64,000 nt of DNA from NCBI RefSeq assembly GCF_004005375.1, contig NZ_RZUF01000014.1:62001-126000 (forward strand), given 5' to 3'. The stretch is from Rheinheimera sediminis. GTDB lineage: Bacteria; Pseudomonadota; Gammaproteobacteria; Enterobacterales; Alteromonadaceae. Shown piece by piece: positions 1-64,000 of this stretch. Position 1 is the stretch's first letter. The number at the start of each line of letters is the position of its first letter. The notes under the pieces were generated by a model that worked only from the letters and a program-made list of their open reading frames with translations, had not been told where the DNA came from and searched no databases. The translations under genes were made by a program, and so were the position numbers.

Positions 1-300
1 TTTTGTTCGTTCTGGAGGCGCTTTGAGCGCGAAAGGAGGAGCGAAGTTTAGTTATTCTAAATGAGCGACGAGTGAAGCTTCCGCTCCTGCTCACGCCCCT
101 TACCTACATCCATGTAGGCAACAAAGCTCAGGGCGCCGCCAGACGAACCCGAAGGGCAGCGCCTGGCCGGCCTTTCTGCTGCGTTAGCACTCGTTTATGT
201 AGAATAACTACACTGCACTCGCGCTGCCTTGCATAAAAACCGGCCAGACTGCTGCAAAAATAATCCTGAAACGTCAACACGCTCTAATCTTTCAGACGAA
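1..300. repeat. Large imperfect palindromic intergenic repeat (family A, copy 1)
   Basis: This gene-free stretch upstream of pssA is a folded repeat. Seen: an arm at about 5-21 (gttcgttctggaggcgc) is nearly the reverse complement of one at about 132-149, and TAGTTATTCTA at about 50 is the exact reverse complement of TAGAATAACTA at about 199. The right part (about 183-292) recurs at about 58697-58802 with short differences, including the shared string ccagactgctgcaaaaata. It has no coding potential that I can support. It resembles the non-autonomous palindromic repeats scattered in related genomes; mobility is inference only. The left edge is cut by the window. Confidence 0.7.
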
Positions 301-378
301 AAACACTAGGACTTTGTGCCGTTTTGCGGCAAGATCCAACTCATTAGAATTAAGCGCTGACTGAGAATTTCGCCTGTT

Positions 379-1722
379 ATGTTACAAACTTTGTTAAACA
401 GACGTCGTCTGGCTAAATTGCCAAAAACAGATCTGGTGGCTGAAACCGTTTCAGTGTTGTGGTCTGCCGCTGAATACAAAAGCACAGTGCTGGATCTGAT
501 CCAGCGTGCACAGCATCGTATTGTGATCACAGCTTTGTATCTGCAGGCGGATGAAGCAGGTGAGCAAATTCTACGGGCTTTATTTGCAGCTAAACAGCAA
601 AAACCTGATTTGCAGGTGACAGTCTATGTTGATTTTCATCGGGCCCGTCGCGGCCTGATAGGTCAGGACGGCGCACGAACCAACAACGATTTTTACCGTG
701 AAATTGCTAAAGACTACGATCATCCTATTCAAATCATCGGTGTTCCTGTTAAAAAGCGGGAGCTGTTTGGTGTCTTGCATTTAAAAGGTTTTGTCTTTGA
801 TCAAACTCTGCTCTACAGTGGTGCTTCACTGAACAATGTCTATCTGGCTGAACAAAACCGTTACCGTGCTGACCGTTATTTAGTGCTGCAAAATCAGGTG
901 ATGACTGACGCCATAGTGCAGGCGCATCAGCAATTATTTGGCGATAAGGAACAAACCCCAGAGCTGCTTGACGACGAAGGCTATGTCAGTCAGGCGGTCA
1001 AACGTCAGTCACGTTTATGGTTAAAACAGGCAAAAGCCACTCGGTATCAGTATGCAGATAAAAACGACTCTGCTTTACGCGCCTCACTATTGATCGGCTT
1101 AGGTCGTCGTCATAATGAGCTGAACAGTACAGTGTTGGCTTTGCTTGCTGTAGCTCAGCAGGATGTACTGATTTATACCCCTTACTTTAATCCACCCATA
1201 GCGTTAGCCCGTGCGCTGCGGAAGTGTTTAAAACGTGGCGTGTCTGTGACTATAGTGGTAGGCGACAAAACTGCGAATGATTTTTATATTCCGCCCGGTC
1301 AGCGTTTTAGCAAAATTGGTGGTTTGCCGTATTTTTACGAAACTATCTTGCGTAAGTTTGTTCGGGCGAATCAAAAATTTATTGATGCAGGTTTGCTGCA
1401 TGTCAAACTGTGGAAACATGAAGACAACAGCTACCACCTCAAAGGCTTAAGTGTGGACGGGGTAAAACATCTGTTTACCGGCCACAACTTGAATCCACGC
1501 GCTTTTGCATTGGATTTTGAAAACGGTATTTATGTTGAAGATGATCTGCAACAGTTGAAGGCTTTACTGGAGCAGGAAAAGCAAGTGATCACAGCACATA
1601 GCAGTGAAATATTGCATTATTCCGAAATAGAGACGGTGCGGGATTATCCTGAAGTGGTACAAAAGCTACTCAGCCAGCTGCGCCGCATAGGTGCGGATTT
1701 AGTGGTGAAACGGTTGATCTAA
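379..1722 (+). CDS. pssA: CDP-diacylglycerol--serine O-phosphatidyltransferase (phosphatidylserine synthase)
   Basis: This enzyme makes phosphatidylserine from CDP-diacylglycerol and L-serine, the first committed step to phosphatidylethanolamine, at the inner face of the cytoplasmic membrane. The 447-residue product matches the usual length of the phospholipase D-type enzyme of Enterobacteria. It carries two HKD motifs: HLKGFVFD from residue 134 and HLKGLSVD from residue 353, each followed by the expected small-residue/Asn stretch (SGASLNN; TGHNLN). There is no signal peptide or membrane helix, as is normal for this ribosome-associated peripheral enzyme. The gene is monocistronic and convergent with darP, with a hairpin between them. 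The Shine-Dalgarno before the ATG is weak. Recognition is firm. Confidence 0.95.
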   Translation: MLQTLLNRRRLAKLPKTDLVAETVSVLWSAAEYKSTVLDLIQRAQHRIVITALYLQADEAGEQILRALFAAKQQKPDLQVTVYVDFHRARRGLIGQDGARTNNDFYREIAKDYDHPIQIIGVPVKKRELFGVLHLKGFVFDQTLLYSGASLNNVYLAEQNRYRADRYLVLQNQVMTDAIVQAHQQLFGDKEQTPELLDDEGYVSQAVKRQSRLWLKQAKATRYQYADKNDSALRASLLIGLGRRHNELNSTVLALLAVAQQDVLIYTPYFNPPIALARALRKCLKRGVSVTIVVGDKTANDFYIPPGQRFSKIGGLPYFYETILRKFVRANQKFIDAGLLHVKLWKHEDNSYHLKGLSVDGVKHLFTGHNLNPRAFALDFENGIYVEDDLQQLKALLEQEKQVITAHSSEILHYSEIETVRDYPEVVQKLLSQLRRIGADLVVKRLI

Positions 1723-1734
1723 GCTTGGGATCCG

Positions 1735-1764
1735 GTGGGGTCTGGCTTTTTAGCCTGACCCCAC
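1735..1764. terminator. Hairpin between convergent pssA and darP
   Basis: A 12-nt stem, GTGGGGTCTGGC against GCCTGACCCCAC with one T-T mismatch, closes a T-rich loop (ttttta). It lies 13 nt after the pssA stop and 24 nt before the darP stop, so it could end both transcripts, although there is no clean T-run after the stem. The GGGGTC-GGC core recurs at 41948 and 49926, so it may instead be a short repeat element. Confidence 0.5.
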
Positions 1765-1787
1765 TGGGTCCAACGCTGCCCCAGAGA

Positions 1788-2315
1788 CTAGTCTTCCAAA
1801 ATAGCGGGTTTAATCAGCTGGAACAGTTCGCGGAATGCCTTAGGTGGCAGATCCTTTTCCTGTTCTCTTTTCGCATTACGTATCAGTGCACGTAACTGCT
1901 GTACGTCCACTTCAGGGAAAGCTGCAACAAATTCAGTTAAGGCATCTGGATTAGCAATCAGTTTATCGCGCCAGGTTTCCACTAAGTGAAACTTACGGGT
2001 CGCCGCCTGATTGGTGTTTCTAAGCACAGCTAAAGCACGTTCAATAGGCTCCAGATCACGGGTACGCATTAAACGACCAATAAACTGGATATGACGGCGC
2101 AGCGCTTCGTGTTTTTTCGACAGCTTATCAGCCAGCGCCAAAGCGTCTTTTAATTCATCATCTAAATCTAACTTAGCACGTGCAGCAGGGCTCAAAGAAA
2201 CCAGATCTTCCCCTAGTTTCTGCAATGCAGTCATCTCTTTTTTGACTTGGGTTTTACTTTTACCATGCTCAACATCCCAGTCGTCGCCATGGGTAAAGTC
2301 GGTCATATCGGCCAT
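1788..2315 (-). CDS. darP: Ribosome-associated protein DarP (YjgA, DUF615)
   Basis: This is a 175-residue, highly charged, all-helical protein of the DUF615/YjgA family. The family member DarP acts late in assembly of the 50S ribosomal subunit. Recognisable features are the acidic N-terminus, the segment QFIGRLMRTRD around the middle, and the C-terminal QLRALIRNAKREQ followed by KAFRELFQLIK. It lacks a signal peptide and is cytosolic. It is divergent from pmbA across a repeat-filled gap, which matches the conserved yjgA-pmbA neighbourhood of gammaproteobacteria and supports the assignment. The ATG at 2315 is preceded by an AAGAGA ribosome site. Confidence 0.93.
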   Translation of the reverse strand: MADMTDFTHGDDWDVEHGKSKTQVKKEMTALQKLGEDLVSLSPAARAKLDLDDELKDALALADKLSKKHEALRRHIQFIGRLMRTRDLEPIERALAVLRNTNQAATRKFHLVETWRDKLIANPDALTEFVAAFPEVDVQQLRALIRNAKREQEKDLPPKAFRELFQLIKPAILED

Positions 2316-2349
2316 AGAATTCTCTTACCATCTTAATTAATATACATAG

Positions 2350-2503
2350 TATACCCGATCTACTGAGCAATAGCAGCGGCGCCCTTCGTACTTGAAGCCT
2401 CAGCGGCGTTGACTGCGCTCATAGCCCCAGTCACATAGACAACTATGCTCCTGGGGTCTCTCTCGCTTGTCGCCTTGCTGCAACTCCAATTACTTTGGGC
2501 CGA
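2350..2503. repeat. Dispersed palindromic repeat (family B, copy 1)
   Basis: The darP-pmbA gap (2316-2618) is largely a repeat element. Its core (about 2407-2500: gttgactgc, then gtcacatag, then ggggtctc, then gcttgtc, then tactttggg) is the same series of blocks as the reverse complement of 41288-41418, and matches 32985-33090 and part of 58840-58880. Ends resemble ATACCC/GGGTAT. I found no gene in it. Confidence 0.7.
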
Positions 2504-2618
2504 GTTGTCCAACATAGCGGCAGCTGCGTTGGGCCCCTACGTCCAATTGCTGAGGAACTATGATAAGCTGGGTCCAAATTCTGGCAGTTAAAACAGAACA
2601 ACTCTGACAGGTAAAGCA

Positions 2619-3965
2619 ATGAGTCAAACCGAAGTTACAATCTGGCAAGAAATCGCCGAAGTAAAAGATGCGGTCAGCCAAGTGCTGGCGCATGCAAAAC
2701 AATTGGGTGCCAGCAGCGCTGAAGCCTCAATGAACCGCACCCGAGGTTTAAGTGTGGAAACCCGACATGGCGAAGTGGAAACCGTCGAGTTTAATCAGGA
2801 TGGCGGTTTAGGTATTAGTATTTATGTCGGTCAGCGCAAGGGTTCTGCCTCTACTGCTGATTTAAGCCCAGCTGCTTTAAAACGCACAGTCGAAGCTGCT
2901 ATTGATATCGCCCGTTATACCTCAGAGGACCCACATGCGGGTTTAGCTGACGCGGCCTGGCTGGAATTATCACCACCGGATCTGGATTTATTCCACCCTG
3001 CATCTGTCACTACCGAACAAGCTATTGAATGGTGTAAAGCTTCTGAAGAAGCAGCTTTTGCTTATGATGCCCGTATCACTAACTCTGAAGGCGCTTCATT
3101 TTCGTCGCATCAGGGCTTGAAGGTGTATGGCAACAGCCATGGTCAACTGGTCGGTTACCCAAGCAGCCGTCACAGCCTAAGCTGTGTCGTCATTGGTGAA
3201 GACGGCGACGATATGCAGCGCGATTACAGCTACACTGTGGCCCGCGAACTGAGCGCCTTACTGGACCCAGCCCAAATTGGCCGCGAAGCTGCTTTGGAGA
3301 CAGTACAACGCTTAAATGGCCGCAAGCTAGGCACACAAAAAGTGCCGGTGATTTTCCGTGCTGATATCGCCAGCAGTATTTTTGGTCATCTGGTATCCGC
3401 GATCAGTGGTGGCAGTATCTACCGCAAATCCAGCTTCCTGCTGGATAAAGTCGGCCAGAGCGTGATGTCAGACAAAGTAACTATTATTGAACGTCCGCAT
3501 TTAAAACAAGCCTTAGCGTCCAGCCCTTTTGATGGCGAAGGTGTGAAAACCCGTGATTTAACAGTGCTGGATAAAGGCGTATTAAATACCTACCTGACCA
3601 CCAGTTATTCAGGCCGCAAGTTAGGTTTACCCAGTACGGGTCATGCCGGTGGTATCCATAACTGGTTAGTGCAGCACGGCGATGCTGATTTAGCTCAGCT
3701 GTGCCGTGATATGGGCACCGGCTTGTTGGTAACCGAACTGATGGGGCAGGGCGTCAATACAGTCACAGGTGACTACTCACGTGGTGCAGCTGGTTTCTGG
3801 GTTGAGAATGGTCAAATTCAGTTCCCTGTATCTGAAATCACCATAGCTGGTACTTTGCAGCAAATGTTTATGGATATTCAGGCCATAGGCAAAGACGTGG
3901 ACCCTCGGGGTGGTGTGCTGACAGGTTCAGTACTGATAGGCCAGATGCAAATCGCAGGTCATTAA
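2619..3965 (+). CDS. pmbA: Metalloprotease subunit PmbA (TldE)
   Basis: PmbA/TldE pairs with TldD to form a heterodimeric zinc protease that, in E. coli, matures microcin B17 and degrades the CcdA antitoxin. PmbA is the partner subunit without the HExxxH site, and none is visible here. The 448 residues match the family length. Typical features include the N-terminal GLSVETRHGEVETVEF strand followed by GLGISIYVG, and the C-terminal block with STGHAGGIHNW, ELMGQGVNTVTGDYSRGAAGFW and PVSEITIAG. The protein is cytosolic. TldD is not in this window. A strong bidirectional hairpin ends the gene. Confidence 0.95.
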   Translation: MSQTEVTIWQEIAEVKDAVSQVLAHAKQLGASSAEASMNRTRGLSVETRHGEVETVEFNQDGGLGISIYVGQRKGSASTADLSPAALKRTVEAAIDIARYTSEDPHAGLADAAWLELSPPDLDLFHPASVTTEQAIEWCKASEEAAFAYDARITNSEGASFSSHQGLKVYGNSHGQLVGYPSSRHSLSCVVIGEDGDDMQRDYSYTVARELSALLDPAQIGREAALETVQRLNGRKLGTQKVPVIFRADIASSIFGHLVSAISGGSIYRKSSFLLDKVGQSVMSDKVTIIERPHLKQALASSPFDGEGVKTRDLTVLDKGVLNTYLTTSYSGRKLGLPSTGHAGGIHNWLVQHGDADLAQLCRDMGTGLLVTELMGQGVNTVTGDYSRGAAGFWVENGQIQFPVSEITIAGTLQQMFMDIQAIGKDVDPRGGVLTGSVLIGQMQIAGH

Positions 3966-3970
3966 AAACA

Positions 3971-4014
3971 AAAAGGGTGGCTCAGATTATTAACAATCTG
4001 AGCCACCCTTTTTT
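3971..4014. terminator. Bidirectional rho-independent terminator, pmbA / M3 peptidase
   Basis: A perfect 14-bp stem (GGGTGGCTCAGATT at 3975-3988 with AATCTGAGCCACCC at 3995-4008) has a 6-nt loop. It is flanked by A-run and T-run on the two sides, so it reads as a terminator in both directions between convergent genes. Confidence 0.95.
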
Positions 4015-4020
4015 CAGTTG

Positions 4021-6204
4021 TTAGTTAATACCGGTTTTTAAACCACGACGGATTAACAGTGCATCTGTAGTAGGTTCCTGACCACGGAAAGCTTTATAGG
4101 CTTCCATTGGGTCTTTGCTGTTACCAATAGACAGAATGTTTTTACGGAAGTTAATGCCGTTTTCCAGCTTTAAGCCACCCTGGTTTTGCACATGGGCATA
4201 GGCGTCAGCTGCCAGAATTTCACTCCACATATAAGCGTAATAACTGGCTGAGTAACCACCAGAGAAGACGTGAGCGAAGAAAGTCGACTTATAACGTGGT
4301 GGTACAGCAGCCAGATCCACACCGTGTTTCTTCAGTGCTTCTGCTTCAAACTTCTGTACATCCTGTAGTGGTGCATCAGCTGGCAGAGCATGCCATTCCA
4401 TATCCAACAGCGCCGCAGACATGTATTCCAGCGTATCAAAACCCTGGTTGAAGCTGCGTGACTTCATGATTTTTGCTAATAGTTCAGCCGGAATGGCTTC
4501 GCCTGTTTTGTAGTGCTTGGCGTAGTTGCCAATTACATCAGGGTGAGCTGCCCAGTCCTCCTGGAAAGTGGACGGGAATTCAACGAAGTCGCGTGATACT
4601 GAAGTACCAGCTAAAGTCGGGTAAGTTACATCGGAGAATAAACCATGCACTGCATGACCAAATTCATGGAACATAGTAGTGACGTTGTCATAGCTCACCA
4701 GCGTAGGTTCGCCAGCCGGGCCTTTCGGAATGTTCATCACGTTCACGACCACAGGCTTCTGATTCAACAGCTTGCTTTGTTCTACAAAAGAACTCATCCA
4801 GGCGCCGCCACGTTTACCGTCACGTGCGAAGTAGTCGGCATAAAACAACGCAATGCTTGTACCGTCAGCGTCAAAGACTTCATAAGCTTTTACATCAGGG
4901 TGGTACACAGGTAAATCCGGGCGCTCTTTCATGGTAATGCCAAACAGCTTGTTCATGGTGTAAAACATACCGTCTGTTAATACGCGCTCAAATTCAAAGT
5001 ACTCACGCACTTGGGCTTCGTCTAAATCGTATTTGGCTTTACGTACTTTCTCAGCGTAGAACTCCCAGTCCCAAGGCTGTAATTCGAAATCACCGCCAGT
5101 TTCTTTGATCATCGCCTGAATAGCTTCAGCTTCTTTTTTGGTGTTTTCGACCACTGCCGGTACCATAGAAGCGAACATATCCAATACAGCTTTAGGTGTT
5201 TTTGCCATAGTAGGTTCTAACTGGTAAGTTGCCCAGTTGTCATAGCCCAATAACTTAGCGCGTTCAGCACGTAACTGAGCTAAACGGGCAACTATAGGTT
5301 GGTTGTCTGTTTCGCCTGAAGTACCACGGTTTGCTGAGGCTTCCCATACTTTTTTACGTACATCGCGGTTTTCCAGTGAGGCTAAAGCTGGCTGACGAGT
5401 GGTGTTGGTAATTTCAATAATGAATTTACCTTCTTTGCCTTTAGCTTTTGCACCTTCGGCTGCCGCAGTAATTTCTGCTTCAGACAAACCAGCCAATTCT
5501 TCTTTGGTGTCGACATAAACAGCGATTTGATCTTTCATCGCCATCAGGTTTTGTTGATATTTGTTGGTCAGCGTAGACTGCTCTTCGTTTAATGCACGAA
5601 TTTTAGTTTTCTGTTCTTCAGTTAAGTTAGCGCCGGCGCGAACAAAGCGCTCGTAGTAATCTTCCACTAAACGAGTGGCTTCACCGTCTAAACCTAAGGT
5701 GGCGCGAGTGTCATACAAAGATTTGATCCGGGCAAACAACTCTGGGTTCAGGTTGATATTATCTGAATGCGCAGCAAATTTAGGCGCCATCTCAGCCTGA
5801 ATTTTCTGAATAGTTGGGTTGCTGATAGTGCCCGTCATGTTATAGAAAGTCGTAGAAGCGCGGCCTAACAGCTCTCCGCTTTTTTCCATAGCGACTATAG
5901 TATTGTCAAAAGTGGCTGCTTCGGTATTACCAGCGATAGCCAGGATCTCAGCCATATGCTGTTTGATACCTTCTTCCATGGCTGGTTGGTAATGTTCAAC
6001 TTTGATTTTATCGAATTCTGGGGCTTCGTATTGCAGAGTACTTTTTACGAATAATGGATTGCTCACAGCTACTTGCTCCGCTGCTGGTGCCGCAGTTTGT
6101 GCTTGCTCAACTGCAGCAGTGGTTTTAGCTTCTTCGGCTGGCTTGGAGCAGGCGCTTAAAGCGATTGCTGCACCAATAGCGCTGGCGATCAAGGTCTTAC
6201 GCAT
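4021..6204 (-). CDS. M3 family zinc oligopeptidase, lipoprotein (peptidyl-dipeptidase Dcp-like)
   Basis: This is a 727-residue M3 (thimet oligopeptidase/Dcp) metallopeptidase expected to cut short peptides. The zinc site HEFGH is at residues 513-517 within MFHEFGHAVHG, followed by the conserved DFVEFPSTFQEDW segment that supplies the third zinc ligand. C-terminal substrate-binding motifs FSGGYSASYYAYMWSE are also present. The N-terminus is a lipoprotein signal ending LSAC (Cys at about residue 19), so it is membrane-anchored in the envelope, unlike cytosolic E. coli Dcp. After the lipobox comes a low-complexity Ala/Glu/Thr linker. The start has a strong AGAGGGAAAG site. Peptidyl-dipeptidase specificity is inferred from family and length only. 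Confidence 0.9.
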   Translation of the reverse strand: MRKTLIASAIGAAIALSACSKPAEEAKTTAAVEQAQTAAPAAEQVAVSNPLFVKSTLQYEAPEFDKIKVEHYQPAMEEGIKQHMAEILAIAGNTEAATFDNTIVAMEKSGELLGRASTTFYNMTGTISNPTIQKIQAEMAPKFAAHSDNINLNPELFARIKSLYDTRATLGLDGEATRLVEDYYERFVRAGANLTEEQKTKIRALNEEQSTLTNKYQQNLMAMKDQIAVYVDTKEELAGLSEAEITAAAEGAKAKGKEGKFIIEITNTTRQPALASLENRDVRKKVWEASANRGTSGETDNQPIVARLAQLRAERAKLLGYDNWATYQLEPTMAKTPKAVLDMFASMVPAVVENTKKEAEAIQAMIKETGGDFELQPWDWEFYAEKVRKAKYDLDEAQVREYFEFERVLTDGMFYTMNKLFGITMKERPDLPVYHPDVKAYEVFDADGTSIALFYADYFARDGKRGGAWMSSFVEQSKLLNQKPVVVNVMNIPKGPAGEPTLVSYDNVTTMFHEFGHAVHGLFSDVTYPTLAGTSVSRDFVEFPSTFQEDWAAHPDVIGNYAKHYKTGEAIPAELLAKIMKSRSFNQGFDTLEYMSAALLDMEWHALPADAPLQDVQKFEAEALKKHGVDLAAVPPRYKSTFFAHVFSGGYSASYYAYMWSEILAADAYAHVQNQGGLKLENGINFRKNILSIGNSKDPMEAYKAFRGQEPTTDALLIRRGLKTGIN

Positions 6205-6409
6205 GGATCTTTCCCTCTGGGTATTTTGGTTGCTTTTTAGTTATGGATTTACACTGGAAACCATCAATTTATAACGGCTTGAGTATGCCAAAAGCAGGGC
6301 TGAAAGAACAGGTTTTGCAGTAAATGGCCTGATTAGTGGGATAAGCGGCAGTCAAGAGAGTGTTTTGTTTCTTAGTCCGATATTTATACTCTGATGGAAA
6401 CATAAAAAT

Positions 6410-6450
6410 AAGCACTCAGACGGTATGTTGAACCCACCGCCAAAGTGCTT
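6410..6450 (-). terminator. Probable terminator of the alpha/beta hydrolase gene
   Basis: Read on the minus strand, AAGCACT and AGTGCTT (7 bp) enclose an inner CGGT/ACCG stem and are followed by TATTTTTATG. It sits 30 nt after the stop of the gene ending at 6480. Confidence 0.7.
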
Positions 6451-6479
6451 TCTATGCGCTTTGATGCAGTTTGCTTACA

Positions 6480-7304
6480 TCAGACAGCTTTTAAAAATTG
6501 GATGAGATCCTGGCTTAAGCGGTCTTTTTCTGTGGCAAATAAGCCATGAGGTGCGCCATCGTATTCAATCAGTTCAGCGTCCGGAATAAAGTTATGGATT
6601 AAGCGGGACGAACTTTGAATGGGTACCGTGGCATCTTCGGTGCCATGGATCACTAACACAGGTACCTGTATGGCTGCTAAATCTGCCCTGAAATCAGTGG
6701 ACGGAAAAGAGTTCAGACACTGTAACGTAGCGCGTAAACTGCCTTGCATAGCTATGCCTTGCATCCAGGCTAAATAAGCGGAGCTAACCGGATTGGATAA
6801 TAAACTGATACCAAAAAATTTCTGGAAAAACGCGGTGTAAAAGTGCGGTCTGTCGGTTTTTAATGCCAAAGCTGTTTGTTCGAAAGTGGCTGCATCCGTG
6901 CCGCTTGGGTTATCCGGCGTCAGTAAACGAAAAGGTAAGACGGAGGAAATCAGCGCAATTTTACTGACTTTTTTGCCTTCAAAACGTGACATATAACGGG
7001 CTACTTCGCCGCCGCCCATCGAAAAGCCAACCAGAGCTACATCGGTCACAGCGGTGTGGTTGATCAGTTCAGCTAAATCGTCAGCCAGCGTATTGTAATC
7101 GTAACCATGCCAGGGCTGGGAAGAACGGCCAAAACCGCGTCTGTCGTAAGCAATGACTCTGTGGCCGGCATTGACCAAGGCTATGGCCTGATCCTCCCAG
7201 CTGTCGGAAGATAAAGGCCAGCCATGGATCAAAATCACAGTGCTGCCACTACCCCAGTCTTTGTAATAAAGCCGGGTATTGTCTTTGGTGGTGAAATAGC
7301 TCAT
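6480..7304 (-). CDS. Alpha/beta hydrolase (non-haem chloroperoxidase-like)
   Basis: This is a 274-residue single-domain alpha/beta hydrolase. Seen: the oxyanion region HGWPLSSDSWEDQ, the nucleophile elbow GFSMGGGE (Ser near residue 96), the acid in IHGTEDATVP and the catalytic His in GAPHGLF. The arrangement and the YDRRGFGRSSQPW motif are typical of the cofactor-free haloperoxidase/aryl esterase branch. Annotated 'chloroperoxidases' of this branch are mostly esterases or perhydrolases in vivo, so the natural substrate is unknown. There is no signal peptide, so it is cytosolic. It stands alone, with an AGGAG ribosome site and its own terminator. Confidence 0.85.
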   Translation of the reverse strand: MSYFTTKDNTRLYYKDWGSGSTVILIHGWPLSSDSWEDQAIALVNAGHRVIAYDRRGFGRSSQPWHGYDYNTLADDLAELINHTAVTDVALVGFSMGGGEVARYMSRFEGKKVSKIALISSVLPFRLLTPDNPSGTDAATFEQTALALKTDRPHFYTAFFQKFFGISLLSNPVSSAYLAWMQGIAMQGSLRATLQCLNSFPSTDFRADLAAIQVPVLVIHGTEDATVPIQSSSRLIHNFIPDAELIEYDGAPHGLFATEKDRLSQDLIQFLKAV

Positions 7305-7465
7305 GTCGTACTCCTTGTATTGGGCTGACTGGTGAGCATGGACTGATTTTAACCACAGATCTGTGGGCTAAGGCACACAGCGGCAAAGCAAGCTGGGCTT
7401 TGAATTTTGCAGCCAAATACATTATGGTGTTCGCAATCGAATTCTCTTTCCCATTGCAACAAGAC

Positions 7466-7541
7466 GGAGGTTATTTTTTTGAAAACAGCAATAAAGTCGC
7501 CGTCTTATCACGCTGCTTTTTTTACCGTCTTCCATTCTTAA
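7466..7541 (+). CDS. Putative leader peptide (about 20 codons, TTG start at 7479)
   Basis: The site GGAGG (7466-7470) is placed 8 nt before a TTG at 7479, opening a 20-codon frame that ends at TAA 7539-7541. The peptide is rich in aromatic/His codons near its end (Tyr-His-Ala-Ala-Phe-Phe-Thr-Val-Phe-His-Ser). A hairpin begins at the last base of its stop codon, and a second hairpin with a T-run follows downstream. This layout is what amino-acid attenuator leaders look like. However, the next gene is Rnk-like, not an aromatic biosynthesis gene. It is too short for homology and is called from layout alone. Confidence 0.45.
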
Positions 7542-7567
7542 GCCGGCTCCGTGTGACGGGGTCGGCT
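7541..7567 (+). promoter_or_regulatory. RNA hairpin directly after leader ORF
   Basis: AGCCGGCTCCG (7541-7551) pairs with CGGGGTCGGCT (7557-7567) over 11 bp including two G-U pairs, with a 5-nt loop. There is no following T-run, so it is more likely a pause or anti-terminator element than a terminator. Confidence 0.5.
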
Positions 7568-7614
7568 GTTCGTTACCCTCTCTGATTTTGATTATTTAAA
7601 TTCCGGAGTCTGGA

Positions 7615-8475
7615 ATGACTATCTTTATTAAAAAAACATCGGCTAAAACCGATGTTTCAGCGCTATTTTTTATGGCAAGTTCGGCTATTCACCCCTTACC
7701 GCCCTGGCGACTACAGCAGCTGTTGCAGCAACTAGGCTCTGTTGCGAACCACAAACGCAAAGCTCTGAGCGAAACTGGCATAGTGCCAGGCTGTTCGGCT
7801 CTGTTGCTGGATTTGTCTGATCAGACCGAATCTTGGATCACTTTGGTTTACCCACAACAAGCAAAACCAGAACAAGGTTTTATTTCGGTGTTATCCCCAT
7901 TAGGCGCGGCTTTATTGGGGAAAAATGTCGGGCAGGTGGCTGAAGTTCAGCTGTTTCGTCGCACTTTGCGTTTTATGTTGTGTGATCTGATGTCGGTCAA
8001 GCAACCCCCTGCTTTTACTTTTACCCCTTCTGTACAGGAGAAACTGATGAATCCAACTTTACCTGACCCAGTCTTACCTGAATTGCTGTTATCCAGTCTG
8101 GATCTGGACCGTTTAGATCAGCTGTTAAGCCGATTACCAGCGACAGATCCGGCCCGTTTACTATTGGAGCAAGAACTGGAACGAGGTGCTGTGGTTGAAC
8201 CCGAAGAAATTCCAAAGGACGTGGTTACTATGAACTCTACAGTTCGGCTGCGTTTACTAAAAACAGGTGAAGAACCTTGCCTGACACTGGTGTATCCAAA
8301 AGATCTGGATGCGACGGGCGATAAAGTCTCAGTGCTGGCTCCTGTAGGTTCAGCTTTGCTTGGCTTACGTGAGGGCGATGAAATTCACTGGCCTATGCCT
8401 GATGGCGATATTCAACCGATACAAGTACTGCAATTGGTTTACCAGCCAGAAAGGGCAGGACAGTTGCACAGATAA
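7615..8475 (+). CDS. Tandem Rnk-like protein (double GreA/GreB C-terminal domain)
   Basis: The 286-residue frame contains two copies of the GreA/GreB C-terminal fold. The first (about residues 50-125) includes WITLVYPQQ and SVLSPLGAALLGKNVG. The second (residues 145-286) is a complete Rnk-type protein with the helical N-terminal hook, DVVTMNSTVRLR and SVLAPVGSALLGLREGDEIHW. Rnk binds RNA polymerase near the secondary channel and was named as a regulator of nucleoside diphosphate kinase. An ideal AGGAG lies 6 nt before the in-frame ATG at 8047, so a 142-residue Rnk (the normal size) is probably made independently. The long form from 7615 has a GGAG site. The ATG at 7672 is a third possible start, with no visible ribosome site. 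It precedes apbE by about 100 nt. Confidence 0.75.
   Translation: MTIFIKKTSAKTDVSALFFMASSAIHPLPPWRLQQLLQQLGSVANHKRKALSETGIVPGCSALLLDLSDQTESWITLVYPQQAKPEQGFISVLSPLGAALLGKNVGQVAEVQLFRRTLRFMLCDLMSVKQPPAFTFTPSVQEKLMNPTLPDPVLPELLLSSLDLDRLDQLLSRLPATDPARLLLEQELERGAVVEPEEIPKDVVTMNSTVRLRLLKTGEEPCLTLVYPKDLDATGDKVSVLAPVGSALLGLREGDEIHWPMPDGDIQPIQVLQLVYQPERAGQLHR
7634..7671 (+). promoter_or_regulatory. Terminator-like hairpin and T-run inside the 5' end of the Rnk-like ORF
   Basis: AAACATCGG (7634-7642) and CCGATGTTT (7649-7657) form a 9-bp stem with a 6-nt loop. TATTTTTTAT follows about 8 nt later (7664-7673). It lies within the first 20 codons of the frame beginning at 7615, which makes either that start or a terminator role doubtful. 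Together with the leader peptide it would complete an attenuator. Confidence 0.5.
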
Positions 8476-8581
8476 ATCTGCACTGGGGCGATGGTTAAGC
8501 CATTAGATCAGATAAGTGCAAAGCTTTGACCAAAGGCTCTGTGGGATAATAACCACAGAGCTGTTCTGAAGGAAAACCGAT

Positions 8582-9610
8582 TTGAATACCGCATCTTTGT
8601 TGGGTCTGAAACAACATGTTTTCGCTTGTGTTGTTGTAGTGACCTTAGCCGCCTGTGCAAAACCTGATAGCGAAAAAGTGTTGCTGGAAGGCAAAACCAT
8701 GGGCACCACCTACCATATCACCTATATCAACCAGCCTGGTATGCCGGATCAACAGCAAGTTCAGGCTCAGATTGATCTGGCATTAAAAGAGGTGAATCAG
8801 GTGGCCTCTACGTATATCAAAGATTCTGAGTTGTCCTTATTTAACAGCAGTGATTCGACAGAGCCGCGCGAAGCTTCAGAAATGCTGCGGCTGTTGTTTG
8901 CAGAGGGGATCCGGCTGGCACAACTGACCGACGGTTATCTGGATATTACTGTAGGTCCTTTGGTGAATTTATGGGGTTTTGGCCCCACACACAGACCAGA
9001 AAAAGTACCGGATGATGCGGCTATAGCTTTGGCCAGAACACAAATTGGTGCACAACATCTGCAGCTGGAAGGCACTAGTGTCTATAAAACTAAGCCAGAG
9101 CTTTATGTCGATTTATCCACCATTGCCAAAGGTTATGGTGTTGATTTGGTGGCAGAAGTGTTGGAGCAGCAAGGCATCAACAATTTTCTGGCTGAAATTG
9201 GTGGTGAAATTCGTGTCAAAGGCACTTCTCTGGAAAACAAAGACTGGACCGTAGGCCTGGAAAAACCTGTGGCTGAAGGTCGTGTGTTGCAGCGCCTGAT
9301 CCGGCCTAAAAACAATGCAGTTGCTACCTCAGGCGACTACCGTAATTTCTTTGAAGAAAACAACCAGCGTTATTCGCACTTGATAGATCCTAAAACCGGC
9401 AAGCCTGTGACGCACATGATGTTGTCCTCTACAGTGATCCATCCGTCCTGTATGACAGCGGACGGCTTATCCACAGCTTTTATGGTGATGGGACCTGAAA
9501 AAGCCATGGAGCTTGCGAACCAACACCACATTGCCGCTTTGTTTATTGTGAAAAACCAACAAGGTGAGTTTGTAGAACTCTACTCAAAGGCGTTTGAACC
9601 TTATCTATAA
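8582..9610 (+). CDS. apbE: FAD:protein FMN transferase ApbE, lipoprotein
   Basis: ApbE attaches FMN covalently to threonine in target proteins such as NqrB/NqrC and RnfG/RnfD in the periplasm. The 342-residue product has a lipobox LAAC near residue 24, then EGKTMGTTYHITY, the FAD-binding region ending DLSTIAKGYGVD, AEIGGEIRVKG, ATSGDYRNFF, YSHLIDPKTGKPV and MTADGLSTAFMVMG. All are family hallmarks, including the Asp/Thr metal site near the end. It starts at TTG 8582, with AAGGA upstream. Its likely targets (nqr or rnf) are not in the window. Confidence 0.93.
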   Translation: MNTASLLGLKQHVFACVVVVTLAACAKPDSEKVLLEGKTMGTTYHITYINQPGMPDQQQVQAQIDLALKEVNQVASTYIKDSELSLFNSSDSTEPREASEMLRLLFAEGIRLAQLTDGYLDITVGPLVNLWGFGPTHRPEKVPDDAAIALARTQIGAQHLQLEGTSVYKTKPELYVDLSTIAKGYGVDLVAEVLEQQGINNFLAEIGGEIRVKGTSLENKDWTVGLEKPVAEGRVLQRLIRPKNNAVATSGDYRNFFEENNQRYSHLIDPKTGKPVTHMMLSSTVIHPSCMTADGLSTAFMVMGPEKAMELANQHHIAALFIVKNQQGEFVELYSKAFEPYL

Positions 9611-9667
9611 GCTTGAGTTGGTGCAGAACTATAGGCTATGATTCGAACAGTTCTTATCGAGGGCTTT

Positions 9668-10039
9668 ATGCCAAAACCTATGCTCCGCCTGCTTGTATTG
9701 ATGCTGATTATGCTGAATCACGCCGTTTCGGCCTGTGAAAGCATTGTGATGCATTTGCCACAGGAGGATCACCCCTTTTCTTTACTCGACAACTCCAGTC
9801 ACAGTGAACACCAGCATTGTGCTACGCAAGACGGTACTCAACAAAGCGCACAAGATGCCGCAGGACATGAAGCAGAACATAAGGATAACCATCATCCCAC
9901 TCATGCTCATGTTGCCTGCTATATAGCCGAACTCTTTTCAGTATCTGCAGACCCTGTGGTACACAAAGCATCGGGCTTAGCTCAATATGCGATGATCACC
10001 ACCAGCTATACCCCTTTAGTGCCGCCACCCAATCTTTAA
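9668..10039 (+). CDS. Small His-rich secreted protein leading the czc operon (CzcI-like)
   Basis: This is a 123-residue protein with an N-terminal signal sequence (LRLLVLMLIMLNHAVSA) followed by a His/Asp/Glu-rich stretch (HSEHQHC, then several His within HEAEHKDNHHPTHAH) and a Pro-rich end. It is placed 60 nt before the outer-membrane component gene of an RND metal exporter, which is where CzcI-type small periplasmic proteins occur. I infer divalent metal binding; sequence similarity to CzcI is weak at best. The start is chosen at 9668 because GAGGG lies just upstream. The in-frame ATG at 9638 would place charged residues before the signal. Confidence 0.65.
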   Translation: MPKPMLRLLVLMLIMLNHAVSACESIVMHLPQEDHPFSLLDNSSHSEHQHCATQDGTQQSAQDAAGHEAEHKDNHHPTHAHVACYIAELFSVSADPVVHKASGLAQYAMITTSYTPLVPPPNL

Positions 10040-10099
10040 ATCTTCTGGTTAAACAACCGTTTTTTACTTTTTGTTTAAATAATCTGGTGGAGCATAGTG

Positions 10100-11413
10100 A
10101 TGACTATGAATTCCGGCCATGCGGCTTCTGTGCTGCTGGCCTTAGTGTTGCTGTGGGCAATGCCTGCCCAAGCGACAACACTTACTATTGAAGAAGCGTT
10201 AAAACGCACTTTAGTGCAAAGCCCTGGCTTGCAATTTTACCCCTATCAGCAGCGTATCCATGATGCCGCAGCTATCAGTGCCGGACAAAGGCTTAACCCT
10301 GAACTTCAGCTGGAACTGGCCGATGTGCTTGGCACGGGCGACAGCACTGGCTTTAAAAATGCCGAACTGACCTTAAGCCTGAGTCAATTGATTGAACTGG
10401 GTGATAAACGCCAGAAGCGGCTTGAGCTGATCCAATGGCAAAGCAAATTAACTGAGCAGCAATACCAACTGGATAAAGTGGATGCGCTGGCGGCCACTAT
10501 GCGCTCTTTTCTGCAGCTGTTGCATCAGCAGGCATTGTTGCAGTGGACAGAGCAAAAAATGGCGACTGAACAGCATATGCTTGACCTGGCGAAACAACGC
10601 GCTAAAGCGGGCAATGTCACAGATGCGGATGTCACCCGACTGGAACTGAAAGTGCTGCAAAGCCGGATGGAGCATAAAAGTCTGTTGGCTGAAAAGCGGG
10701 TTAACCTGCGTTTGTTAGCCAGTCATTGGGCAAGTCAGCCTGATTTTAATGCGGTATCAGGTGATTTAAGCCTGCTTCCGACTTTGCCTGTTTTAGCAGA
10801 TGTACTGACGCAGTTACAACAAGCGCCAGAGTTGCAATGGTGGCTGACGCAAAGCCGGGTGCTGGATAGTCAGTTGCAGTTAGCCAAAGCTTTAGGTCAG
10901 GCTGATTTAACCCTTGGTGCTGGCATTCGCCGCAATGAACAAAGCAACGACAATGCCTTTGTGCTGCAGCTCAGTATGCCGCTTACTCTGGAGAACCCCA
11001 ATAGGGGCGCTGTGCTGGCAGGTGAAGCTTTGGCTGAACAAACAAAGCTGCAGCAGCAACAGACTATGCAGCAACTGCAATTACAAACAGAGCGCACTTA
11101 TCTGCAACTGACTCAGCTCAGCGAGCAAGTTCTTGATTATCAAAAAGCTGTGATCCCGCTGGCGCAACAACTTCTACAGCAGATGTCGGCCGGTTATCAG
11201 CAAGGCATCTTTGACATGACCGACTTACTCTCAGCGCAGCAGGAAATTTTATCGGCCAAGCGTAACGTCATTGACCTGCAATACGCTTTGCATCTGCAAC
11301 TTTTAGAGCTGGAACGTCTGACCGGTTTACCTATGGTGGTGAAAGGTCCACAAGTCTTAACCCAAGAGCGCAACAGCATCAATCTCCCTATACAGCAGGA
11401 GCTTTTTCAATGA
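10100..11413 (+). CDS. czcC: Outer-membrane factor of heavy-metal RND efflux system (CzcC-like, TolC family)
   Basis: This is the outer-membrane channel of a CzcCBA-type exporter. The 437-residue product has a signal peptide (ending AQA near residue 25) and two outer-membrane-efflux-protein repeats rich in Gln/Leu coiled-coil segments, with NPELQLELADVLG in the first half. Length and composition match CzcC. It starts at ATG 10100 with GGTGGAG 7 nt upstream; a GTG directly before it is an alternative. The stop overlaps the czcB start by 4 nt (ATGA), so the genes are translationally coupled. The metal (Zn, Co, Cd, Ni or Cu) cannot be read from this subunit. Confidence 0.85.
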   Translation: MTMNSGHAASVLLALVLLWAMPAQATTLTIEEALKRTLVQSPGLQFYPYQQRIHDAAAISAGQRLNPELQLELADVLGTGDSTGFKNAELTLSLSQLIELGDKRQKRLELIQWQSKLTEQQYQLDKVDALAATMRSFLQLLHQQALLQWTEQKMATEQHMLDLAKQRAKAGNVTDADVTRLELKVLQSRMEHKSLLAEKRVNLRLLASHWASQPDFNAVSGDLSLLPTLPVLADVLTQLQQAPELQWWLTQSRVLDSQLQLAKALGQADLTLGAGIRRNEQSNDNAFVLQLSMPLTLENPNRGAVLAGEALAEQTKLQQQQTMQQLQLQTERTYLQLTQLSEQVLDYQKAVIPLAQQLLQQMSAGYQQGIFDMTDLLSAQQEILSAKRNVIDLQYALHLQLLELERLTGLPMVVKGPQVLTQERNSINLPIQQELFQ

Positions 11414-12657
11414 ATTTTTTTCGCTTTTTAACCATTTTATTGCTAAGTGCTTCTATGGGCTTTACTGCTTTGGTTGCTGCTCACGGTGATGACCCTGGCA
11501 CAGACCACGAAGACGGATATTCTGAAACCGAAGCCGCCAAAGGTCCACAGGGCGGGCGTTTACTGACCCAGGATGATGTTGCTGTGGAAGTTACTATTTA
11601 CGAAACCGGGGTAGAGCCCGAGCTGCGTTTATATCTTTATCAAAATGGCAAAGCCATAAAGGCAACAGAGCTAAGACCAGAGGTCACTTTACAGCGGTTG
11701 GGTGAAGCTGCCGAACCCATCAACTTTAGCCCTGAGCTGGATTATTGGCTGGGCGATACAGTGATTCGTGAGCCTCATTCCTTTGAAGTGGAGATAAAGG
11801 CCAGTTATCAGGGCAAAAACTATCAATGGCATTATGACTCCTTTGAAGGCCGTATTCAGATGTCGGAGCGCTCTATTCAAAAAGCCGGTATAGAGCTGGA
11901 GCAAACAAAAGCAGGCCAAATCCGTACCCAACTGCATTTATTTGGTGTAGTGGCAGCTCTGCCAGAGCAGCAGGTGCAGCTTGGTGCCGCTTATGCTGGC
12001 TTGGTGCAACAACTGGCGGTGAAAGTCGGCGATAAAGTGACGAAAGGTCAGTTAGTGGCGACAGTGCAAAACCCGGCCAGCTTAAAAAGTTACTCTGTTT
12101 ATGCGCCTATTTCAGGTGAAGTGACAGCCAAATACGTCAGCGTTGGCAGCAAGGTATCTGAACAGCCGCTGTTGGAAATCAGTGATTTTTCTTCTGTGTA
12201 TATTGAAATGTCGGCTTTTCCCTCTGATACAGAACAGCTCAAAGTCGGGGATGATTTTCTGGTAAAAGACTTACATGGTCATCAATCTGCCCTAAGCCAA
12301 ATCAGTTATATAGCGCCACAAATGACAGGCGGCCATATTGCCCGCGCCCGCGGTGTAATAGCCAATCCTGACGGCCATTGGCGGCCAGGTATGCATGTCA
12401 AAACAGACGTCACTGTCGCCACTATAGATGCGCCTTTAGTGATCAACAAAGCCGCTTTGCAGCAGTGGAATGGCAAAACCGTAATTTTTATCCGCCATGG
12501 CGATAACTTTGAAATTCGTATGCCGCAATTAGGCCGTGCCGACGATACACAAGTGGAAGTGTTATCCGGTGTGCCACTGGGTGTGCAATACGCCACAGCC
12601 AATAGTTTTATCCTCAAAGCCGACCTGATGAAGTCTGGCGCCAGCCATGATCATTAA
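11410..12657 (+). CDS. czcB: Periplasmic adaptor of heavy-metal RND efflux system (CzcB-like)
   Basis: This membrane-fusion protein bridges CzcA and CzcC. The 415-residue product begins with a signal sequence, then a His/Asp-rich segment (AAHGDDPGTDHEDGYSE). A CzcB-type N-terminal domain follows, then split lipoyl halves (LGAAYAGLVQQLAVKVGDKVTKGQLVA and YAPISGEVTAKYVSVGSKV), a beta-barrel and a membrane-proximal domain. It ends in SHDH. The His clusters at both ends suggest direct metal handling. It is 9 nt upstream of czcA. Confidence 0.9.
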   Translation: MNFFRFLTILLLSASMGFTALVAAHGDDPGTDHEDGYSETEAAKGPQGGRLLTQDDVAVEVTIYETGVEPELRLYLYQNGKAIKATELRPEVTLQRLGEAAEPINFSPELDYWLGDTVIREPHSFEVEIKASYQGKNYQWHYDSFEGRIQMSERSIQKAGIELEQTKAGQIRTQLHLFGVVAALPEQQVQLGAAYAGLVQQLAVKVGDKVTKGQLVATVQNPASLKSYSVYAPISGEVTAKYVSVGSKVSEQPLLEISDFSSVYIEMSAFPSDTEQLKVGDDFLVKDLHGHQSALSQISYIAPQMTGGHIARARGVIANPDGHWRPGMHVKTDVTVATIDAPLVINKAALQQWNGKTVIFIRHGDNFEIRMPQLGRADDTQVEVLSGVPLGVQYATANSFILKADLMKSGASHDH

Positions 12658-12666
12658 GGGGTTGTC

Positions 12667-15600
12667 ATGATAAATAATATCCTCAAAACAGCATTGGCAA
12701 GGCCAGTGCTGATCATATTGCTGACGCTGCTATTGGCTGCAGCAGGGCTTTGGCAAGCATCGCGTTTGCCGGTAGACGCTGTGCCAGATATCACCAATGT
12801 GCAGGTGCAAATTAATACAGCTGCAGAAGGTTTTTCACCACTAGAAACCGAGCAGCGTATTACTTACCCCATTGAAACAGCGATGGCAGGTTTGCCACAA
12901 CTGGAATACACCCGCTCATTGTCGCGTTATGGTTTGTCGCAAGTCACAGTGGTATTTACCGAAAGCACTGATATTTATTGGGCCAGACAACAAGTGTCGG
13001 AGCGGCTGCAAAATGTCAGAAACGAACTGCCAGCCGATATAGATCCGGAAATGGGGCCTATAGTTTCAGGCCTTGGCGAAATCTTCTCTTACACTGTCAA
13101 AGTAGTACCTGATGCGAAAAAAGCTGATGGTTCTGCTTATAACCCAGAAGATTTACGCACTATTCAGGACTGGGTGATCCGGCCTCAGCTACTCAAAGTG
13201 CCGGGTGTCACCGAAATAAATACCATTGGTGGTTATGTCCGTGAATATCAGGTGGCGCCTGATCTGATCAAACTGCTGGCCTTTAAACTGACGCTGGATG
13301 ATTTGGCGCAAGCTTTGGAGCAAAACAACAGCAATGTCGGGGCAGGTTATATAGAACGTAATGGTGAGCAATGGTTGATCCGCTCACCAGGTCAGTTGCA
13401 GTCGTTAGAGGATATCAGCCAACTGGTGATCGCCAAAAGAGACGACGGTCCGGTGCGGGTAAAAGATGTGGCTGATGTAGCTATTGGCAAACAACTTCGC
13501 ACCGGCGCTGCCACTCAGGACGGCAACGAAGTAGTGCTTGGCACAGTGATGATGCTGCTGGGGCAAAACAGCCGCACTGTCTCGCAGCAAGTGGCGAGCC
13601 GGCTTGAGGAGATCAACTTACGTTTGCCCCAAGGTGTGTTAGCTGAAGCCAATTACAACCGCACTACCTTAGTGGATAAAACCATCAAAACAGTCGAAAC
13701 CAATCTGCTGGAAGGTGCTGTGCTGGTGGTGGTGATCCTGTTTTTGTTTTTAGGCAATGTCAGGGCCGCGTTGTTAACAGCGCTTGTGATCCCACTGAGT
13801 ATGCTGTTTGCCATCAGCGGTATGGCGGCCAATAAAATGAGTGGCAACCTGATGAGCTTAGGGGCTATTGATTTTGGTCTGATAGTCGACGGCTCTGTGA
13901 TAGTGGTAGAAAACTGCCTGCGTCAACTGGGTGTAGCTCAGCATCGGCATGGCCGTTTACTGAGCTTAAAAGAACGTTCTGCAGTGGTTTTAGCCGCCAC
14001 CAAAGAAGTGATGACACCCGCTATGTTTGGGGTTTTTATCATTATGTTGGTTTACCTGCCGATTTTTGCCTTAAGTGGTGTTGAAGGCAAAATGTTCCAG
14101 CCTATGGCCTTTACCGTCATAGCGGCGTTATTGGGCGCTTTAATTCTGGCCATTACCTTTATTCCGGCTGCTATTGCCTTGTTTGTCAGTGGCAAAATTT
14201 CGGAAAAAGAAAATGCTTTAATGCTGGCGTTACGAAAGGCGTATCAACCTTTGCTGGTGCTGTCTATTAAAACGCCGCTGTTGGTGTCTGTTGCTGCTGT
14301 GCTTCTAATGTCGGCGGCGCTTTGGCAAGCCACTAAAATGGGCTCGGAGTTTTTGCCTCAACTGGATGAAGGCGATATTGCTATGCATGCTTTGCGTATT
14401 CCGGGCACCAGTTTAACCCAGTCGGTGGTGATGCAAATGCAGCTGGAAGCGGAAGTCGCCACTCTGCCTGAAGTAGATAAAGTATTCTCTAAAATTGGCA
14501 CGCCGGAAGTGGCTACAGATCCTATGCCACCCAATGTTGCCGATACTTTTATTATTCTGAAAAACCAGCAGGATTGGCCTAACCCGGATAAAAGTAAAGC
14601 TCAGTTTGAAGAAGAGCTTAGGCAATTAGTCGAGCAAATTCCGGGCAATAAATACGAGTTTACCCAGCCAATAGAAATGCGTTTTAATGAACTGATCGCC
14701 GGGGTTCGTACTGATGTGGCGGTAAGGGTGTATGGCGATGATCTGGATATTTTGGCCGAAGTGGGTGAGCAGGTTGCTGCTGTGCTTTCTGCTGTGCCGG
14801 GCGCTGAAGATGCACGGATGGAACAGGCGGCGGGTTTGCCTTTGCTGTCAATAGAACCTCAGCGTGACCATTTAGCTTTGGTTGGTATGGATGTGGCGCA
14901 AATGCAGCAACTGATCCAAACCGCTATTGGTGGCCGTCAGGTTGGGCTGATGTATGAAGGTGACAAGCGCTTTAAGTTAGTGCTGCGTTTACCGGAAGAG
15001 TTGCGGCAAGACCCTGCAGCCTTAGCCCGTATTCCCGTCACTTTGCCTGTCTATGATTCGCCTGAGCTGCGTTATGTGCCGCTGGGTGAAATTGCTACTA
15101 TTAAAGAAATCACAGGCCCGAATCAAATTAACAGGGAAAGTGGTAAACGTAATGTAGTGGTGACAGCCAATGTCACAGGCAGAGACTTAGGCAGTTTTAT
15201 TGCCGAAGTGCAGCAGCAAATCAATGCTTTGCCTTTGCCAGATGGCTATTGGCTGGATTACGGCGGTACTTTTAAGCAACTGCAATCGGCGACGGAGCGT
15301 TTAAGCATAGTGGTGCCTTTAACTTTGCTGCTGATCATCGGTTTGCTGTATGGCGCTTTAAATTCAGTACGGGATACTTTAGTGGTGTTCAGTGGTGTGC
15401 CGCTGGCACTGACAGGCGGAGTTTTTGCTTTATTGCTGCGTGATATGCCGCTGTCTATCTCTGCTGCTGTAGGTTTTATTGCTTTATCAGGTATAGCTGT
15501 GCTGAATGGCATAGTGCTGGTCAGTTTTATCCGCCAGTTGCGTGATCAGGGCATGGAGCTTGTGGCGGCGCTGGAGCAGGGCGCTTTATCGAGGTTAAGG

Positions 15601-15786
15601 CCAGTCATGATGACAGCGCTTGTGGCTAGTCTGGGTTTTGTGCCTATGGCCTTTAATACGGGTACTGGTGCCGAAATTCAGCGGCCTTTGGCCACTGTAG
15701 TGATAGGCGGCATTATCACCTCCACTTTGCTAACCTTGCTGGTGCTGCCGGCTTTGTACAGACTGGTGAATTTCAGAAGACTATAG
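12667..15786 (+). CDS. czcA: Heavy-metal efflux RND permease (CzcA family)
   Basis: This is the inner-membrane proton-driven pump of the tripartite exporter, 1039 residues long, the usual length for the HME-RND family. It starts with the classic LPVDAVPDITNVQVQINT block. The TM4 segment GAIDFGLIVDGSVIVVENCLRQ carries the DFG-D-E charged residues of heavy-metal pumps; monovalent Cu/Ag pumps (CusA) have a different arrangement, so divalent cations are more likely. Two large periplasmic loops and twelve hydrophobic helices are evident. A strong hairpin follows the stop. No regulator gene lies next to the operon. Confidence 0.93.
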   Translation: MINNILKTALARPVLIILLTLLLAAAGLWQASRLPVDAVPDITNVQVQINTAAEGFSPLETEQRITYPIETAMAGLPQLEYTRSLSRYGLSQVTVVFTESTDIYWARQQVSERLQNVRNELPADIDPEMGPIVSGLGEIFSYTVKVVPDAKKADGSAYNPEDLRTIQDWVIRPQLLKVPGVTEINTIGGYVREYQVAPDLIKLLAFKLTLDDLAQALEQNNSNVGAGYIERNGEQWLIRSPGQLQSLEDISQLVIAKRDDGPVRVKDVADVAIGKQLRTGAATQDGNEVVLGTVMMLLGQNSRTVSQQVASRLEEINLRLPQGVLAEANYNRTTLVDKTIKTVETNLLEGAVLVVVILFLFLGNVRAALLTALVIPLSMLFAISGMAANKMSGNLMSLGAIDFGLIVDGSVIVVENCLRQLGVAQHRHGRLLSLKERSAVVLAATKEVMTPAMFGVFIIMLVYLPIFALSGVEGKMFQPMAFTVIAALLGALILAITFIPAAIALFVSGKISEKENALMLALRKAYQPLLVLSIKTPLLVSVAAVLLMSAALWQATKMGSEFLPQLDEGDIAMHALRIPGTSLTQSVVMQMQLEAEVATLPEVDKVFSKIGTPEVATDPMPPNVADTFIILKNQQDWPNPDKSKAQFEEELRQLVEQIPGNKYEFTQPIEMRFNELIAGVRTDVAVRVYGDDLDILAEVGEQVAAVLSAVPGAEDARMEQAAGLPLLSIEPQRDHLALVGMDVAQMQQLIQTAIGGRQVGLMYEGDKRFKLVLRLPEELRQDPAALARIPVTLPVYDSPELRYVPLGEIATIKEITGPNQINRESGKRNVVVTANVTGRDLGSFIAEVQQQINALPLPDGYWLDYGGTFKQLQSATERLSIVVPLTLLLIIGLLYGALNSVRDTLVVFSGVPLALTGGVFALLLRDMPLSISAAVGFIALSGIAVLNGIVLVSFIRQLRDQGMELVAALEQGALSRLRPVMMTALVASLGFVPMAFNTGTGAEIQRPLATVVIGGIITSTLLTLLVLPALYRLVNFRRL

Positions 15787-15799
15787 CCGATAGTGCAGC

Positions 15800-15840
15800 A
15801 GGCACTGTGATGCCAGATAGCTGGCATCACAGTGCCTTTA
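15800..15840 (+). terminator. Rho-independent terminator of the czc operon
   Basis: A perfect 16-bp stem (AGGCACTGTGATGCCA at 15800-15815 with its complement at 15822-15837) has a 6-nt loop and a short TTTATT tail. It is shared with the convergent MCP gene at most in part. Confidence 0.9.
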
Positions 15841-15858
15841 TTCAAAGGCTTTTAAGTG

Positions 15859-17499
15859 TCAGACTTTAAAGCGGCCTACATTATTGTTGAGTCCGACAGC
15901 CATGCGGGCGATATCTTGAGATACCTGCGTGGTGATGCTGACGATTTGTACGCTTTCCTGTGACAAGCTGTTTAGCATAGTGACATTACGATTGATCTCA
16001 TCCACAACTTTGCTTTGTTCCTCTGTCGCCGTTGCAATTTGGTAAATCATATCATTGGCCTGATTCACCGAGCTTTCTACGATCTGCAGTGAGTCCTGAA
16101 TCCGTTGCGACATGGCAACAACAGTATCTACATTATTGGTTCCTGTTTGTATTGCGGTGACTGCCTCATTCACCCCATGTTCCAGGCCTGCGATCATACG
16201 TTGAATATCTTCAGTCGATTTTTGCGTGCGGCTTGCCAGAGTTCGCACTTCATCTGCCACAACAGCAAAACCCCGGCCCTGTTCACCGGCTCTGGCTGCC
16301 TCTATAGCGGCGTTAAGTGCCAACAAGTTGGTTTGTTCTGCAATGCTTCGAATCACATCCAGCACCTGAGTAATATTTTTCGATTCTTCTGCAAGTTTAC
16401 TAATCACAGTACTGGCATGAGTGACAGCAGTGGACAGCTTGGTGATGCTGTGCACTGACTCCTCTATCACTTTGCCGGATTGGGAGGTTTTATCTTTGGC
16501 TTCTCTTGTTTCTGACAAAGCAGATTGCGAATTGCCCGCAACTTCATGCACAGCATGGCTCAGCTGATTGACTGCTGTCGCTATCTGATCAAGGTTATAG
16601 TTTTGCTCTTTGGATACTTTTTGGCCTTTTTCTGCGGATTGATTCAGTTGGATCACAGCTTGATTCAGCGATGAAGCATCGCTTTGCACCATCTTGATCA
16701 ACTGCTGTAGTTTACGCATCAAACCGTTAAAAGTGCCGGCTAATTTCGATAACTCATCGCGGCCAGAGCTGTCTAATTGTCCCGTTAAATCACCTTCACC
16801 TGCACTGATGGTGGCAATCATAGTGTCTAATTCCATCACGCGCTTTGTGACCATTTTTGGACCAAACATGATACTGACTGTGCTGGCGATAATGACCAGA
16901 ATAATGACTATAATCAGTATTAAACGCTGCTGATCTCCTGCTTCTTTGGCTTCAGCAGAGACCTGGTCGGCTTTATTTTTAACAGTTTCACCTGAGACAT
17001 CGTAGTGCGTTCTGAGTTTCTCGAACAGTGGCATGACGGTAGTGTTGGAATAATTAGCTGCTTCTGTCGCTTTTCCCTCGTCAGCCATGGCAAAGACTAT
17101 TTTGGCTTCAGCTAACCAACTATTGTAATCACGTTGAAATTCAACTTTGCCTTGTTGTGCCTCAGGGTACTCTTTTAATAGCTCGAGTACTTGATTCATT
17201 CTATCCAGTGCTTGCTTGGCATTTTCATCGAAAGATTGACGTTCTTTTGCCGTATCAGTCAAACCTACTATTTTCTTGGTGACATAGTTTTGGCTGGCGG
17301 TCAGCGCTTGATATAAGTCCCGGTCTGCATTCAGGCCCACATTGATCGCTGTCATAAAGGTTGTAGAGATCAAGTGAGCATCTGCAGACAGACGTTTGCC
17401 GTTGTTCATGCTGAGAACACTGATCAGTATGGTGAATAAGGTAATAGCAATAAGAGGTGCGGAGAATTTGGTACGGATAGTAAATTCATTCAGGTTCAT
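15859..17499 (-). CDS. Methyl-accepting chemotaxis protein
   Basis: This is a 546-residue transmembrane chemoreceptor. It has a first membrane helix near residues 12-30, a periplasmic four-helix-bundle-type sensor of about 150 residues, and a second helix ([21 protein letters not shown]). A HAMP domain and a cytoplasmic coiled-coil follow, with the highly conserved hairpin tip [20 protein letters not shown]. It signals to CheA/CheW; the ligand is unknown. I start it at ATG 17499, since AGGAAGAGAG lies just upstream. A TTG at 17520 would overlap that ribosome site. Confidence 0.92.
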
Positions 17500-17701
17500 A
17501 AGCTCTCTTCCTGTAAACAATAGCTCTATTGATACACTTTAGTCTAACTAAATGAAAAGTCGCTACTTCACCAAAAAAGTGATCTGAGTTTTTAAACTTT
17601 GTATTGAGACTAGGGCCTATTTGCGACCACTCATGTGGTGGGCCGGTGCAAGAGGTACTGCTGAATACCCTATACCACTGTTCGGAATGAGCTGGCGCAA
17701 A

Positions 17702-17730
17702 GCAGGAGTTTTTGTCGGGAGCTCCTGCCT
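17702..17730 (-). terminator. Weak terminator candidate after the PL3 gene
   Basis: On the minus strand GCAGGAG and CTCCTGC (7 bp) enclose a 13-nt loop, followed by TTTGCGCC. It is 15-40 nt past the stop at 17745. The T-run is poor, so confidence is low. Confidence 0.35.
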
Positions 17731-17744
17731 TGTATCTGAGTAAT

Positions 17745-18812
17745 TTACAGCTTAGTTACGTCGGTTTTGCTGACGTTACAGCTGGCGCTATTCCAGTATT
17801 CTTTGTCTTTTACCGATTTACCCTGACCTTTTTTCACCCCTGTGTAGTGTTCACAAACTGGTGGCTTGCCTGCTTTGTAATCTTTAATTTTCAGATTACG
17901 AATAGTAGCCACATCTTTATAGTTACTATTGACACCAGCAATACTGTCAATTTTTCCATTCACAGTAATACCTGAAATGGTCAGGTAACGTGGGCCGCCG
18001 TTATCGGTGCAGTCGCCACAAGATCGCCATAATTTGCCGTGTTCGCCGGTCAGGGTGAAGTTACCTGTTAATACAGTGGTGCTGTTTTTTGAGTTATGCT
18101 GAAATACTTTGTCGGGTTTGCCACCCGGGCCATTGGCACTGTTAAAAGCTAAACCACCTTTCACCGTCATCGTCTTACCATTGTTAGTGGCAGCATCTTC
18201 ACAAATATCTTCCCAGACAACGTTTTCAATAGTGCAGTTGCCACTGCTGCAATGAATACCATCGGCACCACCACTGGCCGAAATACGCAGGTTTTTCACA
18301 CTGGCGTTTTTCAGTGTGATCACCGGTTTTTGGCCTTCATCATCGCTGCCACAGCTACTGCCCACAGTCACACCCCCACAGTCCACTGTTTCGTTGGTAA
18401 AGGTAGCACCAGCTTTGCAGCGGCTGGCATTGGCGATAGTGGCAAAAGGCTGAAAGCTTAACGCCGGCACTGTGGCAGATAAGTTGGACAGATATTCCTG
18501 ACCATCCGCATCAATGACTTTTAACCAGTACCAATAGTCCTGATGTGGTTCAAAGCTATTGTCTTCAGCCACTTGTTGATAAGGATCTAATACAGTTATG
18601 CGCTCAGCCTGTTCAAACAGGCTGTTGGTACCGCGGTAAATTTCCTGTCGTGCTATGGCAGGAACTTCCGTTGACCAGCTCAGGTAGGTTTTGTCGGTCT
18701 TTTTGGTTAGCATCAGAGTGGTATTCAGCTCGCTTTGTGCAGCAACAGACAGCGACAAAGGCAATAACAGGGCACAAGATAATACTCTGATCGAATTGCG
18801 TAGTAAGTTCAT
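17745..18812 (-). CDS. Secreted pectate lyase-like protein (PL3 family) with N-terminal FN3-like domain
   Basis: This is a 355-residue exported protein with a signal peptide ending near AAQS at about residue 26. Residues about 30-115 look like a fibronectin-type domain (YLSWSTEVPAIARQEIYRGTN, YWYWLKVIDADGQEYLSN). From about 130 onward it matches polysaccharide lyase family 3: VDCGG, KNLRISASGGADGIHCSSGNCTIENV and WEDICEDAAT, with many Cys residues as in secreted PL3 lyases. PL3 enzymes cleave polygalacturonate by calcium-dependent beta-elimination. No other pectin genes are nearby, so the role is isolated. A GGAG site precedes the ATG. Confidence 0.85.
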   Translation of the reverse strand: MNLLRNSIRVLSCALLLPLSLSVAAQSELNTTLMLTKKTDKTYLSWSTEVPAIARQEIYRGTNSLFEQAERITVLDPYQQVAEDNSFEPHQDYWYWLKVIDADGQEYLSNLSATVPALSFQPFATIANASRCKAGATFTNETVDCGGVTVGSSCGSDDEGQKPVITLKNASVKNLRISASGGADGIHCSSGNCTIENVVWEDICEDAATNNGKTMTVKGGLAFNSANGPGGKPDKVFQHNSKNSTTVLTGNFTLTGEHGKLWRSCGDCTDNGGPRYLTISGITVNGKIDSIAGVNSNYKDVATIRNLKIKDYKAGKPPVCEHYTGVKKGQGKSVKDKEYWNSASCNVSKTDVTKL

Positions 18813-18953
18813 AGAAGCTCCGATTGTTGTGTTCCTGATAAGGATACTTCTACGTTAACCTTTTATATACCTTTTGGTAACTTATAAAGGTTATTTTCCA
18901 ATAGTGGAACTTTGTGGTCTCAGTCCGAGGTATAGCTTGCTCAGTTTGCTTCA

Positions 18954-18981
18954 GATCGCGCTTGCGGTAGCTTGCGCGATC
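18954..18981. repeat. REP-like palindrome
   Basis: GATCGCGC and GCGCGATC flank a short partly paired centre (ttgcggtagctt), in the 231-nt gap between the PL3 gene and the hydrolase gene upstream of it. It could also act as a weak transcription stop for the latter. Confidence 0.45.
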
Positions 18982-19043
18982 CAGACGGTGCCAGGCAGGT
19001 TTTGAACCTTAGCCACAGCAGTGTGTGTTTGTCGTTTTTTTGC

Positions 19044-19802
19044 TTATTTTTGAATCAGCTGCAAAATTTCCGCTGCAACCAATTCAGGATAATCATGGTG
19101 TACGTAATGTCCACTGTCAGGCACCAGGATGAGCTTACCTTGCCTGAATTTTTTTGCTTGCAGCTCTTGCTGTTCAATCCAGACCCGCATAAAGGTCGCG
19201 TCAGATAAAGGAGGAGGATTTGTGGCTGAAAACAGCACTACCGGGATATCAGGGAAATGCTGATAGTTCTGATGTTGTTGATAGGTTTGTTCCAAGCCCT
19301 CAATTTCAGCTGCAACCCAGGGAGCCAAGGTCAGTTTGAGCAAGGCCGGTATATCGCAAAGTCTGCCTTTGGCTTGTTCACAAGCCTGAGTAAAGCCGGC
19401 AGGTCTGCCATCTACTAAAACCACAGCCGCTGTTTGAGTCGGGAATTCTGTAGCAAAACTCAACGCAAAAGGTCCACCAATAGAATGCCCGACCAGGATA
19501 TAAGGTGGCTGCAGGCCCTGAGCTTGTAACTTTTGCTGCAACTGATGTGCAATTTCTTTACCTGTGCGGGCTTTGAGTGACAGACTTTGTTGCCTGTCAT
19601 ATCTGACGACAGTGGCATGGCGTGACAGAGCTTCACTGAGTTCACGCCAGGAGCTGGTGTTATCTCCTGCTCCTGTTTCAAAGATAATGGTTGGACTGCC
19701 TTTCCCTTTCACAATGAATTGTTCACCAAGCAATGCTGTAGGATCTGCAGCACAGGCGCTCAGAACAAAGAGGGCAAACAGCGTGATCAGGTTCTTTTTC
19801 AT
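19044..19802 (-). CDS. Alpha/beta hydrolase lipoprotein
   Basis: This is a 252-residue alpha/beta hydrolase with a lipoprotein signal (FVLSACAADP, Cys near residue 18). Catalytic features: VGHSIGG nucleophile elbow (Ser near residue 109), VLVDGRP, and a late His in PDSGHYVHHDYPE. The fold type is that of esterases/lipases acting on small acyl esters; the substrate is unknown. A strong AAAGGAG site precedes the ATG. A decayed fragment of an unrelated SMP-30-like gene lies just upstream. Confidence 0.82.
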   Translation of the reverse strand: MKKNLITLFALFVLSACAADPTALLGEQFIVKGKGSPTIIFETGAGDNTSSWRELSEALSRHATVVRYDRQQSLSLKARTGKEIAHQLQQKLQAQGLQPPYILVGHSIGGPFALSFATEFPTQTAAVVLVDGRPAGFTQACEQAKGRLCDIPALLKLTLAPWVAAEIEGLEQTYQQHQNYQHFPDIPVVLFSATNPPPLSDATFMRVWIEQQELQAKKFRQGKLILVPDSGHYVHHDYPELVAAEILQLIQK

Positions 19803-19904
19803 TGCACTTGCTCCTTTAATTTTGGGATCAGCGTAGCAAAGTATTCTGACTAAAATATGAACAGAAAAATGCTGCTATCCGCGATTTGAAGCTGCAGTGG
19901 TAAG

Positions 19905-19988
19905 CCAGCACTGAATTGCCAACTAAGCTCAGGATATAGAGGGTAGCCCTGGTTGGATCCCCGCCAATATCTGCGGTATGCGCTAATC
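19905..19988 (-). pseudogene. Remnant of an SMP-30/gluconolactonase-like gene
   Basis: Translated on the minus strand, about 25 codons (TADIGGDP, then TLYI, then GNSV) match the C-terminal end of the intact beta-propeller protein at 27293-28153 (TADIGWDP, TLYIP, GNSV). The DNA is also alike (for example ccaatatctgcggtat in both). In-frame TGA and loss of similarity upstream show it is a short degenerate copy. The rest of the 19803-20262 gap has no gene that I can see. Confidence 0.7.
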
Positions 19989-20164
19989 AAGCTGGCGTGA
20001 CCAACTGAACTGGACAGTTTAATCATACAGCCGATGGATCCTTACTGCACTTTGTCAGATCAACGGGTTTTGTCTTTTGCCCGGATTGAGGTTTGGTGTA
20101 ACAGAGAGATCCTGACTTGGATCGGCCTGGCTATTCGGTGACATTGCCGCTTGATTACGCCTGC

Positions 20165-20210
20165 TGTGACAATTTGTCGCAGTGTCGGGTTTTGGTACTT
20201 CCTCTATAAT
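20165..20210 (+). promoter_or_regulatory. Candidate promoter and operator of the TonB receptor gene
   Basis: A 17-bp near-palindrome TGTGACAATTTGTCGCA (20165-20181) lies just upstream of a perfect -10 hexamer TATAAT (20205-20210). The -35 region is poor, which fits an activated or regulated promoter. No classical Fur box is evident. Confidence 0.45.
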
Positions 20211-20262
20211 TGGCCAGTATCATCTCAGTACTATAACTCAATGAAACTGCTAGGGATTTAAT

Positions 20263-22329
20263 TTGAACACCTCACTCTATTCCGCTGGATTTAATAAAAA
20301 GCCCATTATTCTTGCCCTCGGTTTAGCTATGCTGACTCTGCCAGTGCAGGCGGATACAGCCTCAGAGCGCCGAACTGATCAGATGAAAAAAGGCGATACC
20401 AGTTTTCAGATCGGTGAACATATTGAAGTGGTGGGTAAAGGTTTGACGGATGCCAGTCGGGTGCTGACCTCAGTCGATCGAATGAGTGCTGACGTGGCGC
20501 AAAGCTCAGAGGCCGATTACGCCTGGAAACTGCTCGGCCGTTTGCCTGGTGTGATGCTGACTGAATTTAATCAGGGCTCGTCCAGCGGTAAATTATCTTT
20601 CCGTGGTTTTAATGGTGAAGGCGAAGTTAATGCGGTGAAGTTGTTGATCGACGGTATACCCTCTAACTCTAATGACGGCAATATGCCTTATCTGGACATG
20701 ATTTTCCCGCTCGAAATTGAAGTGGCTGAAGTGGTGCGTGGTACTACAGACCCCCGCTTTGGTTTGTACAATATTGCCGGTAATGTCAGCTTCGTCACCC
20801 GCAGTGGTGGGAATTATCTCGACAGCCGTTTATCTGCCGGCTCCTTTGGTAAGACTCAGGCTCAGTTTGCAGCAGGTATAGAGCAGGGCGACCTGCGCCA
20901 GAATTATGCCTTGAGTTATCGTAAAGCGAATGGCTACCGTGACCACTCTGAATCGACCCGCTACGGCTTTTCCGGTAAATGGGGCTGGGATATGTCGGAG
21001 GCTCTGACGCTCAACGCCAGCGCCCGTACTTATCAGGCTGATTTAGAGGAGCCTGGTTATCTGACGGCCGATCTGGCCTACAGTAACCCCAGAGCGACTA
21101 ATGCCTATAATCAGAGCGATCTGGACGAGCGGGCTATGGACCAATTTATTCTGGGATTGGACGCCAAACTGAACGAGCAGGCCGATGTAAAAACTCTGGT
21201 CTGGATGAATCAGCTAGACGATGACCGTTTTGTGAAGTTTTCAGCTGCCGCGTCTCAACAAAACCGAGTGACGAAAGAGCAGCATTATGGCGCTTCCAGT
21301 ACGCTGGGATTTAGCCCGCAAGTTGCTCTGTTACAGCGCTTTTATCTGGAATTCGGTGCCAGCCTTGAAGTACAGGACAATGAATCCAGACGTTATCTGA
21401 CGAAAGAACGTTTGGTCACCAGCCAGACCAGGGATCAGCAATTCGATCTGCAGGTACAGGGTATTTACGCCCAGGCCACTATGGAGCCGAATGACTGGCT
21501 GCGTATTACGCCATCCTGGCGTATTGATCAGGTCGAAGGTGACTTCACTGATGTTCGCTCTGGCACCGATGCGCCGATCAATGACTATGGCAGCATCAGT
21601 CAGCCAAAACTGGCCGTCGCTGTGCTGGCATCGGACGAGCTGACTTTGTTCAGCAACTGGGGCCGCAGCTTTCAGATTGGTGCAGGTTCAGGAGCTTATT
21701 TAATTCCGCCACGCCAGGTTGATTTGGCGCCATCGATCAACAAGGGCTGGGAATTGGGTCTGAAGTATCAGGGCGAGAATGATCTACAACTGCGTACTAC
21801 TTTATGGCAACAAAGCGCCAGCGGCGAGTTTAAGCGTAAGCTGAATGACCCGCTGGGCGATTTTGATAACCTGGGCGCGACTGAACGCAAAGGCGTCGAC
21901 CTGCAATTAGGCTGGACACCGCTGCAGCAGTTAAGTCTGTGGGGCGCTGTGGCCTGGCAACAGGCCGAGATTGAAACGCCAGACCCTGCCACACCTGCGC
22001 TGGCGGGCAAAGACATTGATCATATACCTCAATGGTTATACAACGCTGGAGTGGACTATAGCCTGAACCAGCAACTGAGTTTCTCTGCGGCAGTGCGGGC
22101 GCAGTCGTCCTATGAACTGACGACCAGCAATGATAAAGGCCGTTTTGGTGATTTCCTGCTGCTGGACCTACAGGCCAGCTATCAGTTGAATGAGCAAACT
22201 GAAATCACTGCACAAATTCAAAACCTGACCGATCAGTATTATGAGTATGTCTGGTGGGACGGCAGTCAAACTTTGCATAGCCCTGGTGAATCCAGAGCTC
22301 TGAATGTATCAGTGCACTTGCGTTACTGA
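20263..22329 (+). CDS. TonB-dependent outer-membrane receptor, probably siderophore uptake
   Basis: This is a 688-residue TonB-dependent receptor with a signal peptide ending VQAD near residue 30. The plug domain spans about residues 60-180 (LGRLPGVMLTEFNQGSSSGKLSFRGF, LLIDGIPSNSN, EVVRGTTDPRFGLYNIAGNVSFVTRSG), followed by a 22-strand barrel ending in VSVHLRY with a terminal aromatic. The size and the overlapping downstream PepSY membrane protein are typical of iron-siderophore uptake pairs. The ligand is inferred, not seen. It starts at TTG 20263 with AGGGA upstream. Confidence 0.87.
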   Translation: MNTSLYSAGFNKKPIILALGLAMLTLPVQADTASERRTDQMKKGDTSFQIGEHIEVVGKGLTDASRVLTSVDRMSADVAQSSEADYAWKLLGRLPGVMLTEFNQGSSSGKLSFRGFNGEGEVNAVKLLIDGIPSNSNDGNMPYLDMIFPLEIEVAEVVRGTTDPRFGLYNIAGNVSFVTRSGGNYLDSRLSAGSFGKTQAQFAAGIEQGDLRQNYALSYRKANGYRDHSESTRYGFSGKWGWDMSEALTLNASARTYQADLEEPGYLTADLAYSNPRATNAYNQSDLDERAMDQFILGLDAKLNEQADVKTLVWMNQLDDDRFVKFSAAASQQNRVTKEQHYGASSTLGFSPQVALLQRFYLEFGASLEVQDNESRRYLTKERLVTSQTRDQQFDLQVQGIYAQATMEPNDWLRITPSWRIDQVEGDFTDVRSGTDAPINDYGSISQPKLAVAVLASDELTLFSNWGRSFQIGAGSGAYLIPPRQVDLAPSINKGWELGLKYQGENDLQLRTTLWQQSASGEFKRKLNDPLGDFDNLGATERKGVDLQLGWTPLQQLSLWGAVAWQQAEIETPDPATPALAGKDIDHIPQWLYNAGVDYSLNQQLSFSAAVRAQSSYELTTSNDKGRFGDFLLLDLQASYQLNEQTEITAQIQNLTDQYYEYVWWDGSQTLHSPGESRALNVSVHLRY

Positions 22330-23438
22330 TGCAGCTCTGGTCCTGGCGAAAAATAGCACGGCGATTGCACCTGTGGCTTGGCCTGTCGGTTGGGCTCTTG
22401 CTGGTGCTGATCAGCTTATCAGGCGCGGCAGTGGTGTTTTATGTGGAGCTGGATCAGGCGCTGCATCCCCAGTTGCAGCAGGCTCAGGCTAAAGCTGATT
22501 ATCAACAGGCACTTGCCACAGTGCGGGCGCTGTATCCGGATCGTACCGGTCCCTGGCGCTTTGAGGTCACAGACTCTGCCGGAATAATCCCAGCCCGCTA
22601 CTACAATCCGGTAGAAACTGTGGGCCAGGGCTTTGCGCCTTTGTTGCTGTGGTTATCAGCAGATGGTCGTACTGTCTTGCGGCAAGAATTCTGGGGCCAG
22701 CATCTGATGACCTGGTTATACAAGCTGCATTATCAGTTGCTGCTTGGCAGCACTGGCACTGTGATTGTGGGTTATCTCGGCCTGGCAAGCCTGTTGCTGC
22801 TTCTGTTGGGACTTCTGGCCTGGTGGCCAAAAGCCGGGCAATGGCGGAAAAGTCTCAGTTTTAAAGGCCGCAGTTCAGCCATAGGTGCGCTGTACGACTG
22901 GCACAAAAGTCTGGGCTTGCTTAGTGTTCTCCCCTTACTACTGCTCACCCTGACTGGAGTTATGCTGGCGTTGCCAGAACCTACGGCTGCAGTGTTGCAA
23001 CAGCTGCCAGGCCAAAAGGCCAAGGCTGCACCACTTAGTACGCCAGAGGTGGAGCCCGATCAGCAGCACATCAGTTTAAAACAGGCTCTGAGTGCAGCCC
23101 AAGGTGCAGCACCAGAAGGGCAACTGGCCTGGATTGAAACGCCAGCCCTACAGGGGCCTTACTACAAATTCAGGGTTCAGCTGCCGGGCGATCCGTCCCG
23201 TCGTTTCCCGCACAGTTACATTCTCATTGATGCCTACAGCGGCGCTGTGGCTCAGCTGCTGGATATCCGTGAGCAGGGTAGTAAAGAACGAATATTAAAC
23301 TGGCTGCATCCTTTGCATGATGGCAGTGTGGGTGGTTTAGCCCTACGCTGCTTATGGCTGCTGTGTGGATTTTTCCCACTGCTATTGGCCTGGCTGGGGA
23401 TCAGGCGTTATCAACTGCGGCTTAAGGGCAGGAGTTGA
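22329..23438 (+). CDS. PepSY-domain membrane protein (siderophore-associated reductase type)
   Basis: This is a 369-residue inner-membrane protein of the PepSY-associated TM family. It opens with RRLHLWLGLSVGLLLVLISLSGAAVVF, carries further helices near residues 140-165, 190-215 and 335-355, and has conserved histidines (HLW, LHYQ, DWHKSLG, WLHPLHDG) able to ligate haem. Such proteins next to TonB receptors are proposed to reduce imported ferric siderophores. Its ATG overlaps the receptor stop (TGATG), so the two are translationally coupled. Confidence 0.85.
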   Translation: MQLWSWRKIARRLHLWLGLSVGLLLVLISLSGAAVVFYVELDQALHPQLQQAQAKADYQQALATVRALYPDRTGPWRFEVTDSAGIIPARYYNPVETVGQGFAPLLLWLSADGRTVLRQEFWGQHLMTWLYKLHYQLLLGSTGTVIVGYLGLASLLLLLLGLLAWWPKAGQWRKSLSFKGRSSAIGALYDWHKSLGLLSVLPLLLLTLTGVMLALPEPTAAVLQQLPGQKAKAAPLSTPEVEPDQQHISLKQALSAAQGAAPEGQLAWIETPALQGPYYKFRVQLPGDPSRRFPHSYILIDAYSGAVAQLLDIREQGSKERILNWLHPLHDGSVGGLALRCLWLLCGFFPLLLAWLGIRRYQLRLKGRS

Positions 23439-23555
23439 AGCAAGGTTATCTAAATCAGCCATTTAGCACTAAGATATCTGACAGATACTAAATTATACTG
23501 GTGTTACAGTCCAAAATGCCTGTTTCTCAGTGCTTCATCTGGTCGGAATCTTCCC

Positions 23556-24908
23556 ATGCAGCAATGGTTTAATGCATCCTTACAGCGAAAAATCAGTGGT
23601 TTACTGGTGGTGCTGCTGTCCTTTATGTTTGTCGTTATTCTCTACTCTATTTACAAACTCAAACTAATAGATGCTGAAATGCATGAAGTTGCAGAAATTG
23701 ACGTGCCGCTGACAGAAATGGTCAGTGAGCTGGAAATCATGCAGTTGAAACAACACCTGCTGATTGAACAGTTTCGGTTAAAAGGTACAGAGGACAAAGT
23801 TGTACTGGCACCTGAGCAGGCTTTTGCTGAGCAGCGTGACGGCCTGAAGTTGATTCTGACCAAAGCTGAGCGGATATTAACTAAAAGTTTACAGCAGCAT
23901 CAGATTCGTTTTGCCCCAGCTGAACATCAGCAAATTTTGGTCAGTATGAAGGCGTTTCATCAGCAAAGTGACAGTTTTGAACATCAGTTGCAACTGGCAT
24001 TACAAGAAGGCCATACCACAGATCAGCAATGGCAGAGGTTTGAAGACGAAGCGGCCCGTTTAGATCAAAACATTGTGGCCATTTTACGGCATATGGAGAA
24101 GCTGACGCTGGAAGCCAGCCGCTACACAGATAAACATGAAAACGAGTTTATGCTGGTTAATACCGGCCTTGGTGTCTGTGCTTTTGTGATAGGACTGTAC
24201 CTGACCTTTTATATTTTGCAGATTTTTCGTCAGCGTATTGGCCGTATTCAGACCGAAATCAAAAATGTGCATCATTCAATAGAGCAGGGACTACCCATCG
24301 CAAGCCCGGTATTTCCCCAGCTACAACATCAGGATGAACTCACTGAGCTTGAACAGGACCTGAAAATGATGGTACAGCGCTTATCACAAGAAATCAGCAA
24401 CAGGCAGGAAATAGAGCAACAGCTGCTGGTGCTGGCAACACGAGATAAATTAACAGGCGCCTTTAACCGACATAAATGGGAGGAGCAACTGCGTATGGAG
24501 ATCAGCCTGGCAGAACGTGGCAGTGCCTTCAGTATTGCCCTTTTGGACGTGGACTTCTTTAAAAAGGTCAACGACCAGTTTGGCCACCAAACAGGTGATA
24601 AAGTACTGCAGACTTTAACTGAACACCTGGGCAGACGCCTGCGCAAAACCGATACCTTGTTCCGTTTAGGTGGGGAAGAATTTGCCATTTTATTGCCACA
24701 ACAAAAAGTTGAAGCAGCTTGCCAGTTGGCTGAAGTGCTGAGGCAGCATATAGCCAGTCTGGAGGAAACGGATTTGCCGGCTTTTACCATAAGTTTCGGC
24801 GTTACTGAGTATTGTCAGCAGGATGACGCAGCATCTATTCTTAACAGAGCAGATCAGGCCTTGTATCAGGCCAAGGCTATGGGCAGGAACAGAGTGCAGC
24901 AGGGATAA
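23556..24908 (+). CDS. Membrane diguanylate cyclase (GGDEF)
   Basis: This is a 450-residue c-di-GMP synthase. It has an N-terminal helix (about 12-32), a periplasmic helical sensor (about 33-200), a second helix (VNTGLGVCAFVIGLYLTFYIL) and a HAMP-like linker. The GGDEF domain has the active-site motif GGEEF at residues 372-376 and an upstream RxxD product-inhibition site (RKTD) five residues before it. Both catalytic and inhibitory sites look intact. No partner is encoded directly beside it. Confidence 0.92.
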   Translation: MQQWFNASLQRKISGLLVVLLSFMFVVILYSIYKLKLIDAEMHEVAEIDVPLTEMVSELEIMQLKQHLLIEQFRLKGTEDKVVLAPEQAFAEQRDGLKLILTKAERILTKSLQQHQIRFAPAEHQQILVSMKAFHQQSDSFEHQLQLALQEGHTTDQQWQRFEDEAARLDQNIVAILRHMEKLTLEASRYTDKHENEFMLVNTGLGVCAFVIGLYLTFYILQIFRQRIGRIQTEIKNVHHSIEQGLPIASPVFPQLQHQDELTELEQDLKMMVQRLSQEISNRQEIEQQLLVLATRDKLTGAFNRHKWEEQLRMEISLAERGSAFSIALLDVDFFKKVNDQFGHQTGDKVLQTLTEHLGRRLRKTDTLFRLGGEEFAILLPQQKVEAACQLAEVLRQHIASLEETDLPAFTISFGVTEYCQQDDAASILNRADQALYQAKAMGRNRVQQG

Positions 24909-25152
24909 TTCAGTTAAAGATTATTGCTGCTTTGCTTGCCAGTATAAACTAACCAGAATTTTGGGATAAGCATCACCTTACTATACCTTACTATGTTGTA
25001 TCAGCGAGCTTATGGTTGTTGTTTGGAGGACTCAATGGTTATCCTGCTTACTTCACTCTGTAAAATCAGCTGCTGTGAACCTTTTTTACGAAGTTCAGCT
25101 TAAGTATGGATATCAGTACACATCTTTAAATTGTTTTCAGGGAGAGTGCAGC

Positions 25153-25923
25153 ATGAGGAATAGATTGTTATGGCTTGTTTTTATGGTTTCGCTCTTTAGT
25201 CCTGCAGAAGCAAAGCCTCAACTTCGTTGGTGTCTGGGAACTTTTCCTGGCTTTTATGGCTTTAACGCACAAACCAAACAACCTGAAGGACTTTCGGTGT
25301 CTTATCTGCAGGAAATAGCCCGAAGAGCCAATTTTACCTTAATTGCCAGTCAAGAAACTCCAGCCTTTCGCTGTGTGGCACAGATGAAAACTGGCGAAGC
25401 CGATCTGATGATCAATATTCTCAAACCGCAACAAGGTAATCCGGCTATCAACTACATTCAATTTGGAGCCCGCTTGCCGGAAAAAGTGTATTACGCCAAC
25501 AGTAAAAATCTACGTTTAGATCATCCAGGGCAATTAGCCACTATGACTTTGGTCACAATACGAACGTACAAGGCAGCGCCTGAGCTCCAAATGGTGTTGG
25601 ATACTATGAAAAAAAGGCAGTTGGTGCAAGTTGACTCAGTGTTAACAGCTTTGCAAATGGTAGCGAAACAACGCATTGATGCCGCCTTATTAACACCTAC
25701 TCAGGTACAGGCTGTCCTGAAAGATCATCCTGAATTAGCGAAACAACTTAAAGAAACGAGCTTCTCCACTGAATTGGTAAAACCTGAAGCTGTGTACATC
25801 GGCTTATCAAGCCGCTGCAACTGCCCTGAATTGGAAGTCGCCATCAAGCAGAGTATTCAAACCATGAAAGATGACGGGACCAGCCAAAAGATTTTTGCCG
25901 GTAAAATTCTTGTCGATTTTTAA
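25153..25923 (+). CDS. Periplasmic solute-binding-like protein (family 3 type)
   Basis: This is a 256-residue exported protein with a clear signal peptide (LLWLVFMVSLFSPAEA). The mature part resembles amino-acid-type ABC substrate-binding proteins: LRWCLGTFPGFYGFNAQTKQPEGLSVSYLQEIARR, MKTGEADLMINILKP and a C-terminal TMKDDGTSQKIF. No permease or ATPase gene is near, so it may serve as an orphan sensor protein rather than a transporter part. Start moved to ATG 25153, which has AGGGAGAG upstream and begins the signal peptide; the frame is open further upstream to 25012. Confidence 0.7.
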   Translation: MRNRLLWLVFMVSLFSPAEAKPQLRWCLGTFPGFYGFNAQTKQPEGLSVSYLQEIARRANFTLIASQETPAFRCVAQMKTGEADLMINILKPQQGNPAINYIQFGARLPEKVYYANSKNLRLDHPGQLATMTLVTIRTYKAAPELQMVLDTMKKRQLVQVDSVLTALQMVAKQRIDAALLTPTQVQAVLKDHPELAKQLKETSFSTELVKPEAVYIGLSSRCNCPELEVAIKQSIQTMKDDGTSQKIFAGKILVDF

Positions 25924-25994
25924 CTGTTCGTTGCAGTCCTTGGGAGGCTGCTGCTGGCTTGGCCTTGATCGCGCCATAGGGAAAGCGGGATGTA

Positions 25995-26036
25995 CTGAGT
26001 GCAAGTGCTACCCTTTGCTTGTGGTAAGGCACTCAG
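25995..26036. repeat. Intergenic hairpin
   Basis: CTGAGTGC (25995-26002) pairs with GCACTCAG (26029-26036), with a smaller inner TACC/GGTA stem. There is no T-run, so it is an intergenic palindrome rather than an evident terminator. Confidence 0.45.
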
Positions 26037-26109
26037 CTGTACTTCGCCTTTCGCATTCAAATTGCCCCGGCACAGTGAACAAAATCTAATCTAACCTGAT
26101 GAGCTCTGG

Positions 26110-26250
26110 ATAAGCCGCGCCATTGAATAGGTCTCTTTTTACGCCTCTCTGTGTCGCTCTGTCTGACCATAGCTCGCTATGGCGTACGACAAAGCGCCTT
26201 GATATGCACAAAAATCTGTGAATTCAGTCAGTAAAGAGATCGGTTTTTTA
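26110..26250. repeat. Long imperfect palindrome (possible dispersed repeat)
   Basis: The centre is CCATAG CTCG CTATGG (26167-26182), flanked by CGCTCTGTC and GACAAAGCG arms, with outer arms gtctctttttac (about 26131) and gtaaagagat (about 26230). The gap 25924-26412 contains this element and the preceding hairpin but no supported gene. Confidence 0.5.
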
Positions 26251-26412
26251 AAAAATGCTCTTATTTATTTGATTTTATTGATTAAATCATCAAAGTCTGA
26301 CGCTCGGTATCCCTAGTTCGGGTTAATCTAAAAACGAAGTCAAACAGGCTCAGACTTTACTATTTGTAAAACTTTCAGCACACTTGTATTTTTGTGCCAT
26401 TACAGGTTTGCT

Positions 26413-27282
26413 ATGCCGAAAAGCTTCCCGTGCTTCAGTATGTTGCTGATAAGTATGGCTTGCACAGCCCATGGTGCTGCCGTTCATGTACCTGTCCGGC
26501 TCGAGTTTCATCACTACGATCTGCCTACAGTGAATATGCTCAATGCTGGCCAGTATAACTCTATCAACACCGAAACCAATGTGTTGCTGTTTGAGCAATT
26601 GGTGAAGCCAATCCGACTGATTGAGGTTCCGGTTGCCCGCAGCGAGCTGATGATGAGCGGTAAAAAACCGATTTGCACTTTGGACAAAGTAAAAAACAGC
26701 AGTAGAGTTGAAAAATACCTGTTTTCCAAGCCAGTGAATTTTTATCTGGGCTACCGGCTATATCAGTTAAGTGAATCTCCTGCTTTGGCTGAGGCATTGC
26801 TTAATAGTCATGGCCAAGTAAAGAGTATTGCTGAGGTGATGCAAGCAACACCTGGTGCTCAATTGCTGGTACCGAAGTATATTTCGTTTGGTGATGTGTT
26901 GGACCAGCAGATCCGTCAATTACCTTCCAAACAGGTATCACCTTTATCAGCGCCTTTATATGATAGCCATTTTATCGGTATGTTTGCTTCAAAACGAGCT
27001 GAGTTTGCCATCGCTTACCCCACCGAAATGAGTTTGTTTTTGAGCCGAAAAAGAGGGGTGAGCGTCCGAAGTTATGCTATCGCCGATGTTCCCGAATTGA
27101 TTACTGGTCATCTGATGTGTGCTAACACTGCCAGTACCAAGGCTTTTATTCAGGCTGTAGATCGGGTGCTTGTAACACTTTATCGGGACGATCGATTTAT
27201 ACTGGCTCATACCCGCTATTTAGAGCAAGAAGATGCTTCGCAACTCAGTCGCTTAATTTCGCACTATGCGGATCAAGAGTGA
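26413..27282 (+). CDS. Exported solute-binding-like protein, function unknown
   Basis: This is a 289-residue protein with a signal peptide (CFSMLLISMACTAHGAA) and a two-lobed solute-binding-type pattern (an early VLLFEQLVKPIRLIEVPVAR segment, a middle FGDVLDQQIRQLPSK and a late DDRFILAHTRYLEQ). It looks like the distant family of periplasmic proteins related to amino-acid binding proteins that accompany signalling genes. I cannot name the ligand. Start at ATG 26413, with ACAGG upstream. A TTG at 26392 would add seven residues before the signal. Confidence 0.6.
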   Translation: MPKSFPCFSMLLISMACTAHGAAVHVPVRLEFHHYDLPTVNMLNAGQYNSINTETNVLLFEQLVKPIRLIEVPVARSELMMSGKKPICTLDKVKNSSRVEKYLFSKPVNFYLGYRLYQLSESPALAEALLNSHGQVKSIAEVMQATPGAQLLVPKYISFGDVLDQQIRQLPSKQVSPLSAPLYDSHFIGMFASKRAEFAIAYPTEMSLFLSRKRGVSVRSYAIADVPELITGHLMCANTASTKAFIQAVDRVLVTLYRDDRFILAHTRYLEQEDASQLSRLISHYADQE

Positions 27283-27292
27283 CTATAGATAT

Positions 27293-28153
27293 TTAGCGTT
27301 GTAGCCTATGCGCCTGTACTGAATTGCCAAAGAAGGTTGGGATATATAAAGTGTTTGTAGTTGGATCCCAACCAATATCTGCGGTATTCAGCTTTGACTC
27401 TCTGCTGTCCATCAACAGTTCGATGTGGCCGTCGGCATGGACGTAATACAGCAAACCAGCCCAGCAACTGACAATGAAATCGCCATTACCAACTGCTTCT
27501 ACGCCATCTGCGCGTTCAGCAAAGCCAATGGCCACTTGAGATAAAGTGCTCTGTGTTTCTGATAAAGAAATTTTCAGCAGCTTATCGCCTGCAGCTATAT
27601 ACAACTGATGGTCAAGTACTGTTAAGCCATTTGCTGCTTCTATATTGTCCAGAAAAACGCTGATAGTCTGCTGTTCCAACTGGTAGATACGGTTTTTTCT
27701 GGTATCAGAAATATAAACTGTACCCTGACTGTCTACGGCAACGTCATTCAAAAATACTGAATCCGGTACTTGAATTTTATTCAGTATTTTCGCTGAAGCT
27801 ATATCCACTACAACTACTTCGGTTATATCGGCTATATACAGTTTGCCCTGATACATTGCCATTCCTTTGGGTGCATTCAAGCCGCGTAACCAGTCCTGGT
27901 GCTTGATACTGCCATCAGTATTTAAAATCGCCACGCCGCCCAAGCCATCTGCCTCACTACCTTTACCGTCAATTTCGGAGACAAACAACAGGGTATCCTT
28001 GTTAGCTGCGTTCTGATACCAGAGCACAGACTCTGGCACACGCAGCTTGGCTGTTTGCCACTTTGGGGTCAGTGACGGTTTAACCCTTATTTCTTCTGCA
28101 GCATGTGACTGCGGCATTAAGGACAGCAATAATACAGAGAATATCAATTTCAT
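27293..28153 (-). CDS. SMP-30/gluconolactonase-like beta-propeller protein, exported
   Basis: This is a 286-residue protein with a signal peptide (LIFSVLLLSLMPQSHA) and repeated propeller-blade motifs (LNAPKGMAMYQGKLYIAD, DSVFLNDVAVDSQGTVYISDT, IEAANGLTVLDHQLYIA, GDFIVSCWAGLLYYV). The Asn/Asp residues at blade ends fit the metal site of SMP-30-type lactonases, but a binding-only role is possible. Start at ATG 28153 where the signal begins; the frame is open to 28219. A degenerate copy of its 3' end is at 19905-19988. Confidence 0.75.
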   Translation of the reverse strand: MKLIFSVLLLSLMPQSHAAEEIRVKPSLTPKWQTAKLRVPESVLWYQNAANKDTLLFVSEIDGKGSEADGLGGVAILNTDGSIKHQDWLRGLNAPKGMAMYQGKLYIADITEVVVVDIASAKILNKIQVPDSVFLNDVAVDSQGTVYISDTRKNRIYQLEQQTISVFLDNIEAANGLTVLDHQLYIAAGDKLLKISLSETQSTLSQVAIGFAERADGVEAVGNGDFIVSCWAGLLYYVHADGHIELLMDSRESKLNTADIGWDPTTNTLYIPTFFGNSVQAHRLQR

Positions 28154-28286
28154 CAGCAGTTTCCGGTTGGTGTGGATGAGAACACCATAACTCCAGTCAG
28201 GAAAAATTACCAACAGCATTCCCTGTTCAGCAGCATAGGAGAGAACGTTATTTCATCTTTGGTGATTTTGCATCAGAGTCCAAAAC

Positions 28287-31200
28287 TTAACTCTGTAACA
28301 AGGCTGCGCTTTGCTGCTCTGCCAACAATTGTTCGATGCCGCTGCTCGGGACAGCTTTGCTGAACAAATAACCTTGAGCTTCATGGCAGCCCTCGTCGGC
28401 CAAAAAATCGGCCTGGGCCGGAGTTTCAACACCTTCGGCAATTACGGTTAAGCCGAGGCTTTTACTCAGCGCTACTATGGTTTTGGCAATAGCTACGTCA
28501 TCTTTGTCGCCTGGTATATCACTGATAAACGACTTATCGATTTTCAGTTTATTTACCGGCAAGCGTTTTAAGTGGCTGAGCGATGAGTAGCCTGTACCAA
28601 AATCGTCAATGGCGATTTCAATGCCCATAGCGTACAGTACCCGCAGTTGTTCAATAGAGCTTTCACTTTGCTGCATAATGAAAGTTTCTGTTACTTCCAG
28701 TGCTATATGCTTGGTCTGCAGCTTGTATTCTGCCAGTGCACAAGTCACTTGCTGCACCAGATGGCCGCTATAAAGCTGAGGGCCTGCAATATTAATTGCA
28801 ACCCGTCCGACATTCAGGCCTTTATCCAGCCAGACTCTGGCCTGGCGTGTGGCTTCATTCAATACCCAGAGTCCTATTGGTAGGATCAAGCCGGATTCTT
28901 CAGCCACAGGGATCATTTTATCTGGTGGCACAGTACCTAGTATGTCGTTGTGCCAGCGCAGTAAGGCTTCTACTCCAACTATCTGTTTTGACTGCAGATC
29001 ATACTGCGGCTGATACACCAGTCTGAGTTCATTTCTGGTAATAGCCAACCGCAGCTGATTTTCTAACTGGGCACGTTCCAGTACTGCATCGGCCATTGCT
29101 TTGTTATAAAAACGGCAGGAATTGCGGCCATGTTGCTTGGCTTTATACATAGCAATGTCGGCATTGCGCAGTAAATCCTGGACTTGCCTGCCATCTTGCG
29201 GGTAAAAGCAGATGCCAATACTGGCCGACAAATTAATGCGCTGACCACTCAGCACTATAGGTTGTTCAATTTGCTTTAAAATAGTGCGGCCAATGTCTTC
29301 TGCCTCGGTTGTATTCAAATCAGCACTGAGCAATAACACAAATTCATCACCGCCGACCCGGGCTATAGTACTGGCGCCTGTAGCCAGTGCAGTCAGGTGC
29401 CGGCCAATAATTTCCAGTACTTTATCGCCTTCTATATGACCAAGGGTATCATTGATAATTTTGAAGTTATCCAAATCCAGATACATCACAGCAAAACTAT
29501 GGCTGGCTTGCTGAGCTTGATCAATTTTTTGCGCCAATTGCTCCATCAGAAAGCGTCTGTTGGGTAAACCTGTCAGAGCGTCGTGATAGGCCAGATGGTA
29601 AATTTCCTGCTGCGACTGCTTCAACTGGCTGATATCAGAAAATACAGAGACATAATGACTTAAAATTCCGTTGTTATCTCTCACCGCTGTAATGGTTTGC
29701 CAGACAGAAAGCTCCTTGCCGTTTTTCTTGCGGTGGCGCAGTTCGCCTTGCCAGACTCCGCTGTTACTCAGCTTCAGTCTGATGTCGTGATACACCAAAG
29801 GTTGCAATTCTTCTGACGCCAGAACAGCTGGAGTCTGGCCTGCCACTTCTTCTTTACTGTAGCCGGTGCTTTGGCAGAACGATTGATTGACATCGATAAT
29901 ACGACTCTGGGCGTCTGTGATCATCACTCCTTCCGCGCAGCTTTCAAATACACTGGCTGCCAATTTTAATGAGGCTTCAGAGATTTTTTGTGCTGAAACA
30001 TCGTTAAAGCTGACAAAAAGCTTGGTGTTACTGCTGTCTGAGGGGTCTGGTAGTGGCACTATATCCACAGCCAGCCAAACAAGCTGCTGGTTGTGCCGCG
30101 TTATTCCGCGCAGTAAGATATTTTTCTGCGGTTGGCTGTCGGTAAAAGCCTGCCTGATTAAGTCTGAATAGCTGACTGCAGCTGAACATTCGCAATGGCT
30201 AAACCATAGATCCAGCGCGAACTTTTGGTGCATCACTTCTGCACTGTTTTTACCCAGAATACTCAGAGCTGCAGCGTTGACATCCACCAGCTCCTGCTCT
30301 GTGTTGTACACCAGTACACCTTGGGTGATTTCTTCAAACAGCAGCCGGTATTTTTGTTCACTTTGGCGGATTTTTAGTTCGTTCTTCGTGCGTTCTGTAA
30401 TATCACGCGCCACACCCAACACGCCCAGTAGTTCGCCACTACTGTGGTCGTATATCGGCGTTTTAATGGTTTCCAGCAGTTCTGTATGTCCATCGCTGGC
30501 AAAACAGACCTGTTCTTCAATCACTAGAGGACCGCCTTGTAGTATGGCCTGACGGTCATGGGTTCGGAAGATGAAAGCCAGTTCTTTGCTGACAAAATCT
30601 TCATCGGTTTTGCCCCGGATCTGATGCTCTTTTGCGGCATATAAATCTTCAAATCTTTTATTGCAGCTTAAATACCTGCCATGGGCATTTTTTATCCAGA
30701 CCAGATCTGGCAGTGTGTTCATCAATAATTCCAGAAAGCTGGATTTTTCGCTGAGGTTATCGCTTAAGCGTTTCATCAGCAGGTTTTGTTTCGCCAGATA
30801 CAGGGTTGATAAGGCTAAGATAACAATCAGTGAGATAATAAAGCTAAATTCCAGTTTATATTGGCTGAACAGCGACACCGGGCTATTGCGGATTTGATAG
30901 CCCTCTGGCAGCGCTCCGCTGCCGATCCCAAAGCGCCTGAGTTGCGGGTAGTCAAAAATGGCAAGGTTTGGGCTTTCCAGCACCAACGCAACATCTGTAT
31001 CTGTGGCACCGCTCAGTAGTTGTTTTGCCATTAAACCAGCCTGTCTGGCCTGTTCATAATGGCTGATTACATAACCGCCCAGCACACCACTGCCGATACC
31101 ATGCTCCCAGAAATGGAAGACTGGCACCTGGGTCAGCTCTGTGATCAGCGCCAGACTTTCAGCAAAGGATTTTTCTTTGGTGTTTTTATCATGGTAGGCC

Positions 31201-31880
31201 GACAGCAGCAGGATCATATCCTTTTTCCCCAGTTGTGCCAGCTTGCTGCTGAATTCATCCCAGCTTAGATCTGACAAATTCTGCGTGATAAAACTCAGCT
31301 GAGGGAATTGCGGCTTTAGCAACAGCATTGAATGCAAATCGGCCTGGCCGCTAATGCTTGGGTCGACAATCAAATGTACTCTGGTGCGTTCGGGAAATAA
31401 TTTGTTGGCCAGTTCGAGTGTTTCGCCAAAAGACGCTGCTTCTACTACGCCTGTGACGTCGGGCCGCCGACTGGCTTGTTCTGCTGTGGCAATATCATTG
31501 ACACCAAGAAAAACCAAAGGAGCGACAGCAAAAAGTTCTGCTTTATGCCGCAGCGCAAAATGAAGCGCATCGTCATCTGCTGTGATCACCAGATCATAAG
31601 GCGGGCGGTCTTGGTATTTATGCCGCAGCAGCTGGAAACTCAGGTTCTGGCTTTGTTGGTCCCATAACCTTTTACTATCAAGAAACTCCTGGTCGATCAC
31701 CGGCAAATTGGAGCCAAAAGCCGACAATACCCCAGCCAGAATTTTTCCTGAGGTAGGAAAAGATGGGTCATAGGAGTACAAAATTAACACCCGTTTGGTA
31801 TTGAGTTCTAGCTCGCTGCTGGCATGCACAGGGCTCAGACACAATAGCAATAACAGAGCTGATACTATTTTTCTGCACAT
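28287..31880 (-). CDS. Sensor PAS-GGDEF-EAL protein with periplasmic ABC-type substrate-binding domain
   Basis: This is a 1197-residue c-di-GMP turnover protein. Order: signal peptide (about 1-21); a periplasmic substrate-binding-like domain (about 30-320; KRVLILYSYDPSFPTSGKI, LVFLGVNDIATAEQASRRPDVTG split over this region); a membrane helix (FSFIISLIVILALSTLYLA). Three PAS domains follow, one with CNKRFEDLY and one with DVNQSFCQSTGYSKEE. A GGDEF domain has GGDEF at residues 843-847, and the EAL domain has its EALLRW motif from residue 971. Both active-site signatures are intact, so it could make or break c-di-GMP. Start at ATG 31880 (signal peptide); it lies 67 nt after the GGDEF gene upstream on the same strand and is probably co-transcribed. 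Confidence 0.9.
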   Translation of the reverse strand: MCRKIVSALLLLLCLSPVHASSELELNTKRVLILYSYDPSFPTSGKILAGVLSAFGSNLPVIDQEFLDSKRLWDQQSQNLSFQLLRHKYQDRPPYDLVITADDDALHFALRHKAELFAVAPLVFLGVNDIATAEQASRRPDVTGVVEAASFGETLELANKLFPERTRVHLIVDPSISGQADLHSMLLLKPQFPQLSFITQNLSDLSWDEFSSKLAQLGKKDMILLLSAYHDKNTKEKSFAESLALITELTQVPVFHFWEHGIGSGVLGGYVISHYEQARQAGLMAKQLLSGATDTDVALVLESPNLAIFDYPQLRRFGIGSGALPEGYQIRNSPVSLFSQYKLEFSFIISLIVILALSTLYLAKQNLLMKRLSDNLSEKSSFLELLMNTLPDLVWIKNAHGRYLSCNKRFEDLYAAKEHQIRGKTDEDFVSKELAFIFRTHDRQAILQGGPLVIEEQVCFASDGHTELLETIKTPIYDHSSGELLGVLGVARDITERTKNELKIRQSEQKYRLLFEEITQGVLVYNTEQELVDVNAAALSILGKNSAEVMHQKFALDLWFSHCECSAAVSYSDLIRQAFTDSQPQKNILLRGITRHNQQLVWLAVDIVPLPDPSDSSNTKLFVSFNDVSAQKISEASLKLAASVFESCAEGVMITDAQSRIIDVNQSFCQSTGYSKEEVAGQTPAVLASEELQPLVYHDIRLKLSNSGVWQGELRHRKKNGKELSVWQTITAVRDNNGILSHYVSVFSDISQLKQSQQEIYHLAYHDALTGLPNRRFLMEQLAQKIDQAQQASHSFAVMYLDLDNFKIINDTLGHIEGDKVLEIIGRHLTALATGASTIARVGGDEFVLLLSADLNTTEAEDIGRTILKQIEQPIVLSGQRINLSASIGICFYPQDGRQVQDLLRNADIAMYKAKQHGRNSCRFYNKAMADAVLERAQLENQLRLAITRNELRLVYQPQYDLQSKQIVGVEALLRWHNDILGTVPPDKMIPVAEESGLILPIGLWVLNEATRQARVWLDKGLNVGRVAINIAGPQLYSGHLVQQVTCALAEYKLQTKHIALEVTETFIMQQSESSIEQLRVLYAMGIEIAIDDFGTGYSSLSHLKRLPVNKLKIDKSFISDIPGDKDDVAIAKTIVALSKSLGLTVIAEGVETPAQADFLADEGCHEAQGYLFSKAVPSSGIEQLLAEQQSAALLQS

Positions 31881-31947
31881 AATCAAGGGTCTGATACTGT
31901 TTGGCCTCAGTATAGCAGCAGTATTGCAACTCACTATCTGGGCCTTG

Positions 31948-32847
31948 CTACTCTGACCACTGAATTTGATCCCGCCCCGCGTTTTTGGCTTTATACAAGG
32001 ATTGGTCAGCTCTGTGCATCAGATGTTCAGGTGCTTCACCTGGTGTTCGTTTGCCTGCGCCAATACTGATAGTGAGTGGGCGCTGGTTGTCCGGTCGGAT
32101 GGTGCGGCTTTGCTGCAGCAGTTGTTGCAATAATACATCCACCTGCAGCTGCTCGTCATAAAATAGCCAGCCAAACTCCTCGCCACCCAGTCGCGCTGCC
32201 AAGGCGCCTTCTGGTGTCAGACTTTGCAGCAAAGCGGCAAATTGGATCAACACCTGGTCACCGGCGTCATGGCCAAACTCATCATTAATTTTTTTAAAAT
32301 GGTCCAGATCGATTAAAGCAATACTAAACTGAGCTGTGCCAATCTGATCCAGTGTTTGCCTGAACTGACGGCGATTGGGTAAGGAGGTTAGCTCATCTGA
32401 GGCTGATTGCTGTTTTACCAGGTTGTAGAGATCGCATAGATAGTACATGGTCTGCAATGTACCTGTTGCGAACAGAATCATGCCAAGCGTCCGGAACGAA
32501 TCCTCAAAGTAAATCCCCAGCCAGATGGGTTGCCACAGTACTTCATCCAGCACATCAAGTACGGCGGCAAGCAGCCATAAGCCAAAGCCGGTACTGAGGA
32601 TCCAATAGGTGTGCATCTGCATATGCGCACATTGCACAGTCCACAGCATAAACAGCACAATCAATAGCGTAATCAGGTCAAAAGCGAAACCAGAGCCATT
32701 AAAAAACTCCTCATTGAAGGGAATCAGCCAAAAACTGGCAGCAATCGATGCTGCACAGCAACTCAGAATAAAGCTGAAATACCACAACCGGTATTTTGGA
32801 AACGTTTTGATCTGAGGCAGCGCTAAAATCAGACGTGGTGTTTTCAT
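31948..32847 (-). CDS. Membrane diguanylate cyclase (GGDEF)
   Basis: This is a 299-residue protein. About 150 N-terminal residues hold five hydrophobic helices (for example YFSFILSCCAASIAASFWLI and FDLITLLIVLFMLWTV), then comes a GGDEF domain with GGEEF at residues 221-225. The synthase motif is intact; no RxxD inhibition site is obvious at the usual spacing. It starts at ATG 32847 with GAGG upstream; a TTG at 32862 is less likely. It precedes the large GGDEF-EAL gene, suggesting paired control of c-di-GMP. Confidence 0.88.
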   Translation of the reverse strand: MKTPRLILALPQIKTFPKYRLWYFSFILSCCAASIAASFWLIPFNEEFFNGSGFAFDLITLLIVLFMLWTVQCAHMQMHTYWILSTGFGLWLLAAVLDVLDEVLWQPIWLGIYFEDSFRTLGMILFATGTLQTMYYLCDLYNLVKQQSASDELTSLPNRRQFRQTLDQIGTAQFSIALIDLDHFKKINDEFGHDAGDQVLIQFAALLQSLTPEGALAARLGGEEFGWLFYDEQLQVDVLLQQLLQQSRTIRPDNQRPLTISIGAGKRTPGEAPEHLMHRADQSLYKAKNAGRDQIQWSE

Positions 32848-32984
32848 TGTGATATGCCTCAACTACAGCCATATATACAGACAATAGGCGTCTTTGCGCT
32901 GGAATCACATCCTAGTACAGCTAATCTCTACAATTCAATCGGATTTTTTCAATTCTGCCGGGTTTAAATCAGGCTCTTGCTCTG

Positions 32985-33090
32985 TAGCCAAGTCATTTAG
33001 GTTGAGACCCCAGCAGCATAGTCAAGCTATGTGGCCGGGGGGGATGGTGGAGTTAACAAAGCTGCAGTGTCAAGGACTTGGGGGAGAATC
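32985..33090. repeat. Dispersed palindromic repeat (family B, copy 2), overlapping the SDR stop
   Basis: Blocks gagacccc, ctatgtggccggg, atggtgga, aacaaagctgca and aaggact follow the same order as in 41288-41418. The SDR gene ends at 33070 inside this element, so its last residues and stop codon come from the repeat. Confidence 0.65.
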
Positions 33091-33888
33091 GCTCTTGATC
33101 CTTTGAATAAACTTCTTCCGGCCCGCTTCACCTAGACGTTCCAGCACAGGGTAGAGCTTAGCCAGCAGGCCAGGCCAGGCGCCCGCTATGCGGCCTGTCA
33201 GTCCTTCCGACCAGGGTACATAGACTTCCAGTCGTGGTTTGGCGATGGCAGCCAAAAACGCCTGTACCACATCGGCAGTGCTGACGGGCTCACCCACAAA
33301 ATTTAACGCCGAACCGCCATGCAAAGCTTCGTGTCGCAGCATAGGGGTATCAACGCCTGCCGGATAAATACCGGTCACATGAACGCCTTTACTGCTCAGC
33401 TCGTCCCGCAGTGCCCAGAGTAAACCCCTTAAGCCAAATTTAGAGGCGGAATAGGCGGCTGAGCCCTTCAGTGACACTATGCCGCCCATCGACACTGTAG
33501 CCAGTATATGGCCTTTGCCTGCCAGACTCATGCGCTGCGCCAGACTTTGGATCATCACGGCAGCTGAAACCAGATTCACTTCCAACTGACTGGTCAATGC
33601 TTGCCTGTTGATCTGTGTCAGTTCACCAATCACCAGCATACCAGCGTTGATAATAGCCAGATCAAAATCATAGCTTGCCAGGATCTGATCACAAAACGCA
33701 GCTACTTGTTCTTTGTTCGTTTGGTCCAGCGGATAAATTTGGCTCGCTGGATATAGTTTTTCCATCAACGCCAGCTGGCGTGCATCTCGGTCTACCAGCA
33801 ACAACTGGTAGCCTTGTTCAGTCAGGCATTTGGCCAGTTCCTGACCTATACCGCCGGCGGCACCGGTGATTAATGCGGTTTTTCTCAT
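33070..33888 (-). CDS. Short-chain dehydrogenase/reductase
   Basis: This is a 272-residue classical SDR using NAD(P)H. Seen: the cofactor motif TGAAGGIG near residue 8, NAGML near residue 81, a catalytic Ser in VSMGG, and the YSASK Tyr/Lys pair near residue 148. The Asp in VDRDARQ at the end of the second strand favours NAD over NADP. It is last in an operon after fadL-like and flavin-monooxygenase genes (51-nt gap), so it probably oxidises or reduces an alcohol/ketone in the same pathway. The C-terminus reads into a repeat element. Confidence 0.88.
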   Translation of the reverse strand: MRKTALITGAAGGIGQELAKCLTEQGYQLLLVDRDARQLALMEKLYPASQIYPLDQTNKEQVAAFCDQILASYDFDLAIINAGMLVIGELTQINRQALTSQLEVNLVSAAVMIQSLAQRMSLAGKGHILATVSMGGIVSLKGSAAYSASKFGLRGLLWALRDELSSKGVHVTGIYPAGVDTPMLRHEALHGGSALNFVGEPVSTADVVQAFLAAIAKPRLEVYVPWSEGLTGRIAGAWPGLLAKLYPVLERLGEAGRKKFIQRIKSDSPPSP

Positions 33889-33939
33889 ACTTTTCCTCTG
33901 TGGCTCAGGTGCCAGCGTTGTGCCAAGTTCATCGACTGG

Positions 33940-35310
33940 TTAGCCGGAATGAGCCAGAGATGCGCTGCGCGCTGTTGTGGCTGCTTGCTGTAGCACGGCC
34001 GGATGTTCGGTAGGCAGAGTCCAGCCCATGGTCCGGTATATTTTTTTCAAGTAGTTTTGCCAGGTTTTACTGTCAAAATAGGCGGCATGACGGTCGGATT
34101 TGACGAAGTCGATGCCTCCGGTCAGGTCCGGTTCATCGCGTTGGATCATCTCTGCCAGCCATTTTGCCTGCGGTTTGCCCTGCAGTTGGTCATTCAGGTG
34201 GTTGGCAATAGCGAAGGCCATCAGATCAAAGAGTTTAAAAGCGCCAGAGTTGGTTTCAATAAAACTGGGAGCCAGCAGGTTTTTATGCTCGCGTGAAAAC
34301 AGTTGCAGATACATATTGGGCCGGCCGCCTTCATATCTGAAGTAATCTCTGGCGTAGGGCTGCACCTGATTGTAGCCAGTGGCCAGCAGTATCATATCCA
34401 GCTCTTCTCTGCTGCCGTCTTTAAACAGCACAGAGCGTCCTTCCAGCCGCTCTACATCTGGTTTGGCAATCAAATCACCGTGTTGCATGTAATACAGCAC
34501 TTGTGTGTTCAGAATAGGGTGCGATTCCAGCAGCTTGTGATCTGCTTTTGGTAATCCTAAGCGAGTGATATCGCCGACGTAAAACCGCAGCAGCCCGCCC
34601 AGCACCATACGCTGCATCCAGAGGGGGAGCTGTGGACCCGAGGCAGCAAACACATCGGTAGGAACGCCACAAATATGTTTAGGAACAAAATGGTAACCAC
34701 GGCGAACCGATAAAAAAGCTTTGTCGGCATGAGTGGCCGCGTCACAGGCAATATCTACCCCTGAATTCCCTGCGCCTATCACCATCACTCGTTTACCTTT
34801 AAATTCATCAGGGCTGCGATAGGTGCTGGAGTGGCGGATTTCGCCGCTGAATTCTCCAGCAAACTTTGGCAGGCGCGGAAACCAGTTCGAGCCTGTCGCG
34901 CAAACCACGGCCAGGTAATTTTTACTTTCGCCTGTGCTTAGCTTCACTTGCCAGCTGTCATCCTGCAGTTTTTCAATATCCACCACTTTGGTTTGAAAGC
35001 TGATCTTATCCCGCAACTGCCACTGGTCGGCAAAGGCATGAATATACTGCAGAATTTGCTGGTGTGACGGATAGTCAGGGTACTGTTCCGGCATTGGCAA
35101 ACCATCAAAGCCTGACATGGTTTTTGATGAGATAAAGTGGGCACTGTCGTACATAGGCGAGCCTTGTTGCTTTATGTCCCACAGGCCACCCACATCGCTG
35201 TGGGCGTCGTACTGATCGTAGCTTAAGCCCATCACCACACAGGCTCTGGCCATAGCAAGGCCAGCCGGGCCAGCTCCAATAATGCAAACTTTAGGTAATG
35301 CTGAATTCAT
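33940..35310 (-). CDS. Flavin-containing monooxygenase (FMO / Baeyer-Villiger type)
   Basis: This is a 456-residue FAD- and NADPH-dependent monooxygenase. Visible motifs: FAD-binding GAGPAG at about residue 12; the FMO fingerprint F-x-G-x-x-x-H-x-x-x-Y (FSGEIRHSSTY) near residue 153; NADPH-binding GAGNSG; and the late LATGYN motif. Such enzymes insert oxygen into ketones, amines or sulfides. With a FadL channel upstream and an SDR downstream, a hydrophobic ketone/alcohol route is the most economical reading, but the substrate is not evident. An AGGAG site precedes the ATG. Confidence 0.88.
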   Translation of the reverse strand: MNSALPKVCIIGAGPAGLAMARACVVMGLSYDQYDAHSDVGGLWDIKQQGSPMYDSAHFISSKTMSGFDGLPMPEQYPDYPSHQQILQYIHAFADQWQLRDKISFQTKVVDIEKLQDDSWQVKLSTGESKNYLAVVCATGSNWFPRLPKFAGEFSGEIRHSSTYRSPDEFKGKRVMVIGAGNSGVDIACDAATHADKAFLSVRRGYHFVPKHICGVPTDVFAASGPQLPLWMQRMVLGGLLRFYVGDITRLGLPKADHKLLESHPILNTQVLYYMQHGDLIAKPDVERLEGRSVLFKDGSREELDMILLATGYNQVQPYARDYFRYEGGRPNMYLQLFSREHKNLLAPSFIETNSGAFKLFDLMAFAIANHLNDQLQGKPQAKWLAEMIQRDEPDLTGGIDFVKSDRHAAYFDSKTWQNYLKKIYRTMGWTLPTEHPAVLQQAATTARSASLAHSG

Positions 35311-35324
35311 AGCTGTGCTCCTGG

Positions 35325-36446
35325 TTAAAATTTGTAGCCCATTTTCAGTTCAACAGCCGTCAGGCTGTTGTCTCTGAATTGTCCTGTTACTGTGTCTGCA
35401 CTGACAGGATCGGTATCCCGCAGTTGGTAATAGCCAGCGCTCAGACTCAGGCGGACTGGTCCGCTGTTGTACACTGAGCCCAAGCCAAAGCTGGTAAAAC
35501 CGTTTACCGGGCCCAGTGCTGATCCGTATCTGTTGCGTTCATCTTCAAACGCCAGCGTGCTGGCAAGGGTCAGTTCAGTCGTTAGCTGATAGGCAACGCC
35601 GAGCATATAGGTGCTGATATCGTTCGGATAACCGGCTAAAGGTTCGCCTGTTAGTTCACTAAAAGTACTGGGGGATAGCTCAAAAGCCGACCAGTCCACC
35701 CAGCGCACCAGACCAAACAGCAATGTGTTTTCTGCAATACCGGTCTGGAAATCCAGATTGACGGACTGTGGTGTTTTGAAGTGGGCGTCATTCTGAATGG
35801 TCACTGGCCCGCCCAATGCTTCGGGTAAACGTTCTGTGGTCGCACTGGCATAGCTGATTTCAGCGTGATAGGTCAGTGCAATTCGCAGTGCAATTTCGGG
35901 CAGTTCATAGGATGCACCTGCTGCGTAGCCCAAGCCTGTTTCACGATCTATCTTCAACTGGTAACCGGAAAATACGTCAGCTGCCAGACCGCCCAAGGTA
36001 ACGTCGGCGTTGAGCCACTGCACTTTGGGACCTGCATACAAGCTCCAGTGGGGATTGAATTTATAGCGCAGCAGTGCGGTGGTCGCGGTGCTGTCTACTC
36101 GGGCGGCAGTACCGGCATACAGGGGCGACGCCTGGCTATAATTGACCGTAATGCCAAACGGCTGATCGACCAGCAAGGCAGCGGACCAGTCCGGTGTCAG
36201 CTGCAGTTTCACGCCCAGAGTGCCCATGCCATAGGACGGTGCAACGTCGCCAGTATTGACTCCGAGCAGGTCCGTTCCCTCCACATCAACCCAGACTTTA
36301 GCCCAGCCCAGTTCGGCATAGTTGCTGTCTTCAAACAGCAATTGAATGCCTTGATTACTTTGCTCTAAAGCTCCGGCAAAAGCCATGTTGCTTGCCAGCA
36401 TAGATGCAGCAGCGCCGAGCCAATGTTTCGGCAATCGCTTCTTCAT
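35325..36446 (-). CDS. FadL/OmpP1-family outer-membrane channel for hydrophobic compounds
   Basis: This is a 373-residue outer-membrane beta-barrel of the FadL family, which passes long-chain fatty acids or aromatic/alkane hydrocarbons across the outer membrane. A signal peptide ends at about AFAGA. The mature N-terminus has ALEQSNQGIQLLFEDSNYAELG, and the barrel ends with VELKMGYKF (terminal Phe). It is first in the operon, 15 nt before the monooxygenase gene, with a strong AAGGAG site. Confidence 0.87.
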   Translation of the reverse strand: MKKRLPKHWLGAAASMLASNMAFAGALEQSNQGIQLLFEDSNYAELGWAKVWVDVEGTDLLGVNTGDVAPSYGMGTLGVKLQLTPDWSAALLVDQPFGITVNYSQASPLYAGTAARVDSTATTALLRYKFNPHWSLYAGPKVQWLNADVTLGGLAADVFSGYQLKIDRETGLGYAAGASYELPEIALRIALTYHAEISYASATTERLPEALGGPVTIQNDAHFKTPQSVNLDFQTGIAENTLLFGLVRWVDWSAFELSPSTFSELTGEPLAGYPNDISTYMLGVAYQLTTELTLASTLAFEDERNRYGSALGPVNGFTSFGLGSVYNSGPVRLSLSAGYYQLRDTDPVSADTVTGQFRDNSLTAVELKMGYKF

Positions 36447-36840
36447 AGAGGTACTCCTTGTGTGTGGTGCCGGGCAAGCAAAATGCCTTGGTGTTTAAAT
36501 GAGCATATGACGAGTAAGTAACGGCAGTAAGGGCGGCTTCGGCCGAAAAGTGGACAAAATCGGCCATTATTAAAATAATTTTACCGCCTATTCTCAGCTT
36601 TGATTCGCTATCCGGCTGGCAGCTAAAATATATGCATAGTTCCTGATTTATCTCCTTGCTAAGTCGGCAACCTCTGTTAGGATTTTCCAAATAAGGAATA
36701 TGTGTTTGATTTAGAACCTTGAACACTGCTGCTTCCCACTGCAGCCCTTGTATATACCCATTCATTTCTGCCATATGCCGCTTTGACCTGCGGTTCTTAC
36801 TGCAGATCACAGAAGACCCGTTGCTTAAAAGGAGTGTCTT
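36447..36840. promoter_or_regulatory. Divergent promoter region, fadL-like operon / MCP
   Basis: This 394-nt gap must hold the promoters of the divergent fadL-like operon and the chemoreceptor gene. Two features stand out: a GC-rich inverted repeat near 36533-36547 (gcggcttcggccg) and an AT-rich tract at 36567-36582. I cannot assign -35/-10 elements with confidence. A 151-codon open frame on the minus strand here overlaps the fadL start and is not credible. Confidence 0.4.
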
Positions 36841-38460
36841 ATGTCTTGGTTTCGCACCATTCGTTCCCGCTATACCCTAGTGTTTAGTTGCTTGAGCCTG
36901 GTGTTTTTGGCTGTAGTCGCAGCGTCGTTTTTGCTGATCAGTTTTATTCAATCCAGTGTTGGCCGTTATGCCGACGGTGCCTCTTTAATTCAGAATGCAG
37001 ATCGGGATCTTTATCAATCCAGGCTGGCGTTGACCAATTTGCTGACTAATACAACGGCAGATGCCGTGCAGCGAGCCAGCTGGCGTGCTGATACAGAAAG
37101 TAACGCCAGTCAGGCTTTGCAGCGGATGCAGACATTTCAGAAGTTAACTGTAGAATTGGATGAAATTGTCACTTACCTGGAACCTTTTTCCGGGTTATAT
37201 CAGCAGTGGCAGAAAGACACTCAGTTGCTGCTGAGTCGTGACACTTCATCGGCCGAGGATATTCAGCAGTCGCTCGCTCAATCTGAGCAGGTGTTTAGCC
37301 AGTTACGGGAGCTGTACGATGGATCCGAGGCATTAATCAGCAAATATGCAGCCGCAGAGCGGAAACAAATTGATCAACTGGCGGCTCGCTTTAAGCTGGT
37401 GGTTACTGTGATTGCGACTCTGGTGGTGTTGGGCAGTTTACTGATGGCCTGGATAGCGCCGCGGCGGATTTCAGATGCAATCCGCACTGTGACAGTGGAT
37501 GTGGAGCAAATCAGCAGTGGCGACGGTGACTTGTCTAGACGTATCAATAGCAAAAGGCTGGACGAGACTGGAGATTTAAGCCGGGCTCTGGACGAATTTA
37601 TCGCTAAACTTGGCAGCCTGATTGGCGAAGTAAAGCGTGGCTGCTTGTCTGTGCAAACTCAGATGCAGCAGATGGGGGTGACCGCAGAGCAGGCCAGTCA
37701 GCTTAGTTTGCAGCAGGATCAGGCGCTGGATATGATAGTGACAGCTATAGAGGAAATGAGTGGTGCTACCAAAGACGTGGCGCATAATGCCGCAGAAACG
37801 GCGCATCAGGTGCATCAGTTATCTGAAACATCTAACCAAGGGCAGCATGCGTTGGCAAAATCAACAGAACGTTTGCATCAGTTGTCGCAACAGGTGCAGC
37901 ATGCTGCGGTGGTGGTTGGGGATTTGGCTAATCAGTCGGAGCAAATTGCTTCTGTCACCGGAGTGATCCAGACCATTGCAGAACAAACCAATTTGCTTGC
38001 GCTTAATGCCGCGATAGAAGCGGCCAGAGCTGGCGATCAGGGGCGTGGCTTTGCAGTGGTTGCTGACGAAGTCCGGGCTCTGGCCAGTAAAACTCAGCAA
38101 TCAACTGAACATATTCGCCAGATGATCCAGCAATTACAATCTGGGGTAGCTGACGTAGTCAGTAGTATTCAGCAAGGTGTCACTTTAGCCGATAACACCG
38201 AGCAGCTGAATACTCAGGTAGGGATGGCTTTTCATTCTGTGCAACAATCGGCGGGATTGATTGAAGATCACGCCTTGCAAACAGCCAGCGCAACAGAGCA
38301 GCAAAGCATGGTTGCTCACGAAATCACTAAAAACCTGAGCCATTTGTCGGACATGTCGAAGCAATTGAATCAGATTGCCCAGCGCATCCAACTGACAGTG
38401 CGTGACACCTTAGGTAGCAGTGATGAATTGGCAGGACGGGTAAAACGATTTTCGGTGTAA
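36841..38460 (+). CDS. Methyl-accepting chemotaxis protein
   Basis: This is a 539-residue chemoreceptor. It has a membrane helix near residues 12-33 ([18 protein letters not shown]), a helical-bundle periplasmic sensor to about 180, a second helix ([21 protein letters not shown]), HAMP, and a signalling hairpin with the tip [20 protein letters not shown]. It is divergent from a FadL/monooxygenase/SDR operon and 61 nt before an AraC-type regulator, suggesting taxis to the compound that operon consumes. That link is inference. A strong AAAAGGAG site precedes the ATG. Confidence 0.92.
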
Positions 38461-38521
38461 ATTCTGTTGGGGGTTGGCTCGTAAAAGGGCAGACCTCCAC
38501 AAAATAAAAATGGAGCCTGGA

Positions 38522-39526
38522 GTGAGTACAGAGTTATTGGCGCGTCAGGAACGGATTTCGATAACGCCGCAGATTTTATTCCATACCTTCCACGAACTGC
38601 AGCACAGGGGCCTTCCAATCAGGCAGGACCCTTTGTGGAAAATTTTCAACGCAGATGGTTTCTTGCCAGGGCGCGATCGCCTCACTTTTTTACAGAGTCA
38701 ACAATTGTTGCTAAGGGCGACAGAATTAGCCGCCGATCCAGATTTAGGTCTGGCTGTGGGGATGCGCCAACCTTTTGCTTCTATGGGACTAGTTGCCAGT
38801 GCTATGTTGGCTAGTGCAAATCTGCGACAGGCTATTTCAACTGCGGGTAAATACCATCGTATTACCGGCTCAATGATTGAGTTTGAGGCTGTTGCTCTCG
38901 CAGGTTCTGACCTGCGTATTATGATCCGGCCACGTTTTATTGATTCACCGGTGCGGCGTTTTGTGATGCAGGAAGCTCTGGCTGTGATCATGACCTCACT
39001 TAACTTCATCAAAACCAATCTACATCCTGTACTTCAGGTCACTACACCTTACAAACCTAAAGATGCAAAAAGGCTACAGTTGCTCTGTAACTGTCCAGTG
39101 CTGTTTGAGCAGCCTGAGCTGAGTATTACTTTCAGTGGCAAAGTACTGGATCAGCCGAATATCCAGTCTGATCCTTTTGTGTATGCAGAAGTAATAACTG
39201 TGCTGGATCAGGTATTAAAAACCGAGGTGGCTGATCGTGACCTGCTACAGTGGGTGGAGAGCCGGATCATTCGCACTATGCCTCAGATAGAAAACATTGA
39301 AGCCACGGCCAGAGCTTTAGGGTTAAGCGAACGCAGTCTGAGGCGCAAGCTGGCAGAATTGGGCACTAGCTATCGCCAGGTACTTCAACAGGTCAGGCTG
39401 GCTTTGGCACTGCAACTTCAAGCCGAAGGCAGTGTTAGTCGTGAACAGATCGCTTACGAAATTGGTTTTGAAGACGCGCGCAGTTTAAGGCGTTTGTTAA
39501 AGCAAGAAAAACCAACAGCGAACTGA
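38522..39526 (+). CDS. AraC-family transcriptional regulator
   Basis: This is a 334-residue regulator with an N-terminal ligand domain of the 'arabinose-binding-like' type (about 30-200; ADPDLGLAVGMRQPFASMGL) and a C-terminal AraC helix-turn-helix pair (ATARALGLSERSLRRKLAELGTSY split; then EQIAYEIGFEDARSLRRLLKQ). This architecture is common among regulators of lipid, alkane or sterol use. I start it at GTG 38522, which has GGAG 6 nt upstream. ATG 38510 and TTG 38474 are alternatives in the same frame. Its likely targets are the divergent fadL-like operon and perhaps the MCP gene. Confidence 0.83.
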   Translation: MSTELLARQERISITPQILFHTFHELQHRGLPIRQDPLWKIFNADGFLPGRDRLTFLQSQQLLLRATELAADPDLGLAVGMRQPFASMGLVASAMLASANLRQAISTAGKYHRITGSMIEFEAVALAGSDLRIMIRPRFIDSPVRRFVMQEALAVIMTSLNFIKTNLHPVLQVTTPYKPKDAKRLQLLCNCPVLFEQPELSITFSGKVLDQPNIQSDPFVYAEVITVLDQVLKTEVADRDLLQWVESRIIRTMPQIENIEATARALGLSERSLRRKLAELGTSYRQVLQQVRLALALQLQAEGSVSREQIAYEIGFEDARSLRRLLKQEKPTAN

Positions 39527-39772
39527 GCTGCGTGATTAGCTGATGTGGATCCTCTTACAGTCCGGCAGAATGCGATCTGAGCGTTGTGAATTATTCAACA
39601 GCATCTAATCCTACTTTTTGGCAAAGACGCCTTATCTGCTTGAGTCAGGTGTGCTGAATAGCATGACGACCTCATATGCTGTGGAATACAAAAAATTACG
39701 CTTATCGGGAAATCAGCTTGAAGCCCAAGCAGTGCTAAGTTATTGTTTTTCTTTTTTGTAGTATGGTAACTC

Positions 39773-41275
39773 ATGGATTCTGCTATAAAAGTTGTAGTCT
39801 TCATTCTGGCATTTGTATGGTCTGCTGCAGTCTTTCCTGTTCGTGTTTACGCTACAGTGCCTGCTAGCGCTCAGGAATGGGCAGAACTCACCCGTCAGGA
39901 TATTGAAGCTGCTTATCAAATAACGGCTGAAAACCATCCTGGTATGGCTGACAGGCAAAACCCTGATTTTCGACAGCAGTTATTGCAAGCCAAAACCAAT
40001 GCACTTTTATTGAGCACCCAAGTGACGGATGCCTACGGCTATGAAGCAGCTATTGACCGTTTCAGCACCAGTTTGCAGGACGGTCATGCCGGAGCTTATG
40101 CTACTTTACCTGATTCAGTACCCGCCATCAGACGCTGGCCTGGTTTTAATACCGTCTGGCGCGGCGATGCCTTATGGGTGTATTACAGTGAGCAGACTGG
40201 TGTAACAGCAGGAATGCAGGTGCTGTCTTGTGAAGGTAAGCCAGTAGAAAGCCTGATCAAAGACAGAGTGTTTGCTTTTGCAGGGCAAGCAGGCCAGCCA
40301 GGACATTGGTGGTCTTATGGCGGCAGGCTGCTGCTGGATGATGGTAATCCATTTAATCCGCCTTTAAAGCAATGCCAACTGGTAAAATCCGGTGCTGAAG
40401 CTGTTGATATCACTTTAAATTGGGTGGAGCGTCCTGCCACTGCTATGCAGCATGTTGAGGCCGCTTATAATGGTGACAAGTTAGCTATTGGCTTAACTTG
40501 GCTGCAGGATATAGCCTGGATTGCTATGCCTACTTTTAGTCCTGATGCTGATGAGATCAAGCTGTATGAAAGCTTATTCAGTAGCCTTGAGCAGCAGCGA
40601 TCACTGCTGTTGCAGGCAAAGGCTATAGTGCTGGATTTACGCCACAACCAGGGTGGATCCTCGTACTGGAGTGTTCAGGTTGCCAGTGCTTTATGGGGCA
40701 AAAAGCGGGTGGAATCTCTGGGTAACGCCTTGTTTAGAAATACCGAAGTTTGGTGGTTTGCATCCCGCGGTAATACAGCCTATGTAAAATCTTTATATGA
40801 TGTTCTTAAAGCTCAGGGCCAAACCACGATGTTGCCCTGGATCCAGGCTGTAGGGCAGGGTATGCAAAAGTCGCTGGAAACGGGCAATGCTTTTTACGTT
40901 GAAGGCAATGACACTGAAGCTGATGTAGCCTCGGTCCTGCCAGATCCAACTGCAGAGCTGCCACCTCTGCATGCACCTGTATATGTCATTATGCCGGGCC
41001 AATGTGCCAGTGCTTGTCTGGATGCAGTGGATGTATTTAGCTTGTTTGAAAATACCAAACTGGCTGGTGCACCCAGCAGTGCCGATTCCACTTATATGGA
41101 TGTCAGATTCGAGCCACTACCATCAGGCCTTGGCAAGGTGATTATCCCGAACAAAGTTTATGTCAACAGACCCAGAGCCAATGGTCAGTATTACACTCCG
41201 GCTTTAACCCATAACGAGCTGGATTGGTCGACCCAAGCGCTGTTGCAAAAAGTGCTATCCGATATAAAAAAATAG
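39773..41275 (+). CDS. Exported S41-family peptidase-like protein
   Basis: This is a 500-residue exported protein with an N-terminal hydrophobic signal (VVVFILAFVWSAAVFPVRVYA). It contains the S41 core: AIVLDLRHNQGGSSYW near residue 285 and MPGQCASACLDAVDVF near residue 405, whose Ser would be the nucleophile, with a helical/PDZ-like region before it. S41 enzymes are C-terminal processing-type serine peptidases with a Ser-Lys dyad; I did not locate the Lys with certainty. The product stands alone, and the ribosome site is weak. Confidence 0.75.
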   Translation: MDSAIKVVVFILAFVWSAAVFPVRVYATVPASAQEWAELTRQDIEAAYQITAENHPGMADRQNPDFRQQLLQAKTNALLLSTQVTDAYGYEAAIDRFSTSLQDGHAGAYATLPDSVPAIRRWPGFNTVWRGDALWVYYSEQTGVTAGMQVLSCEGKPVESLIKDRVFAFAGQAGQPGHWWSYGGRLLLDDGNPFNPPLKQCQLVKSGAEAVDITLNWVERPATAMQHVEAAYNGDKLAIGLTWLQDIAWIAMPTFSPDADEIKLYESLFSSLEQQRSLLLQAKAIVLDLRHNQGGSSYWSVQVASALWGKKRVESLGNALFRNTEVWWFASRGNTAYVKSLYDVLKAQGQTTMLPWIQAVGQGMQKSLETGNAFYVEGNDTEADVASVLPDPTAELPPLHAPVYVIMPGQCASACLDAVDVFSLFENTKLAGAPSSADSTYMDVRFEPLPSGLGKVIIPNKVYVNRPRANGQYYTPALTHNELDWSTQALLQKVLSDIKK

Positions 41276-41287
41276 CGCCTATTGACC

Positions 41288-41418
41288 TTTATACCCAAGT
41301 GACTTGAAGTTTCGACGAGGTGACAAGCCAGTGAGACCCCCGGTAGCCTGATAAACCTATGTGACCGGGACGAAATGGTGCAGTCAACAAAGCAGCAACT
41401 TTAAGGACTATGGGTATA
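41288..41418. repeat. Dispersed palindromic repeat (family B, copy 3, most complete)
   Basis: This about 130-bp element has near-perfect ends: it begins ATACCCAAGT and finishes ACTATGGGTAT, giving ATACCC/GGGTAT terminal inverted repeats. Internal blocks cgaggtgacaagcc, gagaccccc, ctatgtgaccggg and gcagtcaacaaagc are shared with the other copies. No coding capacity was seen. The ends make a small non-autonomous mobile element possible. Confidence 0.75.
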
Positions 41419-41439
41419 ACCTGAAAAAACTGCGGGCTG

Positions 41440-41925
41440 CTATAGCAACTTTTGCCAGTAGCCCACATCGCGCCACTGTTCAAACTTAAAACCTACTTGA
41501 TGAAAGTGGCCACATTTCTCAAAGCCAAACTTTTCATGCAGCGCTACGCTTTTGTCGTTAGGCAAAGTGATGCCACCAATCACCAGATGCAAACCCAAAG
41601 CCTTTAATTCAGCCAGTAGTTGCTGGTACAACTGACTGCCAATGCCTTTGGTTGTCACTGCATCTTTGACATAAACCGTGCTTTCCACCGAAAATCGATA
41701 AGCCGATCGTACCCGCCATTTCGTAGCATAAGCATAACCCAACAGGTCGCCACTTCGTTCCAGCACCAACCAGGGTAAAGCATCGTTTTGTACTTGCTCT
41801 ATACGCTCGGCCATTTGTTCAGTGGTCACTGTCTGTTCTTCAAAAGTAACAGTAGTGTTTAGCACATAGTGGTTATAAATGGCTGCAATAGCTGCTGCAT
41901 CTGCGGTTGTTGCCTGACGGATCAT
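41440..41925 (-). CDS. GNAT N-acetyltransferase (phosphinothricin/methionine-sulfone acetyltransferase type)
   Basis: This is a 161-residue GNAT acetyltransferase. It begins MIRQATTADAAAIAAIYNHYV, has the FEEQ motif (TVTFEEQTVTTEQMAERI) typical of the Pat/YncA branch, an acetyl-CoA loop (VTTKGIGSQLYQQLLAEL) and the closing segment HEKFGFEKCGHFHQVGFKFEQWRDV. Related enzymes acetylate phosphinothricin or L-methionine sulfone; the native substrate is unknown. It is 45 nt downstream of purC on the same strand. Confidence 0.87.
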   Translation of the reverse strand: MIRQATTADAAAIAAIYNHYVLNTTVTFEEQTVTTEQMAERIEQVQNDALPWLVLERSGDLLGYAYATKWRVRSAYRFSVESTVYVKDAVTTKGIGSQLYQQLLAELKALGLHLVIGGITLPNDKSVALHEKFGFEKCGHFHQVGFKFEQWRDVGYWQKLL

Positions 41926-41947
41926 CTGTTGTCTCTTTAAACTAACG

Positions 41948-41965
41948 GTGTCAGGCCTGACCCCG
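41948..41965. repeat. Short palindrome GGTGTCAGGCCTGACCCC
   Basis: This near-perfect palindrome sits between the purC stop and the GNAT gene start. Its GTCAGG/CCTGAC core is shared with hairpins at 1735-1764 and 49926-49954. Confidence 0.5.
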
Positions 41966-41970
41966 CAGAA

Positions 41971-43077
41971 TTAACCGACTATCAAGCCATAATCACGGCC
42001 CAACACCTCAATAATTTCGGCTTTAGGGTTGGCTGCTAATTCAATTTTCCGGCCTGTGACTTTTTCCGCTATGCCAAGGTAAGTGCGGGAAATATCCATC
42101 ATCACTTCAGTGGGCAGGGCGTTGTCGCGCGCCAGTGCTGCACGCTCTGGCATACGGTCTTTATTCAGTAAAATATCCGGGTCCGGGAAGTTACTCAAAA
42201 GCCACTGACGGAAGCCTTCTTTCGATTGCTCGACAATGCTGCCACTGCGCCAGCTGGCGCCATCCCAAATACGTGAGCTGTCTGGTGTGCCCACTTCGTC
42301 CATATAAATCAGTTTGCTTTGGCCATTGGCGTCGTTGACATAACCAAATTCAAATTTGGTGTCGACAAACATCTGATCCAGTGCAGCTAAAGCGTCGCTT
42401 ATTACGCCAAAACCTTGTTTTAACAGGGTTTCGTATAAGCTGATGTCAGACAACTGTTCAAACCCAAAAGCAGCGCTATGACGTTCAATATCGGCACGGG
42501 AAATGTTGACATCGTCTGCTTCCGGCACACCTGCCAGGCCAGTCAGAATGCCCTTAGTGGATGGAGTTATTAATATTTCCGGCAGTTTTTGATCTTTTTG
42601 CAGGCCTTCCGGCAGGGTAATACCACAGAATTCACGTTCGCCTTTGCTGTAAGCGCGCCACATAGAACCGGTAATGTACTGGCGGGCTATGGCTTCAATT
42701 TTAAGCGGACGGGCTTTTTGTACTATCCACACTAGCGGATGCGGAATATCCAGAATATGGCTGTCGGCTAAACCATGTTGTTTAAATAAGGCGAACCAGT
42801 GATTCGAGATAGCGTTTAATGCTGCACCTTTGCCAGGCACACCGTTTAAGCCATTTTCGCCATGCCAGATGCAGTCAAAAGCCGAGATGCGGTCGCTGAT
42901 CACCATGATGGCCAGTGGCGTGTCTGGTGCTACAGGGTAATTTTTTTCCCGGATCAACCGCTCGCTGTCAGCGGCAGTCAGCCAGTACACACTGCGAACT
43001 TTGCCTGAATGAACAGGTAAATCTGTACGAATAGGCAAGTCGTCATTGACTGCCAGGACCTGAGTTGCAAGAGTCAT
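41971..43077 (-). CDS. purC: Phosphoribosylaminoimidazole-succinocarboxamide synthase (SAICAR synthase)
   Basis: PurC joins aspartate to CAIR using ATP in purine biosynthesis. The protein is the long form (about 368 residues) found in Vibrio/Shewanella-type gammaproteobacteria, rather than the about 240-residue E. coli form. Motifs: [11 protein letters not shown] at the start, [39 protein letters not shown], and the C-terminal [30 protein letters not shown] region (quoted in part). Three adjacent start codons (GTG 43083, ATG 43080, ATG 43077) follow AGAAGAAG; the last has the best spacing. Confidence 0.94.
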
Positions 43078-43233
43078 CATCACTTCTTCTGTGGCTGAAA
43101 AAAGGCGCGGCAGAGTTTAACAGAAACTGTGAGTGAACTGAATCAGTCCGGCTGAATATGCAGGCTGTTATCCAGGTTGTTACTGTACCTCAATTTATTG
43201 GACTGAATTGGTGCTGGTTGCTCAGTATTTCAC

Positions 43234-43247
43234 TGTAACCAGTTTCA
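43234..43247. promoter_or_regulatory. Operator-like site, imperfect, upstream of mannan TonB receptor
   Basis: TGTAACCAGTTTCA matches the shared palindrome TGTAACCGGTTACA at most positions. It is 159 bp upstream of the better site at 43393, so the pair could support looping by a tetrameric or dimeric LacI-type repressor. Confidence 0.45.
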
Positions 43248-43375
43248 TTGGTGTTTCTAGCGGAAAGCCGGCTAGACTTTAGTCGTATAAGTAGTGAGCG
43301 TTTTTGGTCCTAAGCCTATGTTATTTGGCGTTTAAGTCGTTTTTGTCTGATTGTAATTACAGATTTATTTCTAAT

Positions 43376-43410
43376 TTGCTCTTGCATGCTAATGTAACCG
43401 GTTATATTTT
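43376..43410 (+). promoter_or_regulatory. Operator and promoter of the mannan TonB receptor gene
   Basis: The palindrome AATGTAACCGGTTATATT (43391-43408) is of the LacI/GalR operator type with a central CCGG. A TTGCAT (43382-43387) lies 17 nt before TATTTT (43405-43410), so the operator would cover the spacer and -10 region, as expected for repression. Similar sites precede other genes of this locus. The rest of the 43084-43587 gap shows no gene. Confidence 0.7.
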
Positions 43411-43587
43411 TGTTCTGGTGCAGTTCTCAGCTGTACTGCACCAGAATGGTAAAACAGCGCTGCTATAAAAGCGAAAGACCATAACAAAGCCAACAACAGG
43501 GTGAAGGATGACAGGGCGTCTTGGGGCTCGCCGACATTATCTGACACTTAAAATAATCATAAAAACAGTAAGATAGGGGTGGAACAA

Positions 43588-46500
43588 ATGAACACATCAG
43601 CTCGATTGCCGCTGAAGCTCTCGCTATTGGCGGTAAGCTGTGCGCTGGCGTTATCTGTAGCTCAGGCGCAACAAAACAGCCAGACGCAGGATGATGCGAC
43701 TCCAGCAAGCGACAATAAAAAATCCGACAAAGATATCGAAATTATTAGCGTCAAAGGCATACGTCGCGCCCAGGAAGCGGCCATTGATGTCAAAAGGGCA
43801 GCCAGTAACATCGTAGATTCTATTGTGGCTGAAGATATAGGTAAGTTACCTGATGCCACTATTGCCGATTCGTTACAGCGTATCACCGGTGTACAGATTG
43901 ACAGAACTGCAGGTGAGGGCTCCAGTTTAAACGTGCGTGGTATGCCGCAGGTTCTGACGACACTGAACGGCGAGCAGTTCCTGAGTCCATGGTCTATTAC
44001 CAATGTACAGGCCAACTATTCTGATATTCCATCTGCGATGATTTCATCTGTGGATGTGCACAAGTCGATGCCCGCTTCGATGATTGCCGGTGGTATCTCT
44101 GGTGTGGTGGATTTAAAAACCCGTAAACCTTTGCAGATGTCGCAGGGCTGGACCGCATCAGCGGGTGTTGAAGGCTCACGAGGTTCAATTACAGAAAAAG
44201 ACAACCATGATGCCAATGCTTTTGTTGGTTTTAACAATGGTGATATTGGCTTTACGCTGGCTGCTTTTAATTCAAACAGCAACTCAGCCAACTACCAGAT
44301 GTATGAAGATTCACGTATGGCCTGGCCGAACGCTGGTGGCGATCCAACAGATTTAAATGGCAATGGTAATACAGTCAATGACAGATTTCTGGTGCCAGCA
44401 GGTTATGGCGTCAAAGCTTATGTGATGGAGCGTGAAAGAGAAGGTTTTGCCGGTTCATTGCAAAAAGTGCTTAATTCAAGTTGGACCGCCAGTGCCGAGG
44501 TGTTTTACACCAAAATGGATCAGTTTGACCGGGGTATCGAAACTCAGTTTAACGGTAGTAACAACTCCAATTACGACGTTTTAAGACCTGGCTCAGTCTT
44601 GACTGAAGAAGCCACAGTGCCGGGCATTGGTGGTGCGCCAGACCGGGTACTGCATTCACTGCAGGTTGCTGTGATTGAAGCGCCGGATTTTCAGGCCACA
44701 ACCCGTAGTCGTCAAAACCATACAGATGCAGTGAATACCAATCTGCAGCTAAACTTTGACGATGGAGGTCCTTTTACCGGCTCAGTGCGTTATGTCTATG
44801 CGACAGCAGAAAAAGTTTACGAAGACGCCACCTTCCAGCAAGGCACTCCGGCTTGGTACTGGATAGATGCAGACAATAATGGTCAGAATGACCCAAGAGA
44901 TCCGTTTAACGTAACTGTGGATTTCAGAACTGAATATCCAACTTTTAGCTATACCGATAACTTGTCTGGCGTAGACAGGCTGAACCTGTATCAGGCTTAT
45001 GCTTATGGGATTAAAGACGAAGCCAGCATGGACGCTTTCCGCGCCGATGGTAAGTACGAGTATGAACTTGGAAATTTCAGTTCCTTCGAATTTGGCGCCC
45101 GTGTGGGCACCCGTGATGTCGATACCACCCGTTATGACTATCTGACTCCTACAGGTCGCTATTCCACCTGGCAAGATCCAAGCGTAGACCCAGACCTGTG
45201 GTTCCAAATGTTACCGGGCGACAAGGTATGGCAACGTTATCCGGACTGGCGTGATTTTAAAGGCGATGGCAATCTGGGTTTACCTGCTGCCACTGACTTA
45301 CAAAGTCAGCTGATTTCTTACACCGACTTTGGTCCTTTTAAAGGCTTTGAATCCGGAGTGGCAGGTTTAGATCCTAAGTCGCTGGATAACTTGGCTCAGT
45401 TTATGGACTTTGTTTATCCCGGCGCGCAGAAGTTTAACGACCCGGCCAAAGCCTATAATGTGGAAGAACGTTCAACTTCGGCTTATTTCCAGGGCAATTT
45501 TGACGATGCCATAGGTATTTGGGGTATCCCTTATTCTGGTAATGTGGGCTTACAGGTGGTTCGCACTGACCGTACCGTAGTGCAAAGTGAAGTGCCTTTG
45601 TATTATGAAGAAGGTAACCATTTTGGTGGTGGTGCTGATGGTAGCCAATCCTGGAACTCAGTATTCAAAGCCACTGGCACTAAAGTGACTGAAGTTGATT
45701 TCACTGATTACTTACCTTCAGCCAACATCAACTTCTTCCCACATGACGATGTAGTAGTACGTTTCTCTTATGCTAAAACCATGAGCCGTAACGATTTAGT
45801 CAACGTAGGCGAAGGTTTAACCTTGTGGTATCAGCAGTACACTGTGACAGATGCGGATGGCACAGAGCGCACAGTCACCAGTGCTGGTGGTGGTAACGAT
45901 CAGGGGAATCCGAATGTGAAACCATGGCGTGCTGTGAACTACAACAGTTCAGCTGAATGGTACTTTGCCGAAGGCGGCATTTTAGGCGCTGGCATTTTCC
46001 TGATCGACGTCAAAAGCGCGACTGAGACCTTACAGGAACAGCGCCAGTACGCCGATTCTGATGGTGTGATCCGTCGCAGCGTCAACGTCTGGACGACAAA
46101 AAATGTCGGTGCTTCGGACCTGAAAGGTTTTGAGCTGGGTTATAAACAGTCGTACAACTTCTTGCCTGAGCCTTTTAACGGTTTAGGTTCAGAGTTGAAC
46201 TACACTTACTCGGACAGTGAATCGACGGACAAAGATCTGGAAGGTAATCCCTTCCCGCTGCAGTCCAACTCCAAGCACCAGTACAATGCGGTGTTGTGGT
46301 ATCAGGCCGGTCCTTTCAGTACCCGTGTGGCTTACAACTGGCGTAGTAAACAGTTTAACGGCCGGGTTGGCTTAAATACCAACGAAGCGCCTATCAGCCT
46401 GGGTAACTGGGCCAGAGACGCAGGCTATCTGGATGCTTCGATTAACTACGATCCAAACCAACATCTGACTGTCTATCTGCAGGGCACCAACTTAACTGAA

Positions 46501-46596
46501 ACCAATCAGCGCAGTTATGCTCAGTTTGAAAGCCAGTTCCACTCCATGTCAGTGCAGGAGCGTCGTATCACTTTAGGTGTACGTGCCCGTCTGTAA
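43588..46596 (+). CDS. TonB-dependent receptor for (manno-)oligosaccharide uptake
   Basis: This is a 1002-residue TonB-dependent transporter of the large carbohydrate class common in Alteromonadales and Xanthomonads. It has a signal peptide ending AQAQQ near residue 33. The plug has SVKGIRRAQEAAIDVKR, ADSLQRITGVQIDR, GSSLNVRGMPQVLTTLNGEQ and ISGVVDLKTRKPLQ, and a long barrel ends with RRITLGVRARL. It is followed by a GH26 mannanase gene and preceded by the locus operator. Start at ATG 43588 with AGGGGTGG upstream; a GTG at 43579 lies within that ribosome site. Substrate inferred from context. Confidence 0.9.
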   Translation: MNTSARLPLKLSLLAVSCALALSVAQAQQNSQTQDDATPASDNKKSDKDIEIISVKGIRRAQEAAIDVKRAASNIVDSIVAEDIGKLPDATIADSLQRITGVQIDRTAGEGSSLNVRGMPQVLTTLNGEQFLSPWSITNVQANYSDIPSAMISSVDVHKSMPASMIAGGISGVVDLKTRKPLQMSQGWTASAGVEGSRGSITEKDNHDANAFVGFNNGDIGFTLAAFNSNSNSANYQMYEDSRMAWPNAGGDPTDLNGNGNTVNDRFLVPAGYGVKAYVMEREREGFAGSLQKVLNSSWTASAEVFYTKMDQFDRGIETQFNGSNNSNYDVLRPGSVLTEEATVPGIGGAPDRVLHSLQVAVIEAPDFQATTRSRQNHTDAVNTNLQLNFDDGGPFTGSVRYVYATAEKVYEDATFQQGTPAWYWIDADNNGQNDPRDPFNVTVDFRTEYPTFSYTDNLSGVDRLNLYQAYAYGIKDEASMDAFRADGKYEYELGNFSSFEFGARVGTRDVDTTRYDYLTPTGRYSTWQDPSVDPDLWFQMLPGDKVWQRYPDWRDFKGDGNLGLPAATDLQSQLISYTDFGPFKGFESGVAGLDPKSLDNLAQFMDFVYPGAQKFNDPAKAYNVEERSTSAYFQGNFDDAIGIWGIPYSGNVGLQVVRTDRTVVQSEVPLYYEEGNHFGGGADGSQSWNSVFKATGTKVTEVDFTDYLPSANINFFPHDDVVVRFSYAKTMSRNDLVNVGEGLTLWYQQYTVTDADGTERTVTSAGGGNDQGNPNVKPWRAVNYNSSAEWYFAEGGILGAGIFLIDVKSATETLQEQRQYADSDGVIRRSVNVWTTKNVGASDLKGFELGYKQSYNFLPEPFNGLGSELNYTYSDSESTDKDLEGNPFPLQSNSKHQYNAVLWYQAGPFSTRVAYNWRSKQFNGRVGLNTNEAPISLGNWARDAGYLDASINYDPNQHLTVYLQGTNLTETNQRSYAQFESQFHSMSVQERRITLGVRARL

Positions 46597-46613
46597 CTAC
46601 AAAGCCAAAAAAC

Positions 46614-46639
46614 CGATGGGCACTGTGCCCATCGCCTTT
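46614..46639 (+). terminator. Hairpin with T-run after the TonB receptor gene
   Basis: CGATGGGCA (46614-46622) and TGCCCATCG (46626-46634) form a 9-bp stem with a 3-nt loop followed by CCTTTTT. It could end most receptor transcripts, with some read-through into the GH26 gene. Confidence 0.75.
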
Positions 46640-46642
46640 TTA

Positions 46643-46683
46643 AGATGCGCTGCAGTCTCCCTTTCCCTCGCTGCAGCGCATCT
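46643..46683 (+). promoter_or_regulatory. Second hairpin, just before the GH26 ribosome site
   Basis: GATGCGCTGCAG (46644-46655) and CTGCAGCGCATC (46671-46682) form a perfect 12-bp stem, 13 with the flanking A-T, around a pyrimidine-rich 15-nt loop. The GAGG site of the GH26 gene begins about 6 nt later. A 5' stabiliser or processing hairpin is plausible. Confidence 0.6.
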
Positions 46684-46699
46684 GTTTTGAGGACTCTCC

Positions 46700-48643
46700 A
46701 TGAATCTAACACATAGAGTAACAGCGTTAGTGCTCAGTCTGAGCCTGTCTGTTTTCACTGCTCAACCTTTAAGCGCCCAACCTTTAACCGCAGCTGACCC
46801 TGAACTGACAGCACAAGGCCGCTCCTTGCTGCAGTATTTGCATCAACAGCAGGGCAAGGGCATTTTATTTGGCCAGCAGCACGCCAGCACCAAAGTGCTG
46901 AGTAAAAAATTCGACGCCAAAGCCCATTCTGATATCGCCAGCCTAACAGGGCAGATGCCTGCCATTTATGGCTGGGATACTTTATCTATTATTCAGCCAA
47001 AACCCGAAGGGGATATCAGCGCTGCTGTTAAGGCCGCATACAGAGCTGGCGGTATTATTACCATCAGTACTCACTTTTATAACCCTGTGACAGGAGGGGA
47101 CTTTTGGGACACCCAACCTGCGGTGGCGCAAATACTGCCAGGTGGCAGTTTTCATCAGAAATTTACAGCTGAATTGGATCAGGTGGCTGACTGGGCTCAT
47201 CAGCTCAAAGCGGATGATGGCAGCTTCATTCCGGTGATCTTCCGTGTGCTGCACGAAAACACCGGCAGCTGGTTTTGGTGGGGGGCAGCACAAAGCAGCC
47301 CTGAACAATACAAAGCTTTGTTTCGCTTTATTGTTGATTACCTGCGGCTGGAAAAAGGCGTACACAATTTTTTGTATGCCTATTCACCTGCTTCAGGTTT
47401 TGCCGGCGATAAAGCAGCTTTTGCCGAGCGTTATCCGGGCGATGCTTATGTCGATGTGCTGGGGTTTGACGATTACCAGCACGGCGATACAGAGGCTTGG
47501 ATCCAGTCTGTGGTTGCCACCAGCCGGACTTTAGTGGAATTTGCCAAAGAAAGAGGCAAAGTCGCGGCCTTAACCGAATTTGGTCAGGGTAAGCCTAATG
47601 AAGCCAAAGCTGGTTTTTACCTGCCTTTGTTGCAGGCTTTAAAGGCTGACCCTCTGGCTTCGCAGCTGGTTTACATGATGACCTGGGCTAATTTTACTGC
47701 TGAGCACAGTTATGTTCCTCTGTCGACTGAGCCTGCAGTGCGGGTTGATGATTTTAAAGCTTTTGCCGCCCAGCCTTATCTGCTACTGGCAAATAAACTA
47801 CCAGCCACTTTGTATCAGCAGGATGTCGTGGTAGCCCCAGCGGCTGAACAACTGGTGTTGATGTCGCCTTTGGCCTGGCAGCCAGTACAGCGCAAGGTAC
47901 TGGTGCAACTGAAGGTACAATCTGCTCAGCCCGTCAAACAAGTCACAGTGCGGGCTCAGGGCAAGAGCTGGCCTTTGCAGCAACAAAAGTGGTACTGGAT
48001 TGCAGAGCTGCCGCTGGATCAGTTGTCGTTTCAGCAACTGCCCTTGCAGTTGGAGTTCCATGCTGACCTGAAAAACGGTCAGCTTCTGACTGAAAAACTG
48101 CCCTTGTTACCGGCTCAGCCACAGCCTGATGCCACAACGCTGTTTGATCCCAACTGGTCCAGAGGCTTTTCGCAGCGCTTACAGCAACTGATCGCTGGCA
48201 CTGGCGATGGCGTGCAGGTTGAGGCACTTTGTACTGCGTCAAACGACTGTGTATTGCAAGCCAGGTACAAGTTGCATCCAGCTGGCCATACCGGCTTACG
48301 TTATATGCCACAACAGCCTGTTATGCTGGCGGCGGGCCGGCACCTGAGCTTCTATCTGCAACCTGATCAAAAGATGCAGCGTCTGGCGCTGGAACTGTTC
48401 AGTGCTGGAAAAAGTTACTACCAGAGCGTGGATCTCAGCCAGTGGCCTGTACAGCCCGGAACTGAGTTCAGGCAAGGCCAGGACGTGAAGCTTGAACTAC
48501 AGAAGTTTTGTAATCAGCAGCAGTGTTTTAGCGGTGGAGAGCTTAGTCAGCTGGCGGTGTTTATCCATGCAGCGGACCCGGCTTTGGCAAACCAGACCTT
48601 ATCGGGCCAGATGAAACTGGGAGCCATTCGGCTGCTGCCTTGA
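46700..48643 (+). CDS. GH26 beta-mannanase, secreted
   Basis: This is a 647-residue glycoside hydrolase family 26 endo-beta-1,4-mannanase. A signal peptide ends near residue 26 (LSAQP). The catalytic domain spans about 35-360: GWDTLSIIQP, the acid/base Glu at residue 186 in VLHENTGSWFWWG, and the nucleophile Glu at residue 293 in LTEFGQGK. The following WANF/EHSYVPL segment is also typical. Residues about 380-640 form beta-rich domains that look like carbohydrate-binding or Ig-like modules. It cleaves internal mannosidic bonds of mannan/galactomannan. Convergent with the GH5 gene, with only 14 nt between stops. Confidence 0.92.
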   Translation: MNLTHRVTALVLSLSLSVFTAQPLSAQPLTAADPELTAQGRSLLQYLHQQQGKGILFGQQHASTKVLSKKFDAKAHSDIASLTGQMPAIYGWDTLSIIQPKPEGDISAAVKAAYRAGGIITISTHFYNPVTGGDFWDTQPAVAQILPGGSFHQKFTAELDQVADWAHQLKADDGSFIPVIFRVLHENTGSWFWWGAAQSSPEQYKALFRFIVDYLRLEKGVHNFLYAYSPASGFAGDKAAFAERYPGDAYVDVLGFDDYQHGDTEAWIQSVVATSRTLVEFAKERGKVAALTEFGQGKPNEAKAGFYLPLLQALKADPLASQLVYMMTWANFTAEHSYVPLSTEPAVRVDDFKAFAAQPYLLLANKLPATLYQQDVVVAPAAEQLVLMSPLAWQPVQRKVLVQLKVQSAQPVKQVTVRAQGKSWPLQQQKWYWIAELPLDQLSFQQLPLQLEFHADLKNGQLLTEKLPLLPAQPQPDATTLFDPNWSRGFSQRLQQLIAGTGDGVQVEALCTASNDCVLQARYKLHPAGHTGLRYMPQQPVMLAAGRHLSFYLQPDQKMQRLALELFSAGKSYYQSVDLSQWPVQPGTEFRQGQDVKLELQKFCNQQQCFSGGELSQLAVFIHAADPALANQTLSGQMKLGAIRLLP

Positions 48644-48657
48644 CTCCCGCTTGCTGC

Positions 48658-49893
48658 TTATTTGAATGCGCTGCTGCCTGACATCAGCGCATTCAGGGCT
48701 TGTTGATCCAGTACTTTGTTTTGGCGCCTGTCCAGCAAAGAACCAGTGTCCCAGTAAAAGGGCACTAGGCCATGTGCTATGGCGCTTTTGGTCACGTAGT
48801 TAAAATAGTGAGCCCTGCTATTGAGGTGGCGTGTTCGCTCGTCACCTGTCAGCTTACCGCGGATGTCAGCACCAAACTCGCCCAAAATAACGGGTATGCC
48901 TGCGTCTACAAATTGTTTTTTCACAGAGCTAAACATCTGATCGACGTAGTCTTCATCTGTGCTGGCGTTGCGTTCAGAATCGTTGTCAGACATAAAGTCT
49001 TTACCCCAGTAGTAGGCCGCTTTGCCCCAGGATGCATCGTCAGCCATCAGGGTGAAGTTATAGGGGCTGTAATAGTGTAGCTCCAGCATCATGCGATCTT
49101 TAGTTGGATCTTCAGGAAGCTGATGCATCCAGTTGCGGGTTTTTTCGATATCAGTGGACGGTCCTTGCACCACCAAAGTCCGGTAGCTGTTTTTGCCGCC
49201 TGTGGCCCGGACTGTATCAATAAAGGTCTGGTGATAAGACAACAGCACCGCCATCTGCTCAGCGTTTTCGGCATGTGGCTCGTTGGCGCTGGCAAAGATC
49301 AGACGCTCGTCAAAATCACGCAATAAAGTAGCGATTTGTTGCCAGTAGGCTTTTTGGCGGGCATTCACCTGCTGCTGTTTTTCAGGCGTTACATTGCGCT
49401 CCAGCCAACCACCATCCCAGTGAATATTCACCAGCACATACAAGTCGTTATCGATGCAGTACTGCACCACCTGTTTAATGCGATTTTGCCAGGCTGGATC
49501 GATAGCGGCAGTGCTCTGATCTGCATATTGGTCCCAGGACACAGGTAAACGTATCGCATTAAAACCAGATTTTTTTGCCAGGGCGATAAAGTCGGCTGTA
49601 ATGGCTGGGTTGCCCCAGGATTTTTCCCCCTGGTTGCCAACAGCCTCCAGCGTATTGCCTTTATTCAGTCCTATCCGGATACGGCTGGCCAGTTCTCTGG
49701 CAGTACTGCTCATTCCAGTCTTATCCGGCGCTGCTGGATTGGTATTGTAATCCGAAAACTGCTGCTGAACTGAACCAGTGGAAGCAGCGTCCTGCACCGA
49801 AGGGCTGTTGGGGTTGCCACTGCAGGCATGGAGCGAACAGAACGTCAGCAGCAGCACCACATATTTTGCATAGTTGAAAGCAAGTCTAAACAT
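48658..49893 (-). CDS. GH5-family endoglycanase lipoprotein
   Basis: This is a 411-residue lipoprotein (signal ending SLHAC) with a GH5 catalytic domain. Features: IGLNKGNTLEAVG, FNAIRLPVSWDQY, NEP with acid/base Glu at residue 205, ELHYYSPYNFT, and VILGEFGAD with nucleophile Glu at residue 339. The motif pattern is close to cellulase/xyloglucanase-type subfamilies of GH5, so activity on the glucan part of glucomannan is possible; mannanase activity is not excluded. It is last in the five-gene minus-strand operon. Start at ATG 49893 with AAGGA upstream. Confidence 0.83.
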   Translation of the reverse strand: MFRLAFNYAKYVVLLLTFCSLHACSGNPNSPSVQDAASTGSVQQQFSDYNTNPAAPDKTGMSSTARELASRIRIGLNKGNTLEAVGNQGEKSWGNPAITADFIALAKKSGFNAIRLPVSWDQYADQSTAAIDPAWQNRIKQVVQYCIDNDLYVLVNIHWDGGWLERNVTPEKQQQVNARQKAYWQQIATLLRDFDERLIFASANEPHAENAEQMAVLLSYHQTFIDTVRATGGKNSYRTLVVQGPSTDIEKTRNWMHQLPEDPTKDRMMLELHYYSPYNFTLMADDASWGKAAYYWGKDFMSDNDSERNASTDEDYVDQMFSSVKKQFVDAGIPVILGEFGADIRGKLTGDERTRHLNSRAHYFNYVTKSAIAHGLVPFYWDTGSLLDRRQNKVLDQQALNALMSGSSAFK

Positions 49894-49925
49894 CTGATTA
49901 TCCTTAAATCCAGTAATCCTCACAG

Positions 49926-49975
49926 TGGGGTCAGGCAGCGTGGTGCCAGACCCCTAGCCAGACCCCTTAACCCCA
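49926..49975. repeat. Palindromic GGGGTCAGGC element inside the glycosidase operon
   Basis: GGGGTCAGGCA (49927-49937) pairs imperfectly with TGCCAGACCCC (49944-49954), and GCCAGACCCC repeats at 49957-49966. It lies in the 86-nt gap between the GH3 and terminal GH5 genes and may lower expression of the latter. Confidence 0.5.
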
Positions 49976-49979
49976 CAAC

Positions 49980-52502
49980 TTAAAGCGCTGCGCAGTTTTT
50001 ATCTGCTTTATGGGTTTTGCTCAGCTCAACATCAGCAAAACTTAGCTTTAAACTACCGCTGCTTTGCAAACCAAAAGGTTCCAGCACCAGTTTAAACAGC
50101 GCTGCAGGCGGCTGGGCTAAACCAAAATCCGAGCCTGCGTCCGGGAAACAGTTCAGCGCTACCGCAAAATCTTGCCAGCCTTTACCGGCGCGTTGCTTAA
50201 GCTCAGCCGTGATATCCACTTTTGATAAGCAGGAAGGGCCACAGCCTATAGCGACAAAAGCTGCAGCAGTTGGGGCTGCGCTGACATTCAGTTTAAATTT
50301 CAGCACAGCGCCGTCACGCCAGTAGGCAGATAAATCCTGACGGTTTTGACTGGCCAGCATCACTGCGCCTAACCCTTTGCCATTCCAACTGACTTCGCGG
50401 GCATCTTCCTGCACCTGATAATCCACAGCTTTGACACTAATGGAATCGACACTGATGCTTTGGCCTGTCATTAAAGCTCTGTTATTTTCCGAGCCTATCA
50501 CTTGCACTTGCCATGGCGCTAAAGGCCGGCGCTTAAATAACGCCAGTTGATCTTGTGACACTTTGGCTTTTGGCATCACTTCAGGCAAAGCTGTGCTGAG
50601 CTTGTCCTGTTCGCCGTAACTCAAGCCATAGCCATAGGCGAATAGCGGCTGGTAGTTGGCGTCAGCTTTATTCAGCACCAGTTGCTCCACTGTAGCTGGC
50701 CAGGAGAACGACAACTTGCCTTTGACAGGGTAAGGCACTGAACCATCTTTGGCTTTGAAGATCACATCGGCCACACCAGCACCTTCGGTACCAGGTTGCC
50801 AGGCCACCATAAAGGCGTCTGCTGCGTTCAGTTCACGGTTCAGCCATAAAGGCCTGCCTGTAATAAACAAAGCAACCACAGGAATACCCTGAGCTTTAAG
50901 TTGCTTCAGTAATTTGAGGTCTGTGTCGTCGCCGTTTTTATACAGCAGATTCTGGGTGTCACCCTGCATTTCGGCATAAGGTTCTTCACCAAAGACCACG
51001 ACTGCGACGTCAGGTTTTTGTTTAAAGCTGGCGTCTTTACTTAACTCGATTTGACCCCCAGCTGCAGTCACAGCAGCGGCCATGCCCTGATAAATAGAAG
51101 TAGCGCCCGGGAAATCGCTGTTGCTGTTGCCTGTGCCTTGCCAGCTTAAACTCCAGCCTGCGGTTTGTTTGCCTATATTGTCTGCGCCATCTCCTGTCAG
51201 CAGGATTTTAGCTTGTGGTGCTAAAGGCAATAACTGCCCTTGGTTTTTCAGTAACACCAAAGACTCACGCACCGCCTGACGAGCAACAGCTCTGTGCTCA
51301 GCCGATCCTATCAGTTGCTGCTGGCCTGCCAGGGCTCGGCTGGACGGTAAGCCTTTGTTAAATAAACCTGAGCGGAACTTGACTCGCAAAATACGCCGCA
51401 CAGCATCATCCAGTCGTGCCGCTGGAATTTCACCTGATTTCACCTGAGCCAGGGTATTGGCATACAGCTCTTTCCAGTTGGCATTAGGTGCCATCAGAAT
51501 ATCGACACCGGCATTGATAGAAGCCGGGCAGCTGACTGGGCTACAGCCGCTGACAAAACTATGGCCGTCCCAGTCACCTATCACCAGACCGTCGAAAGCC
51601 ATCTGGTTTTTCAGCACTTCGGTTAACAGATAGCGGTGACCATGCAAACGCTCCCCTTGCCAGCTGTTAAAAGACGCCATAATGGACTGCACACCAGCTG
51701 CTATAGCGCTGTAGTAACCAGCGGCATGGCGCTCGCGCAATTGCTGCTCGCCGATCACCGCATCACCGCGGTCTATGCCATCCAAGGTAGCGCCATCACC
51801 AATAAAATGTTTAGCGGTCGAAATCACCTGGCCAGCGCCAAACCAGCCAATGCTGTTGGCTTTGCCTTGCAAACCTTCCACTAAAGCGGCGGCATAAGAG
51901 GCCACCAGCTCTGGCTGCTCCGCATAAGACTCGTAAGTGCGGCCCCATCTGTCATCCTGCGCCACGGCCACTGTAGGAGCAAAGTTCCAGTCCAGCCCCG
52001 TAGCTGCAAGTTCTGCCGCTGTGGCTGCACCAATTTTCCGGATCAGTTCAGGGTTGCGTGTCGCACCTAAGGCAATATTGTGCGGGTATAAAGTGGCGCC
52101 ATACAAGTTACCAACACCGTGCACAGCATCCGTGCCCCAGGCAATAGGAATGGCAGCAAAACCATCGGAAGCATCCATGGAAGCCTGATAATAGGAATCG
52201 GCCATCTTCACCCAGTCGCTGGCTTTATGCTGTTTGATGCCTTGTGGTACTGAGCCGCCGCCATTCAGTACTGAGCCAATATGAAATTTGCGAACATCAG
52301 CCGGCGTCAGATGTTTAATTTCCGGCTGGATCAGCTGGCCGACTTTTTCTTCAGCCGTCATTTTACCCAGCAGCTGATTAATTTTTTGTTCCAGCGCCGG
52401 ATCCGCTTTCAGTGGCGACTGGGCTTTTGGCCAGCTGTCTGCCGCCTGCGATGCTGTGGCGGCCAAAGCCACTAAGCTCAGCAACAGCGAAGTTCTGTTC
52501 AT
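49980..52502 (-). CDS. GH3 beta-glycosidase, exported (exo-1,4-beta-glucosidase type)
   Basis: This is an 840-residue family 3 glycoside hydrolase with a signal peptide (LLLSLVALAATASQAAD). The N-terminal barrel has WGTDAVHGVGNLYGATLYPHN, KHFIGDGATLDGIDRGD and the nucleophile Asp at residue 310 in VIGDWDGH. The second domain has FGEEPYAEMQGD and a C-terminal Exop-type extension (from about 680) with GKGLGAVML. It would trim beta-glucosyl (or mannosyl) ends from oligosaccharides in the periplasm. Family members of this layout are mostly beta-glucosidases, which suits glucomannan. Strong AAGGA site; 23 nt after the preceding GH5 gene. Confidence 0.88.
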   Translation of the reverse strand: MNRTSLLLSLVALAATASQAADSWPKAQSPLKADPALEQKINQLLGKMTAEEKVGQLIQPEIKHLTPADVRKFHIGSVLNGGGSVPQGIKQHKASDWVKMADSYYQASMDASDGFAAIPIAWGTDAVHGVGNLYGATLYPHNIALGATRNPELIRKIGAATAAELAATGLDWNFAPTVAVAQDDRWGRTYESYAEQPELVASYAAALVEGLQGKANSIGWFGAGQVISTAKHFIGDGATLDGIDRGDAVIGEQQLRERHAAGYYSAIAAGVQSIMASFNSWQGERLHGHRYLLTEVLKNQMAFDGLVIGDWDGHSFVSGCSPVSCPASINAGVDILMAPNANWKELYANTLAQVKSGEIPAARLDDAVRRILRVKFRSGLFNKGLPSSRALAGQQQLIGSAEHRAVARQAVRESLVLLKNQGQLLPLAPQAKILLTGDGADNIGKQTAGWSLSWQGTGNSNSDFPGATSIYQGMAAAVTAAGGQIELSKDASFKQKPDVAVVVFGEEPYAEMQGDTQNLLYKNGDDTDLKLLKQLKAQGIPVVALFITGRPLWLNRELNAADAFMVAWQPGTEGAGVADVIFKAKDGSVPYPVKGKLSFSWPATVEQLVLNKADANYQPLFAYGYGLSYGEQDKLSTALPEVMPKAKVSQDQLALFKRRPLAPWQVQVIGSENNRALMTGQSISVDSISVKAVDYQVQEDAREVSWNGKGLGAVMLASQNRQDLSAYWRDGAVLKFKLNVSAAPTAAAFVAIGCGPSCLSKVDITAELKQRAGKGWQDFAVALNCFPDAGSDFGLAQPPAALFKLVLEPFGLQSSGSLKLSFADVELSKTHKADKNCAAL

Positions 52503-52525
52503 CTTATATATCCTTGTTACTTTTA

Positions 52526-54001
52526 TTAGAGTGCTGCAGCGCTGGTCCAGCTTTGGATGTTGGACTGTGCTGACTGGCCTGTTTCGTTCACCGCTATCAC
52601 ACGGTAATACACTGGGCCTTGTTGTTTTAATGCAGTCGGATCGGAAAAAATCCTATCTTTGGCCGGGTCAAACGGCAGTTTGGCATTTGAGACTTTGTCA
52701 GCTAATAGCTGCCATGGTCCTTGTGCTGAACTGGCTCTTTCGATGCGGTAATAGCGGGCTACAGCGGCGCCCAGCCATTGGATATTCATAGGATCTGTAA
52801 TGGCTCTGAGCTTAGGCGCCAAAGGCAGAGGTAAAGCATCAGGTTTAGCCTTGCCCGCCAACCTGGCTTGCGCCTGGCGGACTAAATTTACGACCTGTTG
52901 CTCATCATTAAAAGCAGCCTCCGCAAAACCAGGCAAACGGTAGCTGTAATGACCTGTGTATTCTTTGTGGTAATAAAAACCACCATTGTGGCGCTGACCA
53001 CGCCAGCCCCAGACAAAAACGCCTGCTGTTTTCGCGCCTTTCACTTCACTCTGCACCGCCGCCTGCAGAATAGCAGCGATATTTTTGCTGTCGGTTAAGC
53101 CAAATTCACCAATCAGATACACCTTTTTCCCGCCAATAGCCGCCAGATCTTTGCTCACTTGCTCTGGGTTGTTATTGTTGTTGGTGGTGTAAAAATGGTT
53201 GGAGATAATATCGACTTGCGGGTTGGTCAGAGACTCTGGAATAATCTTTAAATAAGTGCCGTCGACCGTTAGCTGATGAGGCGCATATTTTTTGATTTGA
53301 GCCACAGTTTTTTGCACAAATTCAGCTGTGCTGTCTTTCAGTTCATTGCCGGTTTCCCAGGCCATAATGGCTTTTTCTTCCGCATACAAACGGCCCGTGA
53401 TGCTGTTTTTGCGCTGGATCACCTGACGGATAATATCCAGATAGGCCTGATAAGTACGGCTGTCTGTACGGTAAAAATCATCGGCCGTTTCGCCATAAAA
53501 AGCCGCTAACTGAGCCCGGCCACCCCACCAGTCCCAGTGGTCGATAAAAGGTAAAATAAGCCGGATTTGATACTGTTCAGCCAGCGCTATCATGCGGTCA
53601 TACACCAGCATGGCTTTTTCGTTCAGCACAGGCATGCCGCCTGCAGTGGCCGGTGGCAAAATATGAGTTTCACGGCCACAGGCGGCATCGGCCGGATGCG
53701 CCACAGACAGCACATAAATCCGCATGGCTTTATGGCCAGTAAAACTTAAGGCTTGAAACCAGTTTTCCTGCTCTTCAGCCGTAGGCCAGTTAAAGTATTG
53801 GCCCCAGCCCCGTGGGTCGGCAGCGCAAACACCACGGGCATCGTCTTCTAATCGATGCAGCTCAGGCGCATGCAAGCCGGCAAATCGGAATTCTTCTGTA
53901 CCATCCAGTAATTGGTGACCCTGACGGCTGATAAAGTGGTCAAAAGCTACGACAGGACTGGTACTGATACACAACAGCAGACTGATCAACCAACGATGCA
54001 T
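52526..54001 (-). CDS. GH5 mannan-active hydrolase (mannanase/mannosidase), exported
   Basis: This is a 491-residue protein with a signal peptide (LLCISTSPVVAF). It has a GH5 mannanase-like barrel: RFAGLHAPELH, MRIYVLSVAHP, LPFIDHWDWWGG, AWETGNEL with acid/base Glu at residue 220, and LIGEFGL with nucleophile Glu at residue 299. Residues about 395-485 form an FN3-like domain (YYRIERASSAQGPWQLL). The sequence resembles the branch containing exo-acting beta-mannosidases such as that of Cellvibrio mixtus, but endo activity is equally possible. Third gene of the operon, 27 nt after the AGE epimerase gene, with AAGGAG upstream. Confidence 0.82.
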   Translation of the reverse strand: MHRWLISLLLCISTSPVVAFDHFISRQGHQLLDGTEEFRFAGLHAPELHRLEDDARGVCAADPRGWGQYFNWPTAEEQENWFQALSFTGHKAMRIYVLSVAHPADAACGRETHILPPATAGGMPVLNEKAMLVYDRMIALAEQYQIRLILPFIDHWDWWGGRAQLAAFYGETADDFYRTDSRTYQAYLDIIRQVIQRKNSITGRLYAEEKAIMAWETGNELKDSTAEFVQKTVAQIKKYAPHQLTVDGTYLKIIPESLTNPQVDIISNHFYTTNNNNNPEQVSKDLAAIGGKKVYLIGEFGLTDSKNIAAILQAAVQSEVKGAKTAGVFVWGWRGQRHNGGFYYHKEYTGHYSYRLPGFAEAAFNDEQQVVNLVRQAQARLAGKAKPDALPLPLAPKLRAITDPMNIQWLGAAVARYYRIERASSAQGPWQLLADKVSNAKLPFDPAKDRIFSDPTALKQQGPVYYRVIAVNETGQSAQSNIQSWTSAAAL

Positions 54002-54028
54002 GCTTACTCCTTTTTACCATAAGATTGT

Positions 54029-55225
54029 TTAGTGAGATTGCTCCAGCAGCAATGCCGCTTCCATCATGGCGCGACCACTGTGGTAAGGTCCTTTCCAGAA
54101 ACCTACTTTGTAGTGGGTAGCCCGGTCCGGATCCGATGCCGCCAGCCAGTGCCATTCGCCGCCTACAGCGTCTATATGTTCGCGCTGAATATAAGCCCAA
54201 AGCCCTTCAGCCACACTGAAATAGCCGATATCACCCGTTAAACGCCAGGCGGTTAAAAAGCCCACTAAGGCTTCAGCCTGCACCCACCAGCAGCTTTGCT
54301 GGTGCTGCTGTTGCGTGGCCAGATGCCACTCATCGGCCAGATGGCCGTCTGCGCATAAGCCTTGCTGCAAGGCTACATCGGCCATCTGCAGCACCAAAGG
54401 CCGGTATATCTGCAGTAAGCGGTGATCGTCCAAAGCGCGCAGCGCTTCCCAGAGTAACCAGCTGGCTTCAATATCATGGCCATAAGAATAAAAAGGCGAA
54501 TGATCGGCCCAGTCCAGATCCATAAAAAGCCGTAAATGGCCATTGCTGGCATTGACGATACGCTCGGCAAACAGCAGCGTCAGCCGCTCTAACGCTTGCT
54601 GCACTGCAGAGGTTTTATGCTGCAAATACAAAGCGGTATAAGCTTCCAGCACATGCAAATGGGTATTCATGGTTTTAGGATAATTTAAATCTTTGTCGCT
54701 TAAGCGCAAATCCTGCAGTGCCTGCCAGTGTTGTGAAAAGGCCTCCAGGTAACCCAGTTGTTGCTGATCCCAGCTGTATTGCTCCAGCAGCTGAAAATAG
54801 CTTAGTGCTTTATCCAAAGCAGCCTGCTCGCCTGTGGCCTTGTAGTAAGCACACAAGGCATAAATGGCAAAAGACTGGGCGTAGGTTTGTTTTTTACCAT
54901 TGACCAGCTGGCCCTGGGCATCCAACTCCCAAAACACGCCACCTGCAGTTTTGTCGTCAAAATGCTCCAGCAGGTAATGATAAGCCCGGCTTGCCAGCGC
55001 TTTACATTCTGCCGAATCGAGAAAAACGGCGGCTTCGCTGAAAAACCACAAAATACGGGTATTCAGGATAATGCCTTTATTGGCATTGACTTCGACGCTG
55101 CCATCATCATTGATTTGACCATAAAAGCCTCCGGCCGGGTCTACTGCATGATCGGCCCACCAACGCGCAATAGTTGCGCAGTGCGCCCGGCAATGCGGCG
55201 CCGTCAGAGGCAAGGTCTGGATCAT
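54029..55225 (-). CDS. AGE-family epimerase, probable mannobiose/cellobiose 2-epimerase
   Basis: This is a 398-residue cytosolic (alpha/alpha)6-barrel of the N-acylglucosamine 2-epimerase superfamily. Typical blocks: FYGQINDDGS near residue 34, NKGIILNTRILWFFSEA, LYLQHKTSAV preceded by NTHLHVLEAYTALY, YGHDIEASWLLWEAL with its conserved His, and WWVQAEALVGFL. This pattern is that of cellobiose 2-epimerase-type enzymes. Its start overlaps the stop of the GH130 gene (ATGA), the pairing known for mannobiose 2-epimerase plus mannosylglucose phosphorylase in Bacteroides-type mannan catabolism. It would convert mannobiose to mannosyl-glucose. Confidence 0.87.
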   Translation of the reverse strand: MIQTLPLTAPHCRAHCATIARWWADHAVDPAGGFYGQINDDGSVEVNANKGIILNTRILWFFSEAAVFLDSAECKALASRAYHYLLEHFDDKTAGGVFWELDAQGQLVNGKKQTYAQSFAIYALCAYYKATGEQAALDKALSYFQLLEQYSWDQQQLGYLEAFSQHWQALQDLRLSDKDLNYPKTMNTHLHVLEAYTALYLQHKTSAVQQALERLTLLFAERIVNASNGHLRLFMDLDWADHSPFYSYGHDIEASWLLWEALRALDDHRLLQIYRPLVLQMADVALQQGLCADGHLADEWHLATQQQHQQSCWWVQAEALVGFLTAWRLTGDIGYFSVAEGLWAYIQREHIDAVGGEWHWLAASDPDRATHYKVGFWKGPYHSGRAMMEAALLLEQSH

Positions 55226-56403
55226 AAGCCTAAATCCTTTAAAGCCTGCTCATTGCCGTCGACCAACGCATTGATGCGCTGCACTGTTAAGGCGGAGCGA
55301 TAACCGTCTTCCGGTGTATTGATAGCGTAATCGACCAGTTGCGCCACTGTGCTGGTGGCAACATGCATACGGGTATCGGATGAGGCGTAATAAATAAAAA
55401 CTTCGTTGTTTTCGTTTACTATCCAGCCGTTACTGAAGGTCACGTTTGATACGTCGCCCACCCGCTCTGCGCCTTCAGGGGCAATAAAATGACCTGCTGG
55501 TCTGTGGGTCACCAGCCAGGGTTTGTCTAAGTCGGTCATAAAGACATAAAGCACATAACGTAAACCTGCCGCCGTGTTACGTACCGCATGAGCTAAATGC
55601 AGCCAACCTTGGTCGGTTTTGATGGGGGCAGGGCCCTGGCCGTTTTTCACTTCATGAATAGCGTGATACACCTTAGGGTCTACGATCTGTTCTTGCTTCA
55701 CTTCGGCATTGACCATAGAGTCTGTTAAACCCCAGCCGACACCGCCGCCACTGCCAACACTGATAAAACCATCTTGGGGTCTGGTGTATAAGGCATATTT
55801 GCCATCGACAAATTCCGGGTGCAATACCACATTGCGCTGCTGGCCTGAATAAGTGACTAAATCCGGTAAACGTTCCCAATTGACTAAATCTTTGGTACGG
55901 GCAATGCCACACTGAGCTTCAGCTGCGGAGGTATCATTAGGCCGGCTTAAATCTTTACGCTCAGTACAAAACAAACCATAGATATAACCATCGGCATGAG
56001 CCGTCAAACGCATATCGTAGACGTTGGTGTCTGGCCTGTCAGTTTCCGGCATAGTGACGGGCTTAGGCCAGAACACAAAGTTATCCACGCCATTGGCGCT
56101 TTCAGCCACAGCAAAAAAAGATTTACGGTCGTTGGCTTCCACCCGCACCATCAGCAGGTATTTACCCTGCCAATGGATGGCACCAGCGTTAAAAGTGGCA
56201 TTGATGCCATTGCGCTCCAGCAACAAAGGATTACGTTGTTCGTTAAAGTCATAACGCCAGGTTAAAGGTGCATGAGCTGCAGTTAAAATAGGATTGTGCC
56301 AGCGGCGATAAATACCGTTACCTGTGGCGACAGGCTGGTTAGGTAAAGAGACTAATTTTTGATGCTCTGCAAATAATTGTGCTACGTTTTGCTTAAAAGT
56401 CAT
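55222..56403 (-). CDS. GH130 4-O-beta-D-mannosyl-D-glucose phosphorylase
   Basis: This is a 393-residue family GH130 inverting phosphorylase, cytosolic. It carries the GH130 features RNPLLLERNGINATFNAGAI, VYDMRLT with the presumed acid Asp at residue 130, FCTERKDLSRPN, and GSGGGVGWGLTDS. Length and motifs fit subfamily 1, which splits mannosyl-beta-1,4-glucose with phosphate to give mannose-1-phosphate and glucose. The adjoining epimerase makes exactly that substrate, and a phosphohexomutase lies in the same locus. First gene of a five-gene operon, with the LacI-type operator 70-90 nt upstream. Its ribosome site is weak. Confidence 0.9.
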   Translation of the reverse strand: MTFKQNVAQLFAEHQKLVSLPNQPVATGNGIYRRWHNPILTAAHAPLTWRYDFNEQRNPLLLERNGINATFNAGAIHWQGKYLLMVRVEANDRKSFFAVAESANGVDNFVFWPKPVTMPETDRPDTNVYDMRLTAHADGYIYGLFCTERKDLSRPNDTSAAEAQCGIARTKDLVNWERLPDLVTYSGQQRNVVLHPEFVDGKYALYTRPQDGFISVGSGGGVGWGLTDSMVNAEVKQEQIVDPKVYHAIHEVKNGQGPAPIKTDQGWLHLAHAVRNTAAGLRYVLYVFMTDLDKPWLVTHRPAGHFIAPEGAERVGDVSNVTFSNGWIVNENNEVFIYYASSDTRMHVATSTVAQLVDYAINTPEDGYRSALTVQRINALVDGNEQALKDLGL

Positions 56404-56474
56404 GGGAACTGTTCACCCTTTCCAAATGTATAGCTGATGTTTTGTTGTTTCTGAGCTCCCAATATCTCTGTCAT

Positions 56475-56490
56475 TGGGAACCGGTTACAT
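56475..56490. promoter_or_regulatory. Operator of the GH130 operon
   Basis: TGGGAACCGGTTACAT, one half of which is a perfect match to the locus palindrome (GGTTACA) and the other a weaker match. It is 72-87 nt upstream of the GH130 start, so the five-gene operon has its own regulated promoter and is not just read through from the symporter gene. Confidence 0.65.
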
Positions 56491-56494
56491 GTTT

Positions 56495-56529
56495 ATCTTA
56501 AGTTGAGCATAGAATACTCAACTTAAGAT
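56495..56529. promoter_or_regulatory. Inverted repeat CTTAAGTTGAG-N9-CTCAACTTAAG
   Basis: The two 11-nt arms (56497-56507, 56517-56527) are exact complements and extend by two more A-T pairs. It lies between the symporter stop and the GH130 operator. It has no T-run in the direction of these genes, so it is either an mRNA 3'-end stabiliser/weak terminator or a binding site for a second regulator. Confidence 0.6.
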
Positions 56530-56538
56530 GATGATTTT

Positions 56539-58398
56539 TTATTTATGAGTAACGATTTCGCCTGATAGGTCCGAAACTACAGGCCGATCGTCAGGATGGT
56601 CGCGTAAATGATCCCACCAGTGGTACTTCAGGAAAATACTGGTCAGAGCCGCTACCAGCATGGCACCAGCAAAAGCTTGCCATTGCTGGATCACCATAAA
56701 AATAGGTGCTGCTGTTAAACTGGTATGCCAGACAATGCCAACACAGACATTGGCCATATCACGACCAAAATCACGGTTAGGCACAATAGCGGCATTGTCT
56801 TTTTGCAGTTCAGCCAGAACCGGAGCCCAGAAACCCCAGGGTCTGGTTTTACGATAGAATTCTTTTAACACCGCCATTTCATCTGCTGGTGTCAATAAGC
56901 TTGCCACTACGCAGGTCAGCAAACAAAATGCAAAGAGCGCAGGGAAGGCATACAGAGGTGACACTGAGGTAAACATCATAGGAATAGCAGTGACAATACC
57001 AGCCAGCATACCAAAGAAATAACCATAGCCGTTAAAGCGCCACCAGTACCATTTCAGTAAGTTGGCTGCGGTGTAACCACCGTACAAAGCTGAAACCAGC
57101 CATAAAATCAGTTCATTCAGCGATGGAATAAACAGGCCTATGGCAGTACCAATCAGCACGAATAATACCGAAACTAAGTAACTGAGTTTGACATAAGTTT
57201 TAGGCGCGGCATTGGCATTGACGTACTTTTTATAGATGTCGTTCACCAGATAAGCAGGGGCTGCGTTGACAGTAGCGGCAAAGGTCGACATAAAAGTCGC
57301 CAGTAAACCCGCTATGACCAAACCTAACAAACCAGCCGGAATATAGTTGACCAAGGCAAAAGGCAGAATTTGTTCAAAGTCGACATTCGGGCCCATCGCA
57401 TTGAGTTCATCGCGGAAAAATACCAGAGCCAATACAGCTAAACCTGTGATCATCATATAACGTGGAAACAGCAGTACCACATTCACAACCCAGCTCATTT
57501 TAGCTGCTTCCACCGGAGTTTTAGCCGATAACACCCGCTGCATATCATAGTTAGGTGCAGGGCCTGCCATGCTTTGTAAAAAGCCTTTAAACAGTACCAG
57601 CATAAAAAACACTGAAAACAATGACCAGCCATCTTCTACTATTTTCTGATTGGCCGATGCCAGTAGCTCTGACCAATCCAGCTCCAGGTTCCAGCCAAAA
57701 GCCAGGCTATGCCAGCCTTCAGGCACAGCGGCAGCAAGCATCTCCGGCGATACCTGCATCATGGCAATGATACCTATAGCGATACAGGCGAAAGTCATAA
57801 TAATAAACTGCACCACCTCAGTGATCACTACACTGAACATGCCCCCTTTGACCACATAAGCTGTGGTGATTAAGGTGATGATTAAACCGTACAACACTTC
57901 GTTGCTATGAGCATCAGCCGACAGTTGCCATGGCAAAAAGGCGGCGGCAAATTTACCTATGCCGATAAAACCATAAGCCAGAAAGCCAATCACGCTTAAT
58001 AGTGCAAACAGCACTACGATTAAATGGCTCCACTGGGCGCCTCTGCTGTTACCAAAGCGGAAGGTGATCCATTCAGCGCCTGTCATCACGCCAGAGCGGC
58101 GCAGCCAGATCGACAAAAACACCATCAGGAAAATTTGATTAAAAGCAGGCCAGAGCCAGGGGATAAACACGCTTTTCAAACCATAAATAAATAGCAGATA
58201 CACCATCCACATGGTGCCGCTGATATCAAACATACCTGAAGCATTCGACAAGCCCAGATAATACCAGGGCATTTTATTACCACCGAGGAAGTAACTTTGC
58301 ATATCCTTGTTGGCTTTATTGGCAATCCAAAAGCCGATCCATAGCGACAGGGCAATATAAGCCAGCACTATGGCAATATCTATAGGAGCTAAATTCAT
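56539..58398 (-). CDS. Sodium:solute symporter (SSS family), probable mannobiose/mannose importer
   Basis: This is a 619-residue inner-membrane symporter with 13-14 hydrophobic helices. It opens with APIDIAIVLAYIALSLWIGFWIANKANKDMQSYFLGGN (quoted here as the SSS start: 'DIAIVLAYIALSLWIGFW'), then YYLGLSNASGMFDISGTMW, GGMFSVVITEVVQF and a long C-terminal tail. SSS proteins of this group in Alteromonadales accompany glycan loci and take up sugars with Na+. No PTS or ABC sugar importer is present here, so this is the best candidate for moving mannobiose to the cytosolic epimerase. A palindromic operator is about 105 nt upstream. Confidence 0.85.
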   Translation of the reverse strand: MNLAPIDIAIVLAYIALSLWIGFWIANKANKDMQSYFLGGNKMPWYYLGLSNASGMFDISGTMWMVYLLFIYGLKSVFIPWLWPAFNQIFLMVFLSIWLRRSGVMTGAEWITFRFGNSRGAQWSHLIVVLFALLSVIGFLAYGFIGIGKFAAAFLPWQLSADAHSNEVLYGLIITLITTAYVVKGGMFSVVITEVVQFIIMTFACIAIGIIAMMQVSPEMLAAAVPEGWHSLAFGWNLELDWSELLASANQKIVEDGWSLFSVFFMLVLFKGFLQSMAGPAPNYDMQRVLSAKTPVEAAKMSWVVNVVLLFPRYMMITGLAVLALVFFRDELNAMGPNVDFEQILPFALVNYIPAGLLGLVIAGLLATFMSTFAATVNAAPAYLVNDIYKKYVNANAAPKTYVKLSYLVSVLFVLIGTAIGLFIPSLNELILWLVSALYGGYTAANLLKWYWWRFNGYGYFFGMLAGIVTAIPMMFTSVSPLYAFPALFAFCLLTCVVASLLTPADEMAVLKEFYRKTRPWGFWAPVLAELQKDNAAIVPNRDFGRDMANVCVGIVWHTSLTAAPIFMVIQQWQAFAGAMLVAALTSIFLKYHWWDHLRDHPDDRPVVSDLSGEIVTHK

Positions 58399-58502
58399 CT
58401 GTTATTCGTCTCTGTTGACTTGTCCGGCCTTTGCTGCTGACTGAGCAGCCAGCAGGCCTGTTATATCCTTTATTTTAACAGCAACTGGCACCTGAAAATG
58501 AG

Positions 58503-58516
58503 TGTAACCGGTTACT
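58503..58516. promoter_or_regulatory. Operator upstream of the symporter gene
   Basis: TGTAACCGGTTACT, matching 13 of 14 positions of the perfect palindrome. It lies 105-118 nt upstream of the symporter start, and about 420 nt from the divergent LacI gene, so autoregulation is possible but less likely. Confidence 0.7.
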
Positions 58517-58689
58517 GTTGTCGTCTGAGTTTACCTTTTTATGCTCAGTTGGCAAGCTGTTATTTGCGTTTATTTCTGTGCTGGCCTATAACGCTTTGTG
58601 TAAAATGTCCCACCGCTCTTGAAGCTGTCGTTTTGTTGTAGAGCCTGTAGACGTTTCGAGATTAAATTTTGTTGGTTCTTGTCGTCCCT

Positions 58690-58803
58690 TTTACTGGGTT
58701 AGCACTGGTTTATGTAGAGTCACTACACTGTACTCGAACGGCATTGCGTAAAAAACGACCAGACTGCTGCAAAAATACCCCTGAAACGTCAACATGCTCT
58801 AGC
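58690..58803. repeat. Dispersed repeat (family A, copy 2)
   Basis: This about 110-bp stretch (ttagcactggtttatgtaga, then actacactg, then ccagactgctgcaaaaata, then cctgaaacgtcaac) matches 183-295 closely. It occupies the middle of the 538-nt symporter/LacI gap. Confidence 0.75.
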
Positions 58804-58839
58804 CTTGATCGCATTGCCAGACTATCTTGATAGGGTTTT

Positions 58840-58882
58840 GCGCTTTTGTCGCCATACTGCAACTCCAATTGTATTGGGTATA
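58840..58882. repeat. Partial dispersed repeat (family B, copy 4)
   Basis: Only one end is present: gcttttgtcgccatactgca then actccaattgtattgggtat, equal to the right part of the copy at 2350-2503 and ending GGGTAT. It abuts the LacI gene promoter region. Confidence 0.6.
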
Positions 58883-58936
58883 AAAAAATAACAATGCTGA
58901 AAAATGCAAATAAATCAGTCACTAAGGTTCGTTTCC

Positions 58937-59941
58937 ATGTCTACTATCCGCGATGTATCCAAACAGGCAGGTCTATCTATAGCTACAGTATCCCGGGCTT
59001 TGAGTACACCGGAGAAAGTGTCCCCAGAAAGCCTGAAGCGAGTGCAGGCTGCGATAGAAAAGCTGCAATACAGGCCCAATATGTTGTCGCAGAAATTCCG
59101 CTACAACAGCGCCAACAGCATAGTAGTGCTGGTGCCTAATATAGCTAATTTGTTTTTCTCCACAGTGATCAGTGGTATTGAAAACGTGGCACAAAAACGC
59201 GGTTTTAACGTCTTGCTCGGCGATACCCGCGATTCTATGCAGCGTGAGCAAGAATTTGTCCATTTAGTAGAGACCCGCCAGGCTGATGGTTTAATCCAGT
59301 TACGGCCTTACAAAGCCAACAACAGTTTATTGCCTAAAGCCCATGTCACAGCAGTGAATGCCAGCGGTTGTGAAAATACACCTTACCCTACAGTGCGTAT
59401 CGACAATGTTGCTGCTGCACAAGAAGTGATGCGGTATCTGATTTCGCTCGGACACAAACGTATTGGTATGATTTCAGGCTTAAAAGACAACCCGCACGCT
59501 ATAGATCGAATGCGGGGTTACAAAGCAGCTTTGGCTGAAGCCGGTATCGAATTTGACCCGGCTTTAGTGACGGAAGGCGACTTTACCTTGTGGTCAGGTT
59601 TGAATGCATCTGGTCATTTCAGCCGGATGCCAACCCCACCAACTGCGCTGTTTTGCATGAATGATGAAATGGCCATTGGTGCGATTAAGGGATTGAAAAG
59701 TAAAGGATTCAGAGTACCAGAAGATATTTCTGTCACAGGTTTTGACGATCTGGAGTTTGCCAAATACAGTGATCCTGCATTAACCACCATAGCTCAACCT
59801 GCAGGTAAAATAGGTGAAAAGGCCGCAGAGTTGTTGTTCCAGCTACTGGACGGTACTCATGAGGGCAGCACAGAGTTTGTTTTACCTTACGAATTTGTCA
59901 TTCGCCAAAGTACTGGGCCAGCACCACAACAGCAGAATTAA
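58937..59941 (+). CDS. LacI-family transcriptional regulator of the mannan locus
   Basis: This is a 334-residue LacI/GalR regulator. The N-terminal helix-turn-helix reads STIRDVSKQAGLSIATVSRAL, followed by the hinge helix region (NMLSQKFRYNSANSIVVLVP) and a periplasmic-binding-type effector domain (GISVTGFDDLEFAKY-like segment seen as DISVTGFDDLEFAKYSDP). CytR/CelR-like overall. It probably binds the TGTAACCGGTTACA sites in this window and is released by a mannose-derived sugar; both are inference from position. Start at ATG 58937, the conserved LacI start; an upstream ATG at 58904 is in frame. Confidence 0.9.
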   Translation: MSTIRDVSKQAGLSIATVSRALSTPEKVSPESLKRVQAAIEKLQYRPNMLSQKFRYNSANSIVVLVPNIANLFFSTVISGIENVAQKRGFNVLLGDTRDSMQREQEFVHLVETRQADGLIQLRPYKANNSLLPKAHVTAVNASGCENTPYPTVRIDNVAAAQEVMRYLISLGHKRIGMISGLKDNPHAIDRMRGYKAALAEAGIEFDPALVTEGDFTLWSGLNASGHFSRMPTPPTALFCMNDEMAIGAIKGLKSKGFRVPEDISVTGFDDLEFAKYSDPALTTIAQPAGKIGEKAAELLFQLLDGTHEGSTEFVLPYEFVIRQSTGPAPQQQN

Positions 59942-59977
59942 ACTCTGAAATCAGCTTGTACTCTGCTGAAAATCAAT

Positions 59978-60006
59978 TTGCAAAGCGCAATGTAACCAGT
60001 TACATT
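59978..60006 (+). promoter_or_regulatory. Promoter and operator of the AGE2-phosphohexomutase operon
   Basis: AATGTAACCAGTTACATT (59989-60006) is a palindrome with one central mismatch. TTGCAA (59978-59983) and TACATT (60001-60006) with a 17-nt spacer make a plausible promoter that the operator overlaps. The gene starts 96 nt further on. Confidence 0.7.
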
Positions 60007-60101
60007 TTAGGCAACTTTAGTTTTGTCAGCACTGTATTGGCCGGACTTCCCCAAGCAGACCTAAAAATACTGTGCTGGCATCTTGTTTCAGGTGTTCCTA
60101 C

Positions 60102-61277
60102 ATGTTGTCGTTACTGATGCAAAGCCAGAAATTCACTGCCTGGCTGAAAAACTCGGCGCTGCCATTCTGGAGCCAGCGAGGTATTAATCCAAAAACGGGC
60201 GCTGTGTACGAAAAATTTAATGCTGAGCATCAGCCAGATCTCAGCGCTGTGTTCAGAAGTAGGGTGCAGGCCAGGCAAATCTTTGTGTTTGCAGCCGCTT
60301 ATCAGCAAGGCTGGTTACCTGATGCACTGGAAAAAGTGGCAGCTATACAGCAGTTTTTAAATCAGCACGCAAAAAAACACAGTACTGCCGCAGGTTATGT
60401 GCACAGCCTGAACTCTGCCGGCCAGCAGTTGGATCAAAAACTGGATGCCTATGATTTTGCCTTTTTCCTGCTGTCTTGCGCGTACAGATATCAGAGTTTT
60501 TCTGATCTGCAGGCGCTGGATCAGGCTAATAAATTACTCGAATACATAGAGCAGCAATTCCGCGCCGCGCCAGGGGGGTGGATGGAGGGGGACTACAGCA
60601 GCCCTTACCGTCGGCAAAACCCTCATATGCATTTGTTTGAAGCTTTTTTGGCTTTGTACCAAGCGACCAAAGATGGCAAATGGCTGGCTAAAGCCGGACA
60701 AATTTACACCTTGTTTGAGACTGTGTTTTTCCGCCCACAACAAGGTATTTTACTGGAATACTTTACTGAGCAATGGCAGCCAATGCCTGGAGTTCAAGGC
60801 CAAATCGTTGAGCCAGGGCACATGTTTGAATGGGTCTGGTTATTGCGCTGGTATCAGCAACTGACGGCTACTCCTGTGGATCATTATTGCGAAACCTTGT
60901 ACCAAAATGGCCTGAAGCTGGGTCTTGAAGCGAGCTCAGGGCTGATTTACGACGAAGTACTGCTCAGTGGTGAAGTGGTTAAAAACACCAAAAGACTCTG
61001 GCCTCTGACTGAGCTTATTAAAGCCAGTCTGGCTCAGGCCAAAGCCAGCTTGGATCTGCCTGCTCAACAGGCTGCGGAGCAGCAGGCTGCTGTGGCTATA
61101 GATTTACTGTTTCGTTTTTATCTGAACTCAAATGTAACCGGTTTATATATCGATCAGCTTGATGCTGAGAATCAGATTTGTGTGGCGGAGGCGCCAGCCA
61201 GTACACTCTATCATCTGATGGTCGCAGGCTTAGAAGCCCAGGCCTATTGTCAAACACAGCAAAACGGAAAACTCTGA
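60102..61277 (+). CDS. AGE-family isomerase, probable D-mannose isomerase
   Basis: This is a 391-residue cytosolic member of the AGE superfamily, distinct from the epimerase at 54029. Diagnostic blocks: RQNPHMHLFEAFLALY, then IVEPGHMFEWVWLLRWY; the EPGHxFEWxWLL motif is that of the mannose isomerase/YihS and mannose-6-phosphate isomerase-like branch. It would interconvert mannose and fructose, using mannose freed by the exported glycosidases. Sugar specificity is not readable from the motifs. Start at ATG 60102 with AGGTG upstream; ATG 60117 is possible. Its stop overlaps the next start (TGATG). Confidence 0.83.
   Translation: MLSLLMQSQKFTAWLKNSALPFWSQRGINPKTGAVYEKFNAEHQPDLSAVFRSRVQARQIFVFAAAYQQGWLPDALEKVAAIQQFLNQHAKKHSTAAGYVHSLNSAGQQLDQKLDAYDFAFFLLSCAYRYQSFSDLQALDQANKLLEYIEQQFRAAPGGWMEGDYSSPYRRQNPHMHLFEAFLALYQATKDGKWLAKAGQIYTLFETVFFRPQQGILLEYFTEQWQPMPGVQGQIVEPGHMFEWVWLLRWYQQLTATPVDHYCETLYQNGLKLGLEASSGLIYDEVLLSGEVVKNTKRLWPLTELIKASLAQAKASLDLPAQQAAEQQAAVAIDLLFRFYLNSNVTGLYIDQLDAENQICVAEAPASTLYHLMVAGLEAQAYCQTQQNGKL
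61133..61147. promoter_or_regulatory. Operator-like sequence inside the AGE2 coding region
   Basis: TGTAACCGGTTTATA sits in frame in codons for Asn-Val-Thr-Gly-Leu, about 145 nt before the phosphohexomutase start. It matches the locus operator in 12 of 14 core positions. It may be a chance match or a downstream auxiliary operator. Confidence 0.35.
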
Positions 61278-62635
61278 TGTGGTCAACTGACTGTTTTAAA
61301 ACTTACGATATTCGCGGCATAGTACCGACCCAACTGAATGAGGGGCTGGCCTATCGTATAGGTCGTGCTTTATGCCAACAGTTGTCGCCAAAAACTGTAG
61401 TTATAGGTCATGACATCCGTTTATCCAGCCCGTCTTTAAGTGCTGCTTTGGCACGAGGACTACAGGATGGCGGCGCTGATGTGATTGATATAGGCTTATG
61501 TGGTACTGAGCAAGTGTATTTTTCAGTATTTCATCTGGACGCTGATGCCGGTATTTGCGTTACAGCCAGCCACAATCCTGCCAACTACAACGGTATGAAG
61601 TTTGTTGGTAAAGGCTCAGCGCCTATCAGCGCAGACACAGGGCTGAATGCTATTCGGGATTTGGTCGCCAGCGCGGAATTTCTTGCTCCAGCCACCAAAG
61701 CAGGGTATCAACAGCAAAATACCTTGCCAGCTTATGTGGAACATCTGTTGACCTACCTGGATGTCAAAGCACTAAAACCACTGAAAGTAGTGATGAACCC
61801 AGGCAATGGTGGGGCAGGGCTAGTGGTGAATGCGCTGGCGCCTTTGCTACCCATAGAGATAGTGCCGCTGCAGTTTGATCCGGACGGGACTTTCCCACAT
61901 GGGGTGCCTAATCCTTTGCTGGTGGAAAACCGCTTAAGTACCAGTGCAGCTATTACAGCTTGTCACGCCGATTTAGGCGTCGCCTGGGATGGTGACTTTG
62001 ACCGCTGCTTCTTCTTTGATGAACAAGGCCAGTTTGTCGATGGTTATTATCTGGTGAGTTTATTGGCCAAAGCTTTATTGCTAAAACATCCGGGTGAAAA
62101 AATCATTCATGATCCGAGGCTGTATTGGGCGACTCAGCATACAGTAAAAGCTGCAGGTGGTGTGCCTGTGATCAGTAAAACCGGCCATGCTTATATCAAA
62201 GAGAAAATGCGCGCTGAAGATGCACTTTATGGTGGCGAAATCAGTGCTCATCATTATTTTCGTGACTTTGCCTATTGCGACAACGGCACTATTCCCTGGT
62301 TGCTGATGCTGGCTTTATTGTCTGCCACAGCTCAACCTCTATCTGCTTTAGTAGAGCAGTTGCAGCAGCAATTCCCTTGTAGCGACGAGCTGAATTTTAA
62401 AGTCACAGATGCAAAAGCTGCCATAGCTGCTATTGCCGCTTTGTATCAGCCGCAGGCCTCAGAGGTAGATCTGCTGGATGGTTTAGGCCTGAGTTTTGCC
62501 GACTGGCGCTTTAATCTGCGGATGTCGAACACTGAGCCTTTGCTGCGACTAAATGTCGAAACCAGAGCGAACACTAACTTACTGGCCAGAAAAATTGCTG
62601 AAATCACCTCCGCATTACAGCCCTTTTTGGCTTAG
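61277..62635 (+). CDS. Phosphomannomutase/phosphoglucomutase
   Basis: This is a 452-residue alpha-D-phosphohexomutase (AlgC/ManB type). The four family sites are present in order: phosphoserine loop TASHNP with Ser at residue 98; metal site DGDFDRC; sugar-binding GGEISAHHYF; and phosphate-binding MSNTEPLLRLN. In this locus it would convert mannose-1-phosphate from the GH130 reaction to mannose-6-phosphate. ATG 61277 overlaps the preceding stop, so it is translationally coupled; the frame is open further upstream (to 61178), but that part overlaps the AGE2 gene. Confidence 0.93.
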   Translation: MWSTDCFKTYDIRGIVPTQLNEGLAYRIGRALCQQLSPKTVVIGHDIRLSSPSLSAALARGLQDGGADVIDIGLCGTEQVYFSVFHLDADAGICVTASHNPANYNGMKFVGKGSAPISADTGLNAIRDLVASAEFLAPATKAGYQQQNTLPAYVEHLLTYLDVKALKPLKVVMNPGNGGAGLVVNALAPLLPIEIVPLQFDPDGTFPHGVPNPLLVENRLSTSAAITACHADLGVAWDGDFDRCFFFDEQGQFVDGYYLVSLLAKALLLKHPGEKIIHDPRLYWATQHTVKAAGGVPVISKTGHAYIKEKMRAEDALYGGEISAHHYFRDFAYCDNGTIPWLLMLALLSATAQPLSALVEQLQQQFPCSDELNFKVTDAKAAIAAIAALYQPQASEVDLLDGLGLSFADWRFNLRMSNTEPLLRLNVETRANTNLLARKIAEITSALQPFLA

Positions 62636-62655
62636 TTAGCCTAAAGGCTTGAAGA

Positions 62656-62686
62656 TAGAAAAGGGCGCTTAAAGCGCCCTTTTCTA
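62656..62686. terminator. Bidirectional terminator after the phosphohexomutase gene
   Basis: A perfect 13-bp stem (TAGAAAAGGGCGC at 62656-62668, complement at 62674-62686) has a 5-nt loop. The A/T-rich outer stem gives a T-run in both directions between two convergent genes. Confidence 0.9.
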
Positions 62687-62710
62687 TTTGGATAAAGTGT
62701 TAACTCTTGT

Positions 62711-64000
62711 TTACAACGCATTCATCGCTGCAGCATGAGCTTTCAGTATACCAATGGTACTTTGGTCCTGATCAAAGACTGAATTCAAGCCCTGCGGCTC
62801 CTGTGGCGGATCGCCCAGATAGTCATCGCCTGCTTGCCAAATAAAATCAGCCCTTTGAGTTCGTCCTGCACCACCCCAGGTCCAAAAGTTAGAGCCAGCA
62901 ATAGAACGGCCGGCTTTGGCTTCCTTTTCAATCAACTGAAAGAACTCGCTATAAAACTTATCACGCCAGACTGTAGTGGCTTGGGGTCTGTAGTCAGCGC
63001 CGTCTCTTTCTATGCCAAACTCTTCCATCACCAGCGGCTTGTTCATCTGATCGGCCACGGCTATATGTTGCTCTATATAAGTTTTAGCTGTTGCAAGACC
63101 CGACTCATAGGTCTGTTCCGCCTGAGTGATATCAAACCACTGCCAGTTTTTTGGCCAAAGGTGAAAGGTCAGGTAGTCCACAAAAGGCGACTGGTGGGCT
63201 TCAATAAACAAATTCATATCATCCAGCGCGCCACGGCTGCCTTCACTGCCGGTCGAAACCAGCTGTTGTGGTGCTAGTTGTTTAATGAACTGGGCTGTTT
63301 CATGAACCCACTGCACATAAACTTCGGCGTTTTCAGCGCCAGCCTCACCGCTACCTGGCCGCGGTTCATTCGCTAACTGCCAGCTCATAATAGTGGGGTC
63401 GGCTTTGTAGGCCACTCCAGTCACTGTATTGGTGCGCTCTATCAGTTGCTTGATCAGGCTACGGTATAAAGCCTGCGATTCGGCCAGGCGATAAAACCGT
63501 GCCGAGTTTTGCATAAAGGCATTCCAGTCTTTGGTTAAGTCGGGGTCCAGCACAGGCTCGCCTGTCTGCCAGGCCACATACTGTGACATGCCACCAGACC
63601 ACTGCCAGAAGTTATTCAAAAACAGCACAGCTTTCATCTCGCGCTTGGCCATTTCTGCCAGCAGAAAATCCAGCCCTTGCCATAAGTCTTCATCGATTTG
63701 GCCTGGTGCCGTCTGAATAGCAGGTTTTAATGACATCACCAGAGCGCTGGCTTCAGAGGCCGCCAGCACCCTTAAGTTAGTCACACCAGCAGCTTTTAAC
63801 TGATCCAGCTCTTGGATTAAACGCGCTCTGTCACCTTTAGCGCCAGCGGCGCCCAAGTAAGCGCCATACCAAAAGTTTGTGCCGACAAAATAATAGGGCT
63901 TACCTGCCAGTTGGAATTGCTTACCTTTTACTTGCACAAAAGCTGAAGGCGCTGCAGTTTCTGTCGCGACCAGAGTTTCTTGTGACATAGGCGCTTTACC
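62711..64000 (-). CDS. GH5 (subfamily 7-like) endo-beta-mannanase, 5' end outside the window
   Basis: This is at least 429 residues of a GH5 mannanase. Motifs: GKPYYFVGTNFWYGAYLG near the start, GVTNLRVLAASE, FLNNFWQWSGGMSQYVAW, WQLANEPRPG with the acid/base Glu, a TFHLWPKNWQWF segment and KPLVMEEFGIERDG with the nucleophile Glu. These are typical of family 5 subfamily 7 mannanases. An ATG lies at 63988, but the frame stays open to the window edge with a Thr/Ala/Pro-rich linker and no signal peptide yet, so the true start is almost certainly beyond 64000. A secreted or lipoprotein mannanase is expected. Confidence 0.88.
   Translation of the reverse strand, partial: GKAPMSQETLVATETAAPSAFVQVKGKQFQLAGKPYYFVGTNFWYGAYLGAAGAKGDRARLIQELDQLKAAGVTNLRVLAASEASALVMSLKPAIQTAPGQIDEDLWQGLDFLLAEMAKREMKAVLFLNNFWQWSGGMSQYVAWQTGEPVLDPDLTKDWNAFMQNSARFYRLAESQALYRSLIKQLIERTNTVTGVAYKADPTIMSWQLANEPRPGSGEAGAENAEVYVQWVHETAQFIKQLAPQQLVSTGSEGSRGALDDMNLFIEAHQSPFVDYLTFHLWPKNWQWFDITQAEQTYESGLATAKTYIEQHIAVADQMNKPLVMEEFGIERDGADYRPQATTVWRDKFYSEFFQLIEKEAKAGRSIAGSNFWTWGGAGRTQRADFIWQAGDDYLGDPPQEPQGLNSVFDQDQSTIGILKAHAAAMNAL

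Follow-up and report, generated by a model that had tools for sequence, protein, structure and literature searches.

We consider it probable that a gene cluster of Rheinheimera sediminis is a LacI-controlled β-(gluco)mannan regulon whose epimerase/GH130_1/mutase/AGE2 route ends in fructose-6-phosphate, and what seems to be new in it is the second AGE-family protein, AGE2, as the putative last enzyme of the pathway, drawn from a family other than the textbook one. The cluster lies in the window, by which we mean the whole 64,000-nt stretch of DNA that was analysed (assembly GCF_004005375.1, contig NZ_RZUF01000014.1, positions 62,001-126,000, forward strand). In the route as predicted, for activities, localisation and direction of flux alike, the polymer would be trimmed outside the cytoplasm by GH26, GH5, and GH3 enzymes together with an esterase, and the disaccharides would be imported via TonB receptors and a sodium symporter. 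A cytoplasmic epimerase would convert mannobiose to mannosyl-glucose, which GH130_1 would cleave phosphorolytically to give glucose and mannose-1-phosphate; the latter would be turned into mannose-6-phosphate by the mutase, and AGE2, replacing the usual class I ManA, would carry this on to fructose-6-phosphate, with the operons controlled by the LacI regulator on TGTAACCGGTTACA. The sequences themselves establish what the genes are, that AGE2 and ManA swap slots, and how the palindromes are distributed. If this is true, the pathway from mannan to glycolysis is closed, a protein annotated merely as 'AGE family epimerase/isomerase' in a relative gains a role, a mannose-6-phosphate isomerase (PMI) type from one rhizobium becomes a widespread catabolic enzyme, and a residue signature together with the operator allows prediction in other genomes. 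The absence of ManA need not mean the absence of mannose-6-phosphate isomerase, and a co-regulated mannan gene set would make this overlooked AGE family easily testable.

Gene content and extent of the locus

All of the gene types that the earlier note had listed for positions 43084-64000 (TonB receptor, GH26, GH5, GH3, GH130, two AGE proteins, SSS, LacI, and phosphohexomutase) were found. Its "two or three GH5" proved to be three, the third beginning outside the window, and the locus continues for ~5 kb beyond the window end, up to a second TonB receptor, giving the following genes.

43579..46596, +, TonB-dependent receptor 1, TonB-Xanth-Caul type (TIGR01782, 582 bits, cut-off 310)
46700..48643, +, GH26 β-mannanase (nearest solved structure the mannanase 2bvt, 313.7 bits)
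48658..49923, -, endo-glucanase-like GH5, presumably of subfamily GH5_4, CjCel5D-like (5oyc, 497 bits)
49980..52502, -, GH3 with Exop_C domain, probable exo-β-glucosidase (no NCBIfam cut-off passed)
52526..54001, -, divergent GH5-like enzyme (sequence matches are GH5 mannanases)
54029..55225, -, AGE1, predicted cellobiose/mannobiose 2-epimerase, EpiA-like (NF041848, 9l8i, tree)
55222..56403, -, GH130 (GH130_1, predicted mannosylglucose phosphorylase; 3was, 580 bits; 5ay9, 472; next best, 88.5)
56539..58398, -, SSS-family sodium:solute symporter, probable disaccharide carrier (family matches)
58904..59941, +, LacI-family regulator (family matches)
60102..61277, +, AGE2, AGE-family, putative type III (Sinorhizobium Pmi-like) mannose-6-phosphate isomerase (sequence comparison and context)
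61277..62635, +, phosphomannomutase/phosphoglucomutase (NF011943, 573.6 bits, below the cut-off of 801)
62711..64000, -, Man5A-like exo-β-mannosidase, start 57 bases beyond the window end (= L003:6711-8057; 1uuq, 499.7 bits)
L003:8054-9988, outside the window, SASA-type esterase
L003:10104-13097, outside the window, TonB receptor 2

The locus is not a chance assembly, since its core recurs in related genomes with a common operator-like palindrome. The open-reading frames of AGE2 and the mutase apparently overlap by 100 bases; with TGATG at 61275-61279 and starts picked by eye, it is more likely that the AGE2 stop and the mutase ATG share a single base.

The closest match of the GH5 at 48658, whose N-terminus looks lipoprotein-like by eye, is the glucanase-type Cel5D of C. 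japonicus, so that this enzyme is probably not a mannanase, and a reading of all three GH5 enzymes as mannanases was ruled out. The divergent GH5 at 52526 matched no Pfam family at E 0.001, and its candidate catalytic residues, E220 and E299, are invariant in five of five aligned sequences; the Man5A-like enzyme we take to belong to GH5_7. The glucanase-like GH5 and the GH3 of exo-glucosidase type, along with cellobiose being a substrate of cellobiose epimerases as well, would fit a locus devoted mainly to glucan or xyloglucan with mannan as a side substrate, which we regard as very unlikely given that the GH26 mannanase, the Man5A-like exo-mannosidase, GH130_1, and the phosphomannomutase occur together, and that in L008, the nearest relative, the compared stretch retains the mannan core but lacks GH3, the glucanase-like GH5, GH26, and receptor 1.

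For uptake in the proposed mannan route, the earlier suggestion that a TonB receptor and a symporter replace SusCD survived in its first half. The TonB receptors are of the TIGR01782 type, no SusD family was seen among the locus proteins scanned, and, judging from their family, the receptors may take the SusCD role. The second half was rejected, as SSS proteins are inner-membrane carriers and one is also found near GH130 in at least four Bacteroidota loci (L020, L027, L028, and L031; 46-61% identity) among the matches listed (22 loci, L019-L040).

The epimerase-phosphorylase pair and related systems

The assignment of the GH130 protein to GH130_1, made in the earlier note, was borne out by its match to the B. 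fragilis mannosylglucose phosphorylase 3was, and phosphorolysis of mannosyl-glucose is predicted; mannooligosaccharide and β-1,2-mannobiose phosphorylases were rejected at 88.5 bits or less. Profile and structure matches likewise agree with the neighboring AGE protein being its cellobiose-2-epimerase-type partner. Among solved structures, AGE1 matched cellobiose epimerases at 298 (9l8i) down to 214 bits and other AGE proteins at 103 bits or less; it fails the NCBIfam EpiA cut-off (NF041848, 494.5 bits vs 800), although this is still the top-scoring family there.

Contrary to what had been supposed, the route is not new to gammaproteobacteria, since EpiA and UnkA of Cellvibrio vulgaris are already published, reportedly as an epimerase/GH130 route by Saburi et al. 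in 2015. Both organisms are gammaproteobacteria with a cellobiose 2-epimerase and a GH130 mannosylglucose phosphorylase; the comparison covers this enzyme pair, which in Rheinheimera is joined to the SSS carrier, the LacI regulator, and the AGE2-phosphomannomutase (PMM) operon. Senoura et al. are said to have described the Bacteroides fragilis mannan route with the mannosylglucose phosphorylase BF0772 in 2011. The cytosolic chemistry to mannose-1-phosphate would be the same, whereas Rheinheimera has TIGR01782-type TonB receptors with no SusD seen, and AGE2 as a proposed extra step. UnkA is entered in one published table as a mannosylglucose phosphorylase (PMC8950772). According to the account of its β-mannan PUL, Muricauda sp. 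MAR_2010_75 resembles Rheinheimera in having GH26, GH130, an epimerase, and a symporter that carries disaccharides to the cytosol, and differs in being a member of the Bacteroidota with a SusC channel and an AraC-type regulator (PMC9860051).

AGE2 as a candidate mannose-6-phosphate isomerase

The earlier note, which assigned AGE2 no separate function, had the pathway end at mannose-6-phosphate. This is probably not the end point, as AGE2 is best read as an isomerase; most likely it acts on mannose-6-phosphate and is of the rare "type III" kind represented by the Sinorhizobium Pmi, with which the pathway would end in fructose-6-phosphate. This PMI type was reportedly first found in one rhizobium, in a 1992 report on the S. 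meliloti Pmi. In blastp, AGE2 scored 149-186 bits against the S. meliloti Pmi, the AGE portion of a fusion protein from the same species, a Rhizobium fusion annotated rfaE2, and AGEs of Deinococcus and Gemmobacter, as opposed to 62 bits or less against 12 cellobiose-epimerase-type rows, the mannose-isomerase-like AGE3 of its own genome, and YihS. Homology to the S. meliloti Pmi, an annotated gene, is full-length (~31%, 170 bits) and above that to other AGE branches, while its surroundings differ, lying near a ROK-family gene and metH and outside a mannan locus. The S. meliloti fusion joins NTP_transferase, a ManC helix, and AGE, the first two being guanylyltransferase-like domains. AGE2 and the Pmi-type rows form a clade of 23 rows (support 100/99), apart from the cellobiose-epimerase-type clade (100/100), in a tree built without AGE proper (N-acylglucosamine 2-epimerase) and for which the program warns of long branches meeting at the key split.

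AGE2 keeps the AGE-superfamily residues R58, H177, E180, H240, E243, W300, E304, and H371, whose roles we take to be catalytic. R52, R54, R298, K307, and S367 are conserved in all 23 rows of the clade and occur in none of 14 others, the rows having been hand-picked to include 18 of the AGE2 type, 5 of the Pmi type, 12 of the cellobiose-epimerase type, and 2 others. Among solved structures, neither AGE2 (best 68.3 bits) nor the S. meliloti Pmi (best 51.3 bits) has a near relative. An AGE-family protein inside a mannan locus could also be a further disaccharide 2-epimerase, with longer or gluco-manno oligosaccharides among its conceivable substrates; this is extremely improbable in view of the low scores against all 12 cellobiose-epimerase-type rows, the position outside their clade, and the D and S at positions 351 and 367, where those rows carry W and K. 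Cellobiose epimerase activity as such was rejected on blastp scores and the tree.

The catalytic residues are also compatible with action on a free sugar, AGE2 being a mannose isomerase or mannose 2-epimerase working on Man5A-freed mannose, with a kinase afterwards. The exo-mannosidase of the locus would release mannose, and AGE2 matches the NCBIfam D-mannose isomerase family weakly (43 bits against a cut-off of 600). In C. adriaticum, the gene of an AGE2 homologue (44%) overlaps one for a hexokinase; we count this in favor of the mannose-6-phosphate isomerase reading, although that kinase could use fructose too. We nevertheless find action on a free sugar unlikely. The genome already encodes, side by side on contig C68, a mannose-isomerase-like AGE, a kinase resembling fructokinase, and a sugar permease, and AGE2 matches that AGE at 54.7 bits, compared with 170 for the S. 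meliloti Pmi. AGE2 also exchanges its slot with ManA, a phosphosugar enzyme, and is coupled here to a phosphomannomutase gene.

The class I domain PMI_typeI_cat is absent from AGE2 itself, and a search of the whole assembly at E 0.001 gave no match to it. Elsewhere in the genome, PF01050 marks two genes of type II PMI/GMP-like character, so that AGE2 is not strictly needed for PMI activity, and its reading as the sole possible PMI was rejected. Among the open-licence literature matches listed, titles and abstract openings gave no instance of an AGE-type PMI linked to mannan utilisation. Two AGE2 relatives sit in heptose-synthesis clusters, and the branch may therefore have several substrates. 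We give an even chance to the wider proposal that this AGE branch, sampled here by 23 sequences, comprises phosphosugar isomerases for manno-configured sugars, acting on mannose-6-phosphate in mannan loci and guanylyltransferase-like fusions and possibly on manno-heptose-7-phosphate in the Rhizobium and Gemmobacter heptose clusters. The phosphate would be bound by the cationic R52, R54, R298, and K307 with S367, and in many marine gammaproteobacteria the branch would be the one that usually provides the catabolic PMI for growth on mannan, changing places with ManA behind a shared LacI operator.

Exchange with ManA and the operator-like palindrome

AGE2 occupies the genomic slot of ManA. Thirty GH130_1 loci contained AGE2 in 16 cases (with two more nearby) and class I ManA in eight, with both in none; L012 and L015 were scored as "AGE2 nearby" from contig coordinates, assuming that contig numbers equal record names. 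Across 28 genomes, namely 19 GH130 carriers and those of the 11 named gammaproteobacterial loci L008-L018 with the exception of L008 and L013 (9 in all), AGE2 was found in 18, class I PMI in 10, both in 2, and neither in 2. In the loci, L013 included, class I PMI was sought by tblastn with two Catenovulum sequences; L135, which tblastn did not reach, was scored class I from a Pfam match alone, L128 was scored "neither" and omitted from the GH130 tree, and L125, L133, and L136 stand in that tree without a state. The exchange requires only two changes on the tree, so the Fisher p of 5e-4 overstates independence. In Catenovulum (L016 and L017), class I ManA adjoins the same LacI with the palindrome in front, oriented as AGE2 is in Gilvimarinus. 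In favor of the isomerase assignment, one AGE2-bearing genome (G147) yielded no PMI of type I, type II, or PGI/PMI type in a Pfam search. Counting against it, a PMM gene lies in the compared stretch of only 8 of the 16 AGE2 loci and adjoins AGE2 in three (the window, L008, and L095), which slightly lowers our confidence, and a related AGE of Deinococcus AJ005 directly adjoins a class I PMI. Order-wide co-occurrence in 148 genomes (AGE2 in 7, class I PMI in 45, both in 1, G082) is uninformative, because class I PMI occurs in 0 of the 10 own-family genomes of that sample.

The palindrome stands in front of AGE2 in only 11 of 18 cases, a variant found afterwards being present in 3 of the remainder; for L009 and L011, the AGE2 starts were shifted downstream of the longest-ORF start after sites had been seen inside the ORF. 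Within the locus, one operator-like palindrome, TGTAACCGGTTACA, precedes four operons, at these sites.

43234..43247, TGTAACCAGTTTCA, upstream of TonB receptor 1, one mismatch to TGTAACCRGTTACA
43393..43406, TGTAACCGGTTATA, upstream of TonB receptor 1, one mismatch
56476..56489, GGGAACCGGTTACA, weaker site between GH130 and SSS, two mismatches
58503..58516, TGTAACCGGTTACT, SSS/LacI divergent region, one mismatch
59991..60004, TGTAACCAGTTACA, upstream of AGE2-PMM

The LacI regulator would pair with this palindrome as its operator. Genome-wide, there are four sites with one mismatch or fewer, all of them inside the locus and one before AGE2-PMM.

Extent and enzymes of the mannan locus

The window corresponds to C7:62001-126000 of a 4.49-Mb genome in 100 contigs. 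Family scans of the window proteins recovered every gene type that the earlier note had listed for a mannan locus at 43084..64000, but the end proposed there has to be moved, as the locus runs beyond the window to position 13097 of L003, the stretch spanning the window end, with these genes across or past that end:

L003, start at 8057: exo-mannosidase (GH5, Man5A-like)
L003, after the exo-mannosidase: SASA-type esterase
L003, after the esterase, ending at 13097: second TonB receptor (receptor 2)

A HipA-like protein is encoded past receptor 2 (L003:14160-15422). Elsewhere in the window are an ArsN1 family B arsinothricin N-acetyltransferase (41440-41925; 239 bits, cut-off 210) and a 1215-residue protein (28287-31934) in which ABC-type substrate-binding, PAS, GGDEF and EAL domains are combined.

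Against solved structures, GH130 (55222-56403, minus strand) scored 580 and 472 bits to two mannosylglucose phosphorylases and at most 88.5 bits to all others, and because both so far outscore the rest it was assigned to GH130_1, the mannosylglucose phosphorylase subfamily, in agreement with the earlier proposal. The adjacent AGE-family protein, AGE1 (54029-55225, minus strand), matched cellobiose 2-epimerase structures at 298 bits and the EpiA model at 494.5 bits, under its cut-off of 800. GH26 matched mannanases and the GH5 at the window end matched Man5A (1uuq, 499.7 bits), while the GH5 at 48658 matched Cel5D (5oyc, 497 bits), therefore indicating a glucan. The protein at 52526-54001 (minus strand) had no Pfam family at E 0.001; it resembles GH5 mannanases across ~150 residues and has two candidate catalytic glutamates, both invariant in 5/5 homologues, and from its sequence may represent an undescribed GH5 subfamily. 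Relatives of this protein occur in many related loci.

Among the best 80 of 359 GH130 matches, the closest loci were from Gilvimarinus, Thalassomonas, Paraglaciecola, Catenovulum, Pseudoalteromonas and other gammaproteobacteria, followed mainly by Bacteroidota. The nearest relative, L008 (GH130 94% identical), keeps the order receptor 2 (partial, at the stretch end), esterase, Man5A, phosphomannomutase (PMM), AGE2, LacI, SSS symporter, GH130, AGE1 and divergent GH5; GH3, the glucanase-like GH5, GH26 and receptor 1 were absent from the L008 stretch examined, which runs 7 kb further. Across 30 GH130_1 loci (those of 28 genomes plus L008 and L013), an SSS carrier relative was present in 10 and an MFS_2-type carrier, its family assigned from L096, in nine.

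AGE2 as a putative mannose-6-phosphate isomerase

The phosphorolytic mannan route is already known, Cellvibrio included, and all enzyme activities given here are inferred. The addition made here is the assignment, from sequence, of the second AGE-family protein, AGE2 (60102-61277, plus strand), as a probable catabolic mannose-6-phosphate isomerase (PMI), a role for which no description was found among the matches listed in open-licence literature.

A tblastn search of a plasmid collection with AGE2 gave a full-length match to an S. meliloti gene annotated pmi, mannose-6-phosphate isomerase (H23), reportedly the topic of a 1992 paper. PMI types I, II and III have been distinguished (PMC4718643). 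AGE2 scored 149-186 bits to five Pmi-kind proteins; its scores to YihS, to AGE3 (the mannose-isomerase-like protein of its own genome) and to 12 rows of cellobiose-epimerase type did not exceed 62 bits. In a 37-row tree, 18 AGE2-type and five Pmi-type rows formed a single clade (100/99), with a program warning that long branches join at the split setting this clade apart and with the N-acetylglucosamine 2-epimerase family left out. The clade retains the catalytic residues shared with other AGE rows, and R52, R54, R298, K307 and S367, which are candidates for phosphate binding, are identical in 23/23 of its rows and 0/14 others. When S. meliloti Pmi was aligned with 2gz6, an N-acetylglucosamine 2-epimerase, F and W were seen by eye at the R52 and R54 positions.

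That AGE2 instead acts on free mannose is less likely, because a cassette of three consecutive genes on contig C68 (L101:6419-9908) likely serves as the free-mannose route:

C68: fructokinase-like kinase, 219 bits (cut-off 450)
C68: AGE3, D-mannose-isomerase-like, 197.8 bits (cut-off 600)
C68: GluP-type sugar permease, 310 bits (cut-off 202.55)

Gene neighbors also bear on the isomerase assignment. In the window the AGE2 stop and PMM start share one base. PMM is present in 8/16 stretches with AGE2: it adjoins AGE2 in three (window, L008, L095), a single gene separates the two in three (L018, L126, L127), and it lies elsewhere in two (L097, L098). The intervening gene in L018 (3856-5685) and L126 (15216-17057) encodes a sulfatase, hinting at a sulfated substrate there. 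On S. meliloti pSymB (L103:4885-7188), a related single protein of 767 residues joins guanylyltransferase-like domains (NTP_transferase and a ManC-type helix) to an AGE domain, the position that a cupin PMI domain occupies in type II enzymes. The gene of a C. adriaticum AGE2 relative (44%) overlaps a hexokinase gene. A point against the assignment is Deinococcus AJ005, where a related AGE gene has a class I PMI gene as its neighbor. In Rhizobium and Gemmobacter, relatives stand among heptose genes, and Pmi-related AGE proteins within ADP-heptose clusters (L142, L144) perhaps fill a sedoheptulose-7-phosphate isomerase role.

Exchange of AGE2 with class I isomerases

AGE2 lay inside the stretch examined in 16/30 GH130_1 loci and nearby in two more (L012, ~10 kb, and L015, ~15 kb from GH130 in contig coordinates), class I PMI in eight (L016, L017, L129-L132 and L134 by tblastn; L135 by Pfam), and neither in four (L125, L128, L133, L136), with AGE2 on another contig in the L125 genome and class I PMI on another contig in that of L133. 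The two occurred together in 0/30 stretches. By genome (n = 28), 18 had AGE2, 10 class I PMI, two both (G082, G401) and two neither (G262, G375); Fisher p was 5e-4, uncorrected for kinship. The state changes only twice on the GH130 tree, and the exchange therefore represents two events, not eight.

The Catenovulum swap is the more telling one. GH130 of its loci, L016 and L017, groups among AGE2-type loci with moderate supports (85/85 and 90/86), and its class I enzyme, ManA, adjoins the orthologous LacI gene, oriented as AGE2 is in Gilvimarinus; an AGE2 homologue is present as well in the genome of L017, on a different contig. G147 has AGE2, and Pfam detected in it neither a type I nor a type II PMI, nor one of PGI/PMI type. 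The window's own genome gave no class I PMI match and has two type II-like PMI genes on contig C79.

Operator-like palindromes

A search of intergenic stretches brought up palindromes resembling TGTAACCGGTTACA. The window holds five sites (ten matches over both strands) against 0.84 matches expected, and 0/100 shuffles reached ten. The assembly has four sites with ≤1 mismatch, all within the mannan locus:

Upstream of receptor 1 (43579-46596)
SSS/LacI gap
Upstream of AGE2-PMM
Upstream of receptor 2

Allowing ≤2 mismatches gave 23 sites in the assembly, and the reversed control gave 11. At this threshold, sites in relatives lay near the starts of AGE2 (11/18), class I PMI (2/7, both Catenovulum), PMM (4/8) and SSS/MFS carriers (13/15), and the reversed pattern gave 0 in all four sets. 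No such site was found upstream of AGE2 in L124, L104 or L100. A variant recognized post hoc, ATGAACCGGTTCAT or one base off, lies upstream of AGE2 in L014, L018 and L126, and in L095 upstream of the carrier only.
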